From positions 868,001 through 932,000 of the forward strand of contig NZ_CP046453.1 in NCBI RefSeq assembly GCF_009734405.1: a DNA stretch of 64,000 bases, in the 5' to 3' direction. Positions 1-64,000 of this stretch are shown here, in pieces. A model generated the notes under the pieces. It saw only the letters and a program-made list of their open reading frames with translations. It searched no databases and had not been told where the DNA came from. The position numbers and the translations under genes are program-made. The stretch is from Corynebacterium comes (GTDB lineage: Bacteria > Actinomycetota > Actinomycetes > Mycobacteriales > Mycobacteriaceae). Each line of letters begins with the position of its first letter. The stretch's first letter is position 1.

Positions 1-491
1 GTGGTGAGCACCGCCGCATCGTCGTCTTCCGTCCCCTCTACGCCGTCGGTGGCCAGAACCTCGGCTACCTGCCGGGTTCGGAGACCGAGAAGATGAACCC
101 CTGGGCGCAGGCGGTGTTCGACACCCTGGACGGGCTGGTCTCCGACAATGTCATGGAGGAGATCCAGGCGCGTGAACTCATCGAGGTTCTCCCGCTGACC
201 CACATCCGTGGCCGCTCCCTCCACGACTCCTTCGTCATCGTCGATGAGGCCCAGTCGCTGGAGCGCAACGTGCTGCTCACCGTCCTGTCGCGGCTCGGCC
301 GGGGATCCCGGGTGGTGCTCACGCACGACGTCGCCCAGCGGGACAATCTCCGGGTGGGCCGCCACGACGGCGTCCAGGCGGTGATCGAGAAGCTCAAGGA
401 CCACGAGCTGTTCGCCCACATCACCCTGCAGCGTTCCGAGCGCTCGGCCATCGCCGAACTGGTCACTGACCTGCTGGAGGACGGCTCTTAG
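1..491 (+). CDS. PhoH family ATPase, C-terminal part (cut by window edge)
   Basis: The gene begins before the window; the frame runs from base 3 and 162 residues remain. The visible part carries the PhoH Walker B region (VIVDEAQSL), followed by a strand and sensor-like stretch ([14 protein letters not shown]) and a C-terminal helix region. This is the end of a P-loop NTPase of the PhoH type, which in actinobacteria is often the form with an N-terminal PIN RNase domain; the N-terminus is not visible, so the subtype is unknown. PhoH proteins are thought to be RNA-associated ATPases. The stop is followed 72 bases later by a GNAT gene on the same strand. Family confidence is high. Confidence 0.88.
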
Positions 492-563
492 GGGCTCCGC
501 CGGGAGATGCCCGCAGACGCCCAGCGTTTGCGGGCCCCGCGCGGGGTGGGCAACAATGTCGGC

Positions 564-1091
564 ATGGCAGATGCGACTTTCACGCTCCGACCCATCCGTC
601 CTGAGGATTACCCCCAGGTCCGGGCAATCTACGAGAGCGGCCTGGAATCCGGCCACGCCACCTACGAGACACAGGCACCGACCTGGCAGCAGTTCTTCCG
701 GGCGAAGATCATGGAGTCCGTGTTCGTTGCAGCGGACAACGAAGACCCCGGGAAGCTGCTGGGCTGGGTCGCCGCCGCGCCCATCTCCAGCCGTTCCGTC
801 TTCCACGGCGTGGTGGAGAACTCCATCTACATCCACCCCGACGCCCGCGGCCGAGGTGTTGCCGGTGCGCTCCTGGACAAGCTCATCGACGTCTGCGGGG
901 GCCTGCACAAGTGGGGCATCCACGCCTGGGTCTTCCCCGAGAACGAGGGTTCTGCGGCGCTGCACAGGTCGCGGGGCTTCGAGAAGGTCGGCACCTTCCG
1001 TCACCTGGCGAAGATGAGCTACGGCGACATGGCGGGCCAGTGGCGGGACACTGACGTCTACGAGAAGCTGCTGCCCAAGCCGGGCGAGTGA
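564..1091 (+). CDS. GNAT family N-acetyltransferase (phosphinothricin acetyltransferase-like)
   Basis: A 175-residue cytosolic acetyl-CoA-dependent N-acetyltransferase. The acetyl-CoA pyrophosphate loop is seen as RGRGVA at residues 95-100, after a typical beta4 strand (NSIYIHPDA), and a late HRSRGFEKVGTF stretch (about 134-145) matches the beta6-beta7 region of the PAT/Bar/MddA group that acetylates small amino-acid-like substrates. An in-frame start 57 bases upstream exists, but ATG at 564 gives the length usual for the family and begins at the conserved first strand (FTLRPIRPEDYP). Substrate is not predictable; PAT-like proteins can act on methionine sulfone or sulfoximine analogues. Confidence 0.88.
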   Translation: MADATFTLRPIRPEDYPQVRAIYESGLESGHATYETQAPTWQQFFRAKIMESVFVAADNEDPGKLLGWVAAAPISSRSVFHGVVENSIYIHPDARGRGVAGALLDKLIDVCGGLHKWGIHAWVFPENEGSAALHRSRGFEKVGTFRHLAKMSYGDMAGQWRDTDVYEKLLPKPGE

Positions 1092-1217
1092 GCGACGGGC
1101 CCGTCCCCGCTCCGGGGCGCGAGCCCATGCACCTCGTTTTCCCCCATCTCGGCAGCTCAGGGGCTGATAGGATCAGCCCGGGCAGAGTTCTTCCCGGATC
1201 CCGAAAGCGAGGCCACG

Positions 1218-1634
1218 ATGTCCCTCAACAGTGTGCTGGCGACCATCCTGCCGGGTGCCGGTCTGACGTCCGGATCAGTTGACCTGGCGGGGCAGGGTTC
1301 GTCACAGCTGCCGCCTCCGCCCGCCTGCAGCCCGGTGAGCGGTGTGACGGGTTCCGGTCCGGTCGGCGTGTGGGGCTGTGATTCGGAGGCGCTGCCGAAG
1401 GTGGCGCTCAAGGCGGACCGGACCATGAACGGCTACGACGGCTGCAACTGGTTCTCGGGCACCTGGCGCGAGGAGGGCGCAAGGATCGTGTTCAATGACG
1501 ACCGCGTCTCCACGAAGCGGGCCTGTGGGCACCCCACCTGGTTCACGCAAGCCAGGTCCGCCACGGTTCACGGGAACATCATGACCGTCCACAATGCCGC
1601 GGGCGACAGCGTCGGGGCGTTGCCCCGACGCTGA
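1218..1634 (+). CDS. META/HslJ-like domain protein
   Basis: A 138-residue protein. After a low-complexity N-terminus, residues about 47-105 follow the META (HslJ) pattern: a glycine-tryptophan start (GVWG), a strand ending NGYDGCNWFSGTW, and a later T/S-x-RAC motif. This domain is found in small exported or envelope proteins such as HslJ, which is linked to heat stress and novobiocin resistance in E. coli; function here is unknown. No convincing signal peptide or lipobox is visible, so location is uncertain. The stop codon lies inside a strong hairpin shared with the convergent exporter gene. A second META-type gene is present at 36316. Confidence 0.68.
   Translation: MSLNSVLATILPGAGLTSGSVDLAGQGSSQLPPPPACSPVSGVTGSGPVGVWGCDSEALPKVALKADRTMNGYDGCNWFSGTWREEGARIVFNDDRVSTKRACGHPTWFTQARSATVHGNIMTVHNAAGDSVGALPRR
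1608..1632. terminator. Bidirectional hairpin overlapping a stop codon
   Basis: A perfect 11-bp stem (1608-1618 pairing with 1622-1632) closes a 3-base loop. It sits between the convergent META-like gene and the DHA2 exporter and overlaps the last codons of the former. No long T-run follows, but in a very GC-rich genome such a stem is a credible terminator for both strands. Confidence 0.65.
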
Positions 1635-1640
1635 CCGTCC

Positions 1641-3194
1641 TTACTCCACGGTCTCCTTGAGCTTCTCCTGCTTGACCGGGAGGAGAATGAACATGGCGAA
1701 CAGGGTCAGCGGCACCATGAGCAGGAAGACCGGCGCGAGACCGTCGTTGTAGCTGCTCAGAATGACCTCCCGGATGGGGGCGGGCAGTTGAACCACGGCC
1801 TCCGGGGTGAGCGAGTTCGAGGCGCCGCCGCCGGCGGCGAACTGCTCCGCGTAGGACTGCCCCTCCTCACCCATCTGCGCGAAGGCGCCGGGCAGGCGGT
1901 CGGCCAGGTTGCCCTGCAGGTTGTGGATGAACATCGCGCCGACCAGGGAGGCGCCGAGGGCGGAGCCGATCTGCCGGAAGAAGTTGTTCGCGGCGGTGGC
2001 GGTGCCGACGATCTGGATCGGGAAGGAGTTCTGCACGATGAGCACCAGCACCTGCATGACCAGACCGAGACCGAAGCCGAAGAGGAAGAAGATGATGCCC
2101 AGCTGGATCAACGTGGTCCCCACCGTCAGCTGCGACATCAGCCACAGGGCGACGGACATGACGCCCAGGCCGACGACGGGGTAGATCTTGTAGTTCCCGG
2201 ACCGGGCGATGAGGAAGCCCACGCTCGTTGAGGTGCCGATCATGCCGACCATCATCGGGATCATCATCAGGCCCGCGTCGGTCGGGGTCAGTGAATGGAC
2301 CATCTGCAGGTACGTCGGCAGGTAGCCCAGAGCGCCCATCATGGCCAGGCCCATGACGGTGCCGGAGATGGTGGTCAAGGTCATGTTGCGGTTGCGGAAC
2401 AGGTCCATCGGGATCAGCGGGTTCGTCGCCTTCAGCTCCACGAGGATGAACAGGGTCGCGCCGATGACGGTGGTGGCAATCAGGCCCAGGATGACCGGGT
2501 CACCCCACTCGTACTCCGTGCCGCCCCACGTGGCCAGCAGGATCAGCGAGGCGGTGGTGACGGTCATCAGTGCGGTGCCCAGCCAGTCGTAGCGGAGGTT
2601 CTCCCGGCTGCCCGTACGCAGGCGGAGGGCCAGCAGGGACACGGTGAAGGCGAGGAGGCCGAGGGGGACATTGATCCACAGTCCCCAGCGCCAGCCGGGG
2701 CCGTCGGTGAACCAGCCGCCGAGGACCGGGCCGAGCACGGAACTCACACCGAACATCGCGCCCATGATGCCCATGAACTTGCCTCGCTGGCGGGCAGGGA
2801 CCACCTCGGCGACGATGGCCTGGGAGGTGACCATCATGCCGCCGGCGCCGAAGCCCTGGATGGCACGGGCGAGGACCAGCAGCTCCATCGACTGCGCGAA
2901 GCCGCCCATGGTGGAGCCGACGACGAAGGTGCTGATGCCGAACAGGTAGAGCCACTTGCGCCCCACCATGTCGCCCAGTTTTCCGAAGATCGGCATGGCG
3001 ATGGTCATGGTGACCATGAAGCCGGAGATGACCCAGCTCATGTGGTTGACGCCGCCGAGCTCGCCGACGATGGTCGGCAGGGCGGTTGAGAAGATCATCT
3101 GGCCGAGCGAGCTCATGAGCATCGTGGTCAGGAGGGCGCCGAAAATGAGGCCGACGCGCTGGGCCGGCGCCTCGGGGCGTGTGGTGGTTACCAA
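1641..3194 (-). CDS. MFS multidrug exporter, DHA2 (14-TM) family
   Basis: A 517-residue inner-membrane drug:proton antiporter of the EmrB/QacA type. About 14 hydrophobic helices can be counted, with the MFS motif between TM2 and TM3 (GKLGDMVGRKWLY) and the TM5 motif C region (GPVLGGWFTD) that marks exporters. The start is TTG at 3194, which overlaps the end of the upstream TetR gene by 7 bases and has an AAGGA ribosome site about 7 bases before it, so the two are one translationally coupled unit. Regulation is very likely by that TetR protein through the palindrome at 3891-3906. The drug or metabolite exported is unknown. Confidence 0.93.
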   Translation of the reverse strand: MVTTTRPEAPAQRVGLIFGALLTTMLMSSLGQMIFSTALPTIVGELGGVNHMSWVISGFMVTMTIAMPIFGKLGDMVGRKWLYLFGISTFVVGSTMGGFAQSMELLVLARAIQGFGAGGMMVTSQAIVAEVVPARQRGKFMGIMGAMFGVSSVLGPVLGGWFTDGPGWRWGLWINVPLGLLAFTVSLLALRLRTGSRENLRYDWLGTALMTVTTASLILLATWGGTEYEWGDPVILGLIATTVIGATLFILVELKATNPLIPMDLFRNRNMTLTTISGTVMGLAMMGALGYLPTYLQMVHSLTPTDAGLMMIPMMVGMIGTSTSVGFLIARSGNYKIYPVVGLGVMSVALWLMSQLTVGTTLIQLGIIFFLFGFGLGLVMQVLVLIVQNSFPIQIVGTATAANNFFRQIGSALGASLVGAMFIHNLQGNLADRLPGAFAQMGEEGQSYAEQFAAGGGASNSLTPEAVVQLPAPIREVILSSYNDGLAPVFLLMVPLTLFAMFILLPVKQEKLKETVE

Positions 3195-3862
3195 GACAGT
3201 TCCTTCGAGAAATCGGAGATGATCCGACCGGTCTCGGGCAGCATGCGTGCCCGGGTGGCGGAGTCGGCGGGGGATTCGGAGTGGTGGGTCATGCGTGACA
3301 TGTGGAGCCAGACGCTTTCGCGGATGAGGGCGGCGATGATGGAGGCCTCGATCTCAGGCGGCTGTTCGGCGAGCCTGCGGTCGGCGGGGTGCGCCTCCAG
3401 GTGGTCGACGATGAGCTGGTGGATCAGCTTCGCCTGCTCCCGGAAACGGTTGACGGACATCATCGCCACGGAAGGCTCGGCCGCGACGATGCGGTGGCGT
3501 CGTTCCCGCAGCACGTTCAGGAACTCCTGGTCGGCGCCGGCCTCAATGACCTCGCTCTCGGCGTCGTCCATGGTGGCCACGATCTGTTCCAGCGCGGATC
3601 TCACGAGGTTGTCGGAGGGCGTGTCCACCAGCAGGCGGCGGCGGTCCTCGGCGATCGACATGGGAGGCAGGCCGAGGACGGCCTCGTCCTTGGACTCCAT
3701 GTAGTTGAAGAAGGTGCGCCGCGAAATGTCCGCGCCCCGGCAGATGTCCTCGACGGTGACGTTCTCGAACCCGTGCTTCTCGACGAGCGCCGTGGCAGCC
3801 TCCTCAATCCGCCTGCGGGTGGCCCGGCGTTTCCTCTCCCTGAGGGGGGTGTCATCAATCAT
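3188..3862 (-). CDS. TetR family transcriptional regulator of the DHA2 exporter
   Basis: 224 residues. The N-terminal helix-turn-helix is clear: RRIEEAATALVEKHGFENVTVEDIC, then ADISRRTFFNYMESKDE as recognition helix region (about residues 18-63). The C-terminal ligand domain is divergent, as usual. It is the first gene of a two-gene operon with the exporter, overlapping it by 7 bases. A perfect inverted repeat 29 bases upstream of the ATG is the expected autoregulatory operator. The sensed ligand is probably a substrate of the exporter; this is inference from the common TetR/MFS arrangement. Confidence 0.93.
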   Translation of the reverse strand: MIDDTPLRERKRRATRRRIEEAATALVEKHGFENVTVEDICRGADISRRTFFNYMESKDEAVLGLPPMSIAEDRRRLLVDTPSDNLVRSALEQIVATMDDAESEVIEAGADQEFLNVLRERRHRIVAAEPSVAMMSVNRFREQAKLIHQLIVDHLEAHPADRRLAEQPPEIEASIIAALIRESVWLHMSRMTHHSESPADSATRARMLPETGRIISDFSKELSW

Positions 3863-3890
3863 GAGATGACACCTTACACTCGGTGCACCT

Positions 3891-3906
3891 TTGCACTCAA
3901 GTGCAA
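3891..3906. promoter_or_regulatory. Palindromic operator, probably for the TetR regulator
   Basis: TTGCACTCAAGTGCAA has 7-bp perfect arms around a CA centre. It lies between the divergent TetR gene (start 3862) and the conserved gene starting at 3953, where a TetR autoregulatory site is expected. A weaker related half-site (CGGTGCA) lies just to its left at about 3881. Confidence 0.72.
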
Positions 3907-3952
3907 ACTTTTTTCGGCGGTGCAGGCCGGATCGGGGGTATTCTCAGTGTCA

Positions 3953-4915
3953 ATGATTCTCCGCCGACTCCACGCGTTCCGTAACCGGAAACGACCCGAC
4001 CATCTCTTTCCCGGTCTGACACGGGGCAGGGCAGGTGAGCTCCGCTCCGAACTCAGGCATACCCTCGCCGAGAAGGGGGCGACAGTGCGTTTCGACGGTC
4101 GCCACGCCATCATCGAACACCCCCGGCGTGGCCGGGTCACCGTCAACCTGGAGAACCTCATCGGGGACGTCGCCGCCTCCCAGCACCCCAAGGCGGCGCA
4201 CACTATGGCACGGGCCTTCGTCACCTCGATTCTCGACGGTGAGCACGCCGAGGACCTGGGCACAGCCGACCTCTACGCGGGCCTGCGCCTGCGCATCGTC
4301 TCCACGAAGAACCTCGTGCCGGAGGAGGCGGACATCGTCGCCGCCGCCACGCTCCACGAGTTCACCGTCGACACCGCGGTGACCCTCGTACTCGACACCG
4401 AACGCTCCATCCAGACCATGCCCCTGGAACGACTCCGGGAGGTCGACAGCCTGGACACTCTCGTCCGTGCCGCCCGTAACAACCTGCGCGAGGAACTCCT
4501 GGGGGCCAGGGTCCACGCGCAGACCCACCCCGGTTCCGAGGAACGCCCCGGGGCCTATTTCCGTTCCTTCGAATCCGGCAGCTACTACGTCGCCTCCGCG
4601 CCGCTCCTGCTCGAGGAGGTTCTCTACGCCTGGGCCCCTGACCTCGATCAGTCCCGCGGCGTCCTCTTCGCCATCCCCGCCCGCCATGTCCTGCTCGTCC
4701 GTGAGATCAGCACCGGCGAGGACCTGCTCGAGGGAATCGGCCGGCTTGCACCCGTTGCCGCTCAGCTCGCCGTCGACGGCACCCACACCGTCTCCCCGCT
4801 GCTGCACATGTGGCACGAAGGCGAGGTGACCACCCTGTCCTCCTTCGACCCGCAGGCCAAAGAGCTGAAGATCACCCCGACGCCCTACCTCCTGGATCTC
4901 ATCGCGCGGGGCTGA
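3953..4915 (+). CDS. Conserved hypothetical protein, possibly DUF1444-related
   Basis: 320 residues, soluble, no signal peptide or membrane helix. The translation shows a central stretch VSTKNLVPEEADIV and a C-terminal FAIPARHVLLVREI segment that recall the DUF1444/YtpQ group, whose function is unknown; this match is from memory and weak. The ATG at 3953 is chosen because it is the first start after the divergent promoter region and gives a compact protein; the open frame continues upstream antisense to tetR, which is an artefact. The gene is divergent from tetR and could share its operator. It ends at a long hairpin before convergent fumC. Confidence 0.8.
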   Translation: MILRRLHAFRNRKRPDHLFPGLTRGRAGELRSELRHTLAEKGATVRFDGRHAIIEHPRRGRVTVNLENLIGDVAASQHPKAAHTMARAFVTSILDGEHAEDLGTADLYAGLRLRIVSTKNLVPEEADIVAAATLHEFTVDTAVTLVLDTERSIQTMPLERLREVDSLDTLVRAARNNLREELLGARVHAQTHPGSEERPGAYFRSFESGSYYVASAPLLLEEVLYAWAPDLDQSRGVLFAIPARHVLLVREISTGEDLLEGIGRLAPVAAQLAVDGTHTVSPLLHMWHEGEVTTLSSFDPQAKELKITPTPYLLDLIARG

Positions 4916-4924
4916 GAATCACGA

Positions 4925-4973
4925 ACGCCCCGCAGCGCCCGGACCACAGTGGCTGTGGCGGGCGGCGGGGCGT
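4925..4973. terminator. Bidirectional terminator between the 3953 gene and fumC
   Basis: A long nested hairpin: outer arms of 9 bp (4925-4933 with 4965-4973), an inner GCCCG/CGGGC step and a perfect CCACAG/CTGTGG top. It fills the gap between two convergent genes. Confidence 0.75.
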
Positions 4974-4986
4974 CGAGAAGCGGAGG

Positions 4987-6399
4987 CTAGTCGCGGTCCG
5001 TGTTGGCCATCGCGAGGACGTCGAGGCGCTTGTCCAGCTCCTCCTCGGTGAGCGTCTCACCGTCGACGAAGCCCATGTCGATGACGGTCTGGCGGATGGT
5101 CTTGCCCTCGGCCAGAGCGGTCTTGGCGACCTTGGCGGCGTTCTCGTAACCGATCGCGGAGTTCAGCGGGGTGACGATGGACGGGGAGGACTCGGCCAGG
5201 GTGCGCATGCGCTCCACGTTCGGCTCGATGCCGTCGACCAGGCGCTCCGCGAAGACGCGGGCGGTGTTGGCCAGCAGGCGGGAGGACTCCAGGACGTTGC
5301 GTGCCATGACCGGAATGAACACGTTGAGCTCGAACTGGCCCTGGGTGCCGGCGAAGGCGACGGCGGCGTCGTTGCCGATGACCTGGGCGGAGACCTGGGT
5401 GGCGGTCTCGCACAGGACCGGGTTGACCTTGCCCGGCATGATGGAGGAGCCCGGCTGCAGGTCCGGCAGGTGGATCTCAGCGAAACCGGTCAGCGGGCCG
5501 GAACCCATGAGGCGGATGTCGTTGGCGATCTTGTACAGGGAGACGGCCACGGTACGCATGGCGCCGGAGAACTCGACGAGCGCGTCGCGGTTGGCCTGCG
5601 CCTCGAAGTGGTTCTCGGCCTCGGAAAGCTCCTGGAGACCGGTGAGCTTCTTGAGCTCCTCGGTGACCTTCGCGCCGAAGTCGGCCGGGGTGTTCAGGCC
5701 GGTGCCCACGGCGGTGCCGCCGATCGGCAGCTCACCCAGGCGCTCAAGGGTGGACTCGATGCGCTCGATGCCCAGCTCGATCTGACGGGCGTAGCCGCCG
5801 AACTCCTGACCCAGGGTGACCGGAACAGCGTCCATGAGGTGGGTGCGGCCGGACTTGACCGTGTTCTTCCACTCCGCGGCCTTCTTCGCCAGGGACTCAT
5901 GCAGAACCTTCAGGCCCGGGATGAGATCGTTGACGGCTGCCTCGGTGGCGGCGACGTGGGTGGCGGTGGGGAAGGTGTCGTTGGAGGACTGACCCATGTT
6001 GACATGGTCGTTGGGGTGGACCTCCGTGCCGTTGGCCTTCGCGATGGAGGCGATGACCTCGTTGGCGTTCATGTTGGAGGAGGTGCCGGAACCGGTCTGG
6101 AAGACATCGATCGGGAACTCGGCGTCGTGCCTGCCGTCGGCGATCTCCCGGGCTGCGGCGACGATGGCGTCAGCCTGCTCTGCCGCCAGGAGGCCACGCT
6201 CCTTGTTCACGATCGCGCAGGCGGCCTTGAGCAGGCCCATCGCGCGGATCTGAGCGGACTCGAGGCCGCGGCCGGAGATCGGGAAGTTCTCCACCGCACG
6301 CTGGGTCTGGGCCTGCCACAGTGCGTTCACCGGGACCTTGACCTCACCCATGGTGTCGTGTTCGATGCGGAATTCCTGCTCGGTCATGAAATCACTCAT
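4987..6399 (-). CDS. fumC: Class II fumarate hydratase (fumarase C)
   Basis: 470 residues; catalyses the reversible hydration of fumarate to L-malate in the TCA cycle, as an iron-free cytosolic homotetramer. The fumarase/aspartase signature [11 protein letters not shown] is present, together with [13 protein letters not shown] and the [19 protein letters not shown] segment that forms the shared active site. Length is usual for the family. Two in-frame starts exist, 6399 (MSDFMTEQ) and 6387 (MTEQEF); the protein known in other corynebacteria starts at the second, so the first 4 residues are uncertain. Divergent from the GntR gene, with a 236-base intergenic region. Confidence 0.97.
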
Positions 6400-6580
6400 T
6401 TCTAACGTCGAGTTAAATACGGCTCGGGCTGATCTTACCCTCACGGGAGGTGATCCACACCGAGCTCCCTGACAAATTGGGGTGACTTCACAAATTTGCA
6501 GAGTTGACGGAGTCCGGCCGCGTCCGGAGCTGAGGGGGCGTCCGAGATCTGATTCTCTGCAGGGGTACACAGGCTGAGAG

Positions 6581-6590
6581 CCGTCGACGG
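6581..6590. promoter_or_regulatory. GTCGAC-core palindrome in the gntR promoter
   Basis: CCGTCGACGG, a perfect 10-bp palindrome, ends one base before a TAGCAT -10-like hexamer (6592-6597), about 45 bases before the GntR start. The same GTCGAC core occurs in the promoter regions at 8857, 8934, 19373 and 24630. The position suits negative autoregulation by the GntR protein. Confidence 0.5.
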
Positions 6591-6635
6591 ATAGCATGGT
6601 CAGTGAGAACGTGGAAGCAGGATGGAGGATCAACG

Positions 6636-7424
6636 ATGACGGGTGACCGTACTTCTTTCGACGTCGGCTATCAGCAGGACGCTGAAGGGCGCTCAGCGGG
6701 CGCCCGCCAGGAGGGGCAGTTCCGTGAGAGCCTGCGGAAGCTGCTTCTGCGCAACCTCGGTTTCAGCGACCGTGAGGAATCTCTTGTGGCCCAGATCGCC
6801 GGTGATGTGGGGCTGCGCATCATCGAGGGCGAACTCCTGCCGGGGGACGAGGTGAATTCGGTGGATCTGGCCAAGCAGTTCGGAACGAGTCGTACACCGG
6901 TCCGGGAAGCCCTGCTCATGCTGGAGAAGCACCGCATGGTGGAGGTTCCCGCACGGCGGCGCCCCCGGGTGTCGGATTTCCTCGAGGTTCCGGTCAAGGA
7001 CCTGTATCACGCCCGTGCCCTGGTCACCGGCTTCATGGCTGAGGCGGTGTGCAGGAACTGGCAGGGTACGGACCTGGAACCCATGCGGGCGAAAGTGGCT
7101 CAGATGGCCGCCGCCTGCGACGCCGGAGATGTCAACGCCTTCTTCTGGGCCAACATCAGCTTCGGTGAATGCGCGACGTCCATCGCCGGTAACAGTCTCG
7201 TGGCAGGCTTCATTGACTCCATCGGCCTGTCCAGTCTGCGTCTCCGCCGTAAGTCCATGACACTCCCGGGGCGCATGGAGGAGTCGACGCGTGATCATCA
7301 GCGCCTGATGCTTGCCTTCGAGCGTCGCGATTCCCAGCTGGCCAAGGCCCTGTCCATGGGTATCATCCGGGACGCCTATCTTGCCCTGACCAACGACAAC
7401 CCCGCCAACTGGCACTTCACCTAG
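6636..7424 (+). CDS. GntR family regulator, FadR/FCD subfamily
   Basis: 262 residues. A winged helix-turn-helix spans about 50-112 with the diagnostic recognition segment [10 protein letters not shown] (84-93), followed by an all-helical FCD ligand domain (about 120-250). FCD domains usually bind organic acids through a metal held by an Asp/His set; here the region expected to carry the first D-x3-F-H type ligands reads NISFGE, so part of that site may be lost, while a later [13 protein letters not shown] matches the usual histidine-containing helix. Start ATG 6636 has GGAGGA 8 bases upstream. It is the only regulator inside the catabolic region, and GTCGAC palindromes fit the GT-n-AC operator type known for FadR-like proteins. 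Confidence 0.92.
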
Positions 7425-7430
7425 AGAGCT

Positions 7431-7438
7431 TGTCGACA
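7431..7438. promoter_or_regulatory. TGTCGACA site just after gntR
   Basis: An exact copy of the 8-bp palindrome, 7 bases after the GntR stop and before the convergent CoA-transferase gene. Its position is not that of a promoter, so it may be incidental or an auxiliary site. A small CCGCC/GGCGG hairpin at about 7480-7492 lies between the two stops. Confidence 0.25.
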
Positions 7439-7496
7439 TCCCCGTCGGTGCAGGAGGCCGGACCCGGCGAGAGGTGGGGCCGCCTCCGGCGGAGAC

Positions 7497-8750
7497 CTAG
7501 TTCACGAGTTCCTCGGCCAGGGGAGTCTGAATGGCGCCTGCCTCGAGCAGCTGGTCAATTTCGCTGGAGGACTTGCCCAGGACATCGCGGAGGATGTCGC
7601 TGGTGTGCTCTCCGAGCGCCGGCGGGAAGGAGTCCCGGCTGCGGGGGTTGCGGCTCAGCTTGATGGGGTTGCCCAGGGTCTTCACGGAGGCCCCGTTCCC
7701 GTCGTCAAGCTCCACCACCATCTCGCGGTGCAGGATCTGGGGGCTGGTCAGGGCGAGGTCGAGCGTATTGACCATGCCCACCGGGATGCCGGCTTCATTG
7801 AAGAGGGCGACCCATTCGGCGGCGTCGCGCTCGAGGAATGCCGGCTCGAGGATGTCCCACAGCTCCTCCTTGTTTCTCAGGCGATCGCCGTTGAGGGTGA
7901 AACGGGGGTCGTCGAGAAGCTCCGGGTGGCCGAGGGCCTGGGCCATCGCCTGCCACATGCGCTCGGTGTTGGCGGTGGTGACGATGTCACGGCCGTCGCC
8001 GGCGGTGAACTGGCGATAGGTGGGAATGGCGTCGTGACCACTTCCCTGGGGGCCGGGGACATGCCCGGATTCCAGGTGGTAGGTGCCCTGGTAGGAGAGC
8101 ATGGCCACCAGACAGTCGAGCATGGAGATGTCGATGTACTCGCCCTGGCCGGTTTCCTTGACGTTATGCAGGGCGGAAAGGATGCCGATGGCTGCGTGCA
8201 GGCCCGCTGCGATGTCGCCGACGGGGATTCCGGTGCGGACGGGGCGCCCGCCGCGTTCTCCGGTGAGGCTCATCGTCCCGGACAATGCCTGGACAATCAT
8301 GTCGTAGGCGGGAAGGTCCCGGTCGGGGCCGCTCTGTCCGAAACCGGAAATGGAGGCCCAGATCAGCGCCGGATTGTTCTCCATCTCATCCTCCCGGTCG
8401 ATGCCGAGGCGGGAGAGGACTCCTGGGCGGAAGTTCTCCACCACGACGTCGGCCGTCTTGATGAGCTCGCGCACCAGTTCAGTGCCTCCGGGCTTCTTCA
8501 TGTTGATCACGACGGACTTCTTGTTGCGGTTGATGGTGTGGAAGTAAGCGCTGTCGTCGCGGATGAAGTGCGGGGGAACGGTCCGGCTGAGGTCGCCGGC
8601 GGGAGTTTCGATCTTGATGATCTGGGCTCCCATGTCACCGAGTATCTGGGTTCCGTGGGGGCCGGCGAGAAACTGCGTGAAGTCCAGAATCTTGATTCCG
8701 TTGAGGGGCCCCTTCGTGGGGGTGGCGGGGGTATTGGTTGAAGATTCCAT
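7497..8750 (-). CDS. Family III CoA-transferase (CaiB/BaiF/Frc type)
   Basis: 417 residues. Transfers CoA between acyl-CoA and a free carboxylic acid, usually in catabolism of carnitine, oxalate, succinyl-aromatics or similar acids. The fold marker is seen at the N-terminus (LNGIKILDFTQFLAGPHGTQILGDMGA, split here by reading), and the catalytic aspartate is D150 in the PAYDMIVQALSG motif. Alone on its strand, convergent with gntR and divergent from the SDR operon, with which it shares the 225-base control region holding two GTCGAC sites. Inferred role: activating an acidic intermediate of the cluster's substrate. The CoA donor and acceptor are not predictable. Confidence 0.93.
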   Translation of the reverse strand: MESSTNTPATPTKGPLNGIKILDFTQFLAGPHGTQILGDMGAQIIKIETPAGDLSRTVPPHFIRDDSAYFHTINRNKKSVVINMKKPGGTELVRELIKTADVVVENFRPGVLSRLGIDREDEMENNPALIWASISGFGQSGPDRDLPAYDMIVQALSGTMSLTGERGGRPVRTGIPVGDIAAGLHAAIGILSALHNVKETGQGEYIDISMLDCLVAMLSYQGTYHLESGHVPGPQGSGHDAIPTYRQFTAGDGRDIVTTANTERMWQAMAQALGHPELLDDPRFTLNGDRLRNKEELWDILEPAFLERDAAEWVALFNEAGIPVGMVNTLDLALTSPQILHREMVVELDDGNGASVKTLGNPIKLSRNPRSRDSFPPALGEHTSDILRDVLGKSSSEIDQLLEAGAIQTPLAEELVN

Positions 8751-8856
8751 GAATATCGCTTTCTTTTCCGACGGTGGCGGATAATGATGCAGGTCACAAG
8801 ACAGGTGTCTAGTGACTTTCCTTTCGGTAACGACAGCTTAGGGCAAATATTCTTTT

Positions 8857-8866
8857 GTGTCGACAC
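8857..8866. promoter_or_regulatory. GTGTCGACAC operator candidate, upstream of the -35 of the SDR operon
   Basis: A perfect 10-bp palindrome in the divergent control region between the CoA-transferase and the SDR operon, directly before the proposed -35 (8867). It extends rightwards as GTCGACACTTGAC, sharing GTCGACACT with the sites at 8934 and 19373. Confidence 0.6.
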
Positions 8867-8896
8867 TTGACGAGATGTGGGTCACGTTTGTATGGT
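8867..8896 (+). promoter_or_regulatory. Predicted sigma-A promoter of the SDR-to-P450 operon
   Basis: TTGACG (8867-8872) and TATGGT (8891-8896) are separated by 18 bases, a fair fit to corynebacterial housekeeping promoters. The start would lie near 8903, leaving a leader of about 70 bases before the ATG at 8976. GTCGAC sites sit directly upstream of the -35 and about 30 bases after the predicted start. Confidence 0.5.
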
Positions 8897-8932
8897 CATT
8901 GTCATGTTCATTACGCAGTGAGTGCGGGAACA

Positions 8933-8942
8933 AGTCGACACT
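8933..8942. promoter_or_regulatory. Second GTCGAC operator candidate in the SDR operon leader
   Basis: AGTCGACACT, about 34 bases before the SDR start codon and 76 bases right of the first site. A paired arrangement across a promoter would allow looping or roadblock repression by a dimeric GntR protein. Confidence 0.5.
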
Positions 8943-8975
8943 AAGAGGTGTTGGCCAACGTTGAAAGGAACAGTT

Positions 8976-9737
8976 ATGCGTCTGGAGAATGAAGTAGCAA
9001 TCATCACCGGTGGTGGATCCGGAATGGGCCGTACCGGAGCCATCCGCTTTGCTGAAGAGGGGGCCGCAGTAGTGGTTGCGGATCTCAACCTCGAAGCCGC
9101 AGAGGAGACGGTGAGGCTCGTTGAGGAGAATGGCGGCCGTGCGGTCGCTGTCCAGGCTGATGTCTCCACCCTCGAGGGCAACCAGAAAGCTGTCGATGCT
9201 GCACTGGAGAATTACGGAAGTCTCTCCATTGCCTGGGCCAACGCCGGCGTAGCCACTGCAGTCAAGCCGCTTCTCGAGGCCACCGAGGCCGATGAGAAGC
9301 ACTTTGATCTCATGCATGCGGTCAACGTCAAGGGCCCCTGGAACCTCGCCCGCGCCGCGATGCCGCACCTGAAGGAAACCAAGGGTTCCATGGTCATCAC
9401 CGCCTCCCTCTCGGGTCTCACCGCCCGGCCAGGCAACTCCGCCTACTCCGCGACCAAGGGTGCGGCAGTCCAGATGACCCGTGCGCTGGCCATCGAGTTT
9501 GCTCCTCATGTCCGCGTCAACTCGATCTGTCCGGTCGCCACCGAGACCCCGATGCAGGATGTCTTCACCCCGGGCGACATGGCCAAGGTCATCCAGCCGA
9601 AGATCATCGCCGGCATCCCGATGGGCCGCCTGGCCAACACCACCGACATGGCTGACGCCGCGCTTTTCCTCGCATCACGCGAAGCCGGAATGATCTCCGG
9701 TCACAACCTTCCCGTCGACGGAGGCTCCCTGTGCTAA
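8976..9737 (+). CDS. Short-chain dehydrogenase/reductase (classical SDR), first gene of catabolic operon
   Basis: 253 residues. NAD(P)-binding TGGGSGMG at residues 11-18, the NAG motif as ANAG (88-91), catalytic Ser144 and the YxxxK pair Tyr157/Lys161, and a PVDGG end. The Asp after beta2 (VVADLN) favours NAD over NADP, which suits an oxidative alcohol dehydrogenase. ATG 8976 has a GAAAGGA ribosome site and starts the Rossmann fold directly. It overlaps the next gene (ALDH) by 7 bases, so both are coupled: together they could oxidise an alcohol to an acid. The substrate is unknown. Confidence 0.94.
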   Translation: MRLENEVAIITGGGSGMGRTGAIRFAEEGAAVVVADLNLEAAEETVRLVEENGGRAVAVQADVSTLEGNQKAVDAALENYGSLSIAWANAGVATAVKPLLEATEADEKHFDLMHAVNVKGPWNLARAAMPHLKETKGSMVITASLSGLTARPGNSAYSATKGAAVQMTRALAIEFAPHVRVNSICPVATETPMQDVFTPGDMAKVIQPKIIAGIPMGRLANTTDMADAALFLASREAGMISGHNLPVDGGSLC

Positions 9738-11194
9738 GCACCAAGACCCGAATTGCTGAATCTTTCTACGGCTCCTTCATTGACGGCCACATGGTCGATG
9801 AAGGCACCAACCGCACCTTCGACAGCATCAACCCCGCCAACGGTGAGGTCATCACCTCCATCCAGGCCGGCGGCAAGTCCGAGGTCGATGATGCGGTGGC
9901 CAGTGCCAAGGCGGCTTTCCCCGCCTGGCGTGATCTCCCCGGCGTGGAGAAGGGCCGTATCTTCCTGAAGATCGCCGAGAAGATCAAGGAGAACACCGAG
10001 CGACTGGTGTACCTGGAGTCGCTCGACAACGGCAAGACCCGCATGGACGCCCAATTCGACGTCATGACATCTGCGCGGTACTTCGAGTACTACGCGGGTC
10101 TGGCTGACAAACTGGCCGGTGAGACCATTCCGCTGGGGGATACCCACATCTCCTACACCCGCTCGGAGCCTTTCGGTGTCACCGCGCACATCGTGCCGTG
10201 GAACGCCGCCTTCCAGCAGGCCGCCCGTGGTGTCGCCCCGGCCCTGCTCGCGGGTAACACCGCTGTGGTCAAGCCCGCCGAGGACACCTCCATCACCACC
10301 ATCGAACTCGCCCGCATCGCGGTTGAGGCAGGTCTTCCGGCAGGTGTATTCAACGTGGTCACCGGTCTGGGCAGGGATGCCGGTGCCGCACTGGTGTCCC
10401 ACCCGGATGTCGGACGTGTCACCTTCACCGGTTCCGTCCCCACCGGCCAGGAGATCATGCGTGCCTCCGCCGAGAACCTCAACCCACTGACCCTGGAGCT
10501 CGGAGGCAAGTCCCCGAACATCATCTTCGAGGATGCCAAACTGGAGGATGCCATCCGTGGCGCCTTCTTCGCCATCAACATCAACGCCGGTCAGGTCTGC
10601 GCTGCAGGCTCTCGTCTCCTGGTGCACAGCTCCGTCCACGATCAGGTGGTGGACAAGCTGGTGGAGATGAACAGTCAGATCAAGCTCGGACCAGGCACTG
10701 ACGCAGCCTCCCAGATGGGTGCGATCACCACCGCAGCCCAGTTCGAGAAGATCCAGGAGTACCTGGAGATCGGCCGCAACGAGGGCGCAGAGGTCGCCGT
10801 CGGTGGCTCCCGCGCCACAGGGGAGAACCTCGACGCAGGACGGTTCATCCAGCCGACCATCTTCGTCAACGTGCAGAACTCCATGCGTATCGCACAGGAG
10901 GAGATCTTCGGACCGGTGCTGTCCGTGATCAGGTTCGACACGGAGGAGGAGGCGGTGCAGATCGCCAACGACACCAGATACGGACTCACCGCAGGCGTGT
11001 GGACCCAGAACCTGGGCCGCGCACACCGCATGGCAGCCCGGATCCAGGCGGGACAGGTCAACGTCAACGACTACTTCGCCGGTGGTGTCCAGGCACCGTT
11101 CGGTGGTTTCAAGCAGTCCGGTTACGGCCGGGAGAAGGGCGTCCACGCGGTCTCCGAGTACCTGCAGACCAAGACCGTGAGCATGAAGCTCTGA
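9731..11194 (+). CDS. NAD(P)-dependent aldehyde dehydrogenase
   Basis: 487 residues, full length for the ALDH superfamily. Catalytic residues are all present: Asn158 in PWNAA, Glu256 in LELGGKSP and the nucleophile Cys290 in GQVCAAGSR. It oxidises an aldehyde to a carboxylic acid in the cytosol. Start is GTG at 9731, overlapping the preceding SDR by 7 bases; its stop overlaps the next start by one base. The tight packing supports one transcript. The closest subfamily by eye is betaine/aromatic aldehyde dehydrogenase-like, but this does not fix the substrate. Confidence 0.96.
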   Translation: MLSTKTRIAESFYGSFIDGHMVDEGTNRTFDSINPANGEVITSIQAGGKSEVDDAVASAKAAFPAWRDLPGVEKGRIFLKIAEKIKENTERLVYLESLDNGKTRMDAQFDVMTSARYFEYYAGLADKLAGETIPLGDTHISYTRSEPFGVTAHIVPWNAAFQQAARGVAPALLAGNTAVVKPAEDTSITTIELARIAVEAGLPAGVFNVVTGLGRDAGAALVSHPDVGRVTFTGSVPTGQEIMRASAENLNPLTLELGGKSPNIIFEDAKLEDAIRGAFFAININAGQVCAAGSRLLVHSSVHDQVVDKLVEMNSQIKLGPGTDAASQMGAITTAAQFEKIQEYLEIGRNEGAEVAVGGSRATGENLDAGRFIQPTIFVNVQNSMRIAQEEIFGPVLSVIRFDTEEEAVQIANDTRYGLTAGVWTQNLGRAHRMAARIQAGQVNVNDYFAGGVQAPFGGFKQSGYGREKGVHAVSEYLQTKTVSMKL

Positions 11195-12561
11195 TGATCA
11201 CAAGCGCTGAGCAGCAGCACCTCGACGCATCCCTCAGACTCCTCATTGAGCGGTGCAGGTCCCTGACCATTGACGATCTGAACAGCCGTGCGATCATAAC
11301 CGCCAGGCACAGTCTTCTGGACTGGTTCGGATGCGCGGTGGCCGGAGCCAACGAGCCTGCTGCCCGGCGCTTCCGCGGCATCATGGATCCGGCGCCGGGC
11401 GATACCCCGCTGATCGGAACCCCCGACAGTCTCCACTGGCGGGATGCCCTGGTGATCAACGCCTTCAACGGCCACCTCCTGGATTTCGATGACATGCTGC
11501 CGTCGTTCTCCGGGCACCCCAGCGCGGTGGTTGTGCCCGCGCTGCTCACCGTCGGTGAGCAGACCGGGGCGGGCGTCGACAAGCTCCTCACCGCCCTGGT
11601 CGTAGGGACGGAAGTGGGGGATTGGGTGGCATCCCACGTCCTGCCCGGCCACTATGACGCCGGGTGGCATGCGACAGGCACCCTCGGCACCTTCGCCGCC
11701 GCCGCCGCTGTCTGTCACCTGCGCGGACTGAGCCACGATGAATGGATCAGCGCGCTCGATGCCGCAGCTACCCAGGCAGCCGGCCTGAAAGCCATGTTCG
11801 GCACACTCGCCAAACCGATGCACGCGGGTAACGCCAGCCAGGCCGGCGTGGTCGCAGCAAGCTTGTCGACGATCACCTCTTCATCGGGCAGGGCTCTTAA
11901 CGGCGAGACCGGATTCATCTCCAACTACCGCGGTGCCGGTACTGTCCCGCCTGCACGGCGGGAAGGTTTCGCCATCGAGGGGATGCTCTACAAGACCTAC
12001 GCCTCCTGTTTCATGACACAGGCGGCGGTGGATGCAGGTGCGCAGGCGGCAACCCTGCCCGGGCTGGACAGGGCGCTGATCACCCTCAGCGTGAGCCCGA
12101 AATTGGCCGATGTGTGCGCGATCGAGGATCCGCGGACATCGAACGACGCGAAGTTCAGCCTCCATGCCACCTTCGCCCTCTCCGCGCTGGGGTTCGACCT
12201 CAGCACGGAGGAGGCGTTTCACCCGGACAACCTGCAGGACCCGGCGTACCAGGACCTGCGGGAAAGAATCACCCTCCGGTTCGACCCCGAACTGGCGGGA
12301 CAGGAACCGAGAATCGGCGTCCACATCCGGCGGGCGCGCGGGGAATCCTGGGACACCACAGTGGACCGCGGCCAACCTGCCACCGACCTCGCGGCGAGGG
12401 AAAAACAGCTGGTGCAGAAATTCACCCGGCTCGTCGAGCCTCACCTGGGCGCCACCCGGACCCGCCTGGCCAGCGACCTCATACTTCATTCCAGCCGCAC
12501 CACCATCCCGGAACTGACCGCGGCCACCACCCAACCACTGATTCCCGAAACCACGATCTAG
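11194..12561 (+). CDS. MmgE/PrpD family protein
   Basis: 455 residues. MmgE/PrpD proteins include 2-methylcitrate dehydratase, cis-aconitate decarboxylase and iminodisuccinate epimerase; all act on small poly-carboxylates. Family marks seen are the N-terminal helix RHSLLDWFGCAVAGANEP, the active-site loop NGHLLDFDDM with an HPSAVVVPALL follow-up, and KPMHAGNASQAGVVAA. The start ATG overlaps the ALDH stop. Inferred role: dehydration, decarboxylation or isomerisation of an acid made by the preceding dehydrogenases. No citrate synthase or methylisocitrate lyase genes are near, so this is not a methylcitrate-cycle locus. Confidence 0.9.
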   Translation: MITSAEQQHLDASLRLLIERCRSLTIDDLNSRAIITARHSLLDWFGCAVAGANEPAARRFRGIMDPAPGDTPLIGTPDSLHWRDALVINAFNGHLLDFDDMLPSFSGHPSAVVVPALLTVGEQTGAGVDKLLTALVVGTEVGDWVASHVLPGHYDAGWHATGTLGTFAAAAAVCHLRGLSHDEWISALDAAATQAAGLKAMFGTLAKPMHAGNASQAGVVAASLSTITSSSGRALNGETGFISNYRGAGTVPPARREGFAIEGMLYKTYASCFMTQAAVDAGAQAATLPGLDRALITLSVSPKLADVCAIEDPRTSNDAKFSLHATFALSALGFDLSTEEAFHPDNLQDPAYQDLRERITLRFDPELAGQEPRIGVHIRRARGESWDTTVDRGQPATDLAAREKQLVQKFTRLVEPHLGATRTRLASDLILHSSRTTIPELTAATTQPLIPETTI

Positions 12562-12575
12562 GAGCACGAAACCCC

Positions 12576-13457
12576 ATGGAAAGACTCGCACTCGAGGACG
12601 TCCACGCCATCGACGTCCACGCGCACGCCCTCAACTCCAGCCGCGGTTGTGGGCATGAGGACAAGGTCGGCGACGCCACCAGGGCGGATCAGGCTGAGCG
12701 CTGGAAGACGGATCTGGTCAACATCGACCTGGACGGCACCGCCGAGTACTACCGTTCCCGCAAGATGATGGCTGTGGTGTTCGGCGTGGATTCCGAACGC
12801 CACATGGGCGATGTCCGTGTCCCCAACGACGAGGTGGCCGAGGCCGCCCAGCGTCACGATGACGTACTGATCCCGTTCGCCTCCATCGATCCTTACCGCG
12901 GCAAGCCGGGCCTGGACGAGGCCCGCGGACTGATCCGCGACTACGGCATCAAGGGCTTCAAGTTCCACCCCAGCGTGCAGGGCTTCGAACCGAATGATCC
13001 GATGGCCTACAAGTTCTATGAGCTCATCGAGGAGCACGAGCTGGTCGGCCTCTTCCACTCCGGTCAGACCGGTATCGGCCGCACCTCACCGGGCGGTGGC
13101 GGAGTGCGCCTGCGCTACTCCAACCCGATGTACTACGACGACATCGCCGTTGACTTCCCCGGCATGAAGATCATCATCGCCCACCCGTCCTTCCCCTGGC
13201 AGGATGAGGCACTCGCCGTGGCGCGACACAAGCAGAACGTCTACATCGACCTCTCCGGATGGTCACCGAAGTACTTCGACGACAAGCTGGTCCAGCACTC
13301 CAACTCCCTCATCAAGGACAAGGTGCTCTTCGGATCGGACTTCCCTCTCCTGACCCCGGACCGCTGGCTCGAGGACTTCGCCAAGCGGGAGTTCAAGGAC
13401 GAGGTCCGTCCGCTGATCCTCCGTGAGAACGCCATCAGGCTCTTCGGTCTGAAATAA
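12576..13457 (+). CDS. Amidohydrolase family protein (ACMSD/amidohydrolase-2 superfamily)
   Basis: 293 residues forming a metal-dependent TIM barrel. Metal ligands can be placed: HxH near the start (IDVHAHA), a histidine in GLFHSGQTG, another in IIAHPSFPW, and the final aspartate in LFGSDFPLLTP. The KGFKFHPSVQGF strand is typical of the ACMSD, gamma-resorcylate decarboxylase and oxalomesaconate hydratase group, so decarboxylation, C-C hydrolysis or hydration is as likely as amide hydrolysis. ATG 12576 follows GGAG, 14 bases after the MmgE/PrpD stop. Its place in the operon suggests action on a carboxylated intermediate. Confidence 0.92.
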   Translation: MERLALEDVHAIDVHAHALNSSRGCGHEDKVGDATRADQAERWKTDLVNIDLDGTAEYYRSRKMMAVVFGVDSERHMGDVRVPNDEVAEAAQRHDDVLIPFASIDPYRGKPGLDEARGLIRDYGIKGFKFHPSVQGFEPNDPMAYKFYELIEEHELVGLFHSGQTGIGRTSPGGGGVRLRYSNPMYYDDIAVDFPGMKIIIAHPSFPWQDEALAVARHKQNVYIDLSGWSPKYFDDKLVQHSNSLIKDKVLFGSDFPLLTPDRWLEDFAKREFKDEVRPLILRENAIRLFGLK

Positions 13458-13507
13458 CTCCATGACACCAGAAAACAGCCACTCCAACATCTGAGAGAGA
13501 GCAAGCA

Positions 13508-13828
13508 GTGAGCGTTATGTCTTCCACCAAGCCAGAAACCACCGGCAACGGCACCGGGAACAAGCCGTTCTCCGTCTACCTCGCACTGAGCGAGAAGGAG
13601 TACGAGGTGCCCGCCGACAAGTCCATCCTGAAGGTTCTTGAGGAGGCCGGTGAATCCGTCATCTCCTCCTGCCAGGAAGGCACCTGCGGTACCTGCGAAA
13701 CTCCGGTGCTGTCCGGCACGGTCGACCACCGCTGCCGCGTTCTTGACGATGAAGAGCGCGAGGCCAATGACACCATGATGATCTGCGTGTCTCGCGCCTG
13801 CGGCAACCGACTCGAACTGGACATGTAA
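13508..13828 (+). CDS. [2Fe-2S] ferredoxin, phthalate-dioxygenase-reductase type
   Basis: 106 residues. Cysteines 55, 60, 63 (C-x4-C-x2-C) and 93 would bind a plant-type [2Fe-2S] cluster. The context around them (CQEGTCGTCE, then DHR and MMICVSRA) is that of the ferredoxin domain found at the C-terminus of phthalate or vanillate oxygenase reductases, yet here it stands alone without FMN or NAD domains. It should carry electrons from the reductase at 18091 to the P450 at 14712. GTG 13508 or ATG 13517 may start it; a GAGAGAGCAAG stretch precedes the first. The stop is 2 bases before the next gene. Confidence 0.94.
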   Translation: MSVMSSTKPETTGNGTGNKPFSVYLALSEKEYEVPADKSILKVLEEAGESVISSCQEGTCGTCETPVLSGTVDHRCRVLDDEEREANDTMMICVSRACGNRLELDM

Positions 13829-13830
13829 CC

Positions 13831-14685
13831 ATGGGCACCTTCACCAACCGCACCGCCGTGGTCACCGGCGGCGCCAGTGGCATCGGCTTCGGGTTGACCA
13901 TCGCCTTCCTCGAGGCAGGGGCCAACGTGGCCATCGCCGACATAGAGGACGCAGCCCTGGACCGTGCCCTGATGGACCTGGAGGGCAGGGGCTTCGGCCC
14001 GAACCGCGTGATCGGTGTGCGTACCGACGTCCGCCATGTCGAGGACGTGCAGGCACTCGCCGACCGGACCGTCGAGGCCTTCGGCGCCGTCCACTACCTG
14101 TGCAACAACGCCGGCGTGGAGACCGGGGGCAGCTTCGGCAAGATCCCCGAGAGTGCCTGGCGCTGGGTGATGGACGTGAACTACTTCGGCGCCCTCAACG
14201 GTTGCCGGGTATTCCTCCCGCTCCTGGAACAGCACCCGGAAACCCACATCGTGAACACCGCATCCGTGGCCGCATTCGCCTCCGGCGCGCCGATGATGAT
14301 CCCGTACTGTGCCTCCAAGATGGCGATCCTCGGGTTGACCGAGTCCCTCGAGGCGGAACTGCGCACCAACGACAGCAACGTCCACCTGTCGGTGCTGGCC
14401 CCGGGACCGGTGAGAACCAATATGACCAACGCAGAACGCAACCGTCCCGCAGACGTCCCCGAAGTGCATGAAGAGGCCCGGAAAGTGGCCATCGCCCAAC
14501 TGGCGAAGGTCACCCAGGAAGTGGGCATGGAACCATCCCAGGTGGCGGAACAGGTGCTGCAGTCGATAGAGGACAAGCGCTTCTTCATCCTCACCCACCC
14601 GGAGATCGCCCTCAAGGGCATTCGTGACCGCCTGAACTGGATGGAAACCGGTGAGGCCCCACCACGCCGGGTCGCCGGGAAATAG
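13831..14685 (+). CDS. Short-chain dehydrogenase/reductase
   Basis: 284 residues. Rossmann motif TGGASGIGFG near the N-terminus, NNAG in the middle and the catalytic YCASK tetrad element. An acidic residue after beta2 (IADIED) again points to NAD. The C-terminal 40 residues are longer than in a minimal SDR and include a basic tail ending near the stop. ATG follows the ferredoxin stop by two bases, so translation is coupled. It is the second of three SDRs in the region; they differ clearly from one another, which suggests successive steps rather than duplicates. Confidence 0.93.
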   Translation: MGTFTNRTAVVTGGASGIGFGLTIAFLEAGANVAIADIEDAALDRALMDLEGRGFGPNRVIGVRTDVRHVEDVQALADRTVEAFGAVHYLCNNAGVETGGSFGKIPESAWRWVMDVNYFGALNGCRVFLPLLEQHPETHIVNTASVAAFASGAPMMIPYCASKMAILGLTESLEAELRTNDSNVHLSVLAPGPVRTNMTNAERNRPADVPEVHEEARKVAIAQLAKVTQEVGMEPSQVAEQVLQSIEDKRFFILTHPEIALKGIRDRLNWMETGEAPPRRVAGK

Positions 14686-14711
14686 AACACCACTAGCCGA
14701 GGAAAGAAACT

Positions 14712-15920
14712 ATGACTGCTGCAACCACCCCTGACGTCATCGAGGCCCCCGTCTACGAGGGCGATCCCTTCGCCATGGAATCCCTGCTGGATCCTCACAA
14801 GGCGGACGGAGAGGTCCGTGAGATGGGCCCTGTCGTCTACATCGAGAAGTACGACTACTACGCCATCACCCAGTTCGCACCGATGCAGAAGGCCCTGCGC
14901 GATTTCCGCCGCCTCGGATCGGGTGATCGTCCCTTCTACGAGGACAATCCCTTCCGCCCGAAGGTTCTCGTTCTGGAGGACCCACCATCACACACCCTGT
15001 CCAAGAGCGTGGTGATGTCGGTGCTCTCGGGTGAGAACCTGGTGAAATTCGAGAAGTACTTCACCGCGGAGGCCGAGCGCCTGGTCGACGAGCTCCTGGC
15101 CGACGGCCCCGTTGAGATCGACGCGTACCACGACCTCGCCGTGAGGTACGTGCTCAAGGTGTTCCCGGACATGCTGGGTCTGCCGGAGGACGGCCGTGAG
15201 CTGCTGCTGAAGTTCGGCGAAGGCGTGTTCAACGTCTTCGGCCCCGCGTCCGATTTTCAGCGCGAGAAGCTGGCGCTGGCAGCCGAGGCACAACAGTGGG
15301 TGGAGGAGAACACCTACCGTGACAGGCAGGATCCGAATGGTATCGGTGCCCAGATCTACGCGATGGTCGACGAAGGCAAGCTCGAGGAGGAGCACGCCCG
15401 TCAGCTGCTGAAGTCCATCTTCGCCGCCGGTTTTGACACCACCACCGCCTCGATCGCCTCCATGTTCCGTGCCTTCGGTGACAACCCTGAACAGTGGCAG
15501 CTGCTCAAGGAGCGCCCGGAGCTCCTGAAGGACGCCTGGGAGGAGTCCATCCGTTACTACCCGGCGTCCCGCTACGGTGGCCGCGCCGCCTATGAGGAGG
15601 TGGTGGTCGGAGGAACCCGCATCCCGAAGGGCGCGAAGATCCTCACCATGTGGCTGGGCGCAGGCCGCGACCCGCGCCAATACGACAACCCGGACGAGTT
15701 CCGCATCGACCGTGACATGAAGAAGGGCCATCTCTCCTTCGGTTTCGGTATCCACACCTGCGCCGGCAACCTGATCGCCCGCCTTGAGGCCAAGTGCCTG
15801 CTCCGTGCGGTGCTGGAGCGTGTGGACAGCATCGAGCTGGCCGGCGAGCCGCGTCGTGCAGTGGCCTACCAGGCATTCGGACACGAGTATGTTCCCGTGC
15901 GGCTGAGCCCACGCAGGTAG
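14712..15920 (+). CDS. Cytochrome P450, resembling the CYP199 group
   Basis: 402 residues, a soluble bacterial P450. The haem-binding loop is FGFGIHTCAGN with Cys350 as thiolate ligand; the I-helix oxygen-activation motif is AAGFDTTTAS and the K-helix ExxR is EESIR. Segments such as VFPDMLGLPEDGRE and FNVFGP resemble, from memory, CYP199 enzymes that O-demethylate or hydroxylate para-substituted benzoates, but the family assignment needs an alignment. It is the last gene of the operon and would be fed by the ferredoxin at 13508 and the FAD reductase at 18091. A strong hairpin follows. Confidence 0.95.
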   Translation: MTAATTPDVIEAPVYEGDPFAMESLLDPHKADGEVREMGPVVYIEKYDYYAITQFAPMQKALRDFRRLGSGDRPFYEDNPFRPKVLVLEDPPSHTLSKSVVMSVLSGENLVKFEKYFTAEAERLVDELLADGPVEIDAYHDLAVRYVLKVFPDMLGLPEDGRELLLKFGEGVFNVFGPASDFQREKLALAAEAQQWVEENTYRDRQDPNGIGAQIYAMVDEGKLEEEHARQLLKSIFAAGFDTTTASIASMFRAFGDNPEQWQLLKERPELLKDAWEESIRYYPASRYGGRAAYEEVVVGGTRIPKGAKILTMWLGAGRDPRQYDNPDEFRIDRDMKKGHLSFGFGIHTCAGNLIARLEAKCLLRAVLERVDSIELAGEPRRAVAYQAFGHEYVPVRLSPRR

Positions 15921-15974
15921 ACGGCATGGAGAGAGTGGTCTCCGGCAGCACTGAATAGAGGTGCATGGTCGGCA

Positions 15975-16000
15975 GGGTCCGGGTAGTGATACCCGGGCCC
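15975..16000 (+). terminator. Rho-independent terminator of the SDR-to-P450 operon
   Basis: An 11-bp stem (15975-15985 with 15990-16000, one G-T pair) closes a GTGA tetraloop and is followed by TTGTCGTTT. It ends the seven-gene operon. Confidence 0.82.
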
Positions 16001-16294
16001 TTGTCGTTTGCGCTGTGCAATTCCGTTCACTGCTTCCGGGACTGGGGTTACCCACTTTCAGCCATGACCCGGGTGATCCCGGTACGGGGTCCATCCACAA
16101 GGCGCTGAGGTTTGCGCGGGTGGCGCACAGACGGAAGACACCATCGGCAGGGTTGAGCCGGGAGTTGCACTCGCGGGAAGGGCCGGGTCTGCGTCGCCGG
16201 GGAAGTGGCAGGTGTGTATTTTGACCTGGAACCATCAGGGAGTCCACGCGGGCCGGACGTCGCGTCACCTGAAACGGCCCCGACCATGAAAATA
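16001..16294. other. Non-coding stretch between two facing terminators
   Basis: This 294-base stretch lies between the end of the P450 operon and the end of the opposing SDR operon. No open frame with a ribosome site or recognisable protein motif was found on either strand. It is probably a spacer, perhaps the scar of a lost gene. Confidence 0.4.
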
Positions 16295-16328
16295 TCCCCG
16301 GTTGCCGGAGGGATCCAGCTACCGGGGA
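16295..16328 (-). terminator. Rho-independent terminator of the reductase-lactonase-SDR operon
   Basis: TCCCCGGT (16295-16302) pairs perfectly with ACCGGGGA (16321-16328). On the minus strand the stem is followed by an ATATTTTC tract, 19 bases after the SDR stop. Confidence 0.75.
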
Positions 16329-16346
16329 GATTGTGCAGGGGGGGGA

Positions 16347-17159
16347 TCAGTCCAGGGAGGTGGGACCGACGTGCTGGCCACCGCCGTCGATGTTGAGAAC
16401 CGCCCCCGTCACATAGCTGGAGGACTTCGATGCGAGGAAAATCGCCAGGCCTTCCAGCTCCTGCATCCGGCCGGGGCGCTTGACAGCAGACATCTTGGCG
16501 AATGACCCGTCGAGTGCCTTGGCTGCGGGATTATTCTTGCGGATGTTGGTCTCGAAGAGTCCCGGTGCGATGGCGTTGACGGTGACGCCACGGGTGGCCA
16601 GTTCCAGGGCCGCATTGCGGACAATGCCGATCACGCCCGTTTTTGAGGCGGCGTAGGCGTAACCGACCAGGGGATCGGCACGCACGCCCGCCAACGACGC
16701 CGTGACGACGATACGTCCCCGACCTTCTGCGGTCATGTGGCGGCTGGTGATGGACATGGTGTTCATGGCGCCGGTGAGGTTGACGTCAATGACATCGCGC
16801 CAGCGGTCGCGGTCGTAGTTGTCCAGCGTCCCGGTCTCGTCGATCGGTCCGGGGCCCGCGGAGATGCCGGCGTTGGCGAATACCACCTGGAAAGGGTGCT
16901 GTGCTGCGTGGGTGGCGATTTTCGAGTCAAAATCCTCGTAGTCGGTGATGTCGAGGGCGAGGGCGTGCGTGATGATCCCGTCGTCGATAAGGGTCTTTCT
17001 GGCTGCCTCCAGCGGCTCAGGGGTGCGGTCGATGAGCGTCACCTCGGCGCCTACGGCGCCCAACGTGCGCGCGATGTGGAATCCGATGCCGCTGCCGCCT
17101 CCGGTGACCAGAGCGTGGGTGCCGGTGAGATCGAAGAGTTCCGTCAGTTTGTTGTTCAT
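16347..17159 (-). CDS. Short-chain dehydrogenase/reductase
   Basis: 270 residues. It has the TGGGSGIG nucleotide loop, ANAG, the catalytic YAASK element in YAYAASKTG and a NIDGG C-terminus. An aspartate after beta2 (LIDR) suggests NAD. It is the last gene of the minus-strand operon with the lactonase and the ferredoxin reductase, 70 bases after the lactonase stop. A second dehydrogenase on this strand, paired with a lactone hydrolase, fits oxidation of a cyclic alcohol or lactol to a lactone followed by hydrolysis, but this is inference. A terminator follows directly. Confidence 0.93.
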   Translation of the reverse strand: MNNKLTELFDLTGTHALVTGGGSGIGFHIARTLGAVGAEVTLIDRTPEPLEAARKTLIDDGIITHALALDITDYEDFDSKIATHAAQHPFQVVFANAGISAGPGPIDETGTLDNYDRDRWRDVIDVNLTGAMNTMSITSRHMTAEGRGRIVVTASLAGVRADPLVGYAYAASKTGVIGIVRNAALELATRGVTVNAIAPGLFETNIRKNNPAAKALDGSFAKMSAVKRPGRMQELEGLAIFLASKSSSYVTGAVLNIDGGGQHVGPTSLD

Positions 17160-17229
17160 GATGCTCCTTTGTGAAATGGGTGTGCGCGGGGAAAGCGGCT
17201 GCCTTCCCCGCGCACGGGTGCCGGGGAAC

Positions 17230-18054
17230 TTAGCGGATCGGGGTCAGGGGATCGCCGAACTCGGCCCAGTCACGGTAGTCGTGGATGATCCAGAGCCGGG
17301 CATCCTCCTCCTCGACGATCTGCAGGAGCTTCCGGATGCTCTTCACGGCCTGTTCCGGATCGGTGTCGGTGGGGGCGGGAGCGAGCATGTCGACGGCCTC
17401 CCGGAGGTGGACCACATCAGCGGAAAGCACGACGTTCTGCCCGGGGAGACGGACCAGGACCGCCATCTGACCGGGGGTGTGGCCCGGAAGGTGGAGCAGT
17501 TCGACGGCACCGTCGCCGAAGAGGTCGTGGCGTTCTTCGGTGACCTCGGTCCAGTCGTAGTTCTGGACGTCAGCACCGAGGAAATCGCGTTCCATGACGA
17601 GGTGGGCGGACTCGGGGGTCGGGTTCTTGCCGTAATCCAACTCACCGGGACCGATGATGAACCTGGCGTTCGGGAACTGAAAGAGGCCACCGGCGTGGTC
17701 GGTGTGGAGGTGGGAGACGATCACGTGGGTGACATCCTCCGGGGTGTAACCGAGCTTGCGCAGCTGAGGCTCGATCGCCTGCTCCGGCTTGGAGACAATC
17801 ATGTCGGTCTCCGGGCGGTCGCCGAAAAGCAGCGCGGGATCCTCGCAGACACACGGGTGGAAACCGGTGTCCACCATGATCAGACCCTTGTCATGCTCGA
17901 TGAGGAAGGCGGGCAGCGGAATCTCCACAGGTCCTTCCGCGCCGACAACCATGTGTTCGGCCTGCATGGTCATGTTGGGGGAGTCCAAGCCGTAGAGGAC
18001 ATTGGCCGTCTTCTTTGCGACGCCGGTGGAGGTCCGGGGGATTGCGGAAGTCAT
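17230..18054 (-). CDS. Metallo-beta-lactamase-fold hydrolase (AHL/gamma-lactonase-like)
   Basis: 274 residues, no signal peptide. All seven expected zinc ligands can be placed: His115, His117, Asp119, His120 (HLHTDH), His192 (PGHTPGQ), Asp213 (SADVVH) and His258. This spacing and the GHTPGQ loop match the N-acyl-homoserine lactonase group (AiiA/AttM-like), which also contains general gamma-lactone hydrolases. No luxI or luxR gene is near, and the gene lies between a ferredoxin reductase (36 bases) and an SDR, so a catabolic lactone is a more natural substrate than a signal molecule. Confidence 0.9.
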   Translation of the reverse strand: MTSAIPRTSTGVAKKTANVLYGLDSPNMTMQAEHMVVGAEGPVEIPLPAFLIEHDKGLIMVDTGFHPCVCEDPALLFGDRPETDMIVSKPEQAIEPQLRKLGYTPEDVTHVIVSHLHTDHAGGLFQFPNARFIIGPGELDYGKNPTPESAHLVMERDFLGADVQNYDWTEVTEERHDLFGDGAVELLHLPGHTPGQMAVLVRLPGQNVVLSADVVHLREAVDMLAPAPTDTDPEQAVKSIRKLLQIVEEEDARLWIIHDYRDWAEFGDPLTPIR

Positions 18055-18090
18055 GGGGTGCTCCTTCTGTGGGGTAGGGGATTGAGCGGC

Positions 18091-19326
18091 TCAGGCCGCG
18101 GCGGAGATCGCTTTTTTGAGATGGTCACGGAGATCGAAGTCTTCTGCCTGCGCATGGTGCAGAGACAGGGGGATGTTCTCGGTGAACATCCGGCGGACGA
18201 TGTTCTGGTCCGCGGGTTGGTTGACTGATTCAGCCCCCACCAGTTCACCCTCACGGAAGGCCAGGACGGAGAACTTCTTCTTGTCCGGATCGCCGATCAC
18301 GGTGATGTCATCGTCCGGGTGGATGACTCCGGTCATCTGCAGGCGGTAACGCCCCTGCGTGGACCAGAACCAGGGGGTGACGGAGTACGGTTCCTGGACG
18401 CCCAGGATCTCCTGGGCGACATGTTTGCCCTGGTCTGTGGCATTCTGCACGGACTCCAGGCGCGTGCGGGTGTGTGCCGCGAGGAGCGGGAAGGACGCGC
18501 AGTCACCGATGGCGAAGATCCTGGGGTCGGAGGTACGCAGGTGCTGGTCGACGATGATGCCGTTGCCGATACGGAGTTCAGCCTCATCGGCGATCTCCAC
18601 GTTGGGCTGCACACCGATGCCCACGACGAAAAGATCTGCCTCATACCGTCGCCCGGTGGTTGAGATGACGGTGGTTGCCTGTCCGGAGGCGTCCTTCTCC
18701 AGGGATTCCAGTCCTTCACCAAAGCGCATGGTGATGCCGTGCTCGGCGTACCAGTTCTTGAACCTCTGGCTGGTGTAGGGGGTGACTGCGCGGCTCATGG
18801 GACGGTCCGCGAACTCCAGCACCGTGACTTCGCAGCCGTGCTTGAGTGCTGCGACGGCGAACTCCATGCCGATGAAGCCTGCACCCACCACAACGACACG
18901 TGAGCCTTCGCTGATCCGGGACTTGAGGGTGACCGCATCCTGGAGGGTCTTCAAAGTGTGGACGTTGGTGGCGTCGGCGCCTTCGCAGTTCAAGGTTCTG
19001 GGACGGGCGCCAGTGGCGATGACGAGATTCTCATAAGAGAAGGAGTTGTCGCCGGCGTGGACTGTGCACGACTCACGGTCGATGGAGGTGACGGTGGTTC
19101 CCCGCAGCAGGGTGATGTCGTTGTCTGTGTAGAAGCCCTCCTCCCTGATGGGGAGGGGAGCGGCCTCGAAGTCGACCTTCATGTAGTCCTTGGACAGAGG
19201 CGGTCGTTGGTAGGGGAGCTCCGGGGAGGAGTCGAGGATGGTGATTGGCTGCTGAAGGCCGCCGGCACGGAGGCTTTCTGCAACCTGTACCCCGCCGTGT
19301 CCGGCGCCGATGATTACGGTGCTCAC
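18091..19326 (-). CDS. FAD-dependent ferredoxin reductase (putidaredoxin/rhodocoxin reductase type)
   Basis: 411 residues. N-terminal FAD-binding GAGHGGVQ at about residues 7-14, the ATGARPR segment, a second nucleotide motif VVVGAGFIGMEFA for NAD(P)H, and the GDCA motif (IFAIGDCA) that contacts FAD. The C-terminal 90 residues match the reductase-C domain typical of oxygenase-coupled ferredoxin reductases. It should take electrons from NAD(P)H and pass them to the [2Fe-2S] ferredoxin at 13508 for the P450. It heads the minus-strand operon, under a promoter region with a TGTCGACA site. Confidence 0.94.
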   Translation of the reverse strand: MSTVIIGAGHGGVQVAESLRAGGLQQPITILDSSPELPYQRPPLSKDYMKVDFEAAPLPIREEGFYTDNDITLLRGTTVTSIDRESCTVHAGDNSFSYENLVIATGARPRTLNCEGADATNVHTLKTLQDAVTLKSRISEGSRVVVVGAGFIGMEFAVAALKHGCEVTVLEFADRPMSRAVTPYTSQRFKNWYAEHGITMRFGEGLESLEKDASGQATTVISTTGRRYEADLFVVGIGVQPNVEIADEAELRIGNGIIVDQHLRTSDPRIFAIGDCASFPLLAAHTRTRLESVQNATDQGKHVAQEILGVQEPYSVTPWFWSTQGRYRLQMTGVIHPDDDITVIGDPDKKKFSVLAFREGELVGAESVNQPADQNIVRRMFTENIPLSLHHAQAEDFDLRDHLKKAISAAA

Positions 19327-19372
19327 TGTCGGTCCCTTTCATTGTTGGCGCCAGTTCACTCAGATGGCATTC

Positions 19373-19380
19373 TGTCGACA
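19373..19380. promoter_or_regulatory. TGTCGACA operator candidate before the ferredoxin reductase operon
   Basis: A perfect 8-bp palindrome extended as TGTCGACACTA, 46 bases before the reductase start. It lies just downstream of the likely -10, a repressor position. It shares GTCGACACT with the two sites of the SDR operon. Confidence 0.6.
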
Positions 19381-19393
19381 CTATGCGAATGTG

Positions 19394-19425
19394 ATAATAG
19401 TGTGTCATCGCACACAGTTTGTCAA
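19394..19425 (-). promoter_or_regulatory. Possible promoter of the reductase operon
   Basis: On the minus strand TTGACA (19425-19420) is followed by TATTAT (19399-19394) after 20 bases, or by CACTAT after 17. The -35 is ideal; the spacing of the best -10 is long, so the exact hexamer is uncertain. Confidence 0.4.
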
Positions 19426-19429
19426 GTGT

Positions 19430-19925
19430 TGTGATCCAGGTTGCTGCATGTTCCTATTGCAGGTGGTCTTAAGGGGTGTGGCCGCCTCAATTTCGGCCTG
19501 GCGGCGCGGAGTTCTCGGGGCTCTGTAGCTGGCGAGACGCCTGGACAGGTGTCCAAGTGTGTTCAGTACGGGGTGGGGTGCAGGGCAGTGGATCCCCGCA
19601 GTGTGATCAAGCTGAAGGCGTCGGACCGGGTGATCTTCCTTCTGGCGGCCCGGGTGTGCGCCCCTGCACGACGGCCGTGACCGGCGGGCACGGTTCCGCC
19701 GGGGTGGAAGGGTGGGATATCGCCGGGCTGGTGATCCGTGACGCCGCACCGGGTAGTGCGCTGCACGGTCCAGTCTGCCGCGCCGAGGTAGGCCGAACTC
19801 GGGCGGGTTCGGCCGGCGCTGCCTGCAATTTTTGCTCATGCGCCAGTGACCAACGGTTTTCCGACGTGTCTGAATGTTGCTGCGGGTCAGTCCAACTGAC
19901 TTCCGGCGGAACGAAAGAACTGATG
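19430..19925. other. Non-coding stretch upstream of the reductase operon
   Basis: About 500 bases without a convincing gene. One plus-strand frame contains a segment ending KLKASDRVIFLLAARV, vaguely like the start of some IS481/IS3-type integrases, but stops follow and no start signal is seen. If it is a transposase remnant, it would mark a past insertion. Otherwise nothing recognisable is present. Confidence 0.3.
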
Positions 19926-20987
19926 TCAGGGTTTCCTGAACAACCCGATGATGCGGGGGATCGAGGATGCGGCAAAAAGGATGAGAATCATCCGAATGAG
20001 CTGGATGGTCACGACTGCCGGACTGGTTCCGGTTTCACTGGAGATGGCGAGCACGGTGTCCATCGCGCCGGGGCTGGTGGCGAGGTAGGCGTCAAAATAG
20101 GTGATACCGACCCACCGGGAGATGGGAAAGGCCAGTAACGCGCAGCTCACGATCAGCATGAAGATGAAGATGAGGATTGCCGGAAGCTGAACGGCGAAGT
20201 GCTTCAGGGAGTCTCTGGACATGGTTCCGCCACAGAGCCAGCCAATGGACAGGAACGCGATCACCCGGAGGGGTTCGGGCGGATTCATGTTGATCTCCAC
20301 CGGCAGCACCGCCAACAACAGGATGGTGATGAGCAGGGGGCCGAGGACCGAGGGGACGGGCAGGCGGCCCCGTTTGGCCAGCAGGCCCCCGACCAGTGCC
20401 ACCAGCACGATAAGAGCAATCATCCACCAGGTCTGATCCACAGTGGAATCCGTTACCCGGGTGGCCTGCTGCTGCTCTCGGGGCAGCAGGCCTGTGACCA
20501 CGGGGAGGGAAACTGCGACGGCCAGCAGTCGCAGGTACTGGGTCAGGGACACGAATCGGATATCAGCACCGATCTCCTTCGCGATGGCGGGCATGAAGGC
20601 AGCGCCGCCGGCCAGCATCGAGATCATCCCGGTCTCTTTTGACACCCTCTTCTGGAACCGCGAGAGCAGATAACCTGTGACCAGGCCGATGATGATGGTG
20701 AACAGAGCCACCGCAAGGCTGGGCAGGATATACCCGAGGAGGTTCTCCAGTGTCTCATCGAACAACGGGACCGCAGCGAGAACCGCGACGATACCCGCGC
20801 CGAATGAGTAGAGCATCTTGTTCACCCGAAATTCGGAACTGCTGATCAGTGCGGAAGCACCCGCAGACAGGATGCCCGCGAGGATCCAGGACGCCGGAAC
20901 ATTCAGTTCGGTGAACCCCCACCCCATGACCAGGGAAAGGGGAATCACGATCATCCAACGCAGATCCAACCGGTTTCCGGATGTCAT
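19926..20987 (-). CDS. AbrB family integral membrane protein (COG3180 type)
   Basis: 353 residues, with about 10 hydrophobic helices arranged as two similar halves, each with a helix pair ending in a glycine-rich GTMSRDSLK or GAxFMP-like segment. Proteins of this type have been labelled 'putative ammonia monooxygenase' or 'AbrB', but show no cofactor motif and are best seen as transporters of unknown substrate. The start ATG has GAGGAGG upstream. It lies between the reductase operon and the TRAP genes on the minus strand, so it may export or import an intermediate of the pathway. Confidence 0.85.
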   Translation of the reverse strand: MTSGNRLDLRWMIVIPLSLVMGWGFTELNVPASWILAGILSAGASALISSSEFRVNKMLYSFGAGIVAVLAAVPLFDETLENLLGYILPSLAVALFTIIIGLVTGYLLSRFQKRVSKETGMISMLAGGAAFMPAIAKEIGADIRFVSLTQYLRLLAVAVSLPVVTGLLPREQQQATRVTDSTVDQTWWMIALIVLVALVGGLLAKRGRLPVPSVLGPLLITILLLAVLPVEINMNPPEPLRVIAFLSIGWLCGGTMSRDSLKHFAVQLPAILIFIFMLIVSCALLAFPISRWVGITYFDAYLATSPGAMDTVLAISSETGTSPAVVTIQLIRMILILFAASSIPRIIGLFRKP

Positions 20988-21067
20988 CTACGGCCTCCTC
21001 GATTATCAGTCACACCTGAACGAATTACCTCTGCTGCTGGCTCGATGTGAACCACACATACGAAAGC

Positions 21068-21098
21068 GAAGAATCCGACCATGGGGGTCGGACTCTTC
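21068..21098 (-). terminator. Terminator of the TRAP operon
   Basis: A 13-bp stem (21068-21080 with 21086-21098, one G-T pair) closes a 5-base loop, 23 bases after the DctM stop. On the minus strand GCTTTCG follows. It separates the TRAP operon from the AbrB gene. Confidence 0.7.
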
Positions 21099-21120
21099 GG
21101 GCATTCGTAGACGAGCTCCG

Positions 21121-22644
21121 TTAAGCAGCGGCGTTGCCGCTGGTGACAAGCCAGGTGGCCAACTCGGGGAAGAGCATCAGCAGGCCGATGACCAGCAGTG
21201 CGAGCGGGACGCCCAGCAACGCGGCGCTAAACACATTGCCCAGCGTGATCCGCTGGCCCAGATTGACATCCGGATTCTGGGAAATCTTGTGGACGAGGAA
21301 GACAAGCACACCCACCGGCGGGGTCAGCATTCCGATCTCTGCCGCCAACACGGTCAGGACACCGAACCAGACCAGATCCACGTCCAACGCATTCAGGGTG
21401 GGCAACATGACCGGAACACTGAGCAACATCAGGGAGATCGGATCCATGAACATGCCCAGGATGATCATGAGGACGAGTGCAGCGAGAACAAACTGCGTTG
21501 CAGACAGGCCCATCGAATCGATCCACCCGGTGAACAGGAACGGGACACCGCTCAGTGCGAGCATACGGGTGACAAATGCCGCGCCGATCAGGAGGAAGAA
21601 CACGCCGCCGGTGGCGTACACGGTTCCGGCGAGTGCGCTTCCGATGGTGGAGAAGAATTCGCGGCCCTTGTAGAGGAGGGTGATGAGCATGGCGCCGATG
21701 CAGCCGATGGCAGCGGCCTCGGTGGCGGTGAAGAAGCCGCCGTACATGCCGCCGAGGATGACAGTGACCAGAACGGGCAGCGGCCAGACCTGACCGAGTG
21801 ATGCCCAACGTGCCTTCCATCCCACCGCCGGCAGCTTCTCGCCGGCGATGGACGGGAAGATCATCGCGAGGGTGATGATAGCTATGTTGACCACCAGCGC
21901 AAGCAGGATTCCCGGGACGACACCGGCGAGCAGCTGCGGCCCGACCGGGAGGTTGGCGATACCGGCGTAGACCACCAGCAGCAGGCTCGGCGGAATCAAC
22001 TGGCCCGGGAGACCGGCCATGATCACAGAACCCAGCGCGAGTCGCCTGTCATAGCCCGACTTGAGCATCTCCGGGATTCCGATGCGACTGATCGCGTAGG
22101 CGATGCCGATGGTCGAACCACTGGCAGCGGCGAGGCCGGCACCGGCCATGTTCGTGGTGACCGCCAGGCCACCCGGCAGCCAGTTCAACCATGCACGGGC
22201 GGCGTCGAAGATGCGGGTGGTGGCTCCGCTCTTCCACAGCAGAAGGCCCATGAAGATGAACATCGGGATCACGGACAGGGACCAGCTGGCGGCATTGGCA
22301 GCCGGCAGATCCACCAGGCTCCGCTCCACCACGGAGGTTCCGCTGATGCGCCAGATACCCATGAGCCCCGCGATACCCATGGCGACGGCAATGGGAACCC
22401 GCCAGGCCATCAGGGTGAGGAGCAGTACCAGACACACAAGTGCCACCTGGAGTTTGGTGGTCAGTGCACCGGAGAAGATCAGACCGATCTCACCGATCAG
22501 GATCGCCGCCATGACGGTGAGGGCGATGGCGGTGGGCTTGCCGGACTTCCGGGTCATGCCGGGCAGCGCCGGGGACGTGACAGTCCTGTTTTCCTGGCGT
22601 ATTTCCGGGGAGTTTTTTTCCACGGCTTTCACTGCTGATGTCAT
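21121..22644 (-). CDS. dctM: TRAP transporter large permease (DctM)
   Basis: 507 residues with about 12-13 hydrophobic helices; the large membrane subunit of a sodium-driven tripartite ATP-independent periplasmic transporter. The DctM hallmark stretches are visible: ALASGSTIGIAYAISRIGIPEMLKSGY-like first repeat (read as AAASGSTIGIA...EMLKSGYD) and GGVFFLLIGA...TPPVGVLVF near the end. N-terminal 40 residues are a polar extension. The start overlaps the DctQ stop by 4 bases (ATGA). The subunit set suggests uptake of a carboxylate. Confidence 0.95.
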   Translation of the reverse strand: MTSAVKAVEKNSPEIRQENRTVTSPALPGMTRKSGKPTAIALTVMAAILIGEIGLIFSGALTTKLQVALVCLVLLLTLMAWRVPIAVAMGIAGLMGIWRISGTSVVERSLVDLPAANAASWSLSVIPMFIFMGLLLWKSGATTRIFDAARAWLNWLPGGLAVTTNMAGAGLAAASGSTIGIAYAISRIGIPEMLKSGYDRRLALGSVIMAGLPGQLIPPSLLLVVYAGIANLPVGPQLLAGVVPGILLALVVNIAIITLAMIFPSIAGEKLPAVGWKARWASLGQVWPLPVLVTVILGGMYGGFFTATEAAAIGCIGAMLITLLYKGREFFSTIGSALAGTVYATGGVFFLLIGAAFVTRMLALSGVPFLFTGWIDSMGLSATQFVLAALVLMIILGMFMDPISLMLLSVPVMLPTLNALDVDLVWFGVLTVLAAEIGMLTPPVGVLVFLVHKISQNPDVNLGQRITLGNVFSAALLGVPLALLVIGLLMLFPELATWLVTSGNAAA

Positions 22645-23300
22645 TTGGCCACGGTCCTTTCAGGTGCACGTAAGTTGTCGGTGCCCTCTGACACCATGAT
22701 GTTCTGGTTCTCCAGATCGGCGAGAACATCCGCTTCCTCGCCGACGGCTTCCTGCTCGGCGGAAAGGACTGCATCCCTGTTGATGAGGAGCTGGAGGATG
22801 TGGGCGACGATCACCAGGAGGAAGGCGAGGCAGGCGAGAGGAACGGCGAAACGGGGAGGCCAAACGGTGATGCCGGTCGAGGAGTCATATTCACCGACCG
22901 CCATCTGCTCCAGGGCATTGGTGAAACCCGACCAGCCGATCAGCGACACGAAGATCCCGGTGAAGCACAGGGCCACAATGGCCATGATCTGCCTGCCCCA
23001 GGGGTTCAGCCGCTCATAGACGATGGGGAGATCCGTGTGCTCGCCGTAATGCTGGGCCGCGGCCAGGCCGAAGAACACGAGGGGAAGCATCCACCAGAAG
23101 GATACGAACTGATTAGTGCCCTGGATCGGCGTGTTCATACCGAAACGCATGGCCACGTCCAGGAACACATTCACCACCATGCCCAGTGCGGCGGCCGCGC
23201 CCAGGAAGATGGAGAGCCGGATCAGGATCTTGACCGCAAGATCGAGGCCGCGGATGAGTGCGCTGGACTTCTCCGCCTGAATGTTGTGAGTGGTACTCAT
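22641..23300 (-). CDS. dctQ: TRAP transporter small permease (DctQ)
   Basis: 219 residues with four predicted membrane helices (near 28-50, 70-85, 107-128 and 150-170). The central TNQFVSFWWMLPLVFFGLAAAQHYGEHT segment, with its aromatic and HxGEH pattern, is typical of DctQ. It joins the binding protein to the large permease at the membrane. A polar tail of about 45 residues follows the last helix. The gene is 26 bases after dctP and overlaps dctM by 4 bases. Confidence 0.93.
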   Translation of the reverse strand: MSTTHNIQAEKSSALIRGLDLAVKILIRLSIFLGAAAALGMVVNVFLDVAMRFGMNTPIQGTNQFVSFWWMLPLVFFGLAAAQHYGEHTDLPIVYERLNPWGRQIMAIVALCFTGIFVSLIGWSGFTNALEQMAVGEYDSSTGITVWPPRFAVPLACLAFLLVIVAHILQLLINRDAVLSAEQEAVGEEADVLADLENQNIMVSEGTDNLRAPERTVAK

Positions 23301-23326
23301 GTCAATCCTTCTCAGTGGTGGCCGGG

Positions 23327-24589
23327 TTAGGAGAGGTTGGTGAAGATCTCTTCATCGAGCTTGTCGGCCCACGGCTGGAGATCCACGGAGCCATCCCCCA
23401 GTTCGGTGGCCCACTCCTGGTGGTTGGCATGTCCACCGTCGTATCCCAGGTCCTCCACAATGCCCACCCACTTCTCACGGAGCTGCTCGTACTCGGTAAC
23501 TGCAGCCTCGGAGTCGGAGACGACCGCCGGAGGGTTGTCAATCATGTCCTGGCGGACACCGTCGAAATGGGTATCCAGCGCCTGCTGGAGATCCTCCCCC
23601 GGTGCGTGGTAGTTGAGGGACATGGCATCCTGCTCCTGGTGGAAACGCTTCTGCTCATCGAAATAGCCGGTGTAGTAGATCTTGAGGAACTCCGCACGGT
23701 TGTCATCGAACGCCGCCTTCTGCTCCGGCGTGAGGGAATCCATGAAGTCGTTGGAGGATGCCAGGGAGATGGAGCTCCAACCGGGAAAGTCGACCTTGGT
23801 GAAGTTCTTTCCGATCTCCCAGAGTCCGAGGCCGGTCATGTCCGGTTCTGCTCCGACGAAGCAGTCGACCACGCCGCGCTCGAAGCCTTCGTAGATCTCA
23901 GCGCCGGACAGGGTTACCGGGGTCATGCCCAGTGCGGTCACGGCTTCGGAGTAGAGCTCGCCGCCCACACGGACACGCTTGCCCCGGGCGTCGGCGAGGG
24001 AAGTGACGGGATCCTTGCACAGGAGCTGATAGTTGTCATGGTTCTGGAAACGGGGGATCAGTGGGTAGATGCCCTGGCCCTCCAGTTCCTCCGACACTTC
24101 CGGGTGGCTGTAGGACCACTCGATGGCCGCGGCAGCGTTGGCGAGCAGGCCGACGACGGGACGCTCATCACCGCCATAACCGAGCTGCGAGGCCCAGGCA
24201 TCAATCGGGAACGAGGCCGGGGTGTACGCCATGCCCAGGTAACCCAGATCGATGACCCCGCCGGTGAGGCTCGTGGCCACTTCCGGCTGCTTGACCAGTG
24301 CATCTGCGAAGTAGTGCTCGAAGGTCAGCTCACCATCAGAGGATTCGGTGACCACATCACCGAACTGGGTCATCGCCGTACTCATCATGTGATCGGGGCC
24401 GTAGGGCGGATTCGCTTTGACGATCACGTTATCCCCGGAGTTGGCAGTGTCGGCACTCGCCGATTCTCCTGTCGACATTCCCCCACCGCAAGCTGTGAGC
24501 GTCAACGCGGAAACGGTCAGGATGGCGGTAGTGGAGAGCAGTTTACGGGCGAAACTGCTGGAAGGGCGACTTTTGGAATCGACGCGCAT
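23327..24589 (-). CDS. dctP: TRAP transporter substrate-binding lipoprotein (DctP)
   Basis: 420 residues. A signal peptide (basic MRVDSKSR, hydrophobic core about 18-32) ends in the lipobox LTAC with Cys34, so the protein is anchored outside the membrane, as expected in a Gram-positive. The mature part follows the DctP fold, with a VRVGGELYSEAVTALGMTPV segment (read in pieces: RVRVGGELYSE, GMTPVTLSG) that places the substrate-carboxylate arginine in the usual strand. ATG 24589 is chosen over upstream starts because AGAGGAAG precedes it and the signal peptide begins here. First gene of the TRAP operon, under a -10 overlapped by a TGTCGACA site. Confidence 0.94.
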   Translation of the reverse strand: MRVDSKSRPSSSFARKLLSTTAILTVSALTLTACGGGMSTGESASADTANSGDNVIVKANPPYGPDHMMSTAMTQFGDVVTESSDGELTFEHYFADALVKQPEVATSLTGGVIDLGYLGMAYTPASFPIDAWASQLGYGGDERPVVGLLANAAAAIEWSYSHPEVSEELEGQGIYPLIPRFQNHDNYQLLCKDPVTSLADARGKRVRVGGELYSEAVTALGMTPVTLSGAEIYEGFERGVVDCFVGAEPDMTGLGLWEIGKNFTKVDFPGWSSISLASSNDFMDSLTPEQKAAFDDNRAEFLKIYYTGYFDEQKRFHQEQDAMSLNYHAPGEDLQQALDTHFDGVRQDMIDNPPAVVSDSEAAVTEYEQLREKWVGIVEDLGYDGGHANHQEWATELGDGSVDLQPWADKLDEEIFTNLS

Positions 24590-24629
24590 GAGTTCTTCCT
24601 CTTGGGGTTGATGGGGTGAAGCTTGGTTG

Positions 24630-24637
24630 TGTCGACA
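24630..24637. promoter_or_regulatory. TGTCGACA operator candidate overlapping the TRAP -10
   Basis: The palindrome touches the -10 hexamer of the TRAP promoter (24642-24637), so a bound repressor would block RNA polymerase. An extra inverted repeat CAAGTG/CACTTG (24663-24668 and 24677-24682) flanks the -35 and resembles CACTTGAC next to the sites at 8864 and 19421. Confidence 0.6.
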
Positions 24638-24665
24638 GTTTACGATTGTGACCCCGTTCACGCAA
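24637..24665 (-). promoter_or_regulatory. Predicted sigma-A promoter of the TRAP operon
   Basis: On the minus strand TTGCGT (24665-24660) and TAAACT (24642-24637) are spaced by exactly 17 bases. Transcription would start near 24630, about 40 bases before the dctP ATG. Confidence 0.55.
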
Positions 24666-24689
24666 GTGCTTAAGGTCACTTGTCGAGGA

Positions 24690-25051
24690 CTTTTGTTAGC
24701 AACATCTCTTGCGCTCTTCTCCCTGTGGGGCAATGCACCTCTCCCTTGGATGGGTGTGCCCGGGGCGTGGTTGATGGCCGACGAAGAGGGCTATGTGTGA
24801 AGGTGCAGCTTGTCCGGCTTTTCTGCATAGTTGGCGTGGCCGGAAAGTCCACGGGGACGAGGGCGGGTGGGATTTGCGGAGGCAACTTCAATCTCCGTTG
24901 AACGGCGACTGAAGCGCCGCCGGAGTGGGCGCGGTTGGGCTGCGCCCCGAGTTCGGGGGTGGGGCGGGGGAGGGCAACTGTCCACACTCGTCATGCGGTG
25001 AAAGCAGGTGGCCTACGCCTGCCAGTATCGGGTGTCCCTGGTGAAGACACG
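24690..25051. other. Non-coding stretch between the TRAP promoter and the glpX terminator
   Basis: About 360 bases. Short open frames on both strands have no ribosome site and arginine/proline-rich translations typical of GC-rich noise. Nothing recognisable is seen. The stretch marks the junction between the accessory catabolic region and the conserved glpX-xseAB-ispH segment. Confidence 0.4.
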
Positions 25052-25087
25052 AAAAAACCGCCCGGTCTCCAGATGGAGGCGGGGCGG
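25052..25087 (-). terminator. Rho-independent terminator of glpX
   Basis: CCGCCC (25058-25063) pairs with GGGCGG (25082-25087) and six T residues follow on the minus strand (25057-25052). It lies 34 bases after the glpX stop. Confidence 0.85.
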
Positions 25088-25120
25088 CTGCGGATGGCCC
25101 AAGTGGGCTCCGGAGGTTTC

Positions 25121-26134
25121 CTAGGCGGAAGGATCCTTGGAGTAGTCGATGACGGAGTACTCCTGCAGCTTGGCCAGCTGATGGCGGGACTCCACGAACC
25201 GGACGGTGCCGGACTTGGAGCGCATGACCAGCGAACGGGTGGTGGCGCCGTTGGCGCGGTAGGACACGCCGCGGAGCATGTCGCCGTTGGTCACGCCGGT
25301 GGCGGCGAAGTAGCAGTTGTCGGAGGAGACCAGGTCGTTGATGCCCAGGACGGAACCGAGGTCGAGGCCCGCATCGCGGGCGCGGCCGGCCTCGGCGTCG
25401 TCGATCGGCCACAGCTTGCCCTGGATTTCGCCGCCCATGCACTTGAGCGCGCAGGCGGTGATGATGCCCTCCGGGGTGCCGCCGATGCCCATGGCCATGT
25501 CGATGGAGTTGGAGTCCTGGGCGGCGGCGATGGCACCGGCGACGTCACCGTCGGAGATCAGGCGGACCTTCGCGCCGGCGCGGCGGATGTCGGTGATCAG
25601 GTCGAGGTGGCGGGGACGGTCCAGGACGACGATGGTGACGTCGGCGGGCTTGATGCCCTTGGCCTTGGCTACGGCGTTGATGTTGTGGGCGACGGGCGCC
25701 TCGATGTCGATGGTGCCGGCGGCCTCCGGGCCCACCGCAATCTTGTCCATGTAGAACACGGCGGACGGGTCGTACATTGAGCCGCGCTCGGCGGCGGCGA
25801 TGATGGAGATGGCGTTGGGGCGTCCCTCGGCCATCAGGGTGGTGCCGTCGACGGGGTCGACCGCGATGTCGACCTCAGCACCCTGACCGTTGCCCACGCG
25901 CTCGCCGTTGTAGAGCATCGGGGCTTCATCCTTCTCGCCCTCGCCGATGACCACGACGCCGTTCATGTTCACGGAGTTGATGAGCTGGCGCATGGCGTCC
26001 ACTGCCGCGCCGTCACCCTCCTCCTTCATGCCACGGCCGACCCAGCGACCCGATGCCAGTGCGGCCGCCTCAGTGACGCGGACGAGCTCCATGGCAAGGT
26101 TACGATCGGGTGCTTCCGGGTGGGGTGCATTCAT
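25121..26134 (-). CDS. glpX: Class II fructose-1,6-bisphosphatase
   Basis: 337 residues. Hydrolyses fructose 1,6-bisphosphate to fructose 6-phosphate in gluconeogenesis; class II is the only such enzyme in corynebacteria as far as known. Metal and phosphate motifs are clear: [15 protein letters not shown] and [12 protein letters not shown], and further on [19 protein letters not shown] 26134 is chosen because the family begins with a short tail before [15 protein letters not shown]; earlier in-frame starts would add a basic, unlikely extension. Divergent from the DUF4245 gene, and closed by a T-rich terminator. Confidence 0.97.
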
Positions 26135-26323
26135 GTTTAACGGCCTCCTGCGGGCAAGGTATGTGCATGTGACTGGCAGCGGTGGAGGGTGATCCACCCG
26201 CCTCCCGGACATTGTTCCACCTCTTGGGCCGGTCGGTGAGGGTTTCCCCACCCGAAAGAGGGGGGTGTGTCACATCTGGTGGGTGAATTCCTGAACGGGC
26301 GCTGTTCTGACATACTTGGGGCC

Positions 26324-26896
26324 GTGTCTGCAGCGGAAAAGCCCAGGATTTTTCAGAGCGGCGGGGATATGGTCCTGTCGCTGCTCATCATCGTCGTTCT
26401 CATGGTGGTGAGCGTCGGTGCCACCGGTCTGTGCAGCTACGAACCAGGCACCCCCGAGAACGGTCCTGTCCGTGAGGTCGATGCGCGTACCTTCATGGGG
26501 ATGGAGGCCAGGGCCTCCGCCTTCCCGGTCCGGATGCCGGAGAGCCCGGAGGGCTGGATCACCAACTCCGCGCGCCGCGGAATGATCGAGCAGACCCCGG
26601 CACCGATCGTCGGTTGGGTGACCGCGGAGCGTGGTTACATCCAGCTCACCCAGACCTCGCTCCCGCTTGCCGACGCCGTCCGCGCCATCGACGCCCACCC
26701 CCGCGATCTGGACCGGACCATCGACGTCGCCGGCCAGCCGGTGGAGGTCTACCACTCCGAGGAGTCGGATGTCCGTGACCTGTGGGCCGTGGACATGGGT
26801 GACACCCGCCTGCTGTTCAGCGGCGCCGGCCGGGAAGAGGACTTCCTGACCATCATCGAGGCGACTGTCACTTCCGAGCCGCTGCCGGGCGTCTAG
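26324..26896 (+). CDS. DUF4245 membrane-anchored protein
   Basis: 190 residues. One hydrophobic segment (about 15-38) follows a short basic start, so the rest is likely outside the membrane. The soluble part matches DUF4245, an actinobacterial family of unknown function that often lies beside glpX and xseAB, as here. GTG 26324 is chosen because it places the membrane segment near the N-terminus and fits the family; an ATG 57 bases upstream would add unrelated sequence. Its stop is 1 base from the convergent xseB stop. Confidence 0.85.
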   Translation: MSAAEKPRIFQSGGDMVLSLLIIVVLMVVSVGATGLCSYEPGTPENGPVREVDARTFMGMEARASAFPVRMPESPEGWITNSARRGMIEQTPAPIVGWVTAERGYIQLTQTSLPLADAVRAIDAHPRDLDRTIDVAGQPVEVYHSEESDVRDLWAVDMGDTRLLFSGAGREEDFLTIIEATVTSEPLPGV

Positions 26897-26897
26897 A

Positions 26898-27161
26898 TCA
26901 GTCTTCCGTCTCCGGGGGACGGGTGCTGACCAGCGCCTCCTCCACCCGACGAGCCGCGCCGTCGAGGTGCTCCTCACAGCGCCGGGCAAGCGCCTCGCCA
27001 CGCTCCCAGTACCGGAGCGATTCATCGAGCCCCATCTGGCCGAGTTCGAGGATCTTGACGGTTTCGATGAGCTCGTCGCGCGCCTGCTCGTAGCTCAGTT
27101 CAGACACATCGGGAAATGCGTTCTGACCGGCCTGGCCGCTTCCCACCACGTTGTCGTTCAC
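26898..27161 (-). CDS. xseB: Exodeoxyribonuclease VII small subunit
   Basis: 87 residues, all helical. The core [16 protein letters not shown]...[23 protein letters not shown] (split) is the XseB domain that binds the C-terminal part of XseA to give an enzyme that degrades single-stranded DNA in both directions. It lies 20 bases after xseA on the same strand. The acidic tail after residue 70 is typical. Convergent with the DUF4245 gene with a 1-base gap and no obvious terminator. Confidence 0.95.
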
Positions 27162-27181
27162 TGCTTGTCTCCTTGGAAGTT

Positions 27182-28423
27182 CTAGTCTGCCGGGACCGCG
27201 GACATGCCTGCGGCCGTGATGGATCCGTCCGCCACGCGAATGCGCAGCTGGCTGCCCGGAGGAGCCTGACGGATGCTCATGACCACCTCAGGTGGCGTGC
27301 CGTCCCGGGGGACGACCTGCACCACTGAGTAGCCGCGAGCGAGCGTGGCGCCCGGACCGAGTGCCGAGACCTGCGCGCGCAACGCCCTGACATGAGCGAT
27401 CTCGCTCTGCAGAAGATACTGCACGTCCCGTCGGATGAGTGTGACGGCGCCGTCGATTTCTTCTCGACGCCGTCGGATCGGCGTCATCGGGTCCGCGAGC
27501 ACCGGGCGCGAGCGCATCCCCGCCAGTCCGTGCCGCTCCCGCTGCACCCACCCGCGCAGGGCGGCCGCCATCCTGGAGCGGGCCTCCGCGAGGAACGCGC
27601 GCTCTTCGGTGACGTCCGGCACGACCCGTTTCGCCGCATCGGTCGGGGTGGCTGCGCGCAGGTCAGCCACATTGTCCAGCACCGGGTTGTCCGGCTCATG
27701 GCCGATGGCTGAGACCACGGGCGTAGCTGCCGCCGCAACCGCCCGCTGGAGGGCCTCCTCAGAGAAGGGCAGCAGGTCCTCCACGCTGCCGCCACCGCGG
27801 GCGATGATGATGACGTCGACCAGGGGATCGCGGTCGAGCTCCTCCAGTGCGCGGATGATCTCCGGTACGGCGGTGGCACCTTGTACGGCGGTGTTGATCA
27901 CCCGGATGTCCACCTCGGGCCAGCGGTCGCGGGCGACCGAGAGGACGTCGCGCTCAGCCGCGGAGCCCCGGCCCGTGATCAGGCCGACGCGCACCGGCAG
28001 GTAGGGCAGGCGCTTCTTGCGTGCCGGATCGAACAGTCCCTCCTGCGCCAGTTGGGCACGTAGGCGTTCGATACGGGCCAGCAGTTCGCCGATGCCCACG
28101 GGCCGGATCTCCGTCACCCACAGGGAGAAGCTGCCCCGTCCCTCGTAGAAGGCGGGACGGCCGTGGACGACCACGCGGTCGCCGTCGCGAAGCGGGGAGG
28201 ACATGGACTGGATCAGGTTCGTCGGTGCGGTCAGCTGCACCGACGTCTCGGACTCGGTGTCCCGCAGCGTCAGGTAGGAGAGCTTCCACGTCGGCTTCAC
28301 ATTCACCTGGGTGAGCTGGCCTTCCACCCACGCGGAACCCAGGCGCTGGATCCAGCCCTTGACCTCCGCGTTGAGACGCCGCACCGGCCACGGAGTCTCC
28401 GGCGTGGAATGTGGACCGGTCAT
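27182..28423 (-). CDS. xseA: Exodeoxyribonuclease VII large subunit
   Basis: 413 residues. N-terminal OB-fold (about 17-110) with [10 protein letters not shown] and the catalytic domain with [26 protein letters not shown], and [24 protein letters not shown] (in pieces), which are the conserved nuclease motifs. Works with XseB in repair and removal of single-stranded DNA. It starts at ATG 28423, divergent from ispH with 83 bases between the starts, and is co-transcribed with xseB. Confidence 0.97.
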
Positions 28424-28506
28424 GTGATGCTCCTGACAATCGGTGTGGGATCAGTGACGCGTCCCAAGTCTAGGCTTAACGGGCCAGGTTGGTTAGGGTG
28501 GGGGGC

Positions 28507-29466
28507 ATGAGTGAAGCAGTGAAGAAGGTCCTCCTCGCGGCCCCCCGCGGCTACTGCGCCGGTGTCGACCGCGCAGTGGAAACCGTCGAGAAGGCGCTGG
28601 AGAAGTACGGTGCCCCGGTGTACGTGCGCAAGGAGATCGTCCACAACCGCTATGTGGTGGATTCCCTGGCCGAGCGCGGCGCCGTCTTCGTCGAGGAGAC
28701 CGACGAGGTCCCCGCAGGGGCGCATCTCGTCTTCTCCGCGCACGGCGTCTCTCCGGCAGTCCACGCCGAGGCCGAGCGCCTCAACCTCAACACCCTCGAC
28801 GCCACCTGCCCGCTGGTGACCAAGGTCCACAACGAGGTCAAGCGTTTCGTGCGCGACGGTTACCAGATTCTCTTCGTCGGTCATGAGGGCCACGAGGAGG
28901 TCGAGGGCACCATGGGAGAAGCCCCCGATCACACCCATCTGGTGGATGGTCTGGAGGGCGTCGACAAGCTCCCGGATTTCCCCGCCGACCAGCCGCTGGT
29001 CTGGCTCTCACAGACCACCCTCTCGGTGGATGAGACCATGCAGATCGTCGACGCCCTCAAGGAGCGCTACCCGGGTCTGCAGGATCCGCCGAGCGACGAC
29101 ATCTGCTACGCCACCCAGAACCGCCAGGTCGCGGTCAAGGCGATCGCACCGAGAGTCGAACTGATGATCATCGTCGGCTCGCAGAACTCATCCAACTCCA
29201 AGCGCATGGTCGAGGTCGCCCTCGACGCCGGGGCGGACACCAGCTACCTCGTCGACTATGCGCATCAGATCGATGAGGCCTGGCTCGAGGGGGTCGAGAG
29301 CGTCGGCGTCTCCTCCGGGGCCTCCGTGCCGGAGATCCTGGTGCAGGACGTGCTGGCGTTCCTCGCCGAGCGTGGCTTCGGGGATGTGGAGGAAGTGACC
29401 ACGGCTTCCGAGAAGATCGTCTTCTCGCTGCCGCGCGTGTTGCGTTCGGCTCGGATTCAGGGCTGA
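28507..29466 (+). CDS. ispH: 4-hydroxy-3-methylbut-2-enyl diphosphate reductase
   Basis: 319 residues. Last step of the MEP isoprenoid pathway, making IPP and DMAPP. The three cysteines that hold the iron-sulfur cluster are visible in [19 protein letters not shown] and [10 protein letters not shown], together with the HGVSP and SNSKRM motifs. ATG 28507 is preferred over an upstream GTG because the family starts just before [14 protein letters not shown] and a GGTTAGGGTGGGG stretch precedes it. A strong hairpin follows the stop. Confidence 0.97.
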
Positions 29467-29475
29467 GAAACGTCG

Positions 29476-29506
29476 GAGGGGCCGGGGAGTGAACCCCCGG
29501 CCCCTC
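29476..29506. terminator. Bidirectional terminator between ispH and the DUF6542 gene
   Basis: A perfect 12-bp GC-rich stem (29476-29487 with 29495-29506) closes a 7-base loop between two convergent stops. The minus side continues into CGTTTCTC. Confidence 0.8.
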
Positions 29507-29518
29507 GGCATATCTTCG

Positions 29519-30265
29519 TCAGCTGTAGAGGTCGTCGTCGAGACGACGTCGACGCGGTGGCTTCGGTTCCCGCGGGAGTGGTTCCCGCGGGTCCCGCTGC
29601 TGACGTGGCGGCTCATGCGGTGGCTCGGGCCGCGGTGGGGTGCGGAGCGGGGCAGGGCCGCCGGGTGGGGCGTCGCCCCCTCGGTTCCCGCTCCGTGAGC
29701 GGTTGCGCGCGAGCAGCTCTTCGACGGTGACCTGGTTGGTGCGCCGGCGGGCGCGGGAGGCGGTGTCGCGGTTGACGCGATCGGCCTCGGAGGCACGGCG
29801 GCGGTGCTCGATGGCGGCAGCGTCACGGGCGCGGCCAGAGCGTCGGAGCAGCCAGATGCGGAGGACGGCGATGATCGCCGCAGCGGCCGAGACGCCGAAC
29901 ATCACCGGGAAGAACTGCGCCAGGGGGAACAGCGCCGTGAGAATCGTGGTGGTGGAGAAGGCGGCGGAGCCTTCGGCCGCCAGCGATCGGGTCACCGTCC
30001 AGGAGGAGACCACCGTCATGATGCCGAACAGCAGAGGCAACGAGGCGACGACGATGAACAGCCCCCGGGCCTCGGTGAACAGTGCAACCACGATGGCTGC
30101 CACACCGAAACAGACCAGGTACGGCGTGCCGATTGTCTGGGCGTTGACGCTCAGCAGCAGCCCCGTGATGAGGGCTGCGATGACGATGGCGACGCCGGAC
30201 CAGGTCGGCAGTCCGGCGTTCCGGACGTCCTGCCTGGTTCTGCTTCGGTGGGTGGGGGTGGACAC
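29519..30265 (-). CDS. DUF6542-type membrane protein
   Basis: 248 residues. Four hydrophobic helices fall between about 24 and 135, followed by a long basic, proline- and arginine-rich cytoplasmic tail (about 140-248) ending in a run of acidic and basic residues. This layout matches DUF6542, found in mycobacteria and corynebacteria next to ispH and of unknown function. Start GTG 30265 gives a short basic N-terminus. The disordered tail suggests binding to nucleic acid or to a protein partner, but this is only an impression. Confidence 0.8.
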   Translation of the reverse strand: MSTPTHRSRTRQDVRNAGLPTWSGVAIVIAALITGLLLSVNAQTIGTPYLVCFGVAAIVVALFTEARGLFIVVASLPLLFGIMTVVSSWTVTRSLAAEGSAAFSTTTILTALFPLAQFFPVMFGVSAAAAIIAVLRIWLLRRSGRARDAAAIEHRRRASEADRVNRDTASRARRRTNQVTVEELLARNRSRSGNRGGDAPPGGPAPLRTPPRPEPPHEPPRQQRDPREPLPREPKPPRRRRLDDDLYS

Positions 30266-30392
30266 GGATGATTAGTCTAGCCCGGAGTCTTCTCCAATAG
30301 GCGACGACCTGTCTCTAGGCCGGGTACATCCAGGTCGGCTGGGCGCCGGATGTCGCGGGTCTTGCCGAGGATGGCGCCCCCGGCACGGAAGA

Positions 30393-31844
30393 TCAGCGAC
30401 GCCGGAAAAGTTCGAACAGAGTCGCGGCGCGCGGCGGTCGGAGGCGAATCCGTCGGATACCGGAGGCGGCGGGGGAGTGGTCCTCGGTGGGTGCCTCCTG
30501 CTTCGTCGGATGGGCCTCGGAACGACGTGGTTCCTCGACGTAGATGATCGACTCGCGCCACTTCTTGCGCAGAGCGCGGCCCTCCTCCTCCGACAGACGT
30601 CCGTTGAGCGCTCCCTCCGGGGTTGCCCAGCTGATGTCGGCCGCGAGTTTCTCGCCCGCCTGCAGGGCGATCATGTCCTGCAGGTAGCGGAACCCGACGG
30701 CGAACATCGCGACGAAGGGGACAGCCAGGAATGAGCCGATGAGACCGAAGAGGCCGCCACCGACAGTGACGGAGACCAGCACGATGACGGGGTGCAGATC
30801 CATCGCCTTGGACTGCAGCCAGGGGGACAGGATGTTGCCCTCCAGCTGCTGGACGGCCAGGACGATACCCAGGACGATGAGGGCCTCGGTGAAGCCCAGG
30901 GAAACCAGGGCGACCAGCACCGAGAGCGTGCCGGCGGCAATCGCGCCGACGAAGGGGATGAAGCCCGCGATGAAGGTGATCACGGCCAGGGCCAGCGCCA
31001 TGGGAACCCCGACCAGTACGAGGCCGACGCCGATGAAGACCGCGTCGATGAACGAGACGATCGCCTGCGCACGGATGAATCCGCCGAGGGTGGTCCAGCC
31101 GCGGGTCAGGGACTCGGTGAGGTGCCAGCCTGCACGCCGACCGGCCACGGCACGGGCCCACGGCAGGAAGCGGTGGCCGTCCTTGAGGAAGAACAAGGTG
31201 AGCACCAGCACGATGAACAGGGTGATCACCACCGAGGTGGCGGTTCCCACGCCGGTCATGATGCCGCCGGCGATCGTGCCGGCCTGGCCCTGGATCCAGG
31301 AGGCGGCGTCATTGATGAGCTGGGAGAGGTCCTCGCCGTCCACGTTCAGCGGCGGGCCCTGGGCCCACAACTGGAGTCTCTGGACCCCTTCCAGTGACTG
31401 CAGGTAGAGAATCTGTGACTGCCGGATGATGTCCGGCGCGATGAACCACAGGAGTGTGCCGAAGAATCCGAAGAATCCCAGCATGGAGATGATTGCCGCG
31501 AGTGCGGACGGTACCCCGCGGCGTCGCAGCCAGGTGGTGGGTGGGGCGAGGACCGTGCACACGATGATGGCGAAGACCACCGGCAGCACGCCGCGCCCGA
31601 CCACCTTGAGCAGGAGCCATGCGCCGTAGGCGAACGCCACGATGATGATCATCCGCAGCGCCCACATGCTGAAGGACTTCAGCCATTCCCCGATGACCAC
31701 GGAACGGTCCATCTGGTCGGCGTAGCGGCCGACCTCGTCCTGCGCCGCAGGGTCCAGCGAGGTGAACCGGGTGGAGCCGGCGGATCCGGTGGTCGTGTCG
31801 TCCGCGTCTGCCTGGGGGGTGGGCTGGTCTGTCACAGACTCCAT
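30393..31844 (-). CDS. AI-2E family transporter (PerM/YdiK type)
   Basis: 483 residues with about eight helices between 35 and 410 and polar ends. The FVGAIAAGTLSVLVALVSLG segment, the QQLEGNILSPWLQSKAMDLHPV motif (shown in part) and PFVAMFAVGFRYLQD are characteristic. Named for TqsA in E. coli, these proteins export diverse solutes or sodium; autoinducer-2 transport should not be assumed here. The C-terminal 70 residues are charged and probably cytoplasmic. It lies 26 bases after the metS stop on the same strand, so it may be read through from metPS. Confidence 0.92.
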   Translation of the reverse strand: MESVTDQPTPQADADDTTTGSAGSTRFTSLDPAAQDEVGRYADQMDRSVVIGEWLKSFSMWALRMIIIVAFAYGAWLLLKVVGRGVLPVVFAIIVCTVLAPPTTWLRRRGVPSALAAIISMLGFFGFFGTLLWFIAPDIIRQSQILYLQSLEGVQRLQLWAQGPPLNVDGEDLSQLINDAASWIQGQAGTIAGGIMTGVGTATSVVITLFIVLVLTLFFLKDGHRFLPWARAVAGRRAGWHLTESLTRGWTTLGGFIRAQAIVSFIDAVFIGVGLVLVGVPMALALAVITFIAGFIPFVGAIAAGTLSVLVALVSLGFTEALIVLGIVLAVQQLEGNILSPWLQSKAMDLHPVIVLVSVTVGGGLFGLIGSFLAVPFVAMFAVGFRYLQDMIALQAGEKLAADISWATPEGALNGRLSEEEGRALRKKWRESIIYVEEPRRSEAHPTKQEAPTEDHSPAASGIRRIRLRPPRAATLFELFRRR

Positions 31845-31870
31845 CTTGCCTCACATCTCCGACCTCGGAG

Positions 31871-32038
31871 TCAGTGGTGTTCCAGCCCGGCCAGGCGTGC
31901 GTTGGTGGAGTGCTCGGAATGGCCGAGGTCGCCCGAATGGTCATCAGGGTTCTTGATCAGGTGGAGTGCGCTGATGATGAGCCCTCCCCAGATGACGATG
32001 ATGAACAGGACCATCATCATGATTGCGATACCACTCAC
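31871..32038 (-). CDS. metS: Methionine/alanine importer small subunit MetS
   Basis: A 55-residue protein read directly from the minus strand. One membrane helix (about residues 4-26, MSGIAIMMMVLFIIVIWGG) is followed by ISALHLIKNPDD and a histidine-rich tail. In C. glutamicum MetS is a short partner needed by the NSS-type carrier MetP for methionine and alanine uptake; size, sequence feel and order match. The GTG start overlaps the metP stop (GTGA), so the two are translationally coupled. Genes this short are easily missed. Confidence 0.88.
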   Translation of the reverse strand: MSGIAIMMMVLFIIVIWGGLIISALHLIKNPDDHSGDLGHSEHSTNARLAGLEHH

Positions 32039-33657
32039 AGCGCCGCTCCCTTCTCGTTGTTCTGCTTGTCAGGGGCATCCTGGTATTTCCGCGGTTCGCG
32101 CAGGACGCGGCGGATGTCGGAGTCAACGCCGAAATCTGACCCCGGCGGACCGTTGAGCGGCTGATCGCCCCGCCAGGGGACCAGCGAGAAGACGAAGGCA
32201 CCCACCACAATGGCTGCCAGGACGAGCCAACCGTAGAGCGCCACCTGTCCGGTCGTGTACCCGCCGTAGGGCTCCTTGATCAGGTTGATCAGTTCCTGGA
32301 CGAGGGTGAAGCCGAGCACCAGGGTGGTGACGTTGACGACGCTGATGCGCCAGATGGACCCGACCTTGAAGGAGGACACGGCGTTGAGGTGCGAGGAGAA
32401 CTCGTCGATGCGGCGCAGCACCCAGTCGAGGACGATCACCGCGATCAACGCGATGGCGACGATGCCGATGTTGTTGGTGAACTTGTCCATGATGTCCAGC
32501 GACATCAGGCCCGACGTAGTGGAGAACAGTGCCAGGGAGATCAGTGCCATGACCGTGCCGATGCCCAGGGCGGTGGCCTTTCGGGGCAGATCCAGCTTGT
32601 CCTTCACCGCGGAGACAACGACCTCCAGGATGGAGAACAGGGAGGTGAAGCCGGCGATGGTCAGCGAAGCGAAGAAGAGGAAGCCGAACACCGGGCCGAA
32701 GGCCATCTCGTTGATGATCGCCGGGAATGCGACGAACGCCAGACCGATGCCCGAGGTTGCGACCTCGTCAACCGGCACCGACTGCTGCACCGCCATGAAA
32801 CCCAGGGCGGCGAAGACACCGACGCCGGCCAGAACCTCAAATGATGAGTTGGCGAAGGCCGTGGTCAGGCCGGTGCTGGTGAGGTTGGTGCGCGGGCGCA
32901 GGTACGAGGAGTAGGTGAGCATGATGCCGAAGCTCACGGACAGGGAGAAGAAGATCTGACCGTAGGCGGCGATCCACACCGTTCCGTCCGCCAGGGCGCT
33001 CCAGTCCGGGGTGAACAGGGCGTCCAGGCCGGTGGCGGCACCCGGCAGCAGCAGCGCCTGAATGACCACGATGAGGAACAACACCATGAGCAGCGGGATG
33101 AACAGCTTGGAAATCTTGCCGATGCCCTTGTCCACGCCGATCGCCAGGACCACGATCGCGGCGATCCACACCACGGCCAGGGCCAGGGCGATCTGCGGCA
33201 CGAAGGTCGTGGAGAAGGTTGCGGAATCATCGAACCGGAGGAATTCGCTGAAGAAGTAGGTGTCCGGATCCTCGCCCCACGCCTTGGTGAAGGATTTCAC
33301 GGTGTAGAGCCCTGCCCAGCCGATGATCGCCGCGTAGTAGAGGGCGATGAAGAAGGCGATGCCGACCTGGATCCAGCCGACGGGCTCGGCCCAGCTCCTG
33401 ATGCGGCGGAACACCAGCGGAGAGGAACCGCGGTAGCGGTGCCCCAGGGCGTAGTCGAGGAAGAGCAGTGGAATGCCTGCGGACAGCAGTGCGACCAGAT
33501 AAGGGATGAGGAACGCGCCACCGCCGTTGTCGTATGCGACATAGGGGAAACGCCAGATGTTGCCCAGGCCGACGGCGGAGCCGATGGCAGCGAACAGGAA
33601 TGCCCAGCGTGAGGAGAACATCTCCCGTTGCTGGCGCTGCTTGGGGGTTGCAGACAT
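32035..33657 (-). CDS. metP: Sodium-dependent methionine/alanine importer MetP (NSS family)
   Basis: 540 residues, about 12 membrane helices. The neurotransmitter:sodium symporter signature is plain at TM1 (FAAIGSAVGLGNIWRFPYVAY) with sodium-binding residues, and FFSLSVSFGIMLTYSSYL in TM6. The length and the overlapping metS partner identify the MetPS system of corynebacteria, which takes up methionine and alanine with sodium. ATG 33657 begins just before the first helix; upstream in-frame starts add an unlikely basic segment. It is divergent from ychF with 183 bases between. Confidence 0.94.
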   Translation of the reverse strand: MSATPKQRQQREMFSSRWAFLFAAIGSAVGLGNIWRFPYVAYDNGGGAFLIPYLVALLSAGIPLLFLDYALGHRYRGSSPLVFRRIRSWAEPVGWIQVGIAFFIALYYAAIIGWAGLYTVKSFTKAWGEDPDTYFFSEFLRFDDSATFSTTFVPQIALALAVVWIAAIVVLAIGVDKGIGKISKLFIPLLMVLFLIVVIQALLLPGAATGLDALFTPDWSALADGTVWIAAYGQIFFSLSVSFGIMLTYSSYLRPRTNLTSTGLTTAFANSSFEVLAGVGVFAALGFMAVQQSVPVDEVATSGIGLAFVAFPAIINEMAFGPVFGFLFFASLTIAGFTSLFSILEVVVSAVKDKLDLPRKATALGIGTVMALISLALFSTTSGLMSLDIMDKFTNNIGIVAIALIAVIVLDWVLRRIDEFSSHLNAVSSFKVGSIWRISVVNVTTLVLGFTLVQELINLIKEPYGGYTTGQVALYGWLVLAAIVVGAFVFSLVPWRGDQPLNGPPGSDFGVDSDIRRVLREPRKYQDAPDKQNNEKGAAL

Positions 33658-33840
33658 ATGTGAACCTGTCAGTGGTTGAGGTGAACGGGTGTCCGCCCGG
33701 GTGCAGGCATGGGAGCGTCCAGGGTGTGACGCGCGTAACTCAAGACCGGCTGATTCTATAACGGCGATCCGATGTAGTACCAACCGTAGCGCCGATGGTC
33801 ACTGCCAGCGGGAATCCGCAGGCTGCTAGGATCAACGCCC

Positions 33841-34926
33841 GTGAGCCTTACTCTTGGAATCGTCGGTCTGCCCAACGTGGGCAAGTCCACTCTGTTCAAT
33901 GCCCTGACCCGCAACGATGTGCTCGCCGCGAACTACCCGTTCGCCACCATCGAGCCCAACGTCGGCCTCGTCGAGCTTCCCGACGCCCGCCTGTCCCGCC
34001 TCGCCGAGATCTTCGGTTCCGAGCGGATCCTGCCTGCCACGGTCTCCTTCGTGGACATCGCCGGCATTGTCAAGGGCGCTTCCGAGGGGGAAGGCATGGG
34101 CAACGCGTTCCTCGCCAACATCCGGGAGGCCGACGCCATCTGTCAGGTCGTGCGCGCCTTCAAGGATGAGAACGTCATCCACGTCGACGGCGTCGTCGAC
34201 CCCGCCGATGACATCTCCGTGATCAACACGGAGCTGATCCTCGCTGATCTGCAGACCATCGAGAAGGCCCTGCCTCGTCTGGAGAAGGACGCGCGCAAGG
34301 ACAAGTCGCTTGCCGACACCGTCGCCGAGGTCAAGAAGGCCCAGGCCATCCTCGAGGACGACCGCACCCTCTTCTCCGCCGCCAAGAACGGCGAGATCGA
34401 CCTCGCGCTCATCCGTGACCTGCACCTGATGACCGCCAAGCCCTTCCTCTACGTGTTCAACTCCGACGAGGAGGTGCTCACCGACGAGGCGAAGAAGGAG
34501 GAGCTCCGCGCCCTGGTCGCCCCGGCTGACTGCGTCTTCCTCGACGCCCAGACCGAGACCGAACTGCTCGAGCTCGACGATGACGAGGCAGCCGAGCTGC
34601 TCGAGTCCGTCGGCCAGACCGAGCCCGGCCTGCACTCCCTGGCCCGCGCCGGTTTTGAGACCCTGGGCCTGCAGACCTACCTCACCGCCGGTCCCAAGGA
34701 GTCCCGCGCCTGGACGATCCGTAAGGGCGACACCGCCCCGCAGGCCGCCGGCGTCATCCACACCGACTTCGAGCGCGGCTTCATCAAGGCCGAGATCGTC
34801 TCCTTCGCGGATCTCGACGCCGCCGGTTCCATGGCCGAGGCCAAGGCCCAGGGCAAGGTCCGCCAGGAGGGTAAGGAATACATCATGGCTGACGGCGACG
34901 TGGTGGACTTCAAGTTCAACGTTTAG
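33841..34926 (+). CDS. ychF: Redox-regulated ATPase YchF (OLA1 family)
   Basis: 361 residues. An Obg-like P-loop NTPase that prefers ATP. G1 is GLPNVGKSTLF (residues 8-18), G3 is DIAGIVKGASEGEGMGN, a coiled-coil insertion spans about 130-200, and a TGS-like C-terminus holds GDTAPQAAGVIHTDFERGFIKAE (in pieces). YchF binds ribosomes and affects oxidative stress responses. Start GTG 33841 places the first strand correctly (SLTLGIVGLPN). A T-tailed terminator follows. Confidence 0.97.
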   Translation: MSLTLGIVGLPNVGKSTLFNALTRNDVLAANYPFATIEPNVGLVELPDARLSRLAEIFGSERILPATVSFVDIAGIVKGASEGEGMGNAFLANIREADAICQVVRAFKDENVIHVDGVVDPADDISVINTELILADLQTIEKALPRLEKDARKDKSLADTVAEVKKAQAILEDDRTLFSAAKNGEIDLALIRDLHLMTAKPFLYVFNSDEEVLTDEAKKEELRALVAPADCVFLDAQTETELLELDDDEAAELLESVGQTEPGLHSLARAGFETLGLQTYLTAGPKESRAWTIRKGDTAPQAAGVIHTDFERGFIKAEIVSFADLDAAGSMAEAKAQGKVRQEGKEYIMADGDVVDFKFNV

Positions 34927-34938
34927 CTCCAGGGCAGT

Positions 34939-34975
34939 CCGGCGCGTCACTCTCCCGGGTGACTCGCCGGTTTTT
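34939..34975 (+). terminator. Rho-independent terminator of ychF
   Basis: CCGGCG-GTCAC pairs with GTGAC-CGCCGG across one mismatch, with an 8-base loop, followed by TTTTT. Confidence 0.88.
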
Positions 34976-35098
34976 CTCCCCGAGGCCAGCTGCAGCGGCT
35001 TCTGGACATCCCCGTCTCCGGAATCGCAGATTCACTAGGGTGGGGCACACGTGAGAGCAGAGCAGCTCTGTCCAGATCCCGAACAGGAGCTTCCAATT

Positions 35099-35539
35099 AT
35101 GAGTTTCAATGTCTATCTTTCCGGCGAAATCCACACCGATTGGCGGGACGAGATCCAGCGCGGCGCTGAGGCTGCCGGTCTGGACGTGGTGTTCACCGCG
35201 CCGGTGACAGACCACCCTGCCAGCGACGCCGCCGGCGACCATCTGGGCGAGACCGGCAGCCAGTTTTGGCGTGATCACCAGTCCGCGAAGGTCAATGCCA
35301 TTCGCACGCGCACCCTGATCGAGCAGAGCGACCTGGTGGTGGTGCGGTTCGGAGACAAGTACAAGCAGTGGAACGCCGCCTTCGATGCCGGCTACTGCGC
35401 CGCGCTGGGCAAGCCCTATGTGACCCTTCACGAGGCAGAAATAGTCCATCCGCTCAAGGAAGTTGACGCCGCGGCTCAGGCCTGGTGCACGACAACCGAT
35501 CAGGTGGTGGAGATCCTGCGGTACGTGCTCAAAGCGTAG
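35099..35539 (+). CDS. YtoQ family protein
   Basis: 146 residues. The start FNVYLSGEIHTDWRDEI and the following PVTDHPASDAAGDHLG, QFWRDHQSAKVNAIRTRTLI (in part), VVRFGDKYKQWNAAFDAGYC and LHEAEIVHPLKEVDAAA pieces agree with YtoQ, a nucleoside-2-deoxyribosyltransferase-like fold of unknown activity. ATG 35099 follows AGGAG at good distance. It stands alone between ychF and the RNA-ligase-like gene. No membrane or export signals are present. Confidence 0.88.
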   Translation: MSFNVYLSGEIHTDWRDEIQRGAEAAGLDVVFTAPVTDHPASDAAGDHLGETGSQFWRDHQSAKVNAIRTRTLIEQSDLVVVRFGDKYKQWNAAFDAGYCAALGKPYVTLHEAEIVHPLKEVDAAAQAWCTTTDQVVEILRYVLKA

Positions 35540-35682
35540 CCTGTGGGCCCCGGTCATCGCAGGCGCCCGAGCTGGACGGTGACAGCTTTCTCCGGACGAA
35601 GTTGCCCTAGTGGTCGGAAGACGCGGCGTCCGATGTACATGTGCACCGGTCTCCGCATCAGACTCAGAGCGAGGATTCGCGA

Positions 35683-36240
35683 ATGACGTCACCCGACAAC
35701 ATTCTGTTGTACCTCACCGAGGATGAGGAACAGCAGGTGCGCGAGGTTTTTGCACGCCTTGAGCAGCAGGGTTTCCCTGCGCAGAGGCAGACGCCGCACA
35801 TCACCATCACGTTTTCCTCGGCCATGCCGGGCGATGTCGTTCGGCGCGCCGCTGATCTTCTCCCGCCGCTGATTCCTGCCCGATTTGAGCGGGTGGGCAC
35901 CGTCGTCTTCGGGACGCAACGCAAACAGACCGTCGCATGGTTACTCGAAACCTCCGATGAACTCGAGATCGCCGCCCGTGAGATCAGTGAACTCAACCCT
36001 CATGGGCGTGGCCCCCGTTGGATTCCGCATCTGACGATGGGGCTGCGGCTGCCGCGGGAGATCGTCCCCGACTACATACGTGCGCTGAACGAGGTGGCTT
36101 CTTCTCATCTCAAGGAGCTCACGGCGGTTCGGGCGGCGCTCTGGCGGCCGGGCCGCCGGGAACTCACGGTTCTCGCCGGGGTGGGCTTCGCCGAGGGGAC
36201 AGACTTGAAGGTGGAGAGTGGCCCCGGCGGTCGGCCCTGA
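35683..36240 (+). CDS. 2'-5' RNA ligase/cyclic phosphodiesterase family protein
   Basis: 185 residues with two HxTx catalytic motifs, HITI (in TPHITITF) and HLTM (in IPHLTMGL), about 95 residues apart, the layout of the 2H phosphoesterase superfamily. Members open 2',3'-cyclic phosphates or ligate RNA ends; the cellular substrate here is unknown. ATG 35683 follows GCGAGGA. It is not obviously linked to its neighbours. Confidence 0.85.
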   Translation: MTSPDNILLYLTEDEEQQVREVFARLEQQGFPAQRQTPHITITFSSAMPGDVVRRAADLLPPLIPARFERVGTVVFGTQRKQTVAWLLETSDELEIAAREISELNPHGRGPRWIPHLTMGLRLPREIVPDYIRALNEVASSHLKELTAVRAALWRPGRRELTVLAGVGFAEGTDLKVESGPGGRP

Positions 36241-36315
36241 ACATCAAGGACCTCAGCACCGTTGAGGAGACGTCGCTCCGAGAACCACGGTGACCCCGCC
36301 GTCGTGCGCGGCCGC

Positions 36316-36804
36316 TCAGGTGACCGGGGCGAAGATGAGCAGTTCCCCGCCGTCTCCGTCACCCAGGCGAAGCTTCATGTCCACCAACTCGTAGCTGCGG
36401 ACGTCCTCGATCGCGTCGAGGAATCTCCGCTCGAAGATCATCGCGGCGGGCGGGCCTCCTCTCTCGGTCACCGCGAGCTCATCGAACTCGAAGAACCCGT
36501 TCGCCTTCCACGTGTAGGTGCCCTGATAGCTGTTGACTCCCGTGCTGCCGGACACATCGCCGGCGTCGAGGGTCATCGTGACTATCAGACCGGGGTCGCC
36601 CGAAGAGGGGCCGGCGGATGCTCCGAAATCCTGGAACTGCCATTTCCCGTCGAGGGCCTCCTTGCACCGGCCGGAAATGATCCCGTACCCCTGCAGGAGG
36701 AGCAACAGACACAGCATTAGCGCGCCCAGTCGGACGCTGCGTACCGCGTGAACCGGGTGATCAGCCGCCCGTCCCCGGGCCACCCCGGCCAGGCACTCAG
36801 CCAA
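36316..36804 (-). CDS. META domain protein with N-terminal membrane anchor
   Basis: About 162 residues. A basic start and one hydrophobic segment (about 27-44) are followed by a META-type domain: LDGKWQF, a TLDAGDVSGSTGVNSYQGTY strand pair (in part), TERGGP, FERRFLDAIEDVRSYEL and a GGELLIFAPV end. This is a better META match than the protein at 1218. Exported or membrane-tethered; function unknown. The most upstream start is TTG 36804, which overlaps the end of the preceding membrane-protein gene by 8 bases; GTG 36783 is an alternative. The two genes form a coupled pair. Confidence 0.72.
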   Translation of the reverse strand: MAECLAGVARGRAADHPVHAVRSVRLGALMLCLLLLLQGYGIISGRCKEALDGKWQFQDFGASAGPSSGDPGLIVTMTLDAGDVSGSTGVNSYQGTYTWKANGFFEFDELAVTERGGPPAAMIFERRFLDAIEDVRSYELVDMKLRLGDGDGGELLIFAPVT

Positions 36805-37171
36805 GGTAGGCCTCGTACCCGAGTCCTGCCAGCACGTTCAGCCCGATGAAAGCCAGCGAAACGATGCCCAACAGGACCGCCGGCAGCCACCCGCGGCGGT
36901 CACCCCGGGAGGCGGCGCGCCGTGCGAACCACGCAGAGACAACGGCTGGGACATAGAACACCAGCAGCGCCGGGATCGTGGCGACGAGAATCGCCCACAA
37001 CGGGGCGTTACTGTCCGCGCCGCCGACGGGATACCCCAGGAGCCCGATGAGACCTTCCCCCACGAGGAAAGCCAGACCGAAGGCAAACGGGAGCAGAAGA
37101 ACGCTCAGCCAGGCGTAGCGTACGTCCCGGCCCGCGCTTTCACCCCGGTGACGGATGGATGTGGTCGACAT
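36797..37171 (-). CDS. Small membrane protein of unknown function
   Basis: 124 residues with three or four hydrophobic helices (about 19-45, 58-82, 97-118). A cytoplasmic basic loop with ARRAASRGDRRG lies between the last two. No family was recognised. It is first of a two-gene unit with the META-domain gene, overlapping it by 8 bases, so the two products may act together at the envelope. Confidence 0.7.
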   Translation of the reverse strand: MSTTSIRHRGESAGRDVRYAWLSVLLLPFAFGLAFLVGEGLIGLLGYPVGGADSNAPLWAILVATIPALLVFYVPAVVSAWFARRAASRGDRRGWLPAVLLGIVSLAFIGLNVLAGLGYEAYLG

Positions 37172-37434
37172 TCCTCACCTCCGTGTGCGGAAGAACCCCG
37201 GACCGGGGATCCTGCTTCCATTGTCGTTCGTGGGCAGGGTATCCACAACGACACCGGGTGATGAGATGCGGCATATCCGCCACATGACGGGTGTTGATCC
37301 GCACCTGGAGTTTGGGCCCGACCCCTGGATCATTGGACCTACAGGGGAAATAAGCCATACCCGGCCCAGCGACCATCCCCGTGATGGGGACTCCATCAAA
37401 GTAACGGGACGCATGATCCCGTAGCACTTGCCCT

Positions 37435-38115
37435 CTACGGGGACCGCCGGAACACGAGCAGCGCGTCCCGGGTCAGGTCCTGTGGCAGTCTGTCCCATTC
37501 GATCTCCACGAGGGCCGCGCGGTGGAGATGTGCATCGAGAACCCTGGCACAGTCGTCGATGAGATGCGTATGGTCGCCCTCGTGGAAGATGTCCGCCACG
37601 TTCCACACCAGGTACCCGCTCAGGTCGAGAAGTCGCGCGCACTGCTCCGCCACTGCGCCGAGTTCCCGCAGGTAACGGGGGTAGTTGCCGCCGTCCTCCT
37701 CGTAGGCGGCGAGGGGATCGGCGTCGTGGTGCGTGACCGTCATGTAGGGCGGCGAACTGAGCACCAGGTCGACACCGCCGCCGAGGTCGGTCAGCCGTGG
37801 CAGCAGGTCACGGGCGTCCCCTTCGATGACCACGGCGCCGGGCGTGTGTCGGCGGATGTGCTCGACACGTTCGGGGAGCAGTTCCACACCGACACCCCGT
37901 CTCCCCAGACGCACCGCGCGGTCAAGGGTGGTGCCGAAACCCGCGAAAGGATCCAACACCAGGTCACCGGGGTTGGTCCAGCGCTCGATGACGTGGTCCA
38001 CGATCGCGGGGATCATGTGGACGTCCTCCTCCGCGCCGGGCGGCCGCTCGGACAAGAAGGTCTCGTGGGAAGCGATAAGCCGGGCATCCACAGGGCTGTT
38101 CGGCGGAGTGTCCAT
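37435..38115 (-). CDS. Orphan SAM-dependent methyltransferase with SPPY motif
   Basis: 226 residues. The SAM-binding motif I is DPFAGFGTT (55-63) and the catalytic motif IV is SPPY (121-124), the form seen in N4-cytosine and some N6-adenine methyltransferases. Motif I comes before motif IV with only about 58 residues between, and the protein is too short for a normal target-recognition domain, so it may modify RNA, act on a simple site or depend on a partner. No restriction endonuclease gene is near. ATG 38115 is chosen because the upstream extension is basic and unlike the family. Confidence 0.85.
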   Translation of the reverse strand: MDTPPNSPVDARLIASHETFLSERPPGAEEDVHMIPAIVDHVIERWTNPGDLVLDPFAGFGTTLDRAVRLGRRGVGVELLPERVEHIRRHTPGAVVIEGDARDLLPRLTDLGGGVDLVLSSPPYMTVTHHDADPLAAYEEDGGNYPRYLRELGAVAEQCARLLDLSGYLVWNVADIFHEGDHTHLIDDCARVLDAHLHRAALVEIEWDRLPQDLTRDALLVFRRSP

Positions 38116-38360
38116 GGAGGGAAGCTTAGTTGGGGCGGTTCCTGGCACGGACACGACCGGCGTCTGTGGAGCGTCGATAAGCGATCGCGTCGGCGGCGTT
38201 CTAGCGAGGTTGAGCCGATGAACGCACCGGAACCGAAACCACCGCGCTGGTCTCCCGAACGGTTGCCAACATGCAGGAGAACCGCTCTTCTGTACCGGCA
38301 GATCACGGCCACCCACTCAATCAGTTCCGGCGCGGGTGATGCCCGAGTACCGTGATGGTT

Positions 38361-40109
38361 ATGACCAGCGACAGCCCGCTGTGGGAGCGCTATCTCCCCG
38401 GAATTGGCGTGCTACGGCGATATGAGCGCTCCTGGCTGCGCGGTGACGTCGTCGCGGGTGTGACTGTCGCCGCCTACCTGGTTCCCCAGGTGATGGCCTA
38501 CGCGGTGATCGCCGGCCTGCCCGCCGTGGTCGGGCTCTGGGCGATCCTCGCGCCGATGCTCATCTATTTCATCCTGGGCACCTCGCGCAAGCTGTCGATC
38601 GGCCCGGAGTCGACGACGGCGCTGATGACGGCGGCCGGCGTCGGGGCACTGGTGGGGGCCGCGGGTGGACCCGAACGATACGCAGAGGTTGCCGCCGTCA
38701 TGGCGATCGCGGTGGGACTCGTCTGCGTGGTCGGATTCGTTGCGCGGCTGGGCTTCCTCACATCGCTCCTGTCCCGCCCCGTCCTGATCGGCTATCTCAT
38801 CGGTATTGCGCTGCTCATGATCGTCAGCCAGCTGGGAAAGATCACCAAGCTCGAAGTCGACGGGGAGAACACCGGAGAGGAGGTGGCCTCGTTTCTCGGC
38901 CAGCTGGCCCAGGCGCACCTGCCGACGGTGGCACTCGGGTTGACGGTTCTGGTGCTGCTCTACCTGGCGAACTGGCTGGCACCCACTCTGCCGGGTCCGT
39001 TGCTGGTGCTGCTGCTCGGGGCCGCGGTCGTTGCCGTCTTCGGGCTGGAGCGTCAAGGTCTGGAGGTCATCGGGGAAGTGCCACGGGGGCTGCCCGAGCC
39101 CCGGGCCCCTGAACTGGGGGATCTTGAGGTCTGGTCACTGCTCCCTTATGCCGTGGGCATCGCTGTGGTGGGTTTCTCGGACAACATCCTCACCGGCCGG
39201 GCGTTCGCGTCGGGGCGGGACGAGGTCATCGACTCCAACCAGGAGCTGCTCGCATTGGGCACGGCCAACCTGGCCAACGGCTTCCTCCAGGGTTTCCCCG
39301 TCTCATCCAGCGGATCCCGGACCGTGCTCGGGGACGCCGCAGGGGCCAGGACGCAGGTGCACTCCCTGGTGGCGCTCATCGCGGTGGTGATGGTGCTCGT
39401 CTTCGCCGGACCCGTGCTGGAGTCCTTCCCGGACGCCGCCCTGGGCGCGCTGGTCATCTACGCCGCGACCCGGCTGATCGACGTCGGGGAGATCCGCCGC
39501 ATCGGCCGATTCCGGCGCAGCGAGCTCGTGATCACGGCCGCCACCGCCGCCGCCGTCGTCTTCTCCGGTGTTCTGGCGGGCATCGGCTTCGCCATAGCGC
39601 TGTCGATCCTGGACCTGCTCCGGCGCATTACGAGGCCCCAGGCGGACGTCCTGGGCTACGCGCCAGGCGTGCCGGGCATGCACAGCCTGGACGACTACCC
39701 GGAGGCGGCCTCGGTCCGCGGGCTCGTCGTCTTCCGCTACGACTCGCCCCTCTTCTTCGCCAACGCGGACAACTTCCTGGAACAGGCGATGGAGGCGGTC
39801 GACAACGCCGAGCAGCCGGTGCGGTGGTTCCTCCTCAACGCCGAGGCGAACACGGAGATCGACCTGACGGCGGTCGACGCGCTGGATGAGCTGCGCACCC
39901 GCCTGGAGCAGCGCGGCATCCGCTTCGCCCTGGCGCGCGTCAAACAGGACCTGTACCGGCGACTCGAACCCACCGGCTTCACCGAGCACGTCGGCGCTGA
40001 GTACTTCTTCGCCACCCTCCCGACAGCCGTGCGGGCGTACGCGAAGCGCTACCGAGCCAGGCACGGCGAGTGGCCCGCCGGGGTGCCCCCGGAGGTCATC
40101 GAGCCCTGA
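38361..40109 (+). CDS. SulP family anion permease with STAS domain
   Basis: About 582 residues. Roughly 12-14 membrane helices (to about residue 425), with the SulP N-terminal signature GVTVAAYLVPQVMAYAVIAGLP (in part) and SIGPEST, then a cytoplasmic STAS domain (about 445-565) including a typical LVVFRYDSPLFFANADNF start. Transports sulfate or another inorganic anion such as bicarbonate; the substrate cannot be told. Starts at 38352 (GTG), 38355 or 38361 (ATG) are all possible; the last is used. It is divergent from the methyltransferase gene. Confidence 0.94.
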   Translation: MTSDSPLWERYLPGIGVLRRYERSWLRGDVVAGVTVAAYLVPQVMAYAVIAGLPAVVGLWAILAPMLIYFILGTSRKLSIGPESTTALMTAAGVGALVGAAGGPERYAEVAAVMAIAVGLVCVVGFVARLGFLTSLLSRPVLIGYLIGIALLMIVSQLGKITKLEVDGENTGEEVASFLGQLAQAHLPTVALGLTVLVLLYLANWLAPTLPGPLLVLLLGAAVVAVFGLERQGLEVIGEVPRGLPEPRAPELGDLEVWSLLPYAVGIAVVGFSDNILTGRAFASGRDEVIDSNQELLALGTANLANGFLQGFPVSSSGSRTVLGDAAGARTQVHSLVALIAVVMVLVFAGPVLESFPDAALGALVIYAATRLIDVGEIRRIGRFRRSELVITAATAAAVVFSGVLAGIGFAIALSILDLLRRITRPQADVLGYAPGVPGMHSLDDYPEAASVRGLVVFRYDSPLFFANADNFLEQAMEAVDNAEQPVRWFLLNAEANTEIDLTAVDALDELRTRLEQRGIRFALARVKQDLYRRLEPTGFTEHVGAEYFFATLPTAVRAYAKRYRARHGEWPAGVPPEVIEP

Positions 40110-40233
40110 CCCGCGATTCCCCGCCCGCCCGGCCGATCTCCGGCTCCGGCACGGCACGGCAGGGTAGGGGAATAACCCGGCGACCCACCCGGTTGTATTT
40201 TTTGCTGATACTTCAACATTTTGGGAGTTCTAC

Positions 40234-40878
40234 ATGAAAATCGGAATCATCGGAGCAACCGGCAAGGCCGGCCGGGAAATCTACCTCGAAGCAGTTCGCC
40301 GCGGCGAGGACGCAGTCGCGCTCGTGCGCAGCGCTGCGAAAGCAAGGGAAATTCTCGGCGCTGATGTCGAAGTGGTGGAAAAGGACGCCTTCGACCTGAG
40401 CGCTGAGGACATTGCAGGCTTCGACGTCATCGTCAACGCCTTCGCCACGGCCCCTGACCAGGCTCACCGGCACATCGATCTGACGCGCCAGCTTGTGGAG
40501 GCCGCCAACGAGGACTCCCCGCGGCTCCTCTTCATCCTGGGCGCCGGTTCACTGACCAACCCGGCGACCGGGAGGCCCTTCGTGGAGGACCTCCGTAAGA
40601 TCCCGGAGGCGGAGGCCTTCATCAACATCCCCGAGCAGCAGTTCAAGCAGCTCGAGTACCTGCGCACCGTGGACAACGTCAACTGGGTAGGTATCTCCCC
40701 GCAGGCCGACTTCCCGGCGCAGGGCCCCGCCACCACCCCGCAGCTCGGCACCGATTCTCTGCTCACTGCGGCGGACGGAAAGTCTCACACCACTGCAGGC
40801 ACGATGGCTGTCGCCGTTCTTGATGAACTGCAGCGCCCGGCACACCACAACACCCGCTTCACCGTCTCCGACTCGTAG
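40234..40878 (+). CDS. NAD(P)H-binding atypical SDR (YwnB/NmrA-like)
   Basis: 214 residues. The Rossmann start MKIGIIGATGKAGREI has the GxxGxxG form of atypical SDRs, and DVIVNAF and LGAGSL follow. No YxxxK pair is in the usual place, so a reductase or a sensor role is possible, as for NAD(P)H-quinone or flavin reductase relatives. ATG 40234 is preceded by TTTTGGGAG. It stands alone between the SulP gene and a convergent DJ-1 family gene. Confidence 0.88.
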   Translation: MKIGIIGATGKAGREIYLEAVRRGEDAVALVRSAAKAREILGADVEVVEKDAFDLSAEDIAGFDVIVNAFATAPDQAHRHIDLTRQLVEAANEDSPRLLFILGAGSLTNPATGRPFVEDLRKIPEAEAFINIPEQQFKQLEYLRTVDNVNWVGISPQADFPAQGPATTPQLGTDSLLTAADGKSHTTAGTMAVAVLDELQRPAHHNTRFTVSDS

Positions 40879-40911
40879 CTCAGACCCGCTCAGATGCATG
40901 CTGGCTCGGTG

Positions 40912-41616
40912 TCAGCGCCCGGGTTCGAGGGTGGCCAGCAGTTCCGCCACCCGCTCCGCCGTTTCCTTCGCGGACGCAGGGTTCTGGCCGGTGATCAGCG
41001 TCCCGTCCGCGACGGTGAAGGGCGCGAACGGGAGCTTCGCCTTCTGGTACGAGGCCCCGCGCTCCCTGCTCTGCTTCTCCACGTCGTAGGGCACGAGCTT
41101 GTCGACGAGTGCGAGCTTCTCCTCCAGCCAGGAAAAGCCGGTGATCTCGCGAGCGTCGAGAAGCAGAGAACCATCGGACAACCTGGTGTTGAGCAGGCCG
41201 CAGTAACCGTGGCAGACGGCGGAGACGACACCACCGGCCTCGAAGATCTCGCGGGTGAGGCGTTGGAGGTCGGTGTTGTCGGGGAAGTCGTACATGGCGC
41301 CGTGGCCGCCGGCGAAATAGACGGCGTCAAAGTCGGCTGCCTTGACCTCACTGGCGCGGGGAGTGTCCCCCAGCAGCGCCATCCTCGCCGGGTCGGCGAG
41401 CCATGCCTCCGCGGTCTTCTCCTTGGCAGGGAACTTCAACGATCGCGGATCCAGGGGTACGTAGCCGCCGGCCGGGCTGATGATGGTCTGTTCGAAACGG
41501 TGCTGCTCGAACACCTCCCAGGCGTGGGTGAGTTCAGACAGCCAGAGGCCGGTGGCGTGGGAAGGATCGTCGAAATGGGCGGTGTTGGTGACCACGTGCA
41601 GGATGCGGGGGCTCAT
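40912..41616 (-). CDS. DJ-1/PfpI family protein (Hsp31/HchA-like glyoxalase or chaperone)
   Basis: 234 residues. The nucleophile elbow is SAVCHGYCG with Cys135-His136; Glu28 in LWLSELTH is the expected acid next to the cysteine. An AGGHGAMYDF segment forms the oxyanion region. Related enzymes are glutathione-independent glyoxalase III or protein deglycase-like stress proteins. ATG 41616 is preferred, 46 bases from the divergent dihydrofolate-reductase-like gene. The short shared promoter region suggests joint stress control, as inference only. Confidence 0.92.
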   Translation of the reverse strand: MSPRILHVVTNTAHFDDPSHATGLWLSELTHAWEVFEQHRFEQTIISPAGGYVPLDPRSLKFPAKEKTAEAWLADPARMALLGDTPRASEVKAADFDAVYFAGGHGAMYDFPDNTDLQRLTREIFEAGGVVSAVCHGYCGLLNTRLSDGSLLLDAREITGFSWLEEKLALVDKLVPYDVEKQSRERGASYQKAKLPFAPFTVADGTLITGQNPASAKETAERVAELLATLEPGR

Positions 41617-41662
41617 GCCTCCATCCTCCACGGGGGAGGTGACCTGTGCCACTATTGGCGGT

Positions 41663-42232
41663 ATGAGGACGATCTACTGCGCCGCTACCAGCCTGGACGG
41701 TTTCATCGCCGACGAGAACCACAGTCTCTCCTGGCTCTTCGCCACACCGGGGCATGCCGATGACCCGGGGGGTCGGTACGGCGACGCTGCGACGCTGGAC
41801 TTTGAACGGATGATCGAGAACGTCGGTGCGATTGTCTGCGGCGCGAGCACCTACGCCTGGCTGGAACGGGAGCTGACCAAGGAGGGCCAGCCTTTCGTCT
41901 GGCCCTACGGGCAGCCGTCCTGGGTGGTGACCCACCGTGACATCACCCCGGTCGCCGGGGTCGAGCTTTTCGCCGGAGACGTGGCGGACCTGCATCCCCG
42001 TCTGGTTGAGGCCGCCGGGGGGAAAGATGTGTGGATCATCGGAGGGGGAGACCTGGCAGGCCAGTTCGCCGACCACGGCCTGCTGGATCTGGTGTGGGTC
42101 CACCTGTGCCCGGTGGTGCTGGGCCGGGGCAAACCACTCCTCCCGCGGCGCCTGCGGCTCCACCGCGAGCACGTGGAACGCGACGGCCAGTTCACCGCCC
42201 TGCTGTTTCGGGTCGTCGGCCCGGAGCCCTAA
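41663..42232 (+). CDS. Dihydrofolate reductase family protein (RibD C-terminal type)
   Basis: 189 residues. The start MRTIYCAATSLDGFIADEN is the usual first strand and loop of the DHFR/RibD-C fold, and VWIIGGGDLAGQF is the NADPH-binding glycine motif, with LDLVWVHLCPVVLG as the last strands. These small stand-alone proteins are annotated by fold; folate reduction is not implied. Divergent from the DJ-1 gene. Confidence 0.88.
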   Translation: MRTIYCAATSLDGFIADENHSLSWLFATPGHADDPGGRYGDAATLDFERMIENVGAIVCGASTYAWLERELTKEGQPFVWPYGQPSWVVTHRDITPVAGVELFAGDVADLHPRLVEAAGGKDVWIIGGGDLAGQFADHGLLDLVWVHLCPVVLGRGKPLLPRRLRLHREHVERDGQFTALLFRVVGPEP

Positions 42233-42342
42233 CCCCGTTCGAGGTGGGGAATTTAGTTGCGGTGTAAAGTTTCTCGGGTTGGCGGCGGTGCCGCCCTGAC
42301 CGCTTGAGCATGAGCCTGCGGACGTGAAATGAGGAGAAACAA

Positions 42343-42948
42343 ATGAGAAAGCTGCTCGTTCCGGTGTCGCTGTTGGCTCTGGTGTCGCTCGTGGGGGTGC
42401 TCGCGTTCTTCGGGGGTGGCGCCTGGACTCTGAAGAAGATGCCTACTCTCGAGGCGCCGCTCGAGACGGTCACCGAATCGAGCAACGAGAAGATCGTCAC
42501 CGCCGTCGATCGTCAGGAACAGCTGGTACTCCTCAGCGCGAACGTCCAGGGGCTGTCGGAAGAGCGGGCTAACAGGGGTAACCTGCCCGGCACTGAGCGT
42601 ACGCAGTTCGTGAAGTACACCTACCGCGCCAAGCTCGGTATCGAGGGTGGCGATGTGAACATCAAGGAGACCGGGGACAACCGGTACCTCATCTCTGTCC
42701 CCGAGTTCATCTTCATCGGGCACGACAGAGCGAAGTTCGAGATCGCGGTCGAGAACAACGGCCCGCTCAGCTGGATCACCCCGGACATCGACACCGCGAA
42801 GACGATCACCAAGATCCTCAACGAGGATGCGAAGGCGGAGCAGGTCAAGGAGAACCGCGACCTCCTCGAGGACCAGACGGAAAACTTCTACACGGGAATC
42901 ATCCACGGCATCGACGACCAGGTGGAGATCGAGTTCGAGTTCCGCTGA
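42343..42948 (+). CDS. DUF4230 domain protein
   Basis: 201 residues. One membrane helix (about 5-25) followed by an extracytoplasmic DUF4230 domain, seen in the KYTYRAKLGIEGGDV start, IKETGDNRYLISVPEFIF (in part) and the ENNGPLSWITPD region. Function unknown; such proteins are single-pass membrane proteins of Firmicutes and Actinobacteria. ATG 42343 has GAGGAGAAAC before it. The stop is 1 base from the convergent tocopherol-cyclase-like gene. Confidence 0.85.
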   Translation: MRKLLVPVSLLALVSLVGVLAFFGGGAWTLKKMPTLEAPLETVTESSNEKIVTAVDRQEQLVLLSANVQGLSEERANRGNLPGTERTQFVKYTYRAKLGIEGGDVNIKETGDNRYLISVPEFIFIGHDRAKFEIAVENNGPLSWITPDIDTAKTITKILNEDAKAEQVKENRDLLEDQTENFYTGIIHGIDDQVEIEFEFR

Positions 42949-42949
42949 G

Positions 42950-44011
42950 TCAGGCCCCCGACCGGAGCGGCGGTGCCGAGGGCAGTGTCTCGTCGAGGCC
43001 TCGGCGGCGCAGTTCCTCCCGGGCGCGGGCGAGTCCGCCGTGCTCAAGGGCGGCGAGCGATGTGCGGCCCGTCCACACGTGCCGGCCGAAGCGGTGCACT
43101 CTCACCTCCAGGTCACCCACGAGGTGCTCCAGGTCGCCGGGCACGTTGCGGTGCTCGCTGGGCAGGGGGACGGGGAGAACGAAGGCCTGATCGAGTGGCG
43201 CGGTCGCGTCGACCTCGATGCGCCAGCCGTAGCCGCGCCCGGACAGGTGCCATTGATCGTCTCTGGTGCGGGCACGCACCGGGCTGATTACGGGGTCACC
43301 CAGGCGGATGACGCGGCCGTCGGGAAGCCGTACGGCCAGACCGGTGACCTCCACGCGTATCCGGCCGTCGGTGACCAGGCCGCCGGCGAAGGCGAGGCAG
43401 GCGCCGGGCTCCTCGAAACCCTGCGCCTGGCCCCACCACCAGGCCTCGGGGAAGCCCTCGCGGCCCCAGTTCTTCTCGGCGTACACCTGTGCGCCCTCGA
43501 AACGCCACGTCTCACCACCCAGAATCGCGGTTCCGGACGCCTTGCCACCGAGCAGCCAGGGATGCCAGTACTGGTTGAGGCGGGGCACGACCTGGAACAC
43601 GCTTGATCCGCCCAGGGAACGGTGCGGCCAAGGGGCGAGGTCGTGGAACTCAAGGCCGAGTTGCGCATCGGCGCCAAGATCGACACGGAGCCGGTCCGCG
43701 TCCCCCTCGAAGGCCGGGGAGCCCATCCGGCCGACGGTCCCGCCCTTCACTCCGAGCCCGTCCGGGTCGGTCCACGAACCATCCAGGGCATCGGTGCGGA
43801 GGAATCCGTTGGGCCACGCGGCGAGACCCACCGTCGCCCACGAGCCCCGCGGACCCTGGTTCGCGCCGCACAGCGCGATGACGACCCGGCCGGTGCCGGG
43901 GTCGGTGATGCGCCAGAAGTAGCCCTCCATCGCCACGCCGTGATGAGCCCGGAGGAGATCGCCGAAGGGCAGGTCGGCTCCGGTGGAGCGGTAGCGCTGC
44001 AGGAAGCTCAT
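42950..44011 (-). CDS. Tocopherol-cyclase-like protein
   Basis: 353 residues. The pattern HGVAMEGYFWRITD at the start, several tryptophan-rich strands (WRFEGAQVYAEKNWGREGFPEAWWW, in part) and WHLSGRGYGWRIEV match the lipocalin-like tocopherol cyclase family. In plants and cyanobacteria the family closes the chromanol ring of vitamin E; corynebacteria are not known to make tocopherol, so the bacterial members probably bind or modify another isoprenoid or lipid. Start ATG 44011, divergent from the ene-reductase gene with 115 bases between. Confidence 0.82.
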   Translation of the reverse strand: MSFLQRYRSTGADLPFGDLLRAHHGVAMEGYFWRITDPGTGRVVIALCGANQGPRGSWATVGLAAWPNGFLRTDALDGSWTDPDGLGVKGGTVGRMGSPAFEGDADRLRVDLGADAQLGLEFHDLAPWPHRSLGGSSVFQVVPRLNQYWHPWLLGGKASGTAILGGETWRFEGAQVYAEKNWGREGFPEAWWWGQAQGFEEPGACLAFAGGLVTDGRIRVEVTGLAVRLPDGRVIRLGDPVISPVRARTRDDQWHLSGRGYGWRIEVDATAPLDQAFVLPVPLPSEHRNVPGDLEHLVGDLEVRVHRFGRHVWTGRTSLAALEHGGLARAREELRRRGLDETLPSAPPLRSGA

Positions 44012-44126
44012 GAGGCCAGTACAGCACAGGTCACGGGGGTCCGGGGAAGAAAACGGCCGCGGCCGTCGTTGCAGTGAGGTGGACCGAGAACATTCCCGAG
44101 AAGCATGAGAAGGACCACCAGAATTC

Positions 44127-45224
44127 ATGAGTGATCACGACACCGCACATCCGCTGTTCTCCCCGGCCGAACTGGGCAAGCTTGAGCTGGACAACCGGGT
44201 CGTCATGGCACCGCTGACCAGGATCCGGGCGGAATCCGACGGCACCCCGACCGAGCTGATGAAGGAGTACTACGCCCAGCGCGCATCCTTCGGCATGATC
44301 ATCACCGAAGGCACCTGGCCCGTCCAGGAGGGCCGCACGTGGGGCCGTCAGCCCGGTATCGAGACCGCGGCGCACGTCGCGGCCTGGCGGGAGATCACCG
44401 ACGAGGTACACGCCCGGGGCGGGCGCATCGTCCTGCAGATGATGCACGGCGGCCGCATCTCCCACCCGGAGCTCACGGGCACCGGGCGGATCGTCGCCCC
44501 GAGCGAGATCGCCAGCCCGAACCCGATCCGCATTTCCTCCGGCAAGGTTGACGGCCCGGTGCCCCACGCCCTGACCCAGGAGGAGATCCCCGAGATCATC
44601 GGGCAGTTCGTGGCCGGTGCACGCAACGCCATGTCGGCAGGTATGGACGGTGTGCAGGTGCACGGCGCCAACGGCTACCTGATCCACGAGTTCCTCGCCC
44701 CGAGCTCGAACACACGCACCGACGCCTACGGTGGCAGCCCGGAGAACCGTGCCCGCTTCGCCATCGAGGTCGTCACCGCGGTGGCGGAGGCCATCGGCGC
44801 GGAGAACACGGGGCTGCGTCTGTCTCCGGAACACAACATCCAGGGCGCGCTGGAAGAGGACCGGGAGGACGTTCTGACCACCTACCTGGCGCTGGCGGAG
44901 GGGCTGGCGGACCTGGGCCTGGCCCATGTCGAGATCGTCCATCACGAGCCGGAGGGTGAGCTTGTCCAGGCCCTGCGCGAGGGATTCGGCGCCCCGCTCA
45001 TCCTCAACACCGGTTTCAGCCGCTTCAGCACCCGCGACACAGCCTTCGGGCTGATCGACCGGGCCGGCGCGGCCGCGGTCTCGGTCGGCCGGTCGGCGCT
45101 GGCCAACCCGGACCTGGTCCAGCGCTGGCGCGAGGACGGGCCCCTCAACGACCCCGACCCGGAGACCTACTACGGCGGCGGTGCGAAGGGCTACACCGAC
45201 TACCCCGTCCTCCAGCGCACCTAG
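44127..45224 (+). CDS. NADH:flavin oxidoreductase, old yellow enzyme family (alkene reductase)
   Basis: 365 residues, an FMN-dependent TIM barrel that reduces activated C=C bonds or nitro-compounds with NAD(P)H. Marks seen: LSPAELGKLELDNRVVMAPLTR-type start (here FSPAELGKLELDNRVVMAPL), MMHGGRISHPE, HGANGYLIHEFLAPSSNTRTD (in part) with the substrate-binding His/Asn pair, and a C-terminal SVGRSALANPDLV phosphate-binding motif for FMN. ATG follows AAGCATGAGAAGGA. Two bases separate its stop from the SRPBCC gene, so they are probably co-transcribed. Confidence 0.94.
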   Translation: MSDHDTAHPLFSPAELGKLELDNRVVMAPLTRIRAESDGTPTELMKEYYAQRASFGMIITEGTWPVQEGRTWGRQPGIETAAHVAAWREITDEVHARGGRIVLQMMHGGRISHPELTGTGRIVAPSEIASPNPIRISSGKVDGPVPHALTQEEIPEIIGQFVAGARNAMSAGMDGVQVHGANGYLIHEFLAPSSNTRTDAYGGSPENRARFAIEVVTAVAEAIGAENTGLRLSPEHNIQGALEEDREDVLTTYLALAEGLADLGLAHVEIVHHEPEGELVQALREGFGAPLILNTGFSRFSTRDTAFGLIDRAGAAAVSVGRSALANPDLVQRWREDGPLNDPDPETYYGGGAKGYTDYPVLQRT

Positions 45225-45226
45225 CC

Positions 45227-45625
45227 GTGGCCTCAGTGAGGGTGCAGGTGCACGGCCCCGCGTCACCCGACGTGGCGTGGGAACGCTACCTCCACCCGGA
45301 GCGGTGGATCACCTGGGCCCCGCACCTGAACAGCGTGGCGGCGTCGACGCCTGTTCTGCAGCGCGGCACCACCGGCACCGTAACCGCGCTGGGGGTCGTG
45401 ACTGCCCGTTTCCAGGTCCTGTCGGTGGATCCGGAATCGCGTTCGTGGTCCTGGGTGGTGCGCGTCGGGCCGGTGGAACTGGTCCTGCACCACAGCCTCA
45501 GGGCGCGGGCAGCCGGCCGCGCTGCGCCGGGCACGACCGCCGGCATCACGATGACGGGGCCGTGGCCGGTCCTGATGGCGTACCGGCCACTGATGCGTCG
45601 GGCGCTGCGGCGGCTGGTCCACTGA
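45227..45625 (+). CDS. SRPBCC family protein
   Basis: 132 residues with the SRPBCC (START/Bet v1) helix-grip fold, seen as a SPDVAWERYLHPERWITWAPHL start (in part), the central TGTVTALG strand and SWSWVVRVGPVELVLHHSL. These bind hydrophobic ligands. Start GTG 45227 lies 2 bases after the ene-reductase stop. Its ligand is unknown; it may bind a lipid-like substrate of the neighbour enzyme. Confidence 0.78.
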   Translation: MASVRVQVHGPASPDVAWERYLHPERWITWAPHLNSVAASTPVLQRGTTGTVTALGVVTARFQVLSVDPESRSWSWVVRVGPVELVLHHSLRARAAGRAAPGTTAGITMTGPWPVLMAYRPLMRRALRRLVH

Positions 45626-45644
45626 GGGGGTACTGCACCCTCAG
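45622..45644. terminator. Hairpin spanning two convergent stops
   Basis: CTGAGGG pairs with CCCTCAG across a 9-base loop. It covers the stops of the SRPBCC gene and the convergent FAD oxidoreductase. There is no T-run, so this is a modest terminator. Confidence 0.45.
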
Positions 45645-46909
45645 GCCTGGTTCGGTCCCCGCAGAAGGCCGGCGACGGCCCGGGCTGCCCGGTCGCCCGA
45701 GGTGAGGGCGCCGTTGATGGAGGCGGTGTCGCGGTGGTCTCCGGCGACGAAGACATGGTCGCCGACGCGTTGTGTGCGGCGGTCGATCAGCGGCGGCGGC
45801 TGGGCCGGCAGCGTGCGGGGGATCTCGTGGCGGGCGATGAGCTCCCACACGGTCACGGAGGTGCCGTACATCCGCTCCAGATCACGGCGGACCGCCGCCT
45901 CGTCCGCGCCGCCGCCTTTCGAGTCCAGCAACGTCGTCGCCTCCACCAGGTGCCTGCCGGCGGGGGCGTAGGAGGGGGCGGCCTCGGAGACCACGGCGGC
46001 GTGCACGACCGGCCCCGCCGGGCCGCCGGCGGGGCCGGAGGCGTCCAGCAGGAGGAACTTCTGCCCCAGCGGCGATTCCGGTGCGGAGAACCACCACGTG
46101 GTCAGCCCGTTCATGGCCGGCGCCGTCATACCGGTCAGCTCGGCGGCCTCCACCGGGCCCGCCGCCACGACAGCCATGCGCCCGCCCATGACTCCGGCGT
46201 CGGTCTCCACTTCCACACCGCCTCCGGTGTCGCGCACGGTGGTGACCCTCAGCTCCGTGAGGGGCGCCCGGTTGAGCTGCGCGGCCATCTGCTCCGGCAG
46301 GGCCTGCATGCCCTGTGCCGGAAGCCCGGGTGCCCCGAAGGCAAAGGCACGTAGAAGCAGCCGCACGAAGTTGGCGGAGGTGGTGCCGCTGGCGTCGGCG
46401 AGCACGCCGCTGAGGAAGGTGTCGAGGACGTTCCGGCGCAACGGACCCGTCACGCCGGCGGCATCCAGCGCGGCTGCGAGGGTCATGTCGTCCGTGGCGC
46501 GGGATGAGGCCGTTTCACGGATCAGGGTGGGCGCCAACCACCGGGCCAACGCGAAGACCTCGCCGGGGGTGACGTAACCACTGCGCAGTGTCTCCGGCAG
46601 CAGGCGCGGGTGCCGGAGCGGATGGGCGAGCGTCGTCAGGCCACGTCCGTTGCGGACGACGACGCCGACGCCGAAGCGTTGCAGCCGCAGCGCAGGCACG
46701 TCGATGAAATCCCGCACGGCAGGGTAGGCGGGGTTGAGGATCTGGAAGCCGCGGTCGACGAGGAAACCGTCGACCCGGTCCGTCCGCACCCGGCCGCCGA
46801 CCTCCCCGGCCCCCTCCAGCACGGTGACCGTCAGTCCCTCTTCCTGCAGCGTGCGCGCGGCCTGCAGCCCAGCCAGGCCGGCTCCGATGACGATGACGTC
46901 TGCGTCCAT
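45641..46909 (-). CDS. FAD-dependent amine oxidoreductase (phytoene-desaturase-like)
   Basis: 422 residues. The N-terminal dinucleotide motif GAGLAGLQAARTLQ (8-21) continues to VLEGAGEVGGRVRTD, the GG-doublet motif of flavin-containing amine oxidases and carotenoid desaturases. The C-terminal motif GDHVFVAGDHRDTASINGAL (in part) contacts FAD. Substrate unknown; many actinobacterial homologues are only annotated as NAD(P)/FAD-dependent oxidoreductases. It lies 52 bases downstream of a small membrane-protein gene? No: that gene is downstream on the other side at 46962, upstream on this strand. Confidence 0.92.
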   Translation of the reverse strand: MDADVIVIGAGLAGLQAARTLQEEGLTVTVLEGAGEVGGRVRTDRVDGFLVDRGFQILNPAYPAVRDFIDVPALRLQRFGVGVVVRNGRGLTTLAHPLRHPRLLPETLRSGYVTPGEVFALARWLAPTLIRETASSRATDDMTLAAALDAAGVTGPLRRNVLDTFLSGVLADASGTTSANFVRLLLRAFAFGAPGLPAQGMQALPEQMAAQLNRAPLTELRVTTVRDTGGGVEVETDAGVMGGRMAVVAAGPVEAAELTGMTAPAMNGLTTWWFSAPESPLGQKFLLLDASGPAGGPAGPVVHAAVVSEAAPSYAPAGRHLVEATTLLDSKGGGADEAAVRRDLERMYGTSVTVWELIARHEIPRTLPAQPPPLIDRRTQRVGDHVFVAGDHRDTASINGALTSGDRAARAVAGLLRGPNQA

Positions 46910-46961
46910 GACTTCTCCTTGTTCCGGGCTCCCGAGTTTAATACGACCACGCCAGGCAGGT

Positions 46962-47315
46962 TCAGAGGTTGATGAGCCGGTCGATGACGTTGGGGATGAT
47001 GAAGAACGCGAGCAACAGACCGTGGATAGCGATACCCGACCACGCGAGTTTGCCGGCGCCCCTCATCGCGGCGAGTACCGCCAGCACCAGTCCCACGATC
47101 AGGGGGATGACCCACACGAGGGTGGTGGCGATCCACGGGCCCCACGCCTCAATGTAGAACGTGTCGCCGGGATGGCTGGGCGTGAAGCCGAAGAGGATCC
47201 GCTGCATCGGCTCCGTGGCCAGAATGAAGATGATCGTCCACACCACGAAGACGAGCAGCATCCACAGCGACAGACGTGCCAGTCTGCGTGCCGCCTCGGA
47301 CGGGTTCCGCGACAT
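46962..47315 (-). CDS. Small membrane protein of unknown function
   Basis: 117 residues with three hydrophobic helices (about 14-38, 58-80, 90-112). No family was recognised. On the minus strand it comes just before the FAD oxidoreductase (52 bases), so they may share a transcript. ATG 47315 is preferred; an in-frame start 12 bases upstream is also possible. Confidence 0.7.
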   Translation of the reverse strand: MSRNPSEAARRLARLSLWMLLVFVVWTIIFILATEPMQRILFGFTPSHPGDTFYIEAWGPWIATTLVWVIPLIVGLVLAVLAAMRGAGKLAWSGIAIHGLLLAFFIIPNVIDRLINL

Positions 47316-47369
47316 CGGGATCACCACCTTTCCCTGAATAATAACTCGCGTGACCGGGCGTCACACCCG

Positions 47370-49388
47370 CTATCCCCAGTCGACCTCACCGAAACCGGAT
47401 TCCCGGAACCGCAGGTACTCACCGACGACGGCCGCTCCCAGGTCGTCGAGTTCCGGTGCCGTGACACGCCCGCCAACCCGGTCGGCGAGCTGATTGAGGA
47501 ACCTCTCCAGGCCGGGGTCGTCGCCGAGGCGGAAGAACGTCGTGCGGGCACCGCGCCGGGTGACGCGGTCCAGCTGGGTCACGGTCTGGCGCAGCGTCTC
47601 CGGATGCGTCGGCCAGTCGAACCAGGTCGTGCCGTCTGCCTCCAGGTGCGCTGTGGGCTCACCGTCGGTGACGATCAGCAGCGTCGGATTCATGCTCGGG
47701 TGCCGGGCGAAGAACTGCTCAGCCAGCAACAGGGCGTGGTGGAGGTTGGTGCCCTGCTCGTGTACCGGCGGCAACGCCGTGAGTTCATCGATGTCCACGT
47801 TCATGGCGCGGCGTCCGAAGCCGATCAAGGCCAGCTGATCGCCCCGGAACCTCGTGGACACGAGATGGTGGAGCGCGAGCGCGGTGCGTTTCATCGGTAC
47901 CCAGCGCCCCTGGGTGGCCATCGAATAGGACGTGTCCACCAGCAGGGCCACCGCCGACTGCGTGCGCGCCTCGGTCTCCACCACCTCCACGTCACCCACC
48001 TCGATCCGCACCCGGGCGGAGGGGGCTGATTCTTCCGCCGCGGTCCGCTGCAGCGCATTCGTCACCGTCCTTGTCACGTCCCAGGGCTGGGTGTCACCGA
48101 ACTCCCACGGCCGCGATGCGCCGGTCTGCTCGCCGGAGGCTCCTGCCAACCTGGCGTCGCGGGCGCCGCTGCGGGCGCTGAGGTTCTTCGCGGCGTCGGC
48201 AAGCAGAGTCTTGCCCAGCCGCCGCATCGCCTGCGGTGAGAGCCGCAACGATCCGTCCGCGCTGTTGCGCAGCAGTCCGCTCTCACGCATGGCGCGTTCA
48301 AGCTCCGCGAGGGTCTCTGCGGACACCGACGCCTCCTCGCCGAGCTGACGCTTGACGGCATCCAGGTCGATGTCGGAGGAGTGCGCGCCGGCGTAGCCCT
48401 GACCGAGCTGCTCGGCGAGTTCGTCGAGTTCGGCGAGATCCTGCACCGCACCGGTGGCGTCCCCGAGTCCCAGACCCTGCTCGCCGGAGAAGTCCTCCGA
48501 ACCGGACCAGTCGAGATCCGGGCGTATCGAGCGCAGGTTGTCGTCGAGCGCGCCCAGCTGCGTCATGAGATCGGGAGAGCCGAAGGCCTGCGCCGACAGT
48601 TCCATCAGCTCACGGCGCTGTTCCTCGCTCATCGAATTCAGCATCCGCTGCGCGGCGGCGGAACGGCGTGCCATCTCGTCGATGAGCTCATCGACATTCC
48701 GGGGGTTCTCCGGAAAATGCTCCCCGTACCTGCGCATGAAGTCGGCGAAGTCCTGCTGCGTGTCCTCACCGCGGCGGTGCTTGTCCAGCAGCGCGTTGAG
48801 GTCCTGGAGCATCTCCCTGATCGCCGCGCGGTCCTCGTCGGTGGCTCCTTCGAGGGCCTGCTTCATGCCGGCGAAACGTTGATCGAGCACCTCGCGACCG
48901 AGCAGGTCCTTGATCTGCTCGAACTTCTCCCGAGCGTCGGTGGACTGCCAGTCATAGCCGGACAGTTCGTTGACGGCGGCGGCGGGGGAGGCCGGGAGGT
49001 TGGCCATCTGCATCTCACGGAAGGCGCGGTCGTCGTCGTTCATGGTGACGTCGCGGGCGAGCTGGCTGCGCTCGGCGAGCACGGCTTCGTCAAGAAGCTT
49101 CCGGATGTCCTGCAGGGTGCCGCCCAGGTTGTGCCGTTGCAGGAGTTCCCGCCGTCGCTCCGCCACCCGCCGGGCGAGATCGTCATAACCTTCCCGCCCC
49201 GCACCGCCGCGACGCAGGTACTCGCGCAGGGCCCGTTCGGGGGAGTAGCCCGCCATGACCTCCTCCGCGATGGCATCCAGCGCCTCAGCCAGGTCTACCG
49301 GAGGCGCCAGCGGATCGGGTCCACCGGTATAACGGCCGTAGCGGGAGCGACGGCGGTCGCCTCCCGGGGCGACGGAACTGTTCGGCAT
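47370..49388 (-). CDS. VWA domain protein paired with a MoxR-like ATPase
   Basis: 672 residues. A long, charged, mainly helical N-terminal part (to about 440) contains repeats of EEx-type helices, then a von Willebrand A domain with the MIDAS motif DTSYS (in LLVDTSYSMATQG), a later T in ALIGFGRRA and VTDGEPTAH. It sits 10 bases downstream of the AAA+ ATPase at 49399. MoxR/VWA pairs act as metal-chelatase-like or protein-remodelling chaperones. ATG 49388 is chosen because the upstream extension is arginine-serine-rich antisense noise. Confidence 0.9.
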   Translation of the reverse strand: MPNSSVAPGGDRRRSRYGRYTGGPDPLAPPVDLAEALDAIAEEVMAGYSPERALREYLRRGGAGREGYDDLARRVAERRRELLQRHNLGGTLQDIRKLLDEAVLAERSQLARDVTMNDDDRAFREMQMANLPASPAAAVNELSGYDWQSTDAREKFEQIKDLLGREVLDQRFAGMKQALEGATDEDRAAIREMLQDLNALLDKHRRGEDTQQDFADFMRRYGEHFPENPRNVDELIDEMARRSAAAQRMLNSMSEEQRRELMELSAQAFGSPDLMTQLGALDDNLRSIRPDLDWSGSEDFSGEQGLGLGDATGAVQDLAELDELAEQLGQGYAGAHSSDIDLDAVKRQLGEEASVSAETLAELERAMRESGLLRNSADGSLRLSPQAMRRLGKTLLADAAKNLSARSGARDARLAGASGEQTGASRPWEFGDTQPWDVTRTVTNALQRTAAEESAPSARVRIEVGDVEVVETEARTQSAVALLVDTSYSMATQGRWVPMKRTALALHHLVSTRFRGDQLALIGFGRRAMNVDIDELTALPPVHEQGTNLHHALLLAEQFFARHPSMNPTLLIVTDGEPTAHLEADGTTWFDWPTHPETLRQTVTQLDRVTRRGARTTFFRLGDDPGLERFLNQLADRVGGRVTAPELDDLGAAVVGEYLRFRESGFGEVDWG

Positions 49389-49398
49389 GTCGGCCTCC

Positions 49399-50790
49399 TC
49401 AGCCGTAGATGGTCTCGCCCTCGCCGGAATCCTTCGCGATCTTCCGGGCGAGGTAGAGAGCCTCGAACGCGAGCTCGATCGCGCTTGCGCGCGTCCCCTC
49501 GTCGGTGGCGCCGAGTCTGTCGGCAACCTGGTCATACAGGTCGGACCCGCCGAGATCAGGCAGGCCCGCGAGAAACTCGATCGCCGTCACCTGCTCGCCG
49601 GTGGAGACCGTGGTGGTGCCGTCCAGGGCCTCAACCAACGGAGCGAAGTCGATGCCGCGCAGGTGCTCGCGCACCGCCTCCGCAGTGGCGGTACGCAGCA
49701 GGTATCCCAGCACCTCCCACTCGCGGCCCTCCTCGCCGGACTCGAACTCGATCTTGCCGCCGAGCACGTCGACGGCCGCCTCGAGGTCGACGAGCCTTGC
49801 GACGGCGTGCTGCTCACCCCGGATGGCGGCGCGGTGCCGAGCCGCGGCCGCGACGGTCTCCGCGCCCGCGATGGCGAATCGCGCCGAGACACCGGAGCGC
49901 TGGTTGACCGCTGATGATTCGCGCAGGGCCCGGGTGTAACGGGCCAGGATCTCCAGGAGCACCGGCGGCACATGGGCGACCAGGGTGGCCTCCTGCTCGA
50001 TGACCGCGATCTCGTCCTCCAGCGCGATGGGGTAGTGGGTACGGATCTCCGCGCCGAAACGGTCCTTGAGAGGGGTGATGATGCGACCGCGGTTGGTGTA
50101 GTCCTCAGGGTTCGCCGAGGCGACGACGAGCACATCGAGCGGCAGGCGCAGCATATAGCCGCGGATCTGCACGTCGCGCTCCTCCATGACGTTGAGCATG
50201 GAGACCTGGATGCGCTCGGCGAGGTCGGGCAGCTCGTTGATGGCCACGATGCCGCGGTTGGAGCGCGGGATGAGGCCGTAGTGGATGGTCTCGGGATCCC
50301 CCAGTCGACGCCCCTCGGCCACCCGCATCGGATCGACGTCGCCGATCAGGTCCGCCACCGACGTGTCCGGCGTGGCAAGCTTCTCCGAGTAGCGGTCATC
50401 CCGGTGCACCCAGACGATCGGGAGGTTCTCGCCCTGCTCCTCGATGCGTCGACGTGTCGCCTCGGTGATGGGGGCGAAGGGGTCCTCGCGCAGATCGGAA
50501 TCCGCGACAGCCGGCGTCCACTCGTCGAGCAGGCCGGTCAGCGACCGCAGCAGGCGTGTCTTTCCCTGGCCACGTTCACCCAGCAGGACGATGTCATGCC
50601 CGGCGATCAATGCTCGCTCGACCCGGGGGATCACGGTGTGCTGGAGGCCGTGGAGACCCGGCCACGGGTCCTCTCCCGCGGCCAGCATCGCGAGGAGGTT
50701 CCCGCGGATCTCGGCCCGCAGGGGACGGTGGGTGTAACCGGTGGCCCTGAGCTCACCGATCGTGGACGCATTGGGCGGAAGACTCACCAC
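49399..50790 (-). CDS. AAA+ ATPase, magnesium-chelatase ChlI/MoxR-like
   Basis: 463 residues. Walker A is GERGQGKTR (near 70-78), followed by an insertion with EDPFAPIT, a Walker B region GIVAINELPDL, and a sensor 1 segment VVASANPEDYTNRGRII. This is the MoxR/ChlI group of AAA+ remodelling ATPases, which work with a VWA partner, here encoded immediately downstream. There is no bacteriochlorophyll gene, so magnesium chelation is not implied. Start GTG 50790 or 50787, after TGAGG. Confidence 0.93.
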   Translation of the reverse strand: MVSLPPNASTIGELRATGYTHRPLRAEIRGNLLAMLAAGEDPWPGLHGLQHTVIPRVERALIAGHDIVLLGERGQGKTRLLRSLTGLLDEWTPAVADSDLREDPFAPITEATRRRIEEQGENLPIVWVHRDDRYSEKLATPDTSVADLIGDVDPMRVAEGRRLGDPETIHYGLIPRSNRGIVAINELPDLAERIQVSMLNVMEERDVQIRGYMLRLPLDVLVVASANPEDYTNRGRIITPLKDRFGAEIRTHYPIALEDEIAVIEQEATLVAHVPPVLLEILARYTRALRESSAVNQRSGVSARFAIAGAETVAAAARHRAAIRGEQHAVARLVDLEAAVDVLGGKIEFESGEEGREWEVLGYLLRTATAEAVREHLRGIDFAPLVEALDGTTTVSTGEQVTAIEFLAGLPDLGGSDLYDQVADRLGATDEGTRASAIELAFEALYLARKIAKDSGEGETIYG

Positions 50791-50955
50791 CTCAGGCTAA
50801 CCTCCGTCGGCACATCCGTCGAGGGGCCTGTGGCGGACTGCGGAACCTCTGCCGAGAAATCGGCGGGAAGAGTACCGGAACCGGCGGAGTTGGTTGAGCA
50901 GTTGTTCGAGCTCCGGCCGGGACGTCAATGAACCGGAGGCGGTGGCAGTGAAGAT

Positions 50956-51797
50956 GGTGCTGTTGCAAAGTAGGGGTGGGGTGGCGGTCGCCGTGGAATG
51001 ATCACGACTATGGGTATCTTCTCGGGTCGTCATTTCCCTCGCGAGGTCATCCTGTGGGCGGTGCGGTGGTACTGCCGCTACGGGGTCAGCTACCGGGACT
51101 TGGAGGAAATGCTGACCGAGCGTGGCGTGCCGGTCGATCACACCACGATCTACCGGTGGGTCCAGAAATACGCCCCCGAACTGGACAAGCAGACCCGGTG
51201 GTACCGGCAGGTGCCCGACTGGCAGGCCCGGTCCTGGCGGGTGGATGAAACCTATATCCGGGTCGGCGGGAAGTGGTGCTATCTCTACCGTGCGATCACC
51301 GCTGGTGGCCAGACCCTGGACTTTTACCTCTCCCCGAAGCGGAACGTGGCCGCAGCCAAACGCTTCTTGGCCAAGACACTGCGGTCTACCGCGTCATCCG
51401 GGTATCCCCGGGTGATCAGCACCGACAAGGCACCTTCCCTGGCCAAGGCGATTGCCGAGTTGAAGGCGGAGGGCATCTGTCCTCCCACGGTGGAACACCG
51501 GCGGGTGAAGTACCTCAATAACGTGCTCGAGGGCGACCACGGGCGGTTGAAACGGATCCTGGGCCCCAAAGGCGCGTTCAAGAATAGGACTTCCGCGTAC
51601 CGGACGTTGAAGGGGATGGAGGCGATGCACTCATTACGGAAGGGGCAGGGGACGATGTTCGCCTTCGGGCAGCCGAACCCGGATGCGGTGATCGTCAGCC
51701 GGGTGTTCGAGAGGGCCTAAGAACGCCAGCTGCAGCGAGCATCAGTGGATGAAAAACCGAATCTTCGCAGCTCCCCCGCCTACTTTGCAACAGCACC
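50956..51797 (+). mobile_element. IS6-family insertion sequence, copy 1
   Basis: 842 bp. The ends are perfect 19-bp inverted repeats, GGTGCTGTTGCAAAGTAGG at 50956-50974 and its complement at 51779-51797. One transposase gene fills the inside. The 8 bases on either side (GTGAAGAT left, AGCCGTCT right) differ, so there is no target duplication; this suggests rearrangement after insertion, or recombination between copies. The element looks intact and similar to IS1628-type elements of corynebacterial plasmids. Confidence 0.92.
50998..51720 (+). CDS. IS6 family transposase (copy 1)
   Basis: 240 residues. N-terminal helix-turn-helix (DHTTIYRWVQKY) and the DDE residues in WRVDETYI, VISTDKAP and YLNNVLEGDHG. 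Family length and order are normal, with no frameshift. ATG 50998 or 51010 starts it. It differs from copy 2 at about 11 positions spread along the protein, including EEMLTE against EEMMTE and SPKRN against STKRN, so the two copies diverged before arriving here or one came from another element. Confidence 0.94.
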   Translation: MITTMGIFSGRHFPREVILWAVRWYCRYGVSYRDLEEMLTERGVPVDHTTIYRWVQKYAPELDKQTRWYRQVPDWQARSWRVDETYIRVGGKWCYLYRAITAGGQTLDFYLSPKRNVAAAKRFLAKTLRSTASSGYPRVISTDKAPSLAKAIAELKAEGICPPTVEHRRVKYLNNVLEGDHGRLKRILGPKGAFKNRTSAYRTLKGMEAMHSLRKGQGTMFAFGQPNPDAVIVSRVFERA

Positions 51798-51963
51798 AGC
51801 CGTCTCGAGTTCGTCCGCTGCCACACTGAGCGCAAATGTACATATCAGAAAAGCGATTTAAGCGTCAGTAACCTGCATCCGGTCATGACCTCCGAGGCCA
51901 CGACGTAGCGGGAGACGTCGCACAACCTGGGACGCACCGCTGCCCGGATAGTGGGCACGAGGG

Positions 51964-52073
51964 GGTGCTGCTGCAAATAGGGATTTCGGATTGCTCTCTA
52001 TTCGTTAGCATGCAGCGCACGATGGGTGGCGGTTCCACCAATTTGGCCCAAAACGCGAGTTTGCAACAGCACC
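51964..52073. repeat. 110-bp miniature element A with IS6-like ends
   Basis: Begins GGTGCTGCTGCAAAT and ends with the complement of GGTGCTGTTGCAAAC, so its ends match the first 14 bases of the IS6 ends (one change on the left). No coding sequence. A second element of exactly the same length lies at 53976-54085, and the two match at 73 of 110 positions by ungapped hand count, with blocks CTATT, GCGCA, GGTGG and AACGCGAGT shared. No target duplication is seen. Probably a non-autonomous (MITE-like) relative. Confidence 0.7.
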
Positions 52074-52150
52074 GGATTAGTTACTGTCCCAGGGTGATAT
52101 CGAAGTCGGTGAGCAGTGACCTCATCCCTGGCCTGGGCGCCGTATCCCCC

Positions 52151-52750
52151 TCAGGCCCGCCTGTCCCGCGGGTGCCGGCGGATCTGCCAGTCCCGCACAC
52201 CTGCGACACACCACGTGACCATCCCGAGGCCGATGGTTAGCCCCATCATCGATAGTCCCACGCCGATTCCTTCCTGGCTGGTGACCTCCGTGGCGACGCC
52301 TACGGCAAAAGCGGTGGAAAACCCCGTCGCCACCCCTAAAGCCGCGGCCAGTGCGCCCGGGACCAGACGACGAGAACACACCGAGACCAGCACGGCCCCG
52401 GCCACCACCGTGATCCCGCAGGCGACCACCTGCCAGGTCGGGAAACTAGTTGGCGCCGGCAAACCGGGGCCGGTAAACCCTCCGTCTTTATCGGATGCGG
52501 TCCAGCTCAGCCAGCCCGCGCACGCGAGAAACCCCCACACCACACCCGCAAGTCCCGTCGTCCATAGGCCCAGGCGCCCACCGGTTAACCATCCCACCCA
52601 CGGTCGGACCCCGTGGGGAGCCGGACGGGGATCCGACGTCGCAGAGCGGGTCGTCAGCCAGATTATCCCCACCCCGATCGCCGCGGGGATGACTACGAGC
52701 GGAATGACCAGGGAGAGGAACGAGGCGAAGGAAAACTGGTAGGAGTCCAT
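52151..52750 (-). CDS. Membrane protein of unknown function on the IS-flanked segment
   Basis: 199 residues with about five hydrophobic helices (near 9-32, 52-78, 102-122, 127-150, 160-182). No family was recognised. ATG 52750 is chosen because the first helix begins directly after it; the upstream open frame has a different base pattern. It lies between IS copies 1 and 2, next to miniature element A. It may be cargo brought in with the mobile segment, possibly from a plasmid. Confidence 0.65.
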   Translation of the reverse strand: MDSYQFSFASFLSLVIPLVVIPAAIGVGIIWLTTRSATSDPRPAPHGVRPWVGWLTGGRLGLWTTGLAGVVWGFLACAGWLSWTASDKDGGFTGPGLPAPTSFPTWQVVACGITVVAGAVLVSVCSRRLVPGALAAALGVATGFSTAFAVGVATEVTSQEGIGVGLSMMGLTIGLGMVTWCVAGVRDWQIRRHPRDRRA

Positions 52751-52844
52751 GAGGGGAAGTGTGGCACGGATTGTTGACCCTGAACGTTTTTCTCGACCTT
52801 GCGCAAGGGCAGGGTATGGCGCATTTCCTACCCGGTGCGTGGCC

Positions 52845-52870
52845 GTGTCGAAAACGTTCGTTTCCGACAC
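52845..52870. repeat. 26-bp imperfect inverted repeat, possible recombination site
   Basis: The arms begin GTGTCGAAAACG and, read from the other strand, GTGTCGGAAACG, matching at 11 of 13 positions. A further AACGTTTTTCTCGACC stretch about 55 bases to the left (about 52785-52800) looks like a third arm in opposite sense. Repeated arms of this size recall resolvase binding subsites of Tn3-type res regions, but no recombinase gene is near; it could also be an operator. Confidence 0.35.
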
Positions 52871-53014
52871 AAAAAACCCGAATCCCGGAACACGCCCATA
52901 TATCAAGGTGGGGCCAGCGTAATCTTGTAGCGAAACCCAGTGCCGGAATCTATGTGCCGATTCCTGGCTCCATGAATGGGTTCTGATACATTTTCTGAGT
53001 ATGGGACATGATTT

Positions 53015-53858
53015 GGTGCTGTTGCAAACTCCGGGCGGAGAGCTGTGACGACCCAGTCTTTCATCGTCTGATGCTCGCTGCGTGTCGGCGTTGTCAGGCA
53101 GCCTCGAATGCCCGGCTGACGATCACCGCGTCCGGGTTCGGTTGCCCGTAGGCGAACATCGTGCCCTGCCCCTTCCGCAGTGAGTGCATCGCCTCCATCC
53201 CTTTCAACGTCCGGTAGGCGGACGTCCGATTTTTGAACGCCCCCTTCGGCCCGAGGATCCGTTTCAACCGGCCATGGTCACCTTCCAGCACGTTGTTGAG
53301 GTATTTCACCTGCCGGTGTTCCACTGTTGGCGGGCAGATTCCCTCCGCCTTCAGTTCGGCAATCGCCTTGGCTAAGGCTGGGGCTTTGTCGGTGCTGATC
53401 ACTCGCGGGAACCCGGCCGACACGATTGACCTCAGCGTCTTGGCCAGAAAACGCTTGGCCGCCGCGACATTGCGCTTCGTTGAAAGGTAGAAGTCCAGGG
53501 TGTGCCCACCAGCGGTGATCGCCCTGTAGAGATAACACCACTTCCCGCCGACCCGGATATAGGTTTCATCCACCCGCCAGGAACTGGCTTGCCAGTCGGG
53601 TACCTGCCGGTACCAGCGAGTCTGCTTGTCCAGCTCAGGACCGTATTTCTGCACCCACCGGTAGATCGTGGTGTGATCGACCGGCACACCACGCTCGGTC
53701 ATCATTTCCTCGAGATCCCGGTAGCTGACCCCGTAGCGGCAATACCACCGCACCGCCCACAAAATGACCTCGCGAGGAAAATGACGACCCGAGAAGATGC
53801 CCACGGGCCTGATTATTTCACTCCGATCTTCCTACTGCCCCAACTTTGCAACAGCACC
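53015..53858 (-). mobile_element. IS6-family insertion sequence, copy 2
   Basis: 844 bp. Inverted ends share GGTGCTGTTGCAAA (53015-53028 and complement at 53845-53858) and then diverge, so the repeats are shorter than in copy 1. The transposase gene reads leftwards, so copies 1 and 2 point at each other around a 1.2-kb segment. Flanks CATGATTT and ACCAGGCA show no target duplication. Copy 2 is related but clearly not identical to copy 1. Confidence 0.9.
53094..53804 (-). CDS. IS6 family transposase (copy 2)
   Basis: 236 residues, starting at MGIFSGRH. The DDE residues lie in WRVDETYI, VISTDKAP and YLNNVLEGDHG, and the helix-turn-helix is as in copy 1. The reading frame is intact. Differences from copy 1 include YGPE for YAPE, GGHT for GGQT and SIVSAGF for STASSGY. 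Confidence 0.94.
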   Translation of the reverse strand: MGIFSGRHFPREVILWAVRWYCRYGVSYRDLEEMMTERGVPVDHTTIYRWVQKYGPELDKQTRWYRQVPDWQASSWRVDETYIRVGGKWCYLYRAITAGGHTLDFYLSTKRNVAAAKRFLAKTLRSIVSAGFPRVISTDKAPALAKAIAELKAEGICPPTVEHRQVKYLNNVLEGDHGRLKRILGPKGAFKNRTSAYRTLKGMEAMHSLRKGQGTMFAYGQPNPDAVIVSRAFEAA

Positions 53859-53975
53859 ACCAGGCACAACAGTGCCATTGGTTGCATCCGTCAGCTGGGA
53901 AAATCGGACCGCACGGGCCCGGCGCCGTCCGTGGCCGCCCGTCCCCACCGCCCGCTAGGTTGTCGACATTCCTGG

Positions 53976-54085
53976 GGTGCTGTTGCACATGGAATATTCC
54001 ACTTTCTGACTATTTGATGGCACGCGGCGCAATGCAGGTGGGAAATTCATCGTTTTCGTTAAAAACGCGAGTGTGCAGCAGCACC
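53976..54085. repeat. 110-bp miniature element B with IS6-like ends
   Basis: Begins GGTGCTGTTGCACAT and ends with the complement of GGTGCTGCTGCACAC. Outside the ends the inverted symmetry continues as ATTCCTGGG on the left and CCCAGGAAT on the right, so the full structure could fold into a long stem. It ends 13 bases before the ribosome site (AGGAGG, 54099-54104) of the phosphatase gene and may therefore form its leader or alter its promoter. Same length as element A. Confidence 0.68.
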
Positions 54086-54112
54086 CAGGAATCTAGGCAG
54101 GAGGTCGCTGCA

Positions 54113-54811
54113 GTGACTATGATCCGGGCGATGGGCACAGAGATCGTTTCCGGAGACCGGCCAGCACCCTCGACCCTGATCATCCTGGTGCGCCACGGCG
54201 TCACCCCGACCACCGGTCAGGTGTTGCCGGGCCGCGCGCCGGGGCTTCACCTCAGCGAGGCCGGGGAGGAACAGGCCCGCGGTGTGGCGGAGCGTCTGGC
54301 CGGGCTGCCGCTGGCCGCGATCTACACGTCGCCGATGGAGCGCGCCCGGGAGACGGCGGCGCCCACCGCCGAGCGGCTCGGGCTGACCCCGATCATCTGG
54401 GAGGGCATCGTGGAGTGCGACTTCGGTGAGTGGACGGGTGGACAACTGGGCGAGCTCTCCCGGCTGCCCGAGTGGAAGACCGTCCAGAAGAAGCCGTCGG
54501 AATTCCGTTTCCCCGGTGGTGAGAGCTTCGTCGAGATGCAGGCCCGGATGGCCGCGTCACTCGAGGAGATCGCCGCCCGGCACAAGGGGGAGGTGGTCGT
54601 CTGCTTCAGTCACGCGGACCCGATCAAGGCCGCGGTCGCACATCTCGGCGGCACTCCGCTCGACTCATTCCAGGGCATCACCATCGAGCCTGCCTCCGTG
54701 TCGGTCGCGCAGTTCACCTCCGATGGTGGGACCGCGATGCTGGAGACCAACTCGACCACCGGGTCAGTGAAGGACCTGGTGGCACACCCCCGGGGAGAGA
54801 AGCGGTCGTGA
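54113..54811 (+). CDS. Histidine phosphatase family protein (MSMEG_4193 type)
   Basis: 232 residues. The catalytic RHG motif is in LVRHGVTPTTGQVLPGR, with the later YTSPMERARETA and FSHADPIKAAVAH segments holding the second arginine and histidine. In actinobacteria this phosphatase is usually linked to SCO1664 and DUF3090 genes near mshC; here SCO1664 follows with a 4-base overlap, but DUF3090 is not present in the window. Start GTG 54113 is preferred because AGGAGG lies exactly 8 bases upstream; ATG 54119 or 54131 are alternatives. Its physiological substrate is not known. Confidence 0.9.
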   Translation: MTMIRAMGTEIVSGDRPAPSTLIILVRHGVTPTTGQVLPGRAPGLHLSEAGEEQARGVAERLAGLPLAAIYTSPMERARETAAPTAERLGLTPIIWEGIVECDFGEWTGGQLGELSRLPEWKTVQKKPSEFRFPGGESFVEMQARMAASLEEIAARHKGEVVVCFSHADPIKAAVAHLGGTPLDSFQGITIEPASVSVAQFTSDGGTAMLETNSTTGSVKDLVAHPRGEKRS

Positions 54812-55524
54812 GCGCCCCGACGCCGCCTTTTGCCCGGGAGCTTGAGCTGCTCCAGAACGGCGAACTGAACGTTGTCGCGCAACTTGCCGGGTCGAGCAAC
54901 CTCACCTTTGTACTGGAGGCCACCCGCAGCGAGGAATACGGCTGGGCGATCTACAAGCCGGAGCTGGGGGAACGGCCGCTGCGCGATTTCGCGCCGGGGC
55001 TCCACGCCCGTGAGGTGGCCGCGTTCCGCCTGAGCGAACACCTCGGGTGGCACATCGTCCCGCCGACGGTGACGCGCGAGGACGGGCCCTTCGGGATCGG
55101 CTCAGTGCAGTGGTACATCGAGAACGACGGACTGCACTATTTCCCGCTACTGGAGACCCGCCCCGATCTGCATGCGCAACTGCGCCGCATTGCGGTGTTC
55201 GACATACTCACCAACAACACAGACCGTAAGTCGGGCCACGTGCTTCTCGACGCCGACGATCATGTCTGGGGCATCGACCACGGACTGTGTTTCAGCGCTG
55301 CGCCGAAGTTGCGCACGGTCATCTGGGACTTCGCGGGAGAGCAGATCGATGAGTCGCTGCTCTCGGCGGTCGAGCCGCTGATGCAGGAGCTGCCTGACGA
55401 CGTCGCCGTCCTCCTCGACCCCGAGGAGGTGGAGGCACTCCAGCGCCGCGCCTCACGGCTGTTGCGCATGCCCCACCTGCCGCACCCCCGATCGCACCAC
55501 AACTTTCCGTGGCCGCTGGTGTGA
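54808..55524 (+). CDS. SCO1664 family protein (kinase-like fold)
   Basis: 238 residues. LELLQNGELNVVAQLAGSSNLTFVLE (in part) is the usual start of this actinobacterial family, followed by WAIYKPELGERPLRDF and the kinase-like catalytic pieces RRIAVFDILTNNTDRKSGH and HVWGIDHGLCF, where the Asp/Asn layout resembles PI3/4-kinase-like and HipA-type folds. Activity is unknown. GTG start overlaps the phosphatase stop (GTGA), so translation is coupled. Probable partner of the upstream phosphatase. Confidence 0.9.
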   Translation: MSAPTPPFARELELLQNGELNVVAQLAGSSNLTFVLEATRSEEYGWAIYKPELGERPLRDFAPGLHAREVAAFRLSEHLGWHIVPPTVTREDGPFGIGSVQWYIENDGLHYFPLLETRPDLHAQLRRIAVFDILTNNTDRKSGHVLLDADDHVWGIDHGLCFSAAPKLRTVIWDFAGEQIDESLLSAVEPLMQELPDDVAVLLDPEEVEALQRRASRLLRMPHLPHPRSHHNFPWPLV

Positions 55525-55535
55525 GGGGCCGGAGC

Positions 55536-56501
55536 TCAGATGAACCACCGCGCCGGCGGTGCGGGCGGGGGTGCCGGCGGTGTGGTGCCGTGCCCGCGCA
55601 GGGACGCCGCGCAGGCGTATCCGGCGATCGTTCCTGAACTGATCGCGACCGGGACAAGTTTGAGGTTGGTGGTGATGTCGCCGGCCGCATAGACGCCACT
55701 GATGCTGGTCAGCTGGTATTTGTTGACCACGATGGACCCGTCACGGTTCAGCTCGCAACCCAGATCGGCTGCGAGGTCGTTGGTGGGGAGGTAGCGGTAG
55801 GAGAAGAACACCCTGGAGCCCGGCACCAGCGAGCTGTCGGCAAGCGAGATGCCCCGCAGCTGACCAGGATCGCCGACCAACGCCTCGGCGATTCCCTCGA
55901 CCACCTTGATCCCGTGATCCCGGAGAGCCGCCCGCTGCCTCTCATCGAAGTGGGGGTCAAGGGAGTTGGTGACGATCTTCACGCTTCGGGCCCATTCGAG
56001 GAAACCGGCCGCGAAACCCGGGATACGGCTGCTGGAACCGAGCACGAGCACGTCCTCCCCGAGAGCGTTGAATCCGTCGCAGGCCGGGCAGTGGTGTACG
56101 TCGATGCCGTAGTGCTCGTCGAATCCGCCGATGTGCGGAAACTGATCGCGTATCCCGGTCGCCAGCACGATACGCGTGGCGGAGACCTGGTGGCTGCCGT
56201 CGACGGTGGCATGGAACAGGCCGTCCTCGTCGCGGCTCACGGAGTTCACTATCCCGTGATGCAGCCTGACCAGGGGATACTGTTCCAGCCCGGCCAGGGA
56301 GTCGGCGCGCAGCTCCTGTGGTGCCACGGGGTCGCGGCTGAGCAGTCCGTGCACATGGTCGGCTGCGCTGTTGCGGTACTCACCGGCGTCGACGACGAGA
56401 GTGAACCGCTGGTATCGCCCCAGCCAGGTCGCGGCTGCCAGGCCGGAGGGCCCGCCGCCGACGACGAGGACGTCCACCGCGTCAGGAAGCTGTGTGCTCA
56501 T
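55536..56501 (-). CDS. Thioredoxin-reductase-like FAD/NAD(P) oxidoreductase
   Basis: 321 residues. FAD motif VVGGGPSGLAAATWLG at the start, a CPAC pair in HHCPACDGF where thioredoxin reductases normally carry CAxC, a degenerate nucleotide-binding motif VLVLGSSSRIPGF, and the C-terminal GVYAAGDITTN FAD motif. The second nucleotide motif lacks the usual GGGxSA glycines, so NADPH binding may be altered. The last 20 residues are proline-rich. ATG 56501 begins the protein; no thioredoxin gene is nearby. Confidence 0.9.
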   Translation of the reverse strand: MSTQLPDAVDVLVVGGGPSGLAAATWLGRYQRFTLVVDAGEYRNSAADHVHGLLSRDPVAPQELRADSLAGLEQYPLVRLHHGIVNSVSRDEDGLFHATVDGSHQVSATRIVLATGIRDQFPHIGGFDEHYGIDVHHCPACDGFNALGEDVLVLGSSSRIPGFAAGFLEWARSVKIVTNSLDPHFDERQRAALRDHGIKVVEGIAEALVGDPGQLRGISLADSSLVPGSRVFFSYRYLPTNDLAADLGCELNRDGSIVVNKYQLTSISGVYAAGDITTNLKLVPVAISSGTIAGYACAASLRGHGTTPPAPPPAPPARWFI

Positions 56502-56511
56502 GTCTGCCAGC

Positions 56512-57048
56512 CTACGTTTCCCGGATTTCCGGATACCGGACTTTCGCGTCTTCGCCGATGACCGCACCCTCGTTGAACGTGGCCGGCGTGATCTGGCCGG
56601 GGCCCATGATGTGGCGGACGTCCTCACCGGCGGCGAGAAGATGATCGGCGATGATACGGCGGTGGCAGCGCCACCAGACCGCTTCGGAACACATGATCGT
56701 GGTGGGGGTGGGCAGTGCTGCGTCGCGAAGCTGGTGGAGGGCGGCGGAGAACTCTTCGGAGAGGGCGTGGTCGGCATAGTTGTGGAAGCTGCGGTTGCGC
56801 CAGTTCCCGTTGACCTCGAAGGGGACCGTTCCGGATACTTTCCGACGCCCCGTCAAGGCCTCCACCCGGCGGTAGGAGATGCCGTGCCCGGGTAGTTCGG
56901 CGGCCAGCACATCGTCATTGAAGTGCGGATACTTCCGCGAACCTGGTAGTTTGCGCACGTCGACCACGGCCTTGACATCGGCGTCGAGAAGCAGGCCGAG
57001 GAACTTCTCGAAGCTGTGGTTGGAGTGACCGACGGTGAAGATCGGCAT
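56512..57048 (-). CDS. DUF488 family protein
   Basis: 178 residues. The start FTVGHSNHSFEKFLGLL and later VDVRKLPGSRKYPHFN, and the MCSEAVWWRCHRRIIADHL stretch with a conserved cysteine and histidine, identify DUF488. The CxE...CHR arrangement is thought to be the catalytic or metal-binding part, but the reaction is unknown. ATG 57048 has a shorter, sensible N-terminus. It sits 10 bases upstream of the TrxR-like gene, so they may form a unit. Confidence 0.9.
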   Translation of the reverse strand: MPIFTVGHSNHSFEKFLGLLLDADVKAVVDVRKLPGSRKYPHFNDDVLAAELPGHGISYRRVEALTGRRKVSGTVPFEVNGNWRNRSFHNYADHALSEEFSAALHQLRDAALPTPTTIMCSEAVWWRCHRRIIADHLLAAGEDVRHIMGPGQITPATFNEGAVIGEDAKVRYPEIRET

Positions 57049-57168
57049 GACAAGCCTCCATGTGGCCCGGGACAACAAGTCTAGCGCGCAGGATCAGACA
57101 GAAAAAGGGGTCACGTCTGAACCACCCGGGAATGCCGTCATTGTTCAGGTCAGTGACAGAATAGGGCG

Positions 57169-58836
57169 ATGACTGCAACACTCGTGGCGCATGACCTGGC
57201 CGGCGGCCACGGCCATCGCACCCTCTTCCACTCGCTTGACCTGACCGTTGCTCCCGGTGACGTGGTCGGCGTCGTCGGTGCGAACGGCGCCGGAAAGTCC
57301 ACGCTGCTCAGGCTGCTGGCGGGCATCGACACCCCCCAGGCAGGGACCATCACGCTGGCACCTGCCGACGCCTTCGTCGGTTGGCTGCCCCAGGAGCACG
57401 AACGTGTCGCGGGTGAGACCATCACCGACTACATCGCCCGCCGGACGGGATGCGCCGAGGCCACCAGAGACATGGAGGCCACGGCGGCAGCCCTCGGCGA
57501 CCCGGCCCCGTCCGGGGCCGACGGCGTGGACCCGGCCGACGCCTACGCGGTGGCCTTCGATCGCTGGCTGGCCAGCGGTGCCGCCGACCTCACGGAGCGC
57601 ATTCCGGCCGTGCTCGCCGATCTGGGCTTCGAACTCGACGGCAACCGGGCGGAGGAGGAACTGATGACCTCGCTGTCCGGTGGGCAGGCCGCCCGCGTGG
57701 GGTTGGCGGCGCTGCTCCTCTCGCGCTTCGACATCGTCCTGTTGGACGAACCCACCAATGACCTCGACCTCGACGGGCTCGAGCGGCTGGAGTCATTCGT
57801 ACGGGGACTCCGCGGGGGAGTGGTGCTGGTCAGCCATGACCGCGAGTTCCTCGCCCGCTGCGTGACCCAGGTCCTTGAACTGGATCTGGTGCAGGGCACC
57901 AACCGTGTGTTCGGCGGAGGCTATGACGCCTATCTGGAGGAACGCGCGACGGTTCGCCGTCAGCAGCGGGAGAAATACGAGGAGTTCGCCGACAAGAAGG
58001 CGGACCTCGTCTCCCGGGCCAGGACCCAGCGGGAATGGTCGAGCCAGGGCGTGCGCAACGCGATCAAGAAGGCGCCGGACAACGACAAGATCAGGCGCAA
58101 GGCCGCCACGGAGTCCAGCGAGAAGCAGGCCCAGAAGGTGCGTCAGATGGAGAGCCGGATCGCCCGGCTTGATGAGGTCGAGGAACCACGCAAGGAGTGG
58201 AAGCTCGAGTTCAGCATCGGTTCCGCACCCAGGTCCAGTTCAGTGGTCTCGACGCTCAACGACGCGGTCTACCGGCAGGGGTCGTTCACGCTCGGTCCAC
58301 TGTCGCTCCAGGTGAACGCCGGGGAGCGGATCAGCATCACCGGACCGAATGGCGCCGGAAAATCGACGCTGCTCCGTGCGCTGCTCGGGCAACAGCTCCC
58401 CGATGAGGGAACCGCCGGCCTGGGCGCCAGCGTGCAGATCGGCGAGATCGACCAGGCGCGTTCCGTGCTGGCAGGATCCCAGCCCCTGGCGGAGGCCTTC
58501 GGGGATGCGGTTCCCGACTTCACCGGCGAGGAGGTACGGACCCTGTTGGCCAAGTTCGGGTTGCGGGCAGATCACGTGAACCGACCGGTCGACGAACTCT
58601 CGCCCGGCGAACGCACCCGCGCCGGACTGGCTGTCCTGCAGGCCCGGGGAGTCAACCTGCTGGTGCTCGATGAGCCGACCAACCACCTCGACCTGGAGGC
58701 CATCGAACAGCTGGAACAGTCGCTCGAGTCCTACAGCGGGACACTGCTGCTGGTGACGCACGACCGGCGGATGCTCGACACTGTCCGCACCGACCGGCAC
58801 TGGCAGGTCGAGGCCGGGAAGGTCAGCGAGGTCTGA
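57169..58836 (+). CDS. ABC-F family ATP-binding protein
   Basis: 555 residues with two nucleotide-binding domains in one chain and no membrane domain. Domain 1 has GANGAGKST, LSGGQAARVGL and VLLDEPTNDLD; domain 2 has GPNGAGKST, LSPGERTRAGL and LVLDEPTNHLD. The linker (about 245-345) is basic and helical, as in ribosome-associated ABC-F factors such as EttA or antibiotic-resistance types. Translation control or target protection are both possible; no drug class can be assigned. Confidence 0.95.
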   Translation: MTATLVAHDLAGGHGHRTLFHSLDLTVAPGDVVGVVGANGAGKSTLLRLLAGIDTPQAGTITLAPADAFVGWLPQEHERVAGETITDYIARRTGCAEATRDMEATAAALGDPAPSGADGVDPADAYAVAFDRWLASGAADLTERIPAVLADLGFELDGNRAEEELMTSLSGGQAARVGLAALLLSRFDIVLLDEPTNDLDLDGLERLESFVRGLRGGVVLVSHDREFLARCVTQVLELDLVQGTNRVFGGGYDAYLEERATVRRQQREKYEEFADKKADLVSRARTQREWSSQGVRNAIKKAPDNDKIRRKAATESSEKQAQKVRQMESRIARLDEVEEPRKEWKLEFSIGSAPRSSSVVSTLNDAVYRQGSFTLGPLSLQVNAGERISITGPNGAGKSTLLRALLGQQLPDEGTAGLGASVQIGEIDQARSVLAGSQPLAEAFGDAVPDFTGEEVRTLLAKFGLRADHVNRPVDELSPGERTRAGLAVLQARGVNLLVLDEPTNHLDLEAIEQLEQSLESYSGTLLLVTHDRRMLDTVRTDRHWQVEAGKVSEV

Positions 58837-58883
58837 GGCGTCAGGGGTTGACCGGCCCGCGCGACCGGGACGATAGTGAAGCC

Positions 58884-59885
58884 ATGAGAGCCTGGAAGAC
58901 CACGGACGTGCCCGGCCACCTTGAACTGACCGAGGTGCCCGTTCCGGAACCGGGTGCCGGCGAGGTTCTGGTCAAGGTCGAAGCGTGCGGAGTGTGTCGC
59001 ACCGATCTGCACGTCATCGACCGGGAGCTGCCTGTCCACCGGCCCGGGGTGGTCCCCGGCCACCAGGTCGTGGGCATCGTCGAGGCCGTCGGGTCCGCGG
59101 TGGTCGAGTTGCGTCCCGGGGACCGGGTGGGGGTGGCCTGGTTGCGGCACACCTGCGGCGTCTGCCGGTGGTGCCGGACGGGCCGGGAGAACCTGTGCCC
59201 CAACTCCACCTACACCGGATGGGACGCAGACGGCGGCTACGCCGAGTACACCACAGTTCCCGAGGCCTTCGCCTACCGTCTGTCCCCGCTTGTCGACGCC
59301 GTGCGCACCGCACCCATGCTCTGCGCCGGGATCATCGGCTACCGGGCCCTCAAACGCGCGGCACTGCCGCCGGGCGGCCGCCTGGGCATCTACGGCTTCG
59401 GTTCCAGCGGACACATCACCGCGCAGCTGGCGGCGGCCGCCGGCGCCGAGATCTACGTGCTGACCAGGGGAGAGGGGAACCGCCAGTTGGCTCGTGACCT
59501 CGGTGCGGTCTTCGTCGGAGACACTTTCGACGTCCCTCCGGAGCCGCTGGACTCAGCGATCGTCTTCGCTCCCGCCGGCGAGATCGTGCCCGCAGCGCTG
59601 CGGGCGACCACGCCTGGCGGCACCGTCTCGCTGGCGGGCATCCACATGAGCGACGTGCCGGCCATGAGCTACGGGGAGCACCTGTTCCACGAACGGGACC
59701 TGCGCACCGTCACGGCGAACACCCGGGCCGACGGCATGGAATTCCTCCGGCTGGCCGACCGCCTCCGGCTGAGCGCCCAGATCACCACCTACGGTTTCGA
59801 GGAGGCTGCCACGGCCGTGGCTGATCTGCGCAGCGGTCGCGCCTCCGGATCCTTGGTGCTCACCCTCAGAGGTAGGAGACGATGA
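58884..59885 (+). CDS. Zinc-dependent alcohol dehydrogenase (MDR family)
   Basis: 333 residues. Catalytic zinc ligands are seen in EACGVCRTDLH and PGHQVVG, and structural zinc in CGVCRWCRTGRENLC (four cysteines). The coenzyme motif GIYGFGSSGHI lacks the usual GGxG spacing but keeps GFGSSG. Similar to AdhA-type propanol-preferring enzymes of actinobacteria; it oxidises short alcohols or reduces aldehydes. ATG 58884 gives the family N-terminus (MRAWKTTDVPG). The end overlaps the convergent DUF1304 gene by 20 bases. Confidence 0.94.
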   Translation: MRAWKTTDVPGHLELTEVPVPEPGAGEVLVKVEACGVCRTDLHVIDRELPVHRPGVVPGHQVVGIVEAVGSAVVELRPGDRVGVAWLRHTCGVCRWCRTGRENLCPNSTYTGWDADGGYAEYTTVPEAFAYRLSPLVDAVRTAPMLCAGIIGYRALKRAALPPGGRLGIYGFGSSGHITAQLAAAAGAEIYVLTRGEGNRQLARDLGAVFVGDTFDVPPEPLDSAIVFAPAGEIVPAALRATTPGGTVSLAGIHMSDVPAMSYGEHLFHERDLRTVTANTRADGMEFLRLADRLRLSAQITTYGFEEAATAVADLRSGRASGSLVLTLRGRRR

Positions 59886-60276
59886 TCACCACGAGAGGGG
59901 GAATGCTGGATCCGATGGTCCCCCGGATGCTTCCACCCCGTGGCTTCCAGAAACCGAGGATGTCTGCGACACCCATGGCGAGACTGGCCAGCAGCATGTA
60001 CCAGGCGACGGTCAGGACGATGATCGTGCCAGTCGACTGATTGCCGGTCCAGAATGTCACCAGACCGAAGAGCATGCCGGTGCCCGCTATCAGATTCCGG
60101 GCGCCGACCACGAACGCCCACATCCGCACGTCGTCGATATTGTTGGTGTGGACGTTGAGGAACTTGCGTGCGGCGGGTTTCCCGTAGAGGAACATCTCCA
60201 GGGGTGACACGGCGATGGAGCCCACAGCGCCCACCAGTGCTGCGATCTGAGCGACGAGGTTCAGCGTGTGTGTCAT
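59866..60276 (-). CDS. DUF1304 family membrane protein
   Basis: 136 residues with four hydrophobic helices. The early MFLYGKPAARKFLNVHTNNID stretch (in part) and the ARNLIAGTGMLFG segment are typical of DUF1304, a small bacterial membrane protein family of unknown function. Its 3' end overlaps the alcohol dehydrogenase gene by 20 bases on the opposite strand, which will put the two transcripts in antisense contact. Confidence 0.88.
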   Translation of the reverse strand: MTHTLNLVAQIAALVGAVGSIAVSPLEMFLYGKPAARKFLNVHTNNIDDVRMWAFVVGARNLIAGTGMLFGLVTFWTGNQSTGTIIVLTVAWYMLLASLAMGVADILGFWKPRGGSIRGTIGSSIPPLVVIIVSYL

Positions 60277-60421
60277 GGCGGCCTCCTCGACCTGCCGTGC
60301 GGAGGGACTACTTCCTGGCTCTCAAGGTCAGGTGTTCTGCTGCTCAATCTTATTGGTTGAACTGGCTGGATACCTGAGCGCAGTGGAAGAGACGGGGAGA
60401 TTTTCCCTGGATGACCCCAAT

Positions 60422-61294
60422 TCACTCGGCCATGCGACGCCCCCGGTCGGGCTCCTGAGCTGTGACAAGCGGACGGTGAACCAGCACAGCGAGCACGATG
60501 GCCAGCAGCGCGAAGACGCTGAAGGCAACAGTGATGATTCCTGAGGCTGCGGGATCACCGGTGGTCTGCATGACGACGGCCATGCCTGCGACCGAGGACG
60601 CGAGCAGAGCGGCCCACCCGGTCATTCCGTAGCGGAGCAGCCCCGCCCGCCGAGGGGTCCGGAGCAGTGAGATACCCACGAGGATCGAGATCGGCACGAT
60701 GACGCCCAGATCCATCATCTTCACCAACCAGAACAGGCCGGGGTCGGCGAGATACTCCACCGTCGGCTGGCCACGCCAGACCGCGAGCAGCCCGGGAAGA
60801 TGCAGCCCGAACACCAGGAACGCACTGACCAGCAGGAGGTAGACGCCGATGGTCCGGTCCAGGCGATGCGAGGGGCTACCGAGGTCAGGGGCAGGCACCC
60901 GTGCGGCCATGAGCATGATCAGTCCGCACAGGACGAACAGGCCCAGCAGGAGCGGGAAGAAGTACTCGCTGTTGCCGGGGTAACGGGCGGAGTCACCGCT
61001 GACCCCCAGCTGGAAGTACATGTACATCCCGTAGGCCGCCGGGCTGAGAGCGAGGACCGGGCCGAGGCGATGATGACGGAGCACCAGGATTCCCGCGGCG
61101 AAGGCCACCGGCGCCACCAGCATCAGCCCGGCAACATCGCCGCCCCGGGCCTGACCGGCCGCGCCGGGCGAGACGTGGTACTCGAGCCAGCCTGCCCCGA
61201 GGGGACCGACGAGGGCGACCGTGGCGGCGCCGAAGCCCAGGACGATGAGGGCCATGCCGAGCAGACGGTGTGGTCGAGGATCGTTGTCAGTCAC
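60422..61294 (-). CDS. Integral membrane protein of unknown function
   Basis: 290 residues with about nine hydrophobic helices. No domain was recognised; short loops contain RARVPAPDLG-type polar stretches. Start GTG 61294 is preferred because TAGGAGGTGG lies 8 bases upstream, a near-perfect ribosome site; more upstream starts would add a basic, proline-rich extension. It stands between the DUF1304 gene and the divergent methyltransferase. Confidence 0.75.
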   Translation of the reverse strand: MTDNDPRPHRLLGMALIVLGFGAATVALVGPLGAGWLEYHVSPGAAGQARGGDVAGLMLVAPVAFAAGILVLRHHRLGPVLALSPAAYGMYMYFQLGVSGDSARYPGNSEYFFPLLLGLFVLCGLIMLMAARVPAPDLGSPSHRLDRTIGVYLLLVSAFLVFGLHLPGLLAVWRGQPTVEYLADPGLFWLVKMMDLGVIVPISILVGISLLRTPRRAGLLRYGMTGWAALLASSVAGMAVVMQTTGDPAASGIITVAFSVFALLAIVLAVLVHRPLVTAQEPDRGRRMAE

Positions 61295-61431
61295 GGGAAT
61301 CCACCTCCTACGGATCATCCTAGGGTGGGCGGATGCCCTGGCGCCGGGTAGACGGACCGGGACCTTGCGTTGAGCGAGGGCTGGAGTCATGTACCGCTCG
61401 CGGGGGTGCGTCACTGACTAGGGTTGGCGGC

Positions 61432-62040
61432 ATGAGCAACCATGACGCCAGCCACCCCTACGATGCGCAGACGTTCGACCCGGAAACCATGCTCGGCACT
61501 GTCGTCGCCGAAGGAGACCCCGACCGGGACCTGATCGAACCGTGGGCGGCCTCAGTCAACGGCAGAATCCTCGACGTCGGATCAGGCACCGGGCGGTGGG
61601 CCGGCCGTCTGATGGCGCTGGGATACGACGTCGAGGGCCTGGAGCCGGCGGAGCGGATGCTTGACCTGGCCCGGGAAACACACCCCTCGGTGACCTTCCG
61701 TCGTGGTTCCGTCGAGGACCTCGCAGATTCGGGGGAGAAGTGGGCGGGCATCCTGGCCTGGTACGCGCTCATCCACATGGGCCCCGAGGAACTGCCGGAT
61801 GCGCTGGCAACGCTCCGGACGATCACCGCGAACAACGGGTCGTTGCTCATGTCCTTCTTCTCCGGTCCTCACCTGGAGCCGATGGAGCACCCGGTGGAGG
61901 TCGCCTACCGGTGGCCGTTGCCGGACATGACGCTGGCGGTGGAGCGCGCCGGTTTCGATGTCGAGGGCACGTCCTGGGACCCGGGTTCCCCGCATGCCTA
62001 CCTGGTTGCCCGTGCGACGGTCGAGCCGATCTCACGCTGA
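61432..62040 (+). CDS. Class I SAM-dependent methyltransferase
   Basis: 202 residues. Motif I is [15 protein letters not shown] (about 46-60), followed by [13 protein letters not shown] for motif II and a SMSFF-type end strand. It belongs to the broad UbiE/methyltransferase-11/25 group; target small molecule unknown. ATG 61432 is preceded by AGGGTTGGCGG. Convergent with the multicopper oxidase gene, with 18 bases between the stops. Confidence 0.9.
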
Positions 62041-62058
62041 GGTGACCGGAGCCCTCGG

Positions 62059-63555
62059 TCATTCGGGCTCATTGCCGGAATCCCGACCCAGCAGGAACGG
62101 TGTGGTGACCCCCTCGTAGGAGATGTGCGTCATCAGACCCTCGACGGCATGCGGCAGGTTGTGGCAGTGGTCCATCCAGATGCCCGGGTTGTCGGCGAGG
62201 AAGATGACGTCGAAGGATTCGCCGGCGTCGACATCCAGCGAGTCCACCCACCACGGGCTGCCGCTCGCGGGTCGGCCGTCACGGGCGGTGACCAGCACGT
62301 GATGGCCGTGCAGGTGCATCGGGTGTACTTCTGAGGAGCGGTTGGTGATGCGCATCGACACCACCTCCCCCTCGCGCACCATGTACATGGGCACGTGGCG
62401 ACCCATCCGACCGTTGATGGTCCACCAGAATCCGGGGCGTCCGTCGAGGAATCCGATCCGTCGACCGATGTCGTAGTCGTAGGCGCGGTCGGGTGCGGCG
62501 ACGTCGAAGGGAACGGCCGTCGGGGTGCCGTAACTCAGCAGGTCGAGTTCATGCGCGGGCGTCGGCGCCTCGGGTGCCCCGGTGCCCGGGGGGCCGAGCA
62601 CCAGGGAAACTCCGGGGGACTGGACTCGGACGGCCCCGTCCCTGGGGACGGTCACCTCCAGATCCGCACGTGCCCCCGCTGCGAGCCGTATCCGTTGATT
62701 CTTCACGACGCCCGGTTCGTGCAGGTTCCTTCCGTCGACGGCCAGTAGCCGGGGGTCCGCGCCTGCGACCCAGACCGAGGTGGTGACATTGTCCGTGTTG
62801 ATGGCGCGTACGCGAACGGTCGTGCCCGGGGCCGTGTCCTTCCGGGTTTCCCCGGGTGTTCCCGCGATCGTGCGGGAACCGCCGGGGTAGGTGTGCATGA
62901 GCATGGTGACGTCCGACGTCGGCCGCTCATCCGACCCGGGTTCGATCACCAGCGCACCGAAATGACCGCCGATCACCTGCTCGTGGGAGACCTGGTGCGC
63001 GTGGTACCAGTAGGTTCCCGGATCCTCGGCCACGAAACGGTAGGTGAAAGACCCGCCGGGTTTCACGGCGTCCTGGGTCACCCCGGCGACGCCGTCCATG
63101 GCGGCGGTGACGTCGACGCCGTGCCAGTGCACGGTGGTACCGTCCGCGATGTCGATGTTGTGCAGGACGACCTCCACCATGTCCCCCTGACGGGCACGGA
63201 TCTCGGGCCCGGGCGTGGAGCCGTTGAGCGTGTAGCCCTGGAATGAGCCTCCGTTGGAGTTCCTGAGGGTGGCGGACCGGGCCTTGAGTTCCATCCGGAC
63301 ATCGGCGGGCCGATCGGGGTCCGCCTGAAGGCCGGTGACGTCGACCTGGTCCGTGTGAGACGTCTGTGCCGGATGCGCCATACCCGTGGCGGCTGCCGGG
63401 GCGAGGGAGTATGTGGCGGGTACGCGGCTGTCCCACCAGAGCCACCCGAGCCCGAGGAGTACGACGCTGAGGATGATGACGACCGCCCGGCGGGCGGTCG
63501 TCGAAAAGCGGAGGTCTGCTCCCGAGCTTTCGGTGGGACGGTCCGGGTCAGACAC
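62059..63555 (-). CDS. Multicopper oxidase (laccase/CopA/CueO type)
   Basis: 498 residues. One membrane segment (about 24-40) anchors it, with the enzyme outside. Copper ligands are seen in HWHG (about 143-146), WYHAH (183-187), HPMHLHGH and DHCHNLPHAVEGLM, so all type 1, 2 and 3 sites are present. Likely roles are Cu(I) oxidation or oxidation of phenols or metal ions at the cell surface. Start GTG 63555 overlaps the stop of the upstream membrane-protein gene by 8 bases; a longer start would lie inside that gene. Confidence 0.93.
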   Translation of the reverse strand: MSDPDRPTESSGADLRFSTTARRAVVIILSVVLLGLGWLWWDSRVPATYSLAPAAATGMAHPAQTSHTDQVDVTGLQADPDRPADVRMELKARSATLRNSNGGSFQGYTLNGSTPGPEIRARQGDMVEVVLHNIDIADGTTVHWHGVDVTAAMDGVAGVTQDAVKPGGSFTYRFVAEDPGTYWYHAHQVSHEQVIGGHFGALVIEPGSDERPTSDVTMLMHTYPGGSRTIAGTPGETRKDTAPGTTVRVRAINTDNVTTSVWVAGADPRLLAVDGRNLHEPGVVKNQRIRLAAGARADLEVTVPRDGAVRVQSPGVSLVLGPPGTGAPEAPTPAHELDLLSYGTPTAVPFDVAAPDRAYDYDIGRRIGFLDGRPGFWWTINGRMGRHVPMYMVREGEVVSMRITNRSSEVHPMHLHGHHVLVTARDGRPASGSPWWVDSLDVDAGESFDVIFLADNPGIWMDHCHNLPHAVEGLMTHISYEGVTTPFLLGRDSGNEPE

Positions 63556-63997
63556 CACTGCCCACGATGGGACGGGACGGTGCGGCTGCCGGGGCGGCGG
63601 CCCGGGTGACGTGCCTGGTCTCAAGTGCGCGGGCGGCTGTGAGCGCGGTGCCGAAGATCAGCAGAGCGTTGAAGCCGTGGAGGAAGGCCAGGAAGGGGAT
63701 CGACGGGGCCGTCAGGCCGAGTGTCACCTGAATACCGACGAGGATGGCGACCAGGGCGGCGAGTCCCAGTGCTCGACGGTCGTGAACCAGATAGCCCACG
63801 ATCAGGAGGATGGCGGCCACGACCGGGATCACGTACGTACCGGAAATCGAGTGGATGACCACACCCCACACTTCCGGGAAGGGAGGAGGGCTGGACGTGT
63901 CGGACATGTCAATCGTCCCTCCCTCGGCCAGGTGTTTTCCGGCGCCGGCGGCGAACCAGGCCTCGGAGGCGGCCTGCAGCATGACAAGTCCACACAT
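63548..63997 (-). CDS. Small membrane protein upstream of the multicopper oxidase (may extend past the window)
   Basis: At least 149 residues in frame, with three or four hydrophobic helices (one near the N-terminus, then about 45-70, 75-95 and 100-125). A start at ATG 63907 (MSDTSSPPP) is possible, but the residues before it (LQAASEAWFAAGAGKHLAEG) look like a real membrane helix and loop, so the gene probably begins near or beyond 64000. It overlaps the multicopper oxidase start by 8 bases, so they form a unit. Confidence 0.6.
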   Translation of the reverse strand: MCGLVMLQAASEAWFAAGAGKHLAEGGTIDMSDTSSPPPFPEVWGVVIHSISGTYVIPVVAAILLIVGYLVHDRRALGLAALVAILVGIQVTLGLTAPSIPFLAFLHGFNALLIFGTALTAARALETRHVTRAAAPAAAPSRPIVGSGV

Positions 63998-64000
63998 GAC

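Follow-up and report, generated by a model that had tools for sequence, protein, structure and literature searches.

A conserved 16-gene island of Corynebacterium comes, read as a GntR-type regulon for the use of a carboxylic acid, possibly an aryl-alkanoic one

Within a window of 64,000 nucleotides from Corynebacterium comes (contig NZ_CP046453.1, positions 868,001 to 932,000), 16 genes form a catabolic island of ∼18 kb that looks like a single co-regulated unit. We tentatively propose, as a reading that falls somewhat short of probable, that the island is a GntR-type regulon for the use of a carboxylic acid, likeliest an aryl-alkanoic (phenylpropanoid-like) one, the side chain of which would be removed by retro-Claisen cleavage.

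Pfam scans of the window assigned families and strands to all 16 genes (Table 1), just as the original prediction had listed them; the start codons of the GntR, SDR1 and DctP genes are our own choice. The seven plus-strand genes from SDR1 to the P450 overlap or are spaced within about 60 bases, and DctP is a putative lipoprotein, with an LTAC motif read by eye. The GC content is 0.606-0.643 in the eight 2-kb bins between 8 and 24 kb and at least 0.640 in 21 of the 24 remaining bins. This is a weak hint that the island was acquired, but three other bins (32-34, 34-36 and 52-54 kb) are equally low.

Table 1. Genes of the island, its flanks and the operator-like sites (positions in the window)
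Feature	Position	Strand	Family or remark
fumC, flank	4987..6399	-	
GntR-FCD regulator	6636..7424	+	PF00392 + PF07729
Family III (CaiB) CoA-transferase, CoA_transf_3	7497..8750	-	PF02515, 422 bits
Operator-like palindrome TGTGTCGACACT	8856..8867		1 mismatch; first of pair, between caiB and SDR1
Operator-like site CAAGTCGACACT	8931..8942		3 mismatches; second of pair, core 75 bp from first site
SDR1	8976..9737	+	PF13561 (scanned from 8967)
Aldehyde dehydrogenase (ALDH)	9731..11194	+	PF00171
MmgE_PrpD family protein	11194..12561	+	PF03972 + PF19305
Amidohydro_2 protein	12558..13457	+	PF04909
2Fe-2S ferredoxin (Fer2)	13517..13828	+	PF00111, 50 bits
SDR2	13831..14685	+	PF00106
CYP199-like cytochrome P450	14712..15920	+	PF00067
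SDR3	16347..17159	-	PF13561
Metallo-beta-lactamase-fold lactonase	17230..18054	-	PF00753
FAD ferredoxin reductase	18091..19326	-	PF07992 + PF14759
Operator-like palindrome TCTGTCGACACT	19371..19382		2 mismatches; before reductase-lactonase-SDR3 operon
AbrB-family membrane permease	19926..20987	-	PF05145, 231 bits
DctM, TRAP large permease	21121..22644	-	PF06808
DctQ, TRAP small permease	22641..23300	-	PF04290
DctP, TRAP binding protein	23327..24589	-	PF03480
Operator-like site AGTGTCGGCACT	24446..24457		1 mismatch; within dctP coding start
Operator-like palindrome TGTGTCGACAGT	24628..24639		2 mismatches; before dctP
glpX, flank	25121..26134	-	

The gene order, whose conservation elsewhere the original prediction had left to be checked, is kept in three other genomes. 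All 16 genes are present in a second Corynebacterium genome and 15 of the 16 in Arthrobacter yangruifuii, and a Microbacterium MAG (67-17) has the CaiB-SDR-ALDH-PrpD-amidohydrolase-SDR-P450 block. GntR relatives (48-62% identity) adjoin the block in loci L005, L007 and L090, CaiB relatives (66-75%) occur in three island genomes, and SDR3 relatives (57-71%) lie close to the lactonase in loci L006, L012, L090 and L120. No published account of this gene set turned up in those parts of the literature that were searched, consistent with its earlier description as a set not recognised as a known pathway.

Near-matches to the palindrome AGTGTCGACACT precede the P450/CoA-transferase, reductase-lactonase and TRAP operons, and paired sites 62-75 bp apart, with hand-picked core variants, are found in all four island genomes. 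The core TGTCGACA has five copies in the island and one in the remaining window, a total of six that exceeds every one of 100 shuffles. Across each whole genome, sites with no more than one mismatch fall within the island in 2/2 cases in C. comes (one of them inside dctP) and in 4/4 cases in the second Corynebacterium. The corresponding counts are 2/5 in Arthrobacter and 1/5 in Microbacterium, with the rest outside, and in these two genomes a backwards control pattern is about equally frequent genome-wide as the operator-like pattern. We read this pattern as that of a single GntR-type regulon, in which the GntR-FCD regulator would presumably bind AGTGTCGACACT-like sites. Conserved gene order and shared operator-like sites together make grouping by chance unlikely. 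The earlier claim is supported in so far as the genes form a single unit for catabolism whose importer is of the carboxylate type and whose P450 is CYP199-like.

The P450 has an intact FGFGIHTCAG motif (residue 343), and its closest PDB relatives are CYP199 entries (E 1e-82 to 3e-70). By convention, membership of a P450 family requires at least 40% identity to a named member. The reference enzymes CYP199A2 and CYP199A4 come from Rhodopseudomonas, and we take R92, S95, R243, S244 and S247 to be the carboxylate-binding residues of CYP199. Like these enzymes, the window P450 has the main carboxylate arginine (R92=R82), a basic residue (R243 to K234) and one I-helix serine (S244=S235); it differs from them in two replaced serines (S95 to V85, S247 to A238) and in the heme-side loop (V295 to S286, F298 to G289). 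Among aligned relatives, R82 is found in 29/29, K234 in 27/29 and S235 in only 16/29. For the aryl-acid reading proposed below, the CYP199 kinship and the conserved R82 and K234 count in favour, the serine and loop changes against. One could imagine that the P450 is a CYP199A4-like para-demethylase serving O-demethylation or side-chain breakdown of a methoxylated aryl acid, with aldehyde products removed by ALDH. Resemblance to CYP199 and the name 4-methoxybenzoate monooxygenase, given to several relatives in their source records, point that way, but the active-site loop is altered, with R287 invariant (29/29), and the constant SDR2 partner and the lactonase would be left unexplained. We consider this route improbable.

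The amidohydrolase, with an intact HxH metal motif (HAH at residue 21), had been labelled ACMSD-like, a label that its relatives do not bear out. These relatives (49-58% identity) sit in CoA-ligase neighbourhoods, next to CoA ligases, crotonases, MaoC and SDR genes, and a CoA ligase or AMP-binding gene is present in 11/11 annotated plasmid stretches around them. The protein is thus better read as a beta-ketoacyl-CoA hydrolase, and its family context suggests one of the CouO/HpeF kind. Certain relatives carry the source name 4-hydroxyphenyl-beta-ketoacyl-CoA hydrolase, the link to CouO/HpeF being one of names only. Seven further stretches, all from Microbacteriaceae, hold a CoA ligase in three cases and an adjoining two-subunit CoA-transferase, a parallel to CaiB in the island, in two; in the other two (L156 and L157) no CoA ligase or transferase was identifiable. 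The amidohydrolase matched no NCBIfam model at 1e-10, and its sole match at 1e-3 in the PDB, which holds ACMSD structures, was the uncharacterised protein 3irs. According to PMC9618137, HpeF is a predicted beta-ketoacyl-CoA hydrolase and CouO its homologue. As SDRs occur in relatives' clusters, SDR1 is suggested to be a 3-hydroxyacyl dehydrogenase.

The remaining enzymes resemble known ones more distantly. ALDH scores 550 bits against the BADH model (cut-off 668.6). The PrpD protein, with both Pfam domains, retains by eye the histidines and lysine aligned with IRG1 and IDS-epimerase, where they are presumably catalytic; it matched no NCBIfam family at E 1e-10, 2-methylcitrate dehydratase and cis-aconitate decarboxylase included. 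Identity stands at 46% (E 5e-102) at the 26th protein in its list of relatives and at 44% (E 2e-86) after it. The lactonase has an intact HxHxDH motif (residue 115), and AHL lactonases are its closest counterparts among both models and structures, as would suit quorum quenching or scavenging of signal lactones with an AttM-like lactonase at the centre. However, it scores 148.2 bits against the AttM equivalog, the nearest NCBIfam model, where the cut-off is 390, and its operon and the operator-like sites tie it to the P450 redox chain and the TRAP importer, which makes this explanation very improbable.

The absence of ring-cleavage genes from the region had been taken to argue against an aromatic substrate. 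That argument does not hold, because pobA-like and intradiol-dioxygenase genes lie elsewhere in the genome: there are seven intradiol-dioxygenase matches, and for two of these a pobA-like gene lies no more than 4 kb away. A pobA-like gene is present in 4/4 island genomes tested versus 41/242 in the genus, a comparison that involves few independent genomes and in which larger genomes are likelier holders. An alternative in the line of the original prediction is an alicyclic or terpenoid acid, from which the P450 and an SDR would make a cyclic ketone, the amidohydrolase would open a cyclic beta-keto acid and CaiB would activate the dicarboxylate. Consistent with this, the best NCBIfam match of CaiB is a dicarboxylate enzyme, succinate--glutarate CoA-transferase, though under the cut-off (307 bits versus 750), PrpD-family enzymes of known function use free di- or tricarboxylates, SDR3 is a distant match (148 bits against a cut-off of 350) to ChcB2 of the cyclohexanecarboxylate route, and Microbacterium 67-17 has the block with zero intradiol-dioxygenase matches. 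On the other hand, the amidohydrolase relatives and several P450 relatives are in clusters with aromatic-type genes, and the 16 genes include neither a flavin desaturase nor a Baeyer-Villiger-type flavoprotein. An alicyclic substrate is possible, if rather unlikely.

For the aryl-alkanoic acid that we prefer, the following steps, their order and the substrate class are put forward as a proposal. The acid would be taken up by TRAP, perhaps also by the AbrB permease, and hydroxylated by the CYP199-like P450, which would hold its carboxylate with the arginine and lysine and receive electrons from the island 2Fe-2S ferredoxin and FAD reductase. SDR2, with SDR3, would turn the resulting alcohol into a ketone on the side chain; hydroxy acid that had closed to a lactone, as it is prone to do, would be reopened by the lactonase. 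Once CaiB had converted the acid to its CoA thioester, the chain would reach the beta-keto stage through SDR1, perhaps with help from the PrpD-like enzyme. The amidohydrolase would then split the beta-ketoacyl-CoA into acetyl-CoA and a shorter (aryl) acid, whose breakdown would be completed by 4-hydroxybenzoate/protocatechuate-type genes located outside the island. As the 16 genes include neither a CoA ligase nor a crotonase or acyl-CoA dehydrogenase, the CoA steps rest on CaiB and PrpD in putative roles, and ALDH likewise has a conjectural part. The chemistry also holds a point against this scheme: a lactone is easily drawn from a gamma-hydroxy acid, but not from the beta-hydroxy acid that retro-Claisen cleavage would require. 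The free-acid substrates of known PrpD-family enzymes and the absence of intradiol matches in Microbacterium 67-17 weigh against it as well.

A more specific version, to which we give limited credence, is that P450 and SDR replace beta-oxidation. The free acid would become a keto acid and then be activated by a CoA-transferase, not a ligase; PrpD would carry out (de)hydration at the CoA or dicarboxylate level, and the retro-Claisen amidohydrolase would yield acetyl-CoA. SDR2-P450 would be a shared front end with two alternative cutters: in other actinobacteria it is joined, mostly with a lactonase, to a flavin monooxygenase, whose cut at the aryl-carbonyl bond would give a hydroquinone. If borne out, the island would represent a route by which actinobacteria use carboxylated aryl compounds, both modular and mobile, and would provide a physiological setting for a CYP199-like P450 group and for a PrpD group without an assigned role. 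It would also offer a testable operator, AGTGTCGACACT, which together with the TRAP binding protein leads directly to the substrate.

Among described systems, the cyclohexanecarboxylate (Chc) route, whose gene content includes a P450, SDRs and desaturase genes, is similar in that a P450 and SDRs act on a carboxylic acid, but the island is devoid of desaturase genes and its SDR3 is far under the ChcB2 cut-off. The Cou/Phd and Hpe routes of rhodococci and corynebacteria perform CoA-dependent retro-Claisen cleavage of aryl side chains. In the Phd route, the terminal enzyme is an Amidohydro_2 beta-ketoacyl-CoA hydrolase, the product of which goes to protocatechuate. The proposed island route resembles Hpe/CouO, where the same type of hydrolase ends the route and the product is fed to protocatechuate, according to PMC9618137. 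In contrast to these routes, the CoA-activating enzyme near the island amidohydrolase is the CaiB transferase rather than a CoA ligase, a P450, ferredoxin, reductase, PrpD, lactonase and ALDH are added, and crotonase, MaoC, acyl-CoA dehydrogenase and acetophenone carboxylase are missing. Sister SDR2-P450 clusters (loci L006, L008-L013, L085 and L125) are found in Georgenia, Arthrobacter Bi26, Gordonia, Kocuria, Rhodococcoides, Amycolatopsis and Streptomyces and on Rhodococcus plasmids. In 9/9 tabulated loci SDR2 immediately precedes the P450. These clusters share this feature with the island and, except in L010 and L011, have an AttM-like lactonase close by. Unlike in the island, SDR2 is preceded by an HspB/PnpA-like flavin monooxygenase of one type (53-83% identity to the Kocuria one), which replaces the CaiB-SDR1-ALDH-PrpD-amidohydrolase block. 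L085 and L125 additionally contain a maleylacetate reductase and a VOC protein, which together with the monooxygenase would probably constitute an aromatic route.

The island between fumC and glpX is a real, conserved catabolic unit. Domain scans of its 16 genes bore out every family, every strand and the tight packing described in the original prediction. That the genes form one unit was also right, because their order is kept and operator-like sites are held in common, and the literature searched (mainly titles and abstract openings) likewise gave no published description that we recognised as this gene set. Few genomes of the genus encode the P450, with matches at E ≤1e-60 in 2 of 242, its own included; the named proteins nearest to it come from Corynebacterium. 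The second Corynebacterium genome with the island, G150, encodes all 16 proteins at 56-83% identity, with gene order unchanged apart from an inverted operon for the TRAP importer (DctPQM). In Arthrobacter yangruifuii, 15 of the 16 genes are present, AbrB being absent from the stretches read. The regulator GntR, the CoA-transferase CaiB, SDR1, ALDH, PrpD, the amidohydrolase, the ferredoxin, SDR2 and the P450 follow one another in that order before an MFS transporter and the TRAP operon, and a divergent SDR3-lactonase-reductase group adjoins GntR. The block in Microbacterium sp. 67-17, a MAG, has no adjoining ferredoxin, reductase or SDR3 (no SDR3 was found in this genome at E 1e-40); TRAP is replaced by an MFS-like gene together with an ABC transporter of the branched-chain type, and a lactonase lies farther along.

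In the window, the island splits fumC from glpX, which we take to be close neighbours in corynebacteria. In G150, neither gene turned up in the flanking stretches examined (8.1 and 12 kb, one on each side of the island), and because the flanks thus differ, the island has moved or come in separately. Long antisense ORFs in the window were taken as spurious.

A palindrome is common to the caiB/SDR1 gap, the regions upstream of the reductase and dctP operons, and the matching regions of the three other genomes. For the best 13-mer, mismatches in the six best of twelve regions added up to 6, compared with 18-21 in six shuffles, a weak control in which the caiB/SDR1 region was left unshuffled, only single-base composition was kept and orthologous regions were among those compared. 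The core, TGTCGACA, occurs six times in 64 kb, with five copies in the island (mean 1.5 and maximum 5 in 100 dinucleotide shuffles); three copies lie outside promoters. With up to three mismatches, a 12-base pattern is rarer than in shuffles (17 sites versus a mean of 26). At a limit of two, the first 30 kb of the window contain five sites, which all fall within the island, and the final 38 kb contain none; 20-kb shuffles yielded 0.57. When whole genomes are scanned and a single mismatch is tolerated, both sites of the host genome and all four of G150, the latter all intergenic, fall in the island. Only 2/5 do so in Arthrobacter and 1/5 in Microbacterium, which speaks partly against a one-regulon reading. 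Since a backwards control pattern gave similar counts (2, 3, 5 and 2 sites in the four genomes), the evidence is the placing of the sites, not their number. The caiB/SDR1 gap contains two sites 62-75 bp apart in all four genomes, as judged with hand-picked core variants. The nine flavin-monooxygenase-type loci described below (L006, L008-L013, L085, L125) hold four sites in total, with two mismatches. We infer that the sites are putative GntR targets, and on the basis of those held in common the island is probably co-regulated.

Gene tables were made for nine of 77 comparison loci (L005-L013), and L014-L024 were covered by tblastn only. SDR2 lies immediately upstream of the P450 in 9/9 tabulated loci, and a lactonase of the island type is present in seven. 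The gene upstream of SDR2 encodes a flavin monooxygenase of one type in seven loci and the other two carry the CaiB-amidohydrolase block; this either-or rule holds in 13/13 cases when the window, G150 and the Rhodococcus plasmids L085 and L125 are added. The flavin proteins of the eight other loci of this type are 53-83% identical to that of Kocuria, whose nearest solved structures are HspB (6-hydroxy-3-succinoylpyridine 3-monooxygenase) and PnpA. Because of this likeness, and because L085 and L125 also encode a maleylacetate reductase and a VOC protein, a hydroquinone route is suggested for these loci. HspB and CouO, to which we return below, both cleave beside an aryl carbonyl, hence the idea that the common SDR2-P450 front end might yield an aryl ketone.

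Plasmids gave 49 records matching the P450 (best 58% identity), of which seven were fetched (H1, H2, H3, H5, H6, H9, H10). Compared with CYP199A4, the carboxylate arginine is kept (29/29 aligned relatives), arginine 243 is replaced by lysine (27/29), two serines are lost, and the heme loop is changed and has an invariant arginine 287. Given the roles that we assume for the CYP199A4 residues, the kept arginine, lost serines and altered heme loop indicate that the substrate probably bears a carboxylate but differs from plain 4-methoxybenzoate. Separately, Rhodococcus plasmid loci L124, L127 and L128 share a well conserved CYP199-like cluster of PDR/VanB reductase, P450, ALDH and paired 2,4'-dihydroxyacetophenone dioxygenase genes. 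The SDR2-P450 clusters of L010 (called by similarity) and L011 (called by Pfam) include flavin reductase, nitrilase-like, AllG-like and cytosine/allantoin-permease genes, hinting at a substrate that contains nitrogen.

An aromatic substrate had been discounted from local gene content, wrongly, as pobA-like and intradiol dioxygenase genes sit elsewhere in the genome. The pobA-like product is 47% identical to an annotated 4-hydroxybenzoate 3-monooxygenase, and two intradiol matches lie less than 4 kb away. All four island genomes have a pobA-like gene, compared with 41 of 242 in the genus (both island Corynebacterium genomes counted). Partly against an aryl acid, Microbacterium sp. 67-17 (a MAG) gave no intradiol dioxygenase match. 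We rate as low both a Chc route, with cyclohexanecarboxylate as the compound degraded, and AHL quenching. At another site in the host genome, L091 is perhaps a hydroxyquinol or catechol route.

In an alignment judged by eye, the active-site residues known from IRG1 and IDS-epimerase are kept in PrpD, which may act on a carboxylated intermediate by hydration or dehydration. From the position of crotonase or MaoC in the clusters of the amidohydrolase relatives, our guess would be a hydratase. It has few relatives above 45% identity. Among 394 genomes of the class, three matched at E 1e-50, its own included, and the other two (37-39%) added no new context. Plasmids gave 138 matching records, and because the best 30 of these are only 32-36% identical, the island type was not seen among them.

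Coordinates of features and gene content around amidohydrolase relatives
Feature	Coordinates	Content
Window	contig 1: 868001-932000	genome of 2.89 Mb, two contigs
Island	6400-25120	between fumC and glpX
Antisense ORF (example)	14988-16268 (-)	
Core copy, non-promoter	7431	between gntR and caiB 3' ends
Core copies, non-promoter	24446, 24470	dctP coding start
12-base pattern, ≤2 mismatches	8856-24988	range of the five sites
12-base pattern, ≤1 mismatch	8856, 24446	second inside dctP
L091	~C1:50-53 kb	intradiol dioxygenase match adjoining large flavin monooxygenase
L116	C1:524000-542000 (8206-14350)	second amidohydrolase copy; MFS transporter, ligase 40% identical to acetoacetate-CoA ligases, SDR
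L084, L086, L088, L163, L164		feruloyl-CoA synthase, crotonase; SDR, save in L086
L083, L087		AMP-binding protein, enoyl-CoA hydratase or crotonase, SDR
L161, L162		biotin carboxylase, HAD phosphatase, acetoacetate-CoA ligase
L082, L165		CoA ligase or AMP-binding protein, MaoC, SDR
L153, L154 (Microbacteriaceae)		two-subunit CoA-transferase directly upstream
L155, L158, L159 (Microbacteriaceae)		CoA ligase nearby

The amidohydrolase had no NCBIfam match at 1e-10, and its one solved relative is uncharacterised. Its plasmid relatives are 49-58% identical, and a CoA ligase or AMP-binding gene is present in 11/11 annotated plasmid stretches, from a non-random sample of 12 fetched of 48 records (20 listed) with the unannotated L160 left out. 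The Microbacteriaceae stretches come from seven places among 16 matching genomes; in two of them (L156, L157) no CoA ligase or transferase was identified, and these have carboxylase-type genes like those of L161 and L162. The second copy in the host genome, in L116, is 46% identical to the island copy and probably belongs to another beta-keto acid route. The "ACMSD-like" label of the original prediction is therefore to be dropped, the setting of the relatives being CoA-ligase clusters. One report (PMC9618137) describes HpeF as a predicted beta-ketoacyl-CoA hydrolase acting after a CoA synthetase, and CouO as its homologue in coumarate and ferulate breakdown. From this description and the CoA-ligase neighbourhoods, we read the island amidohydrolase as a putative retro-Claisen hydrolase, with CaiB standing in for the ligase. 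If the model of acid import, oxidation by P450 and SDRs, CoA transfer and retro-Claisen cleavage is true, the island would be a new form of CoA-dependent aryl side-chain cleavage, its amidohydrolase being a putative counterpart of CouO and HpeF by gene neighbourhood.
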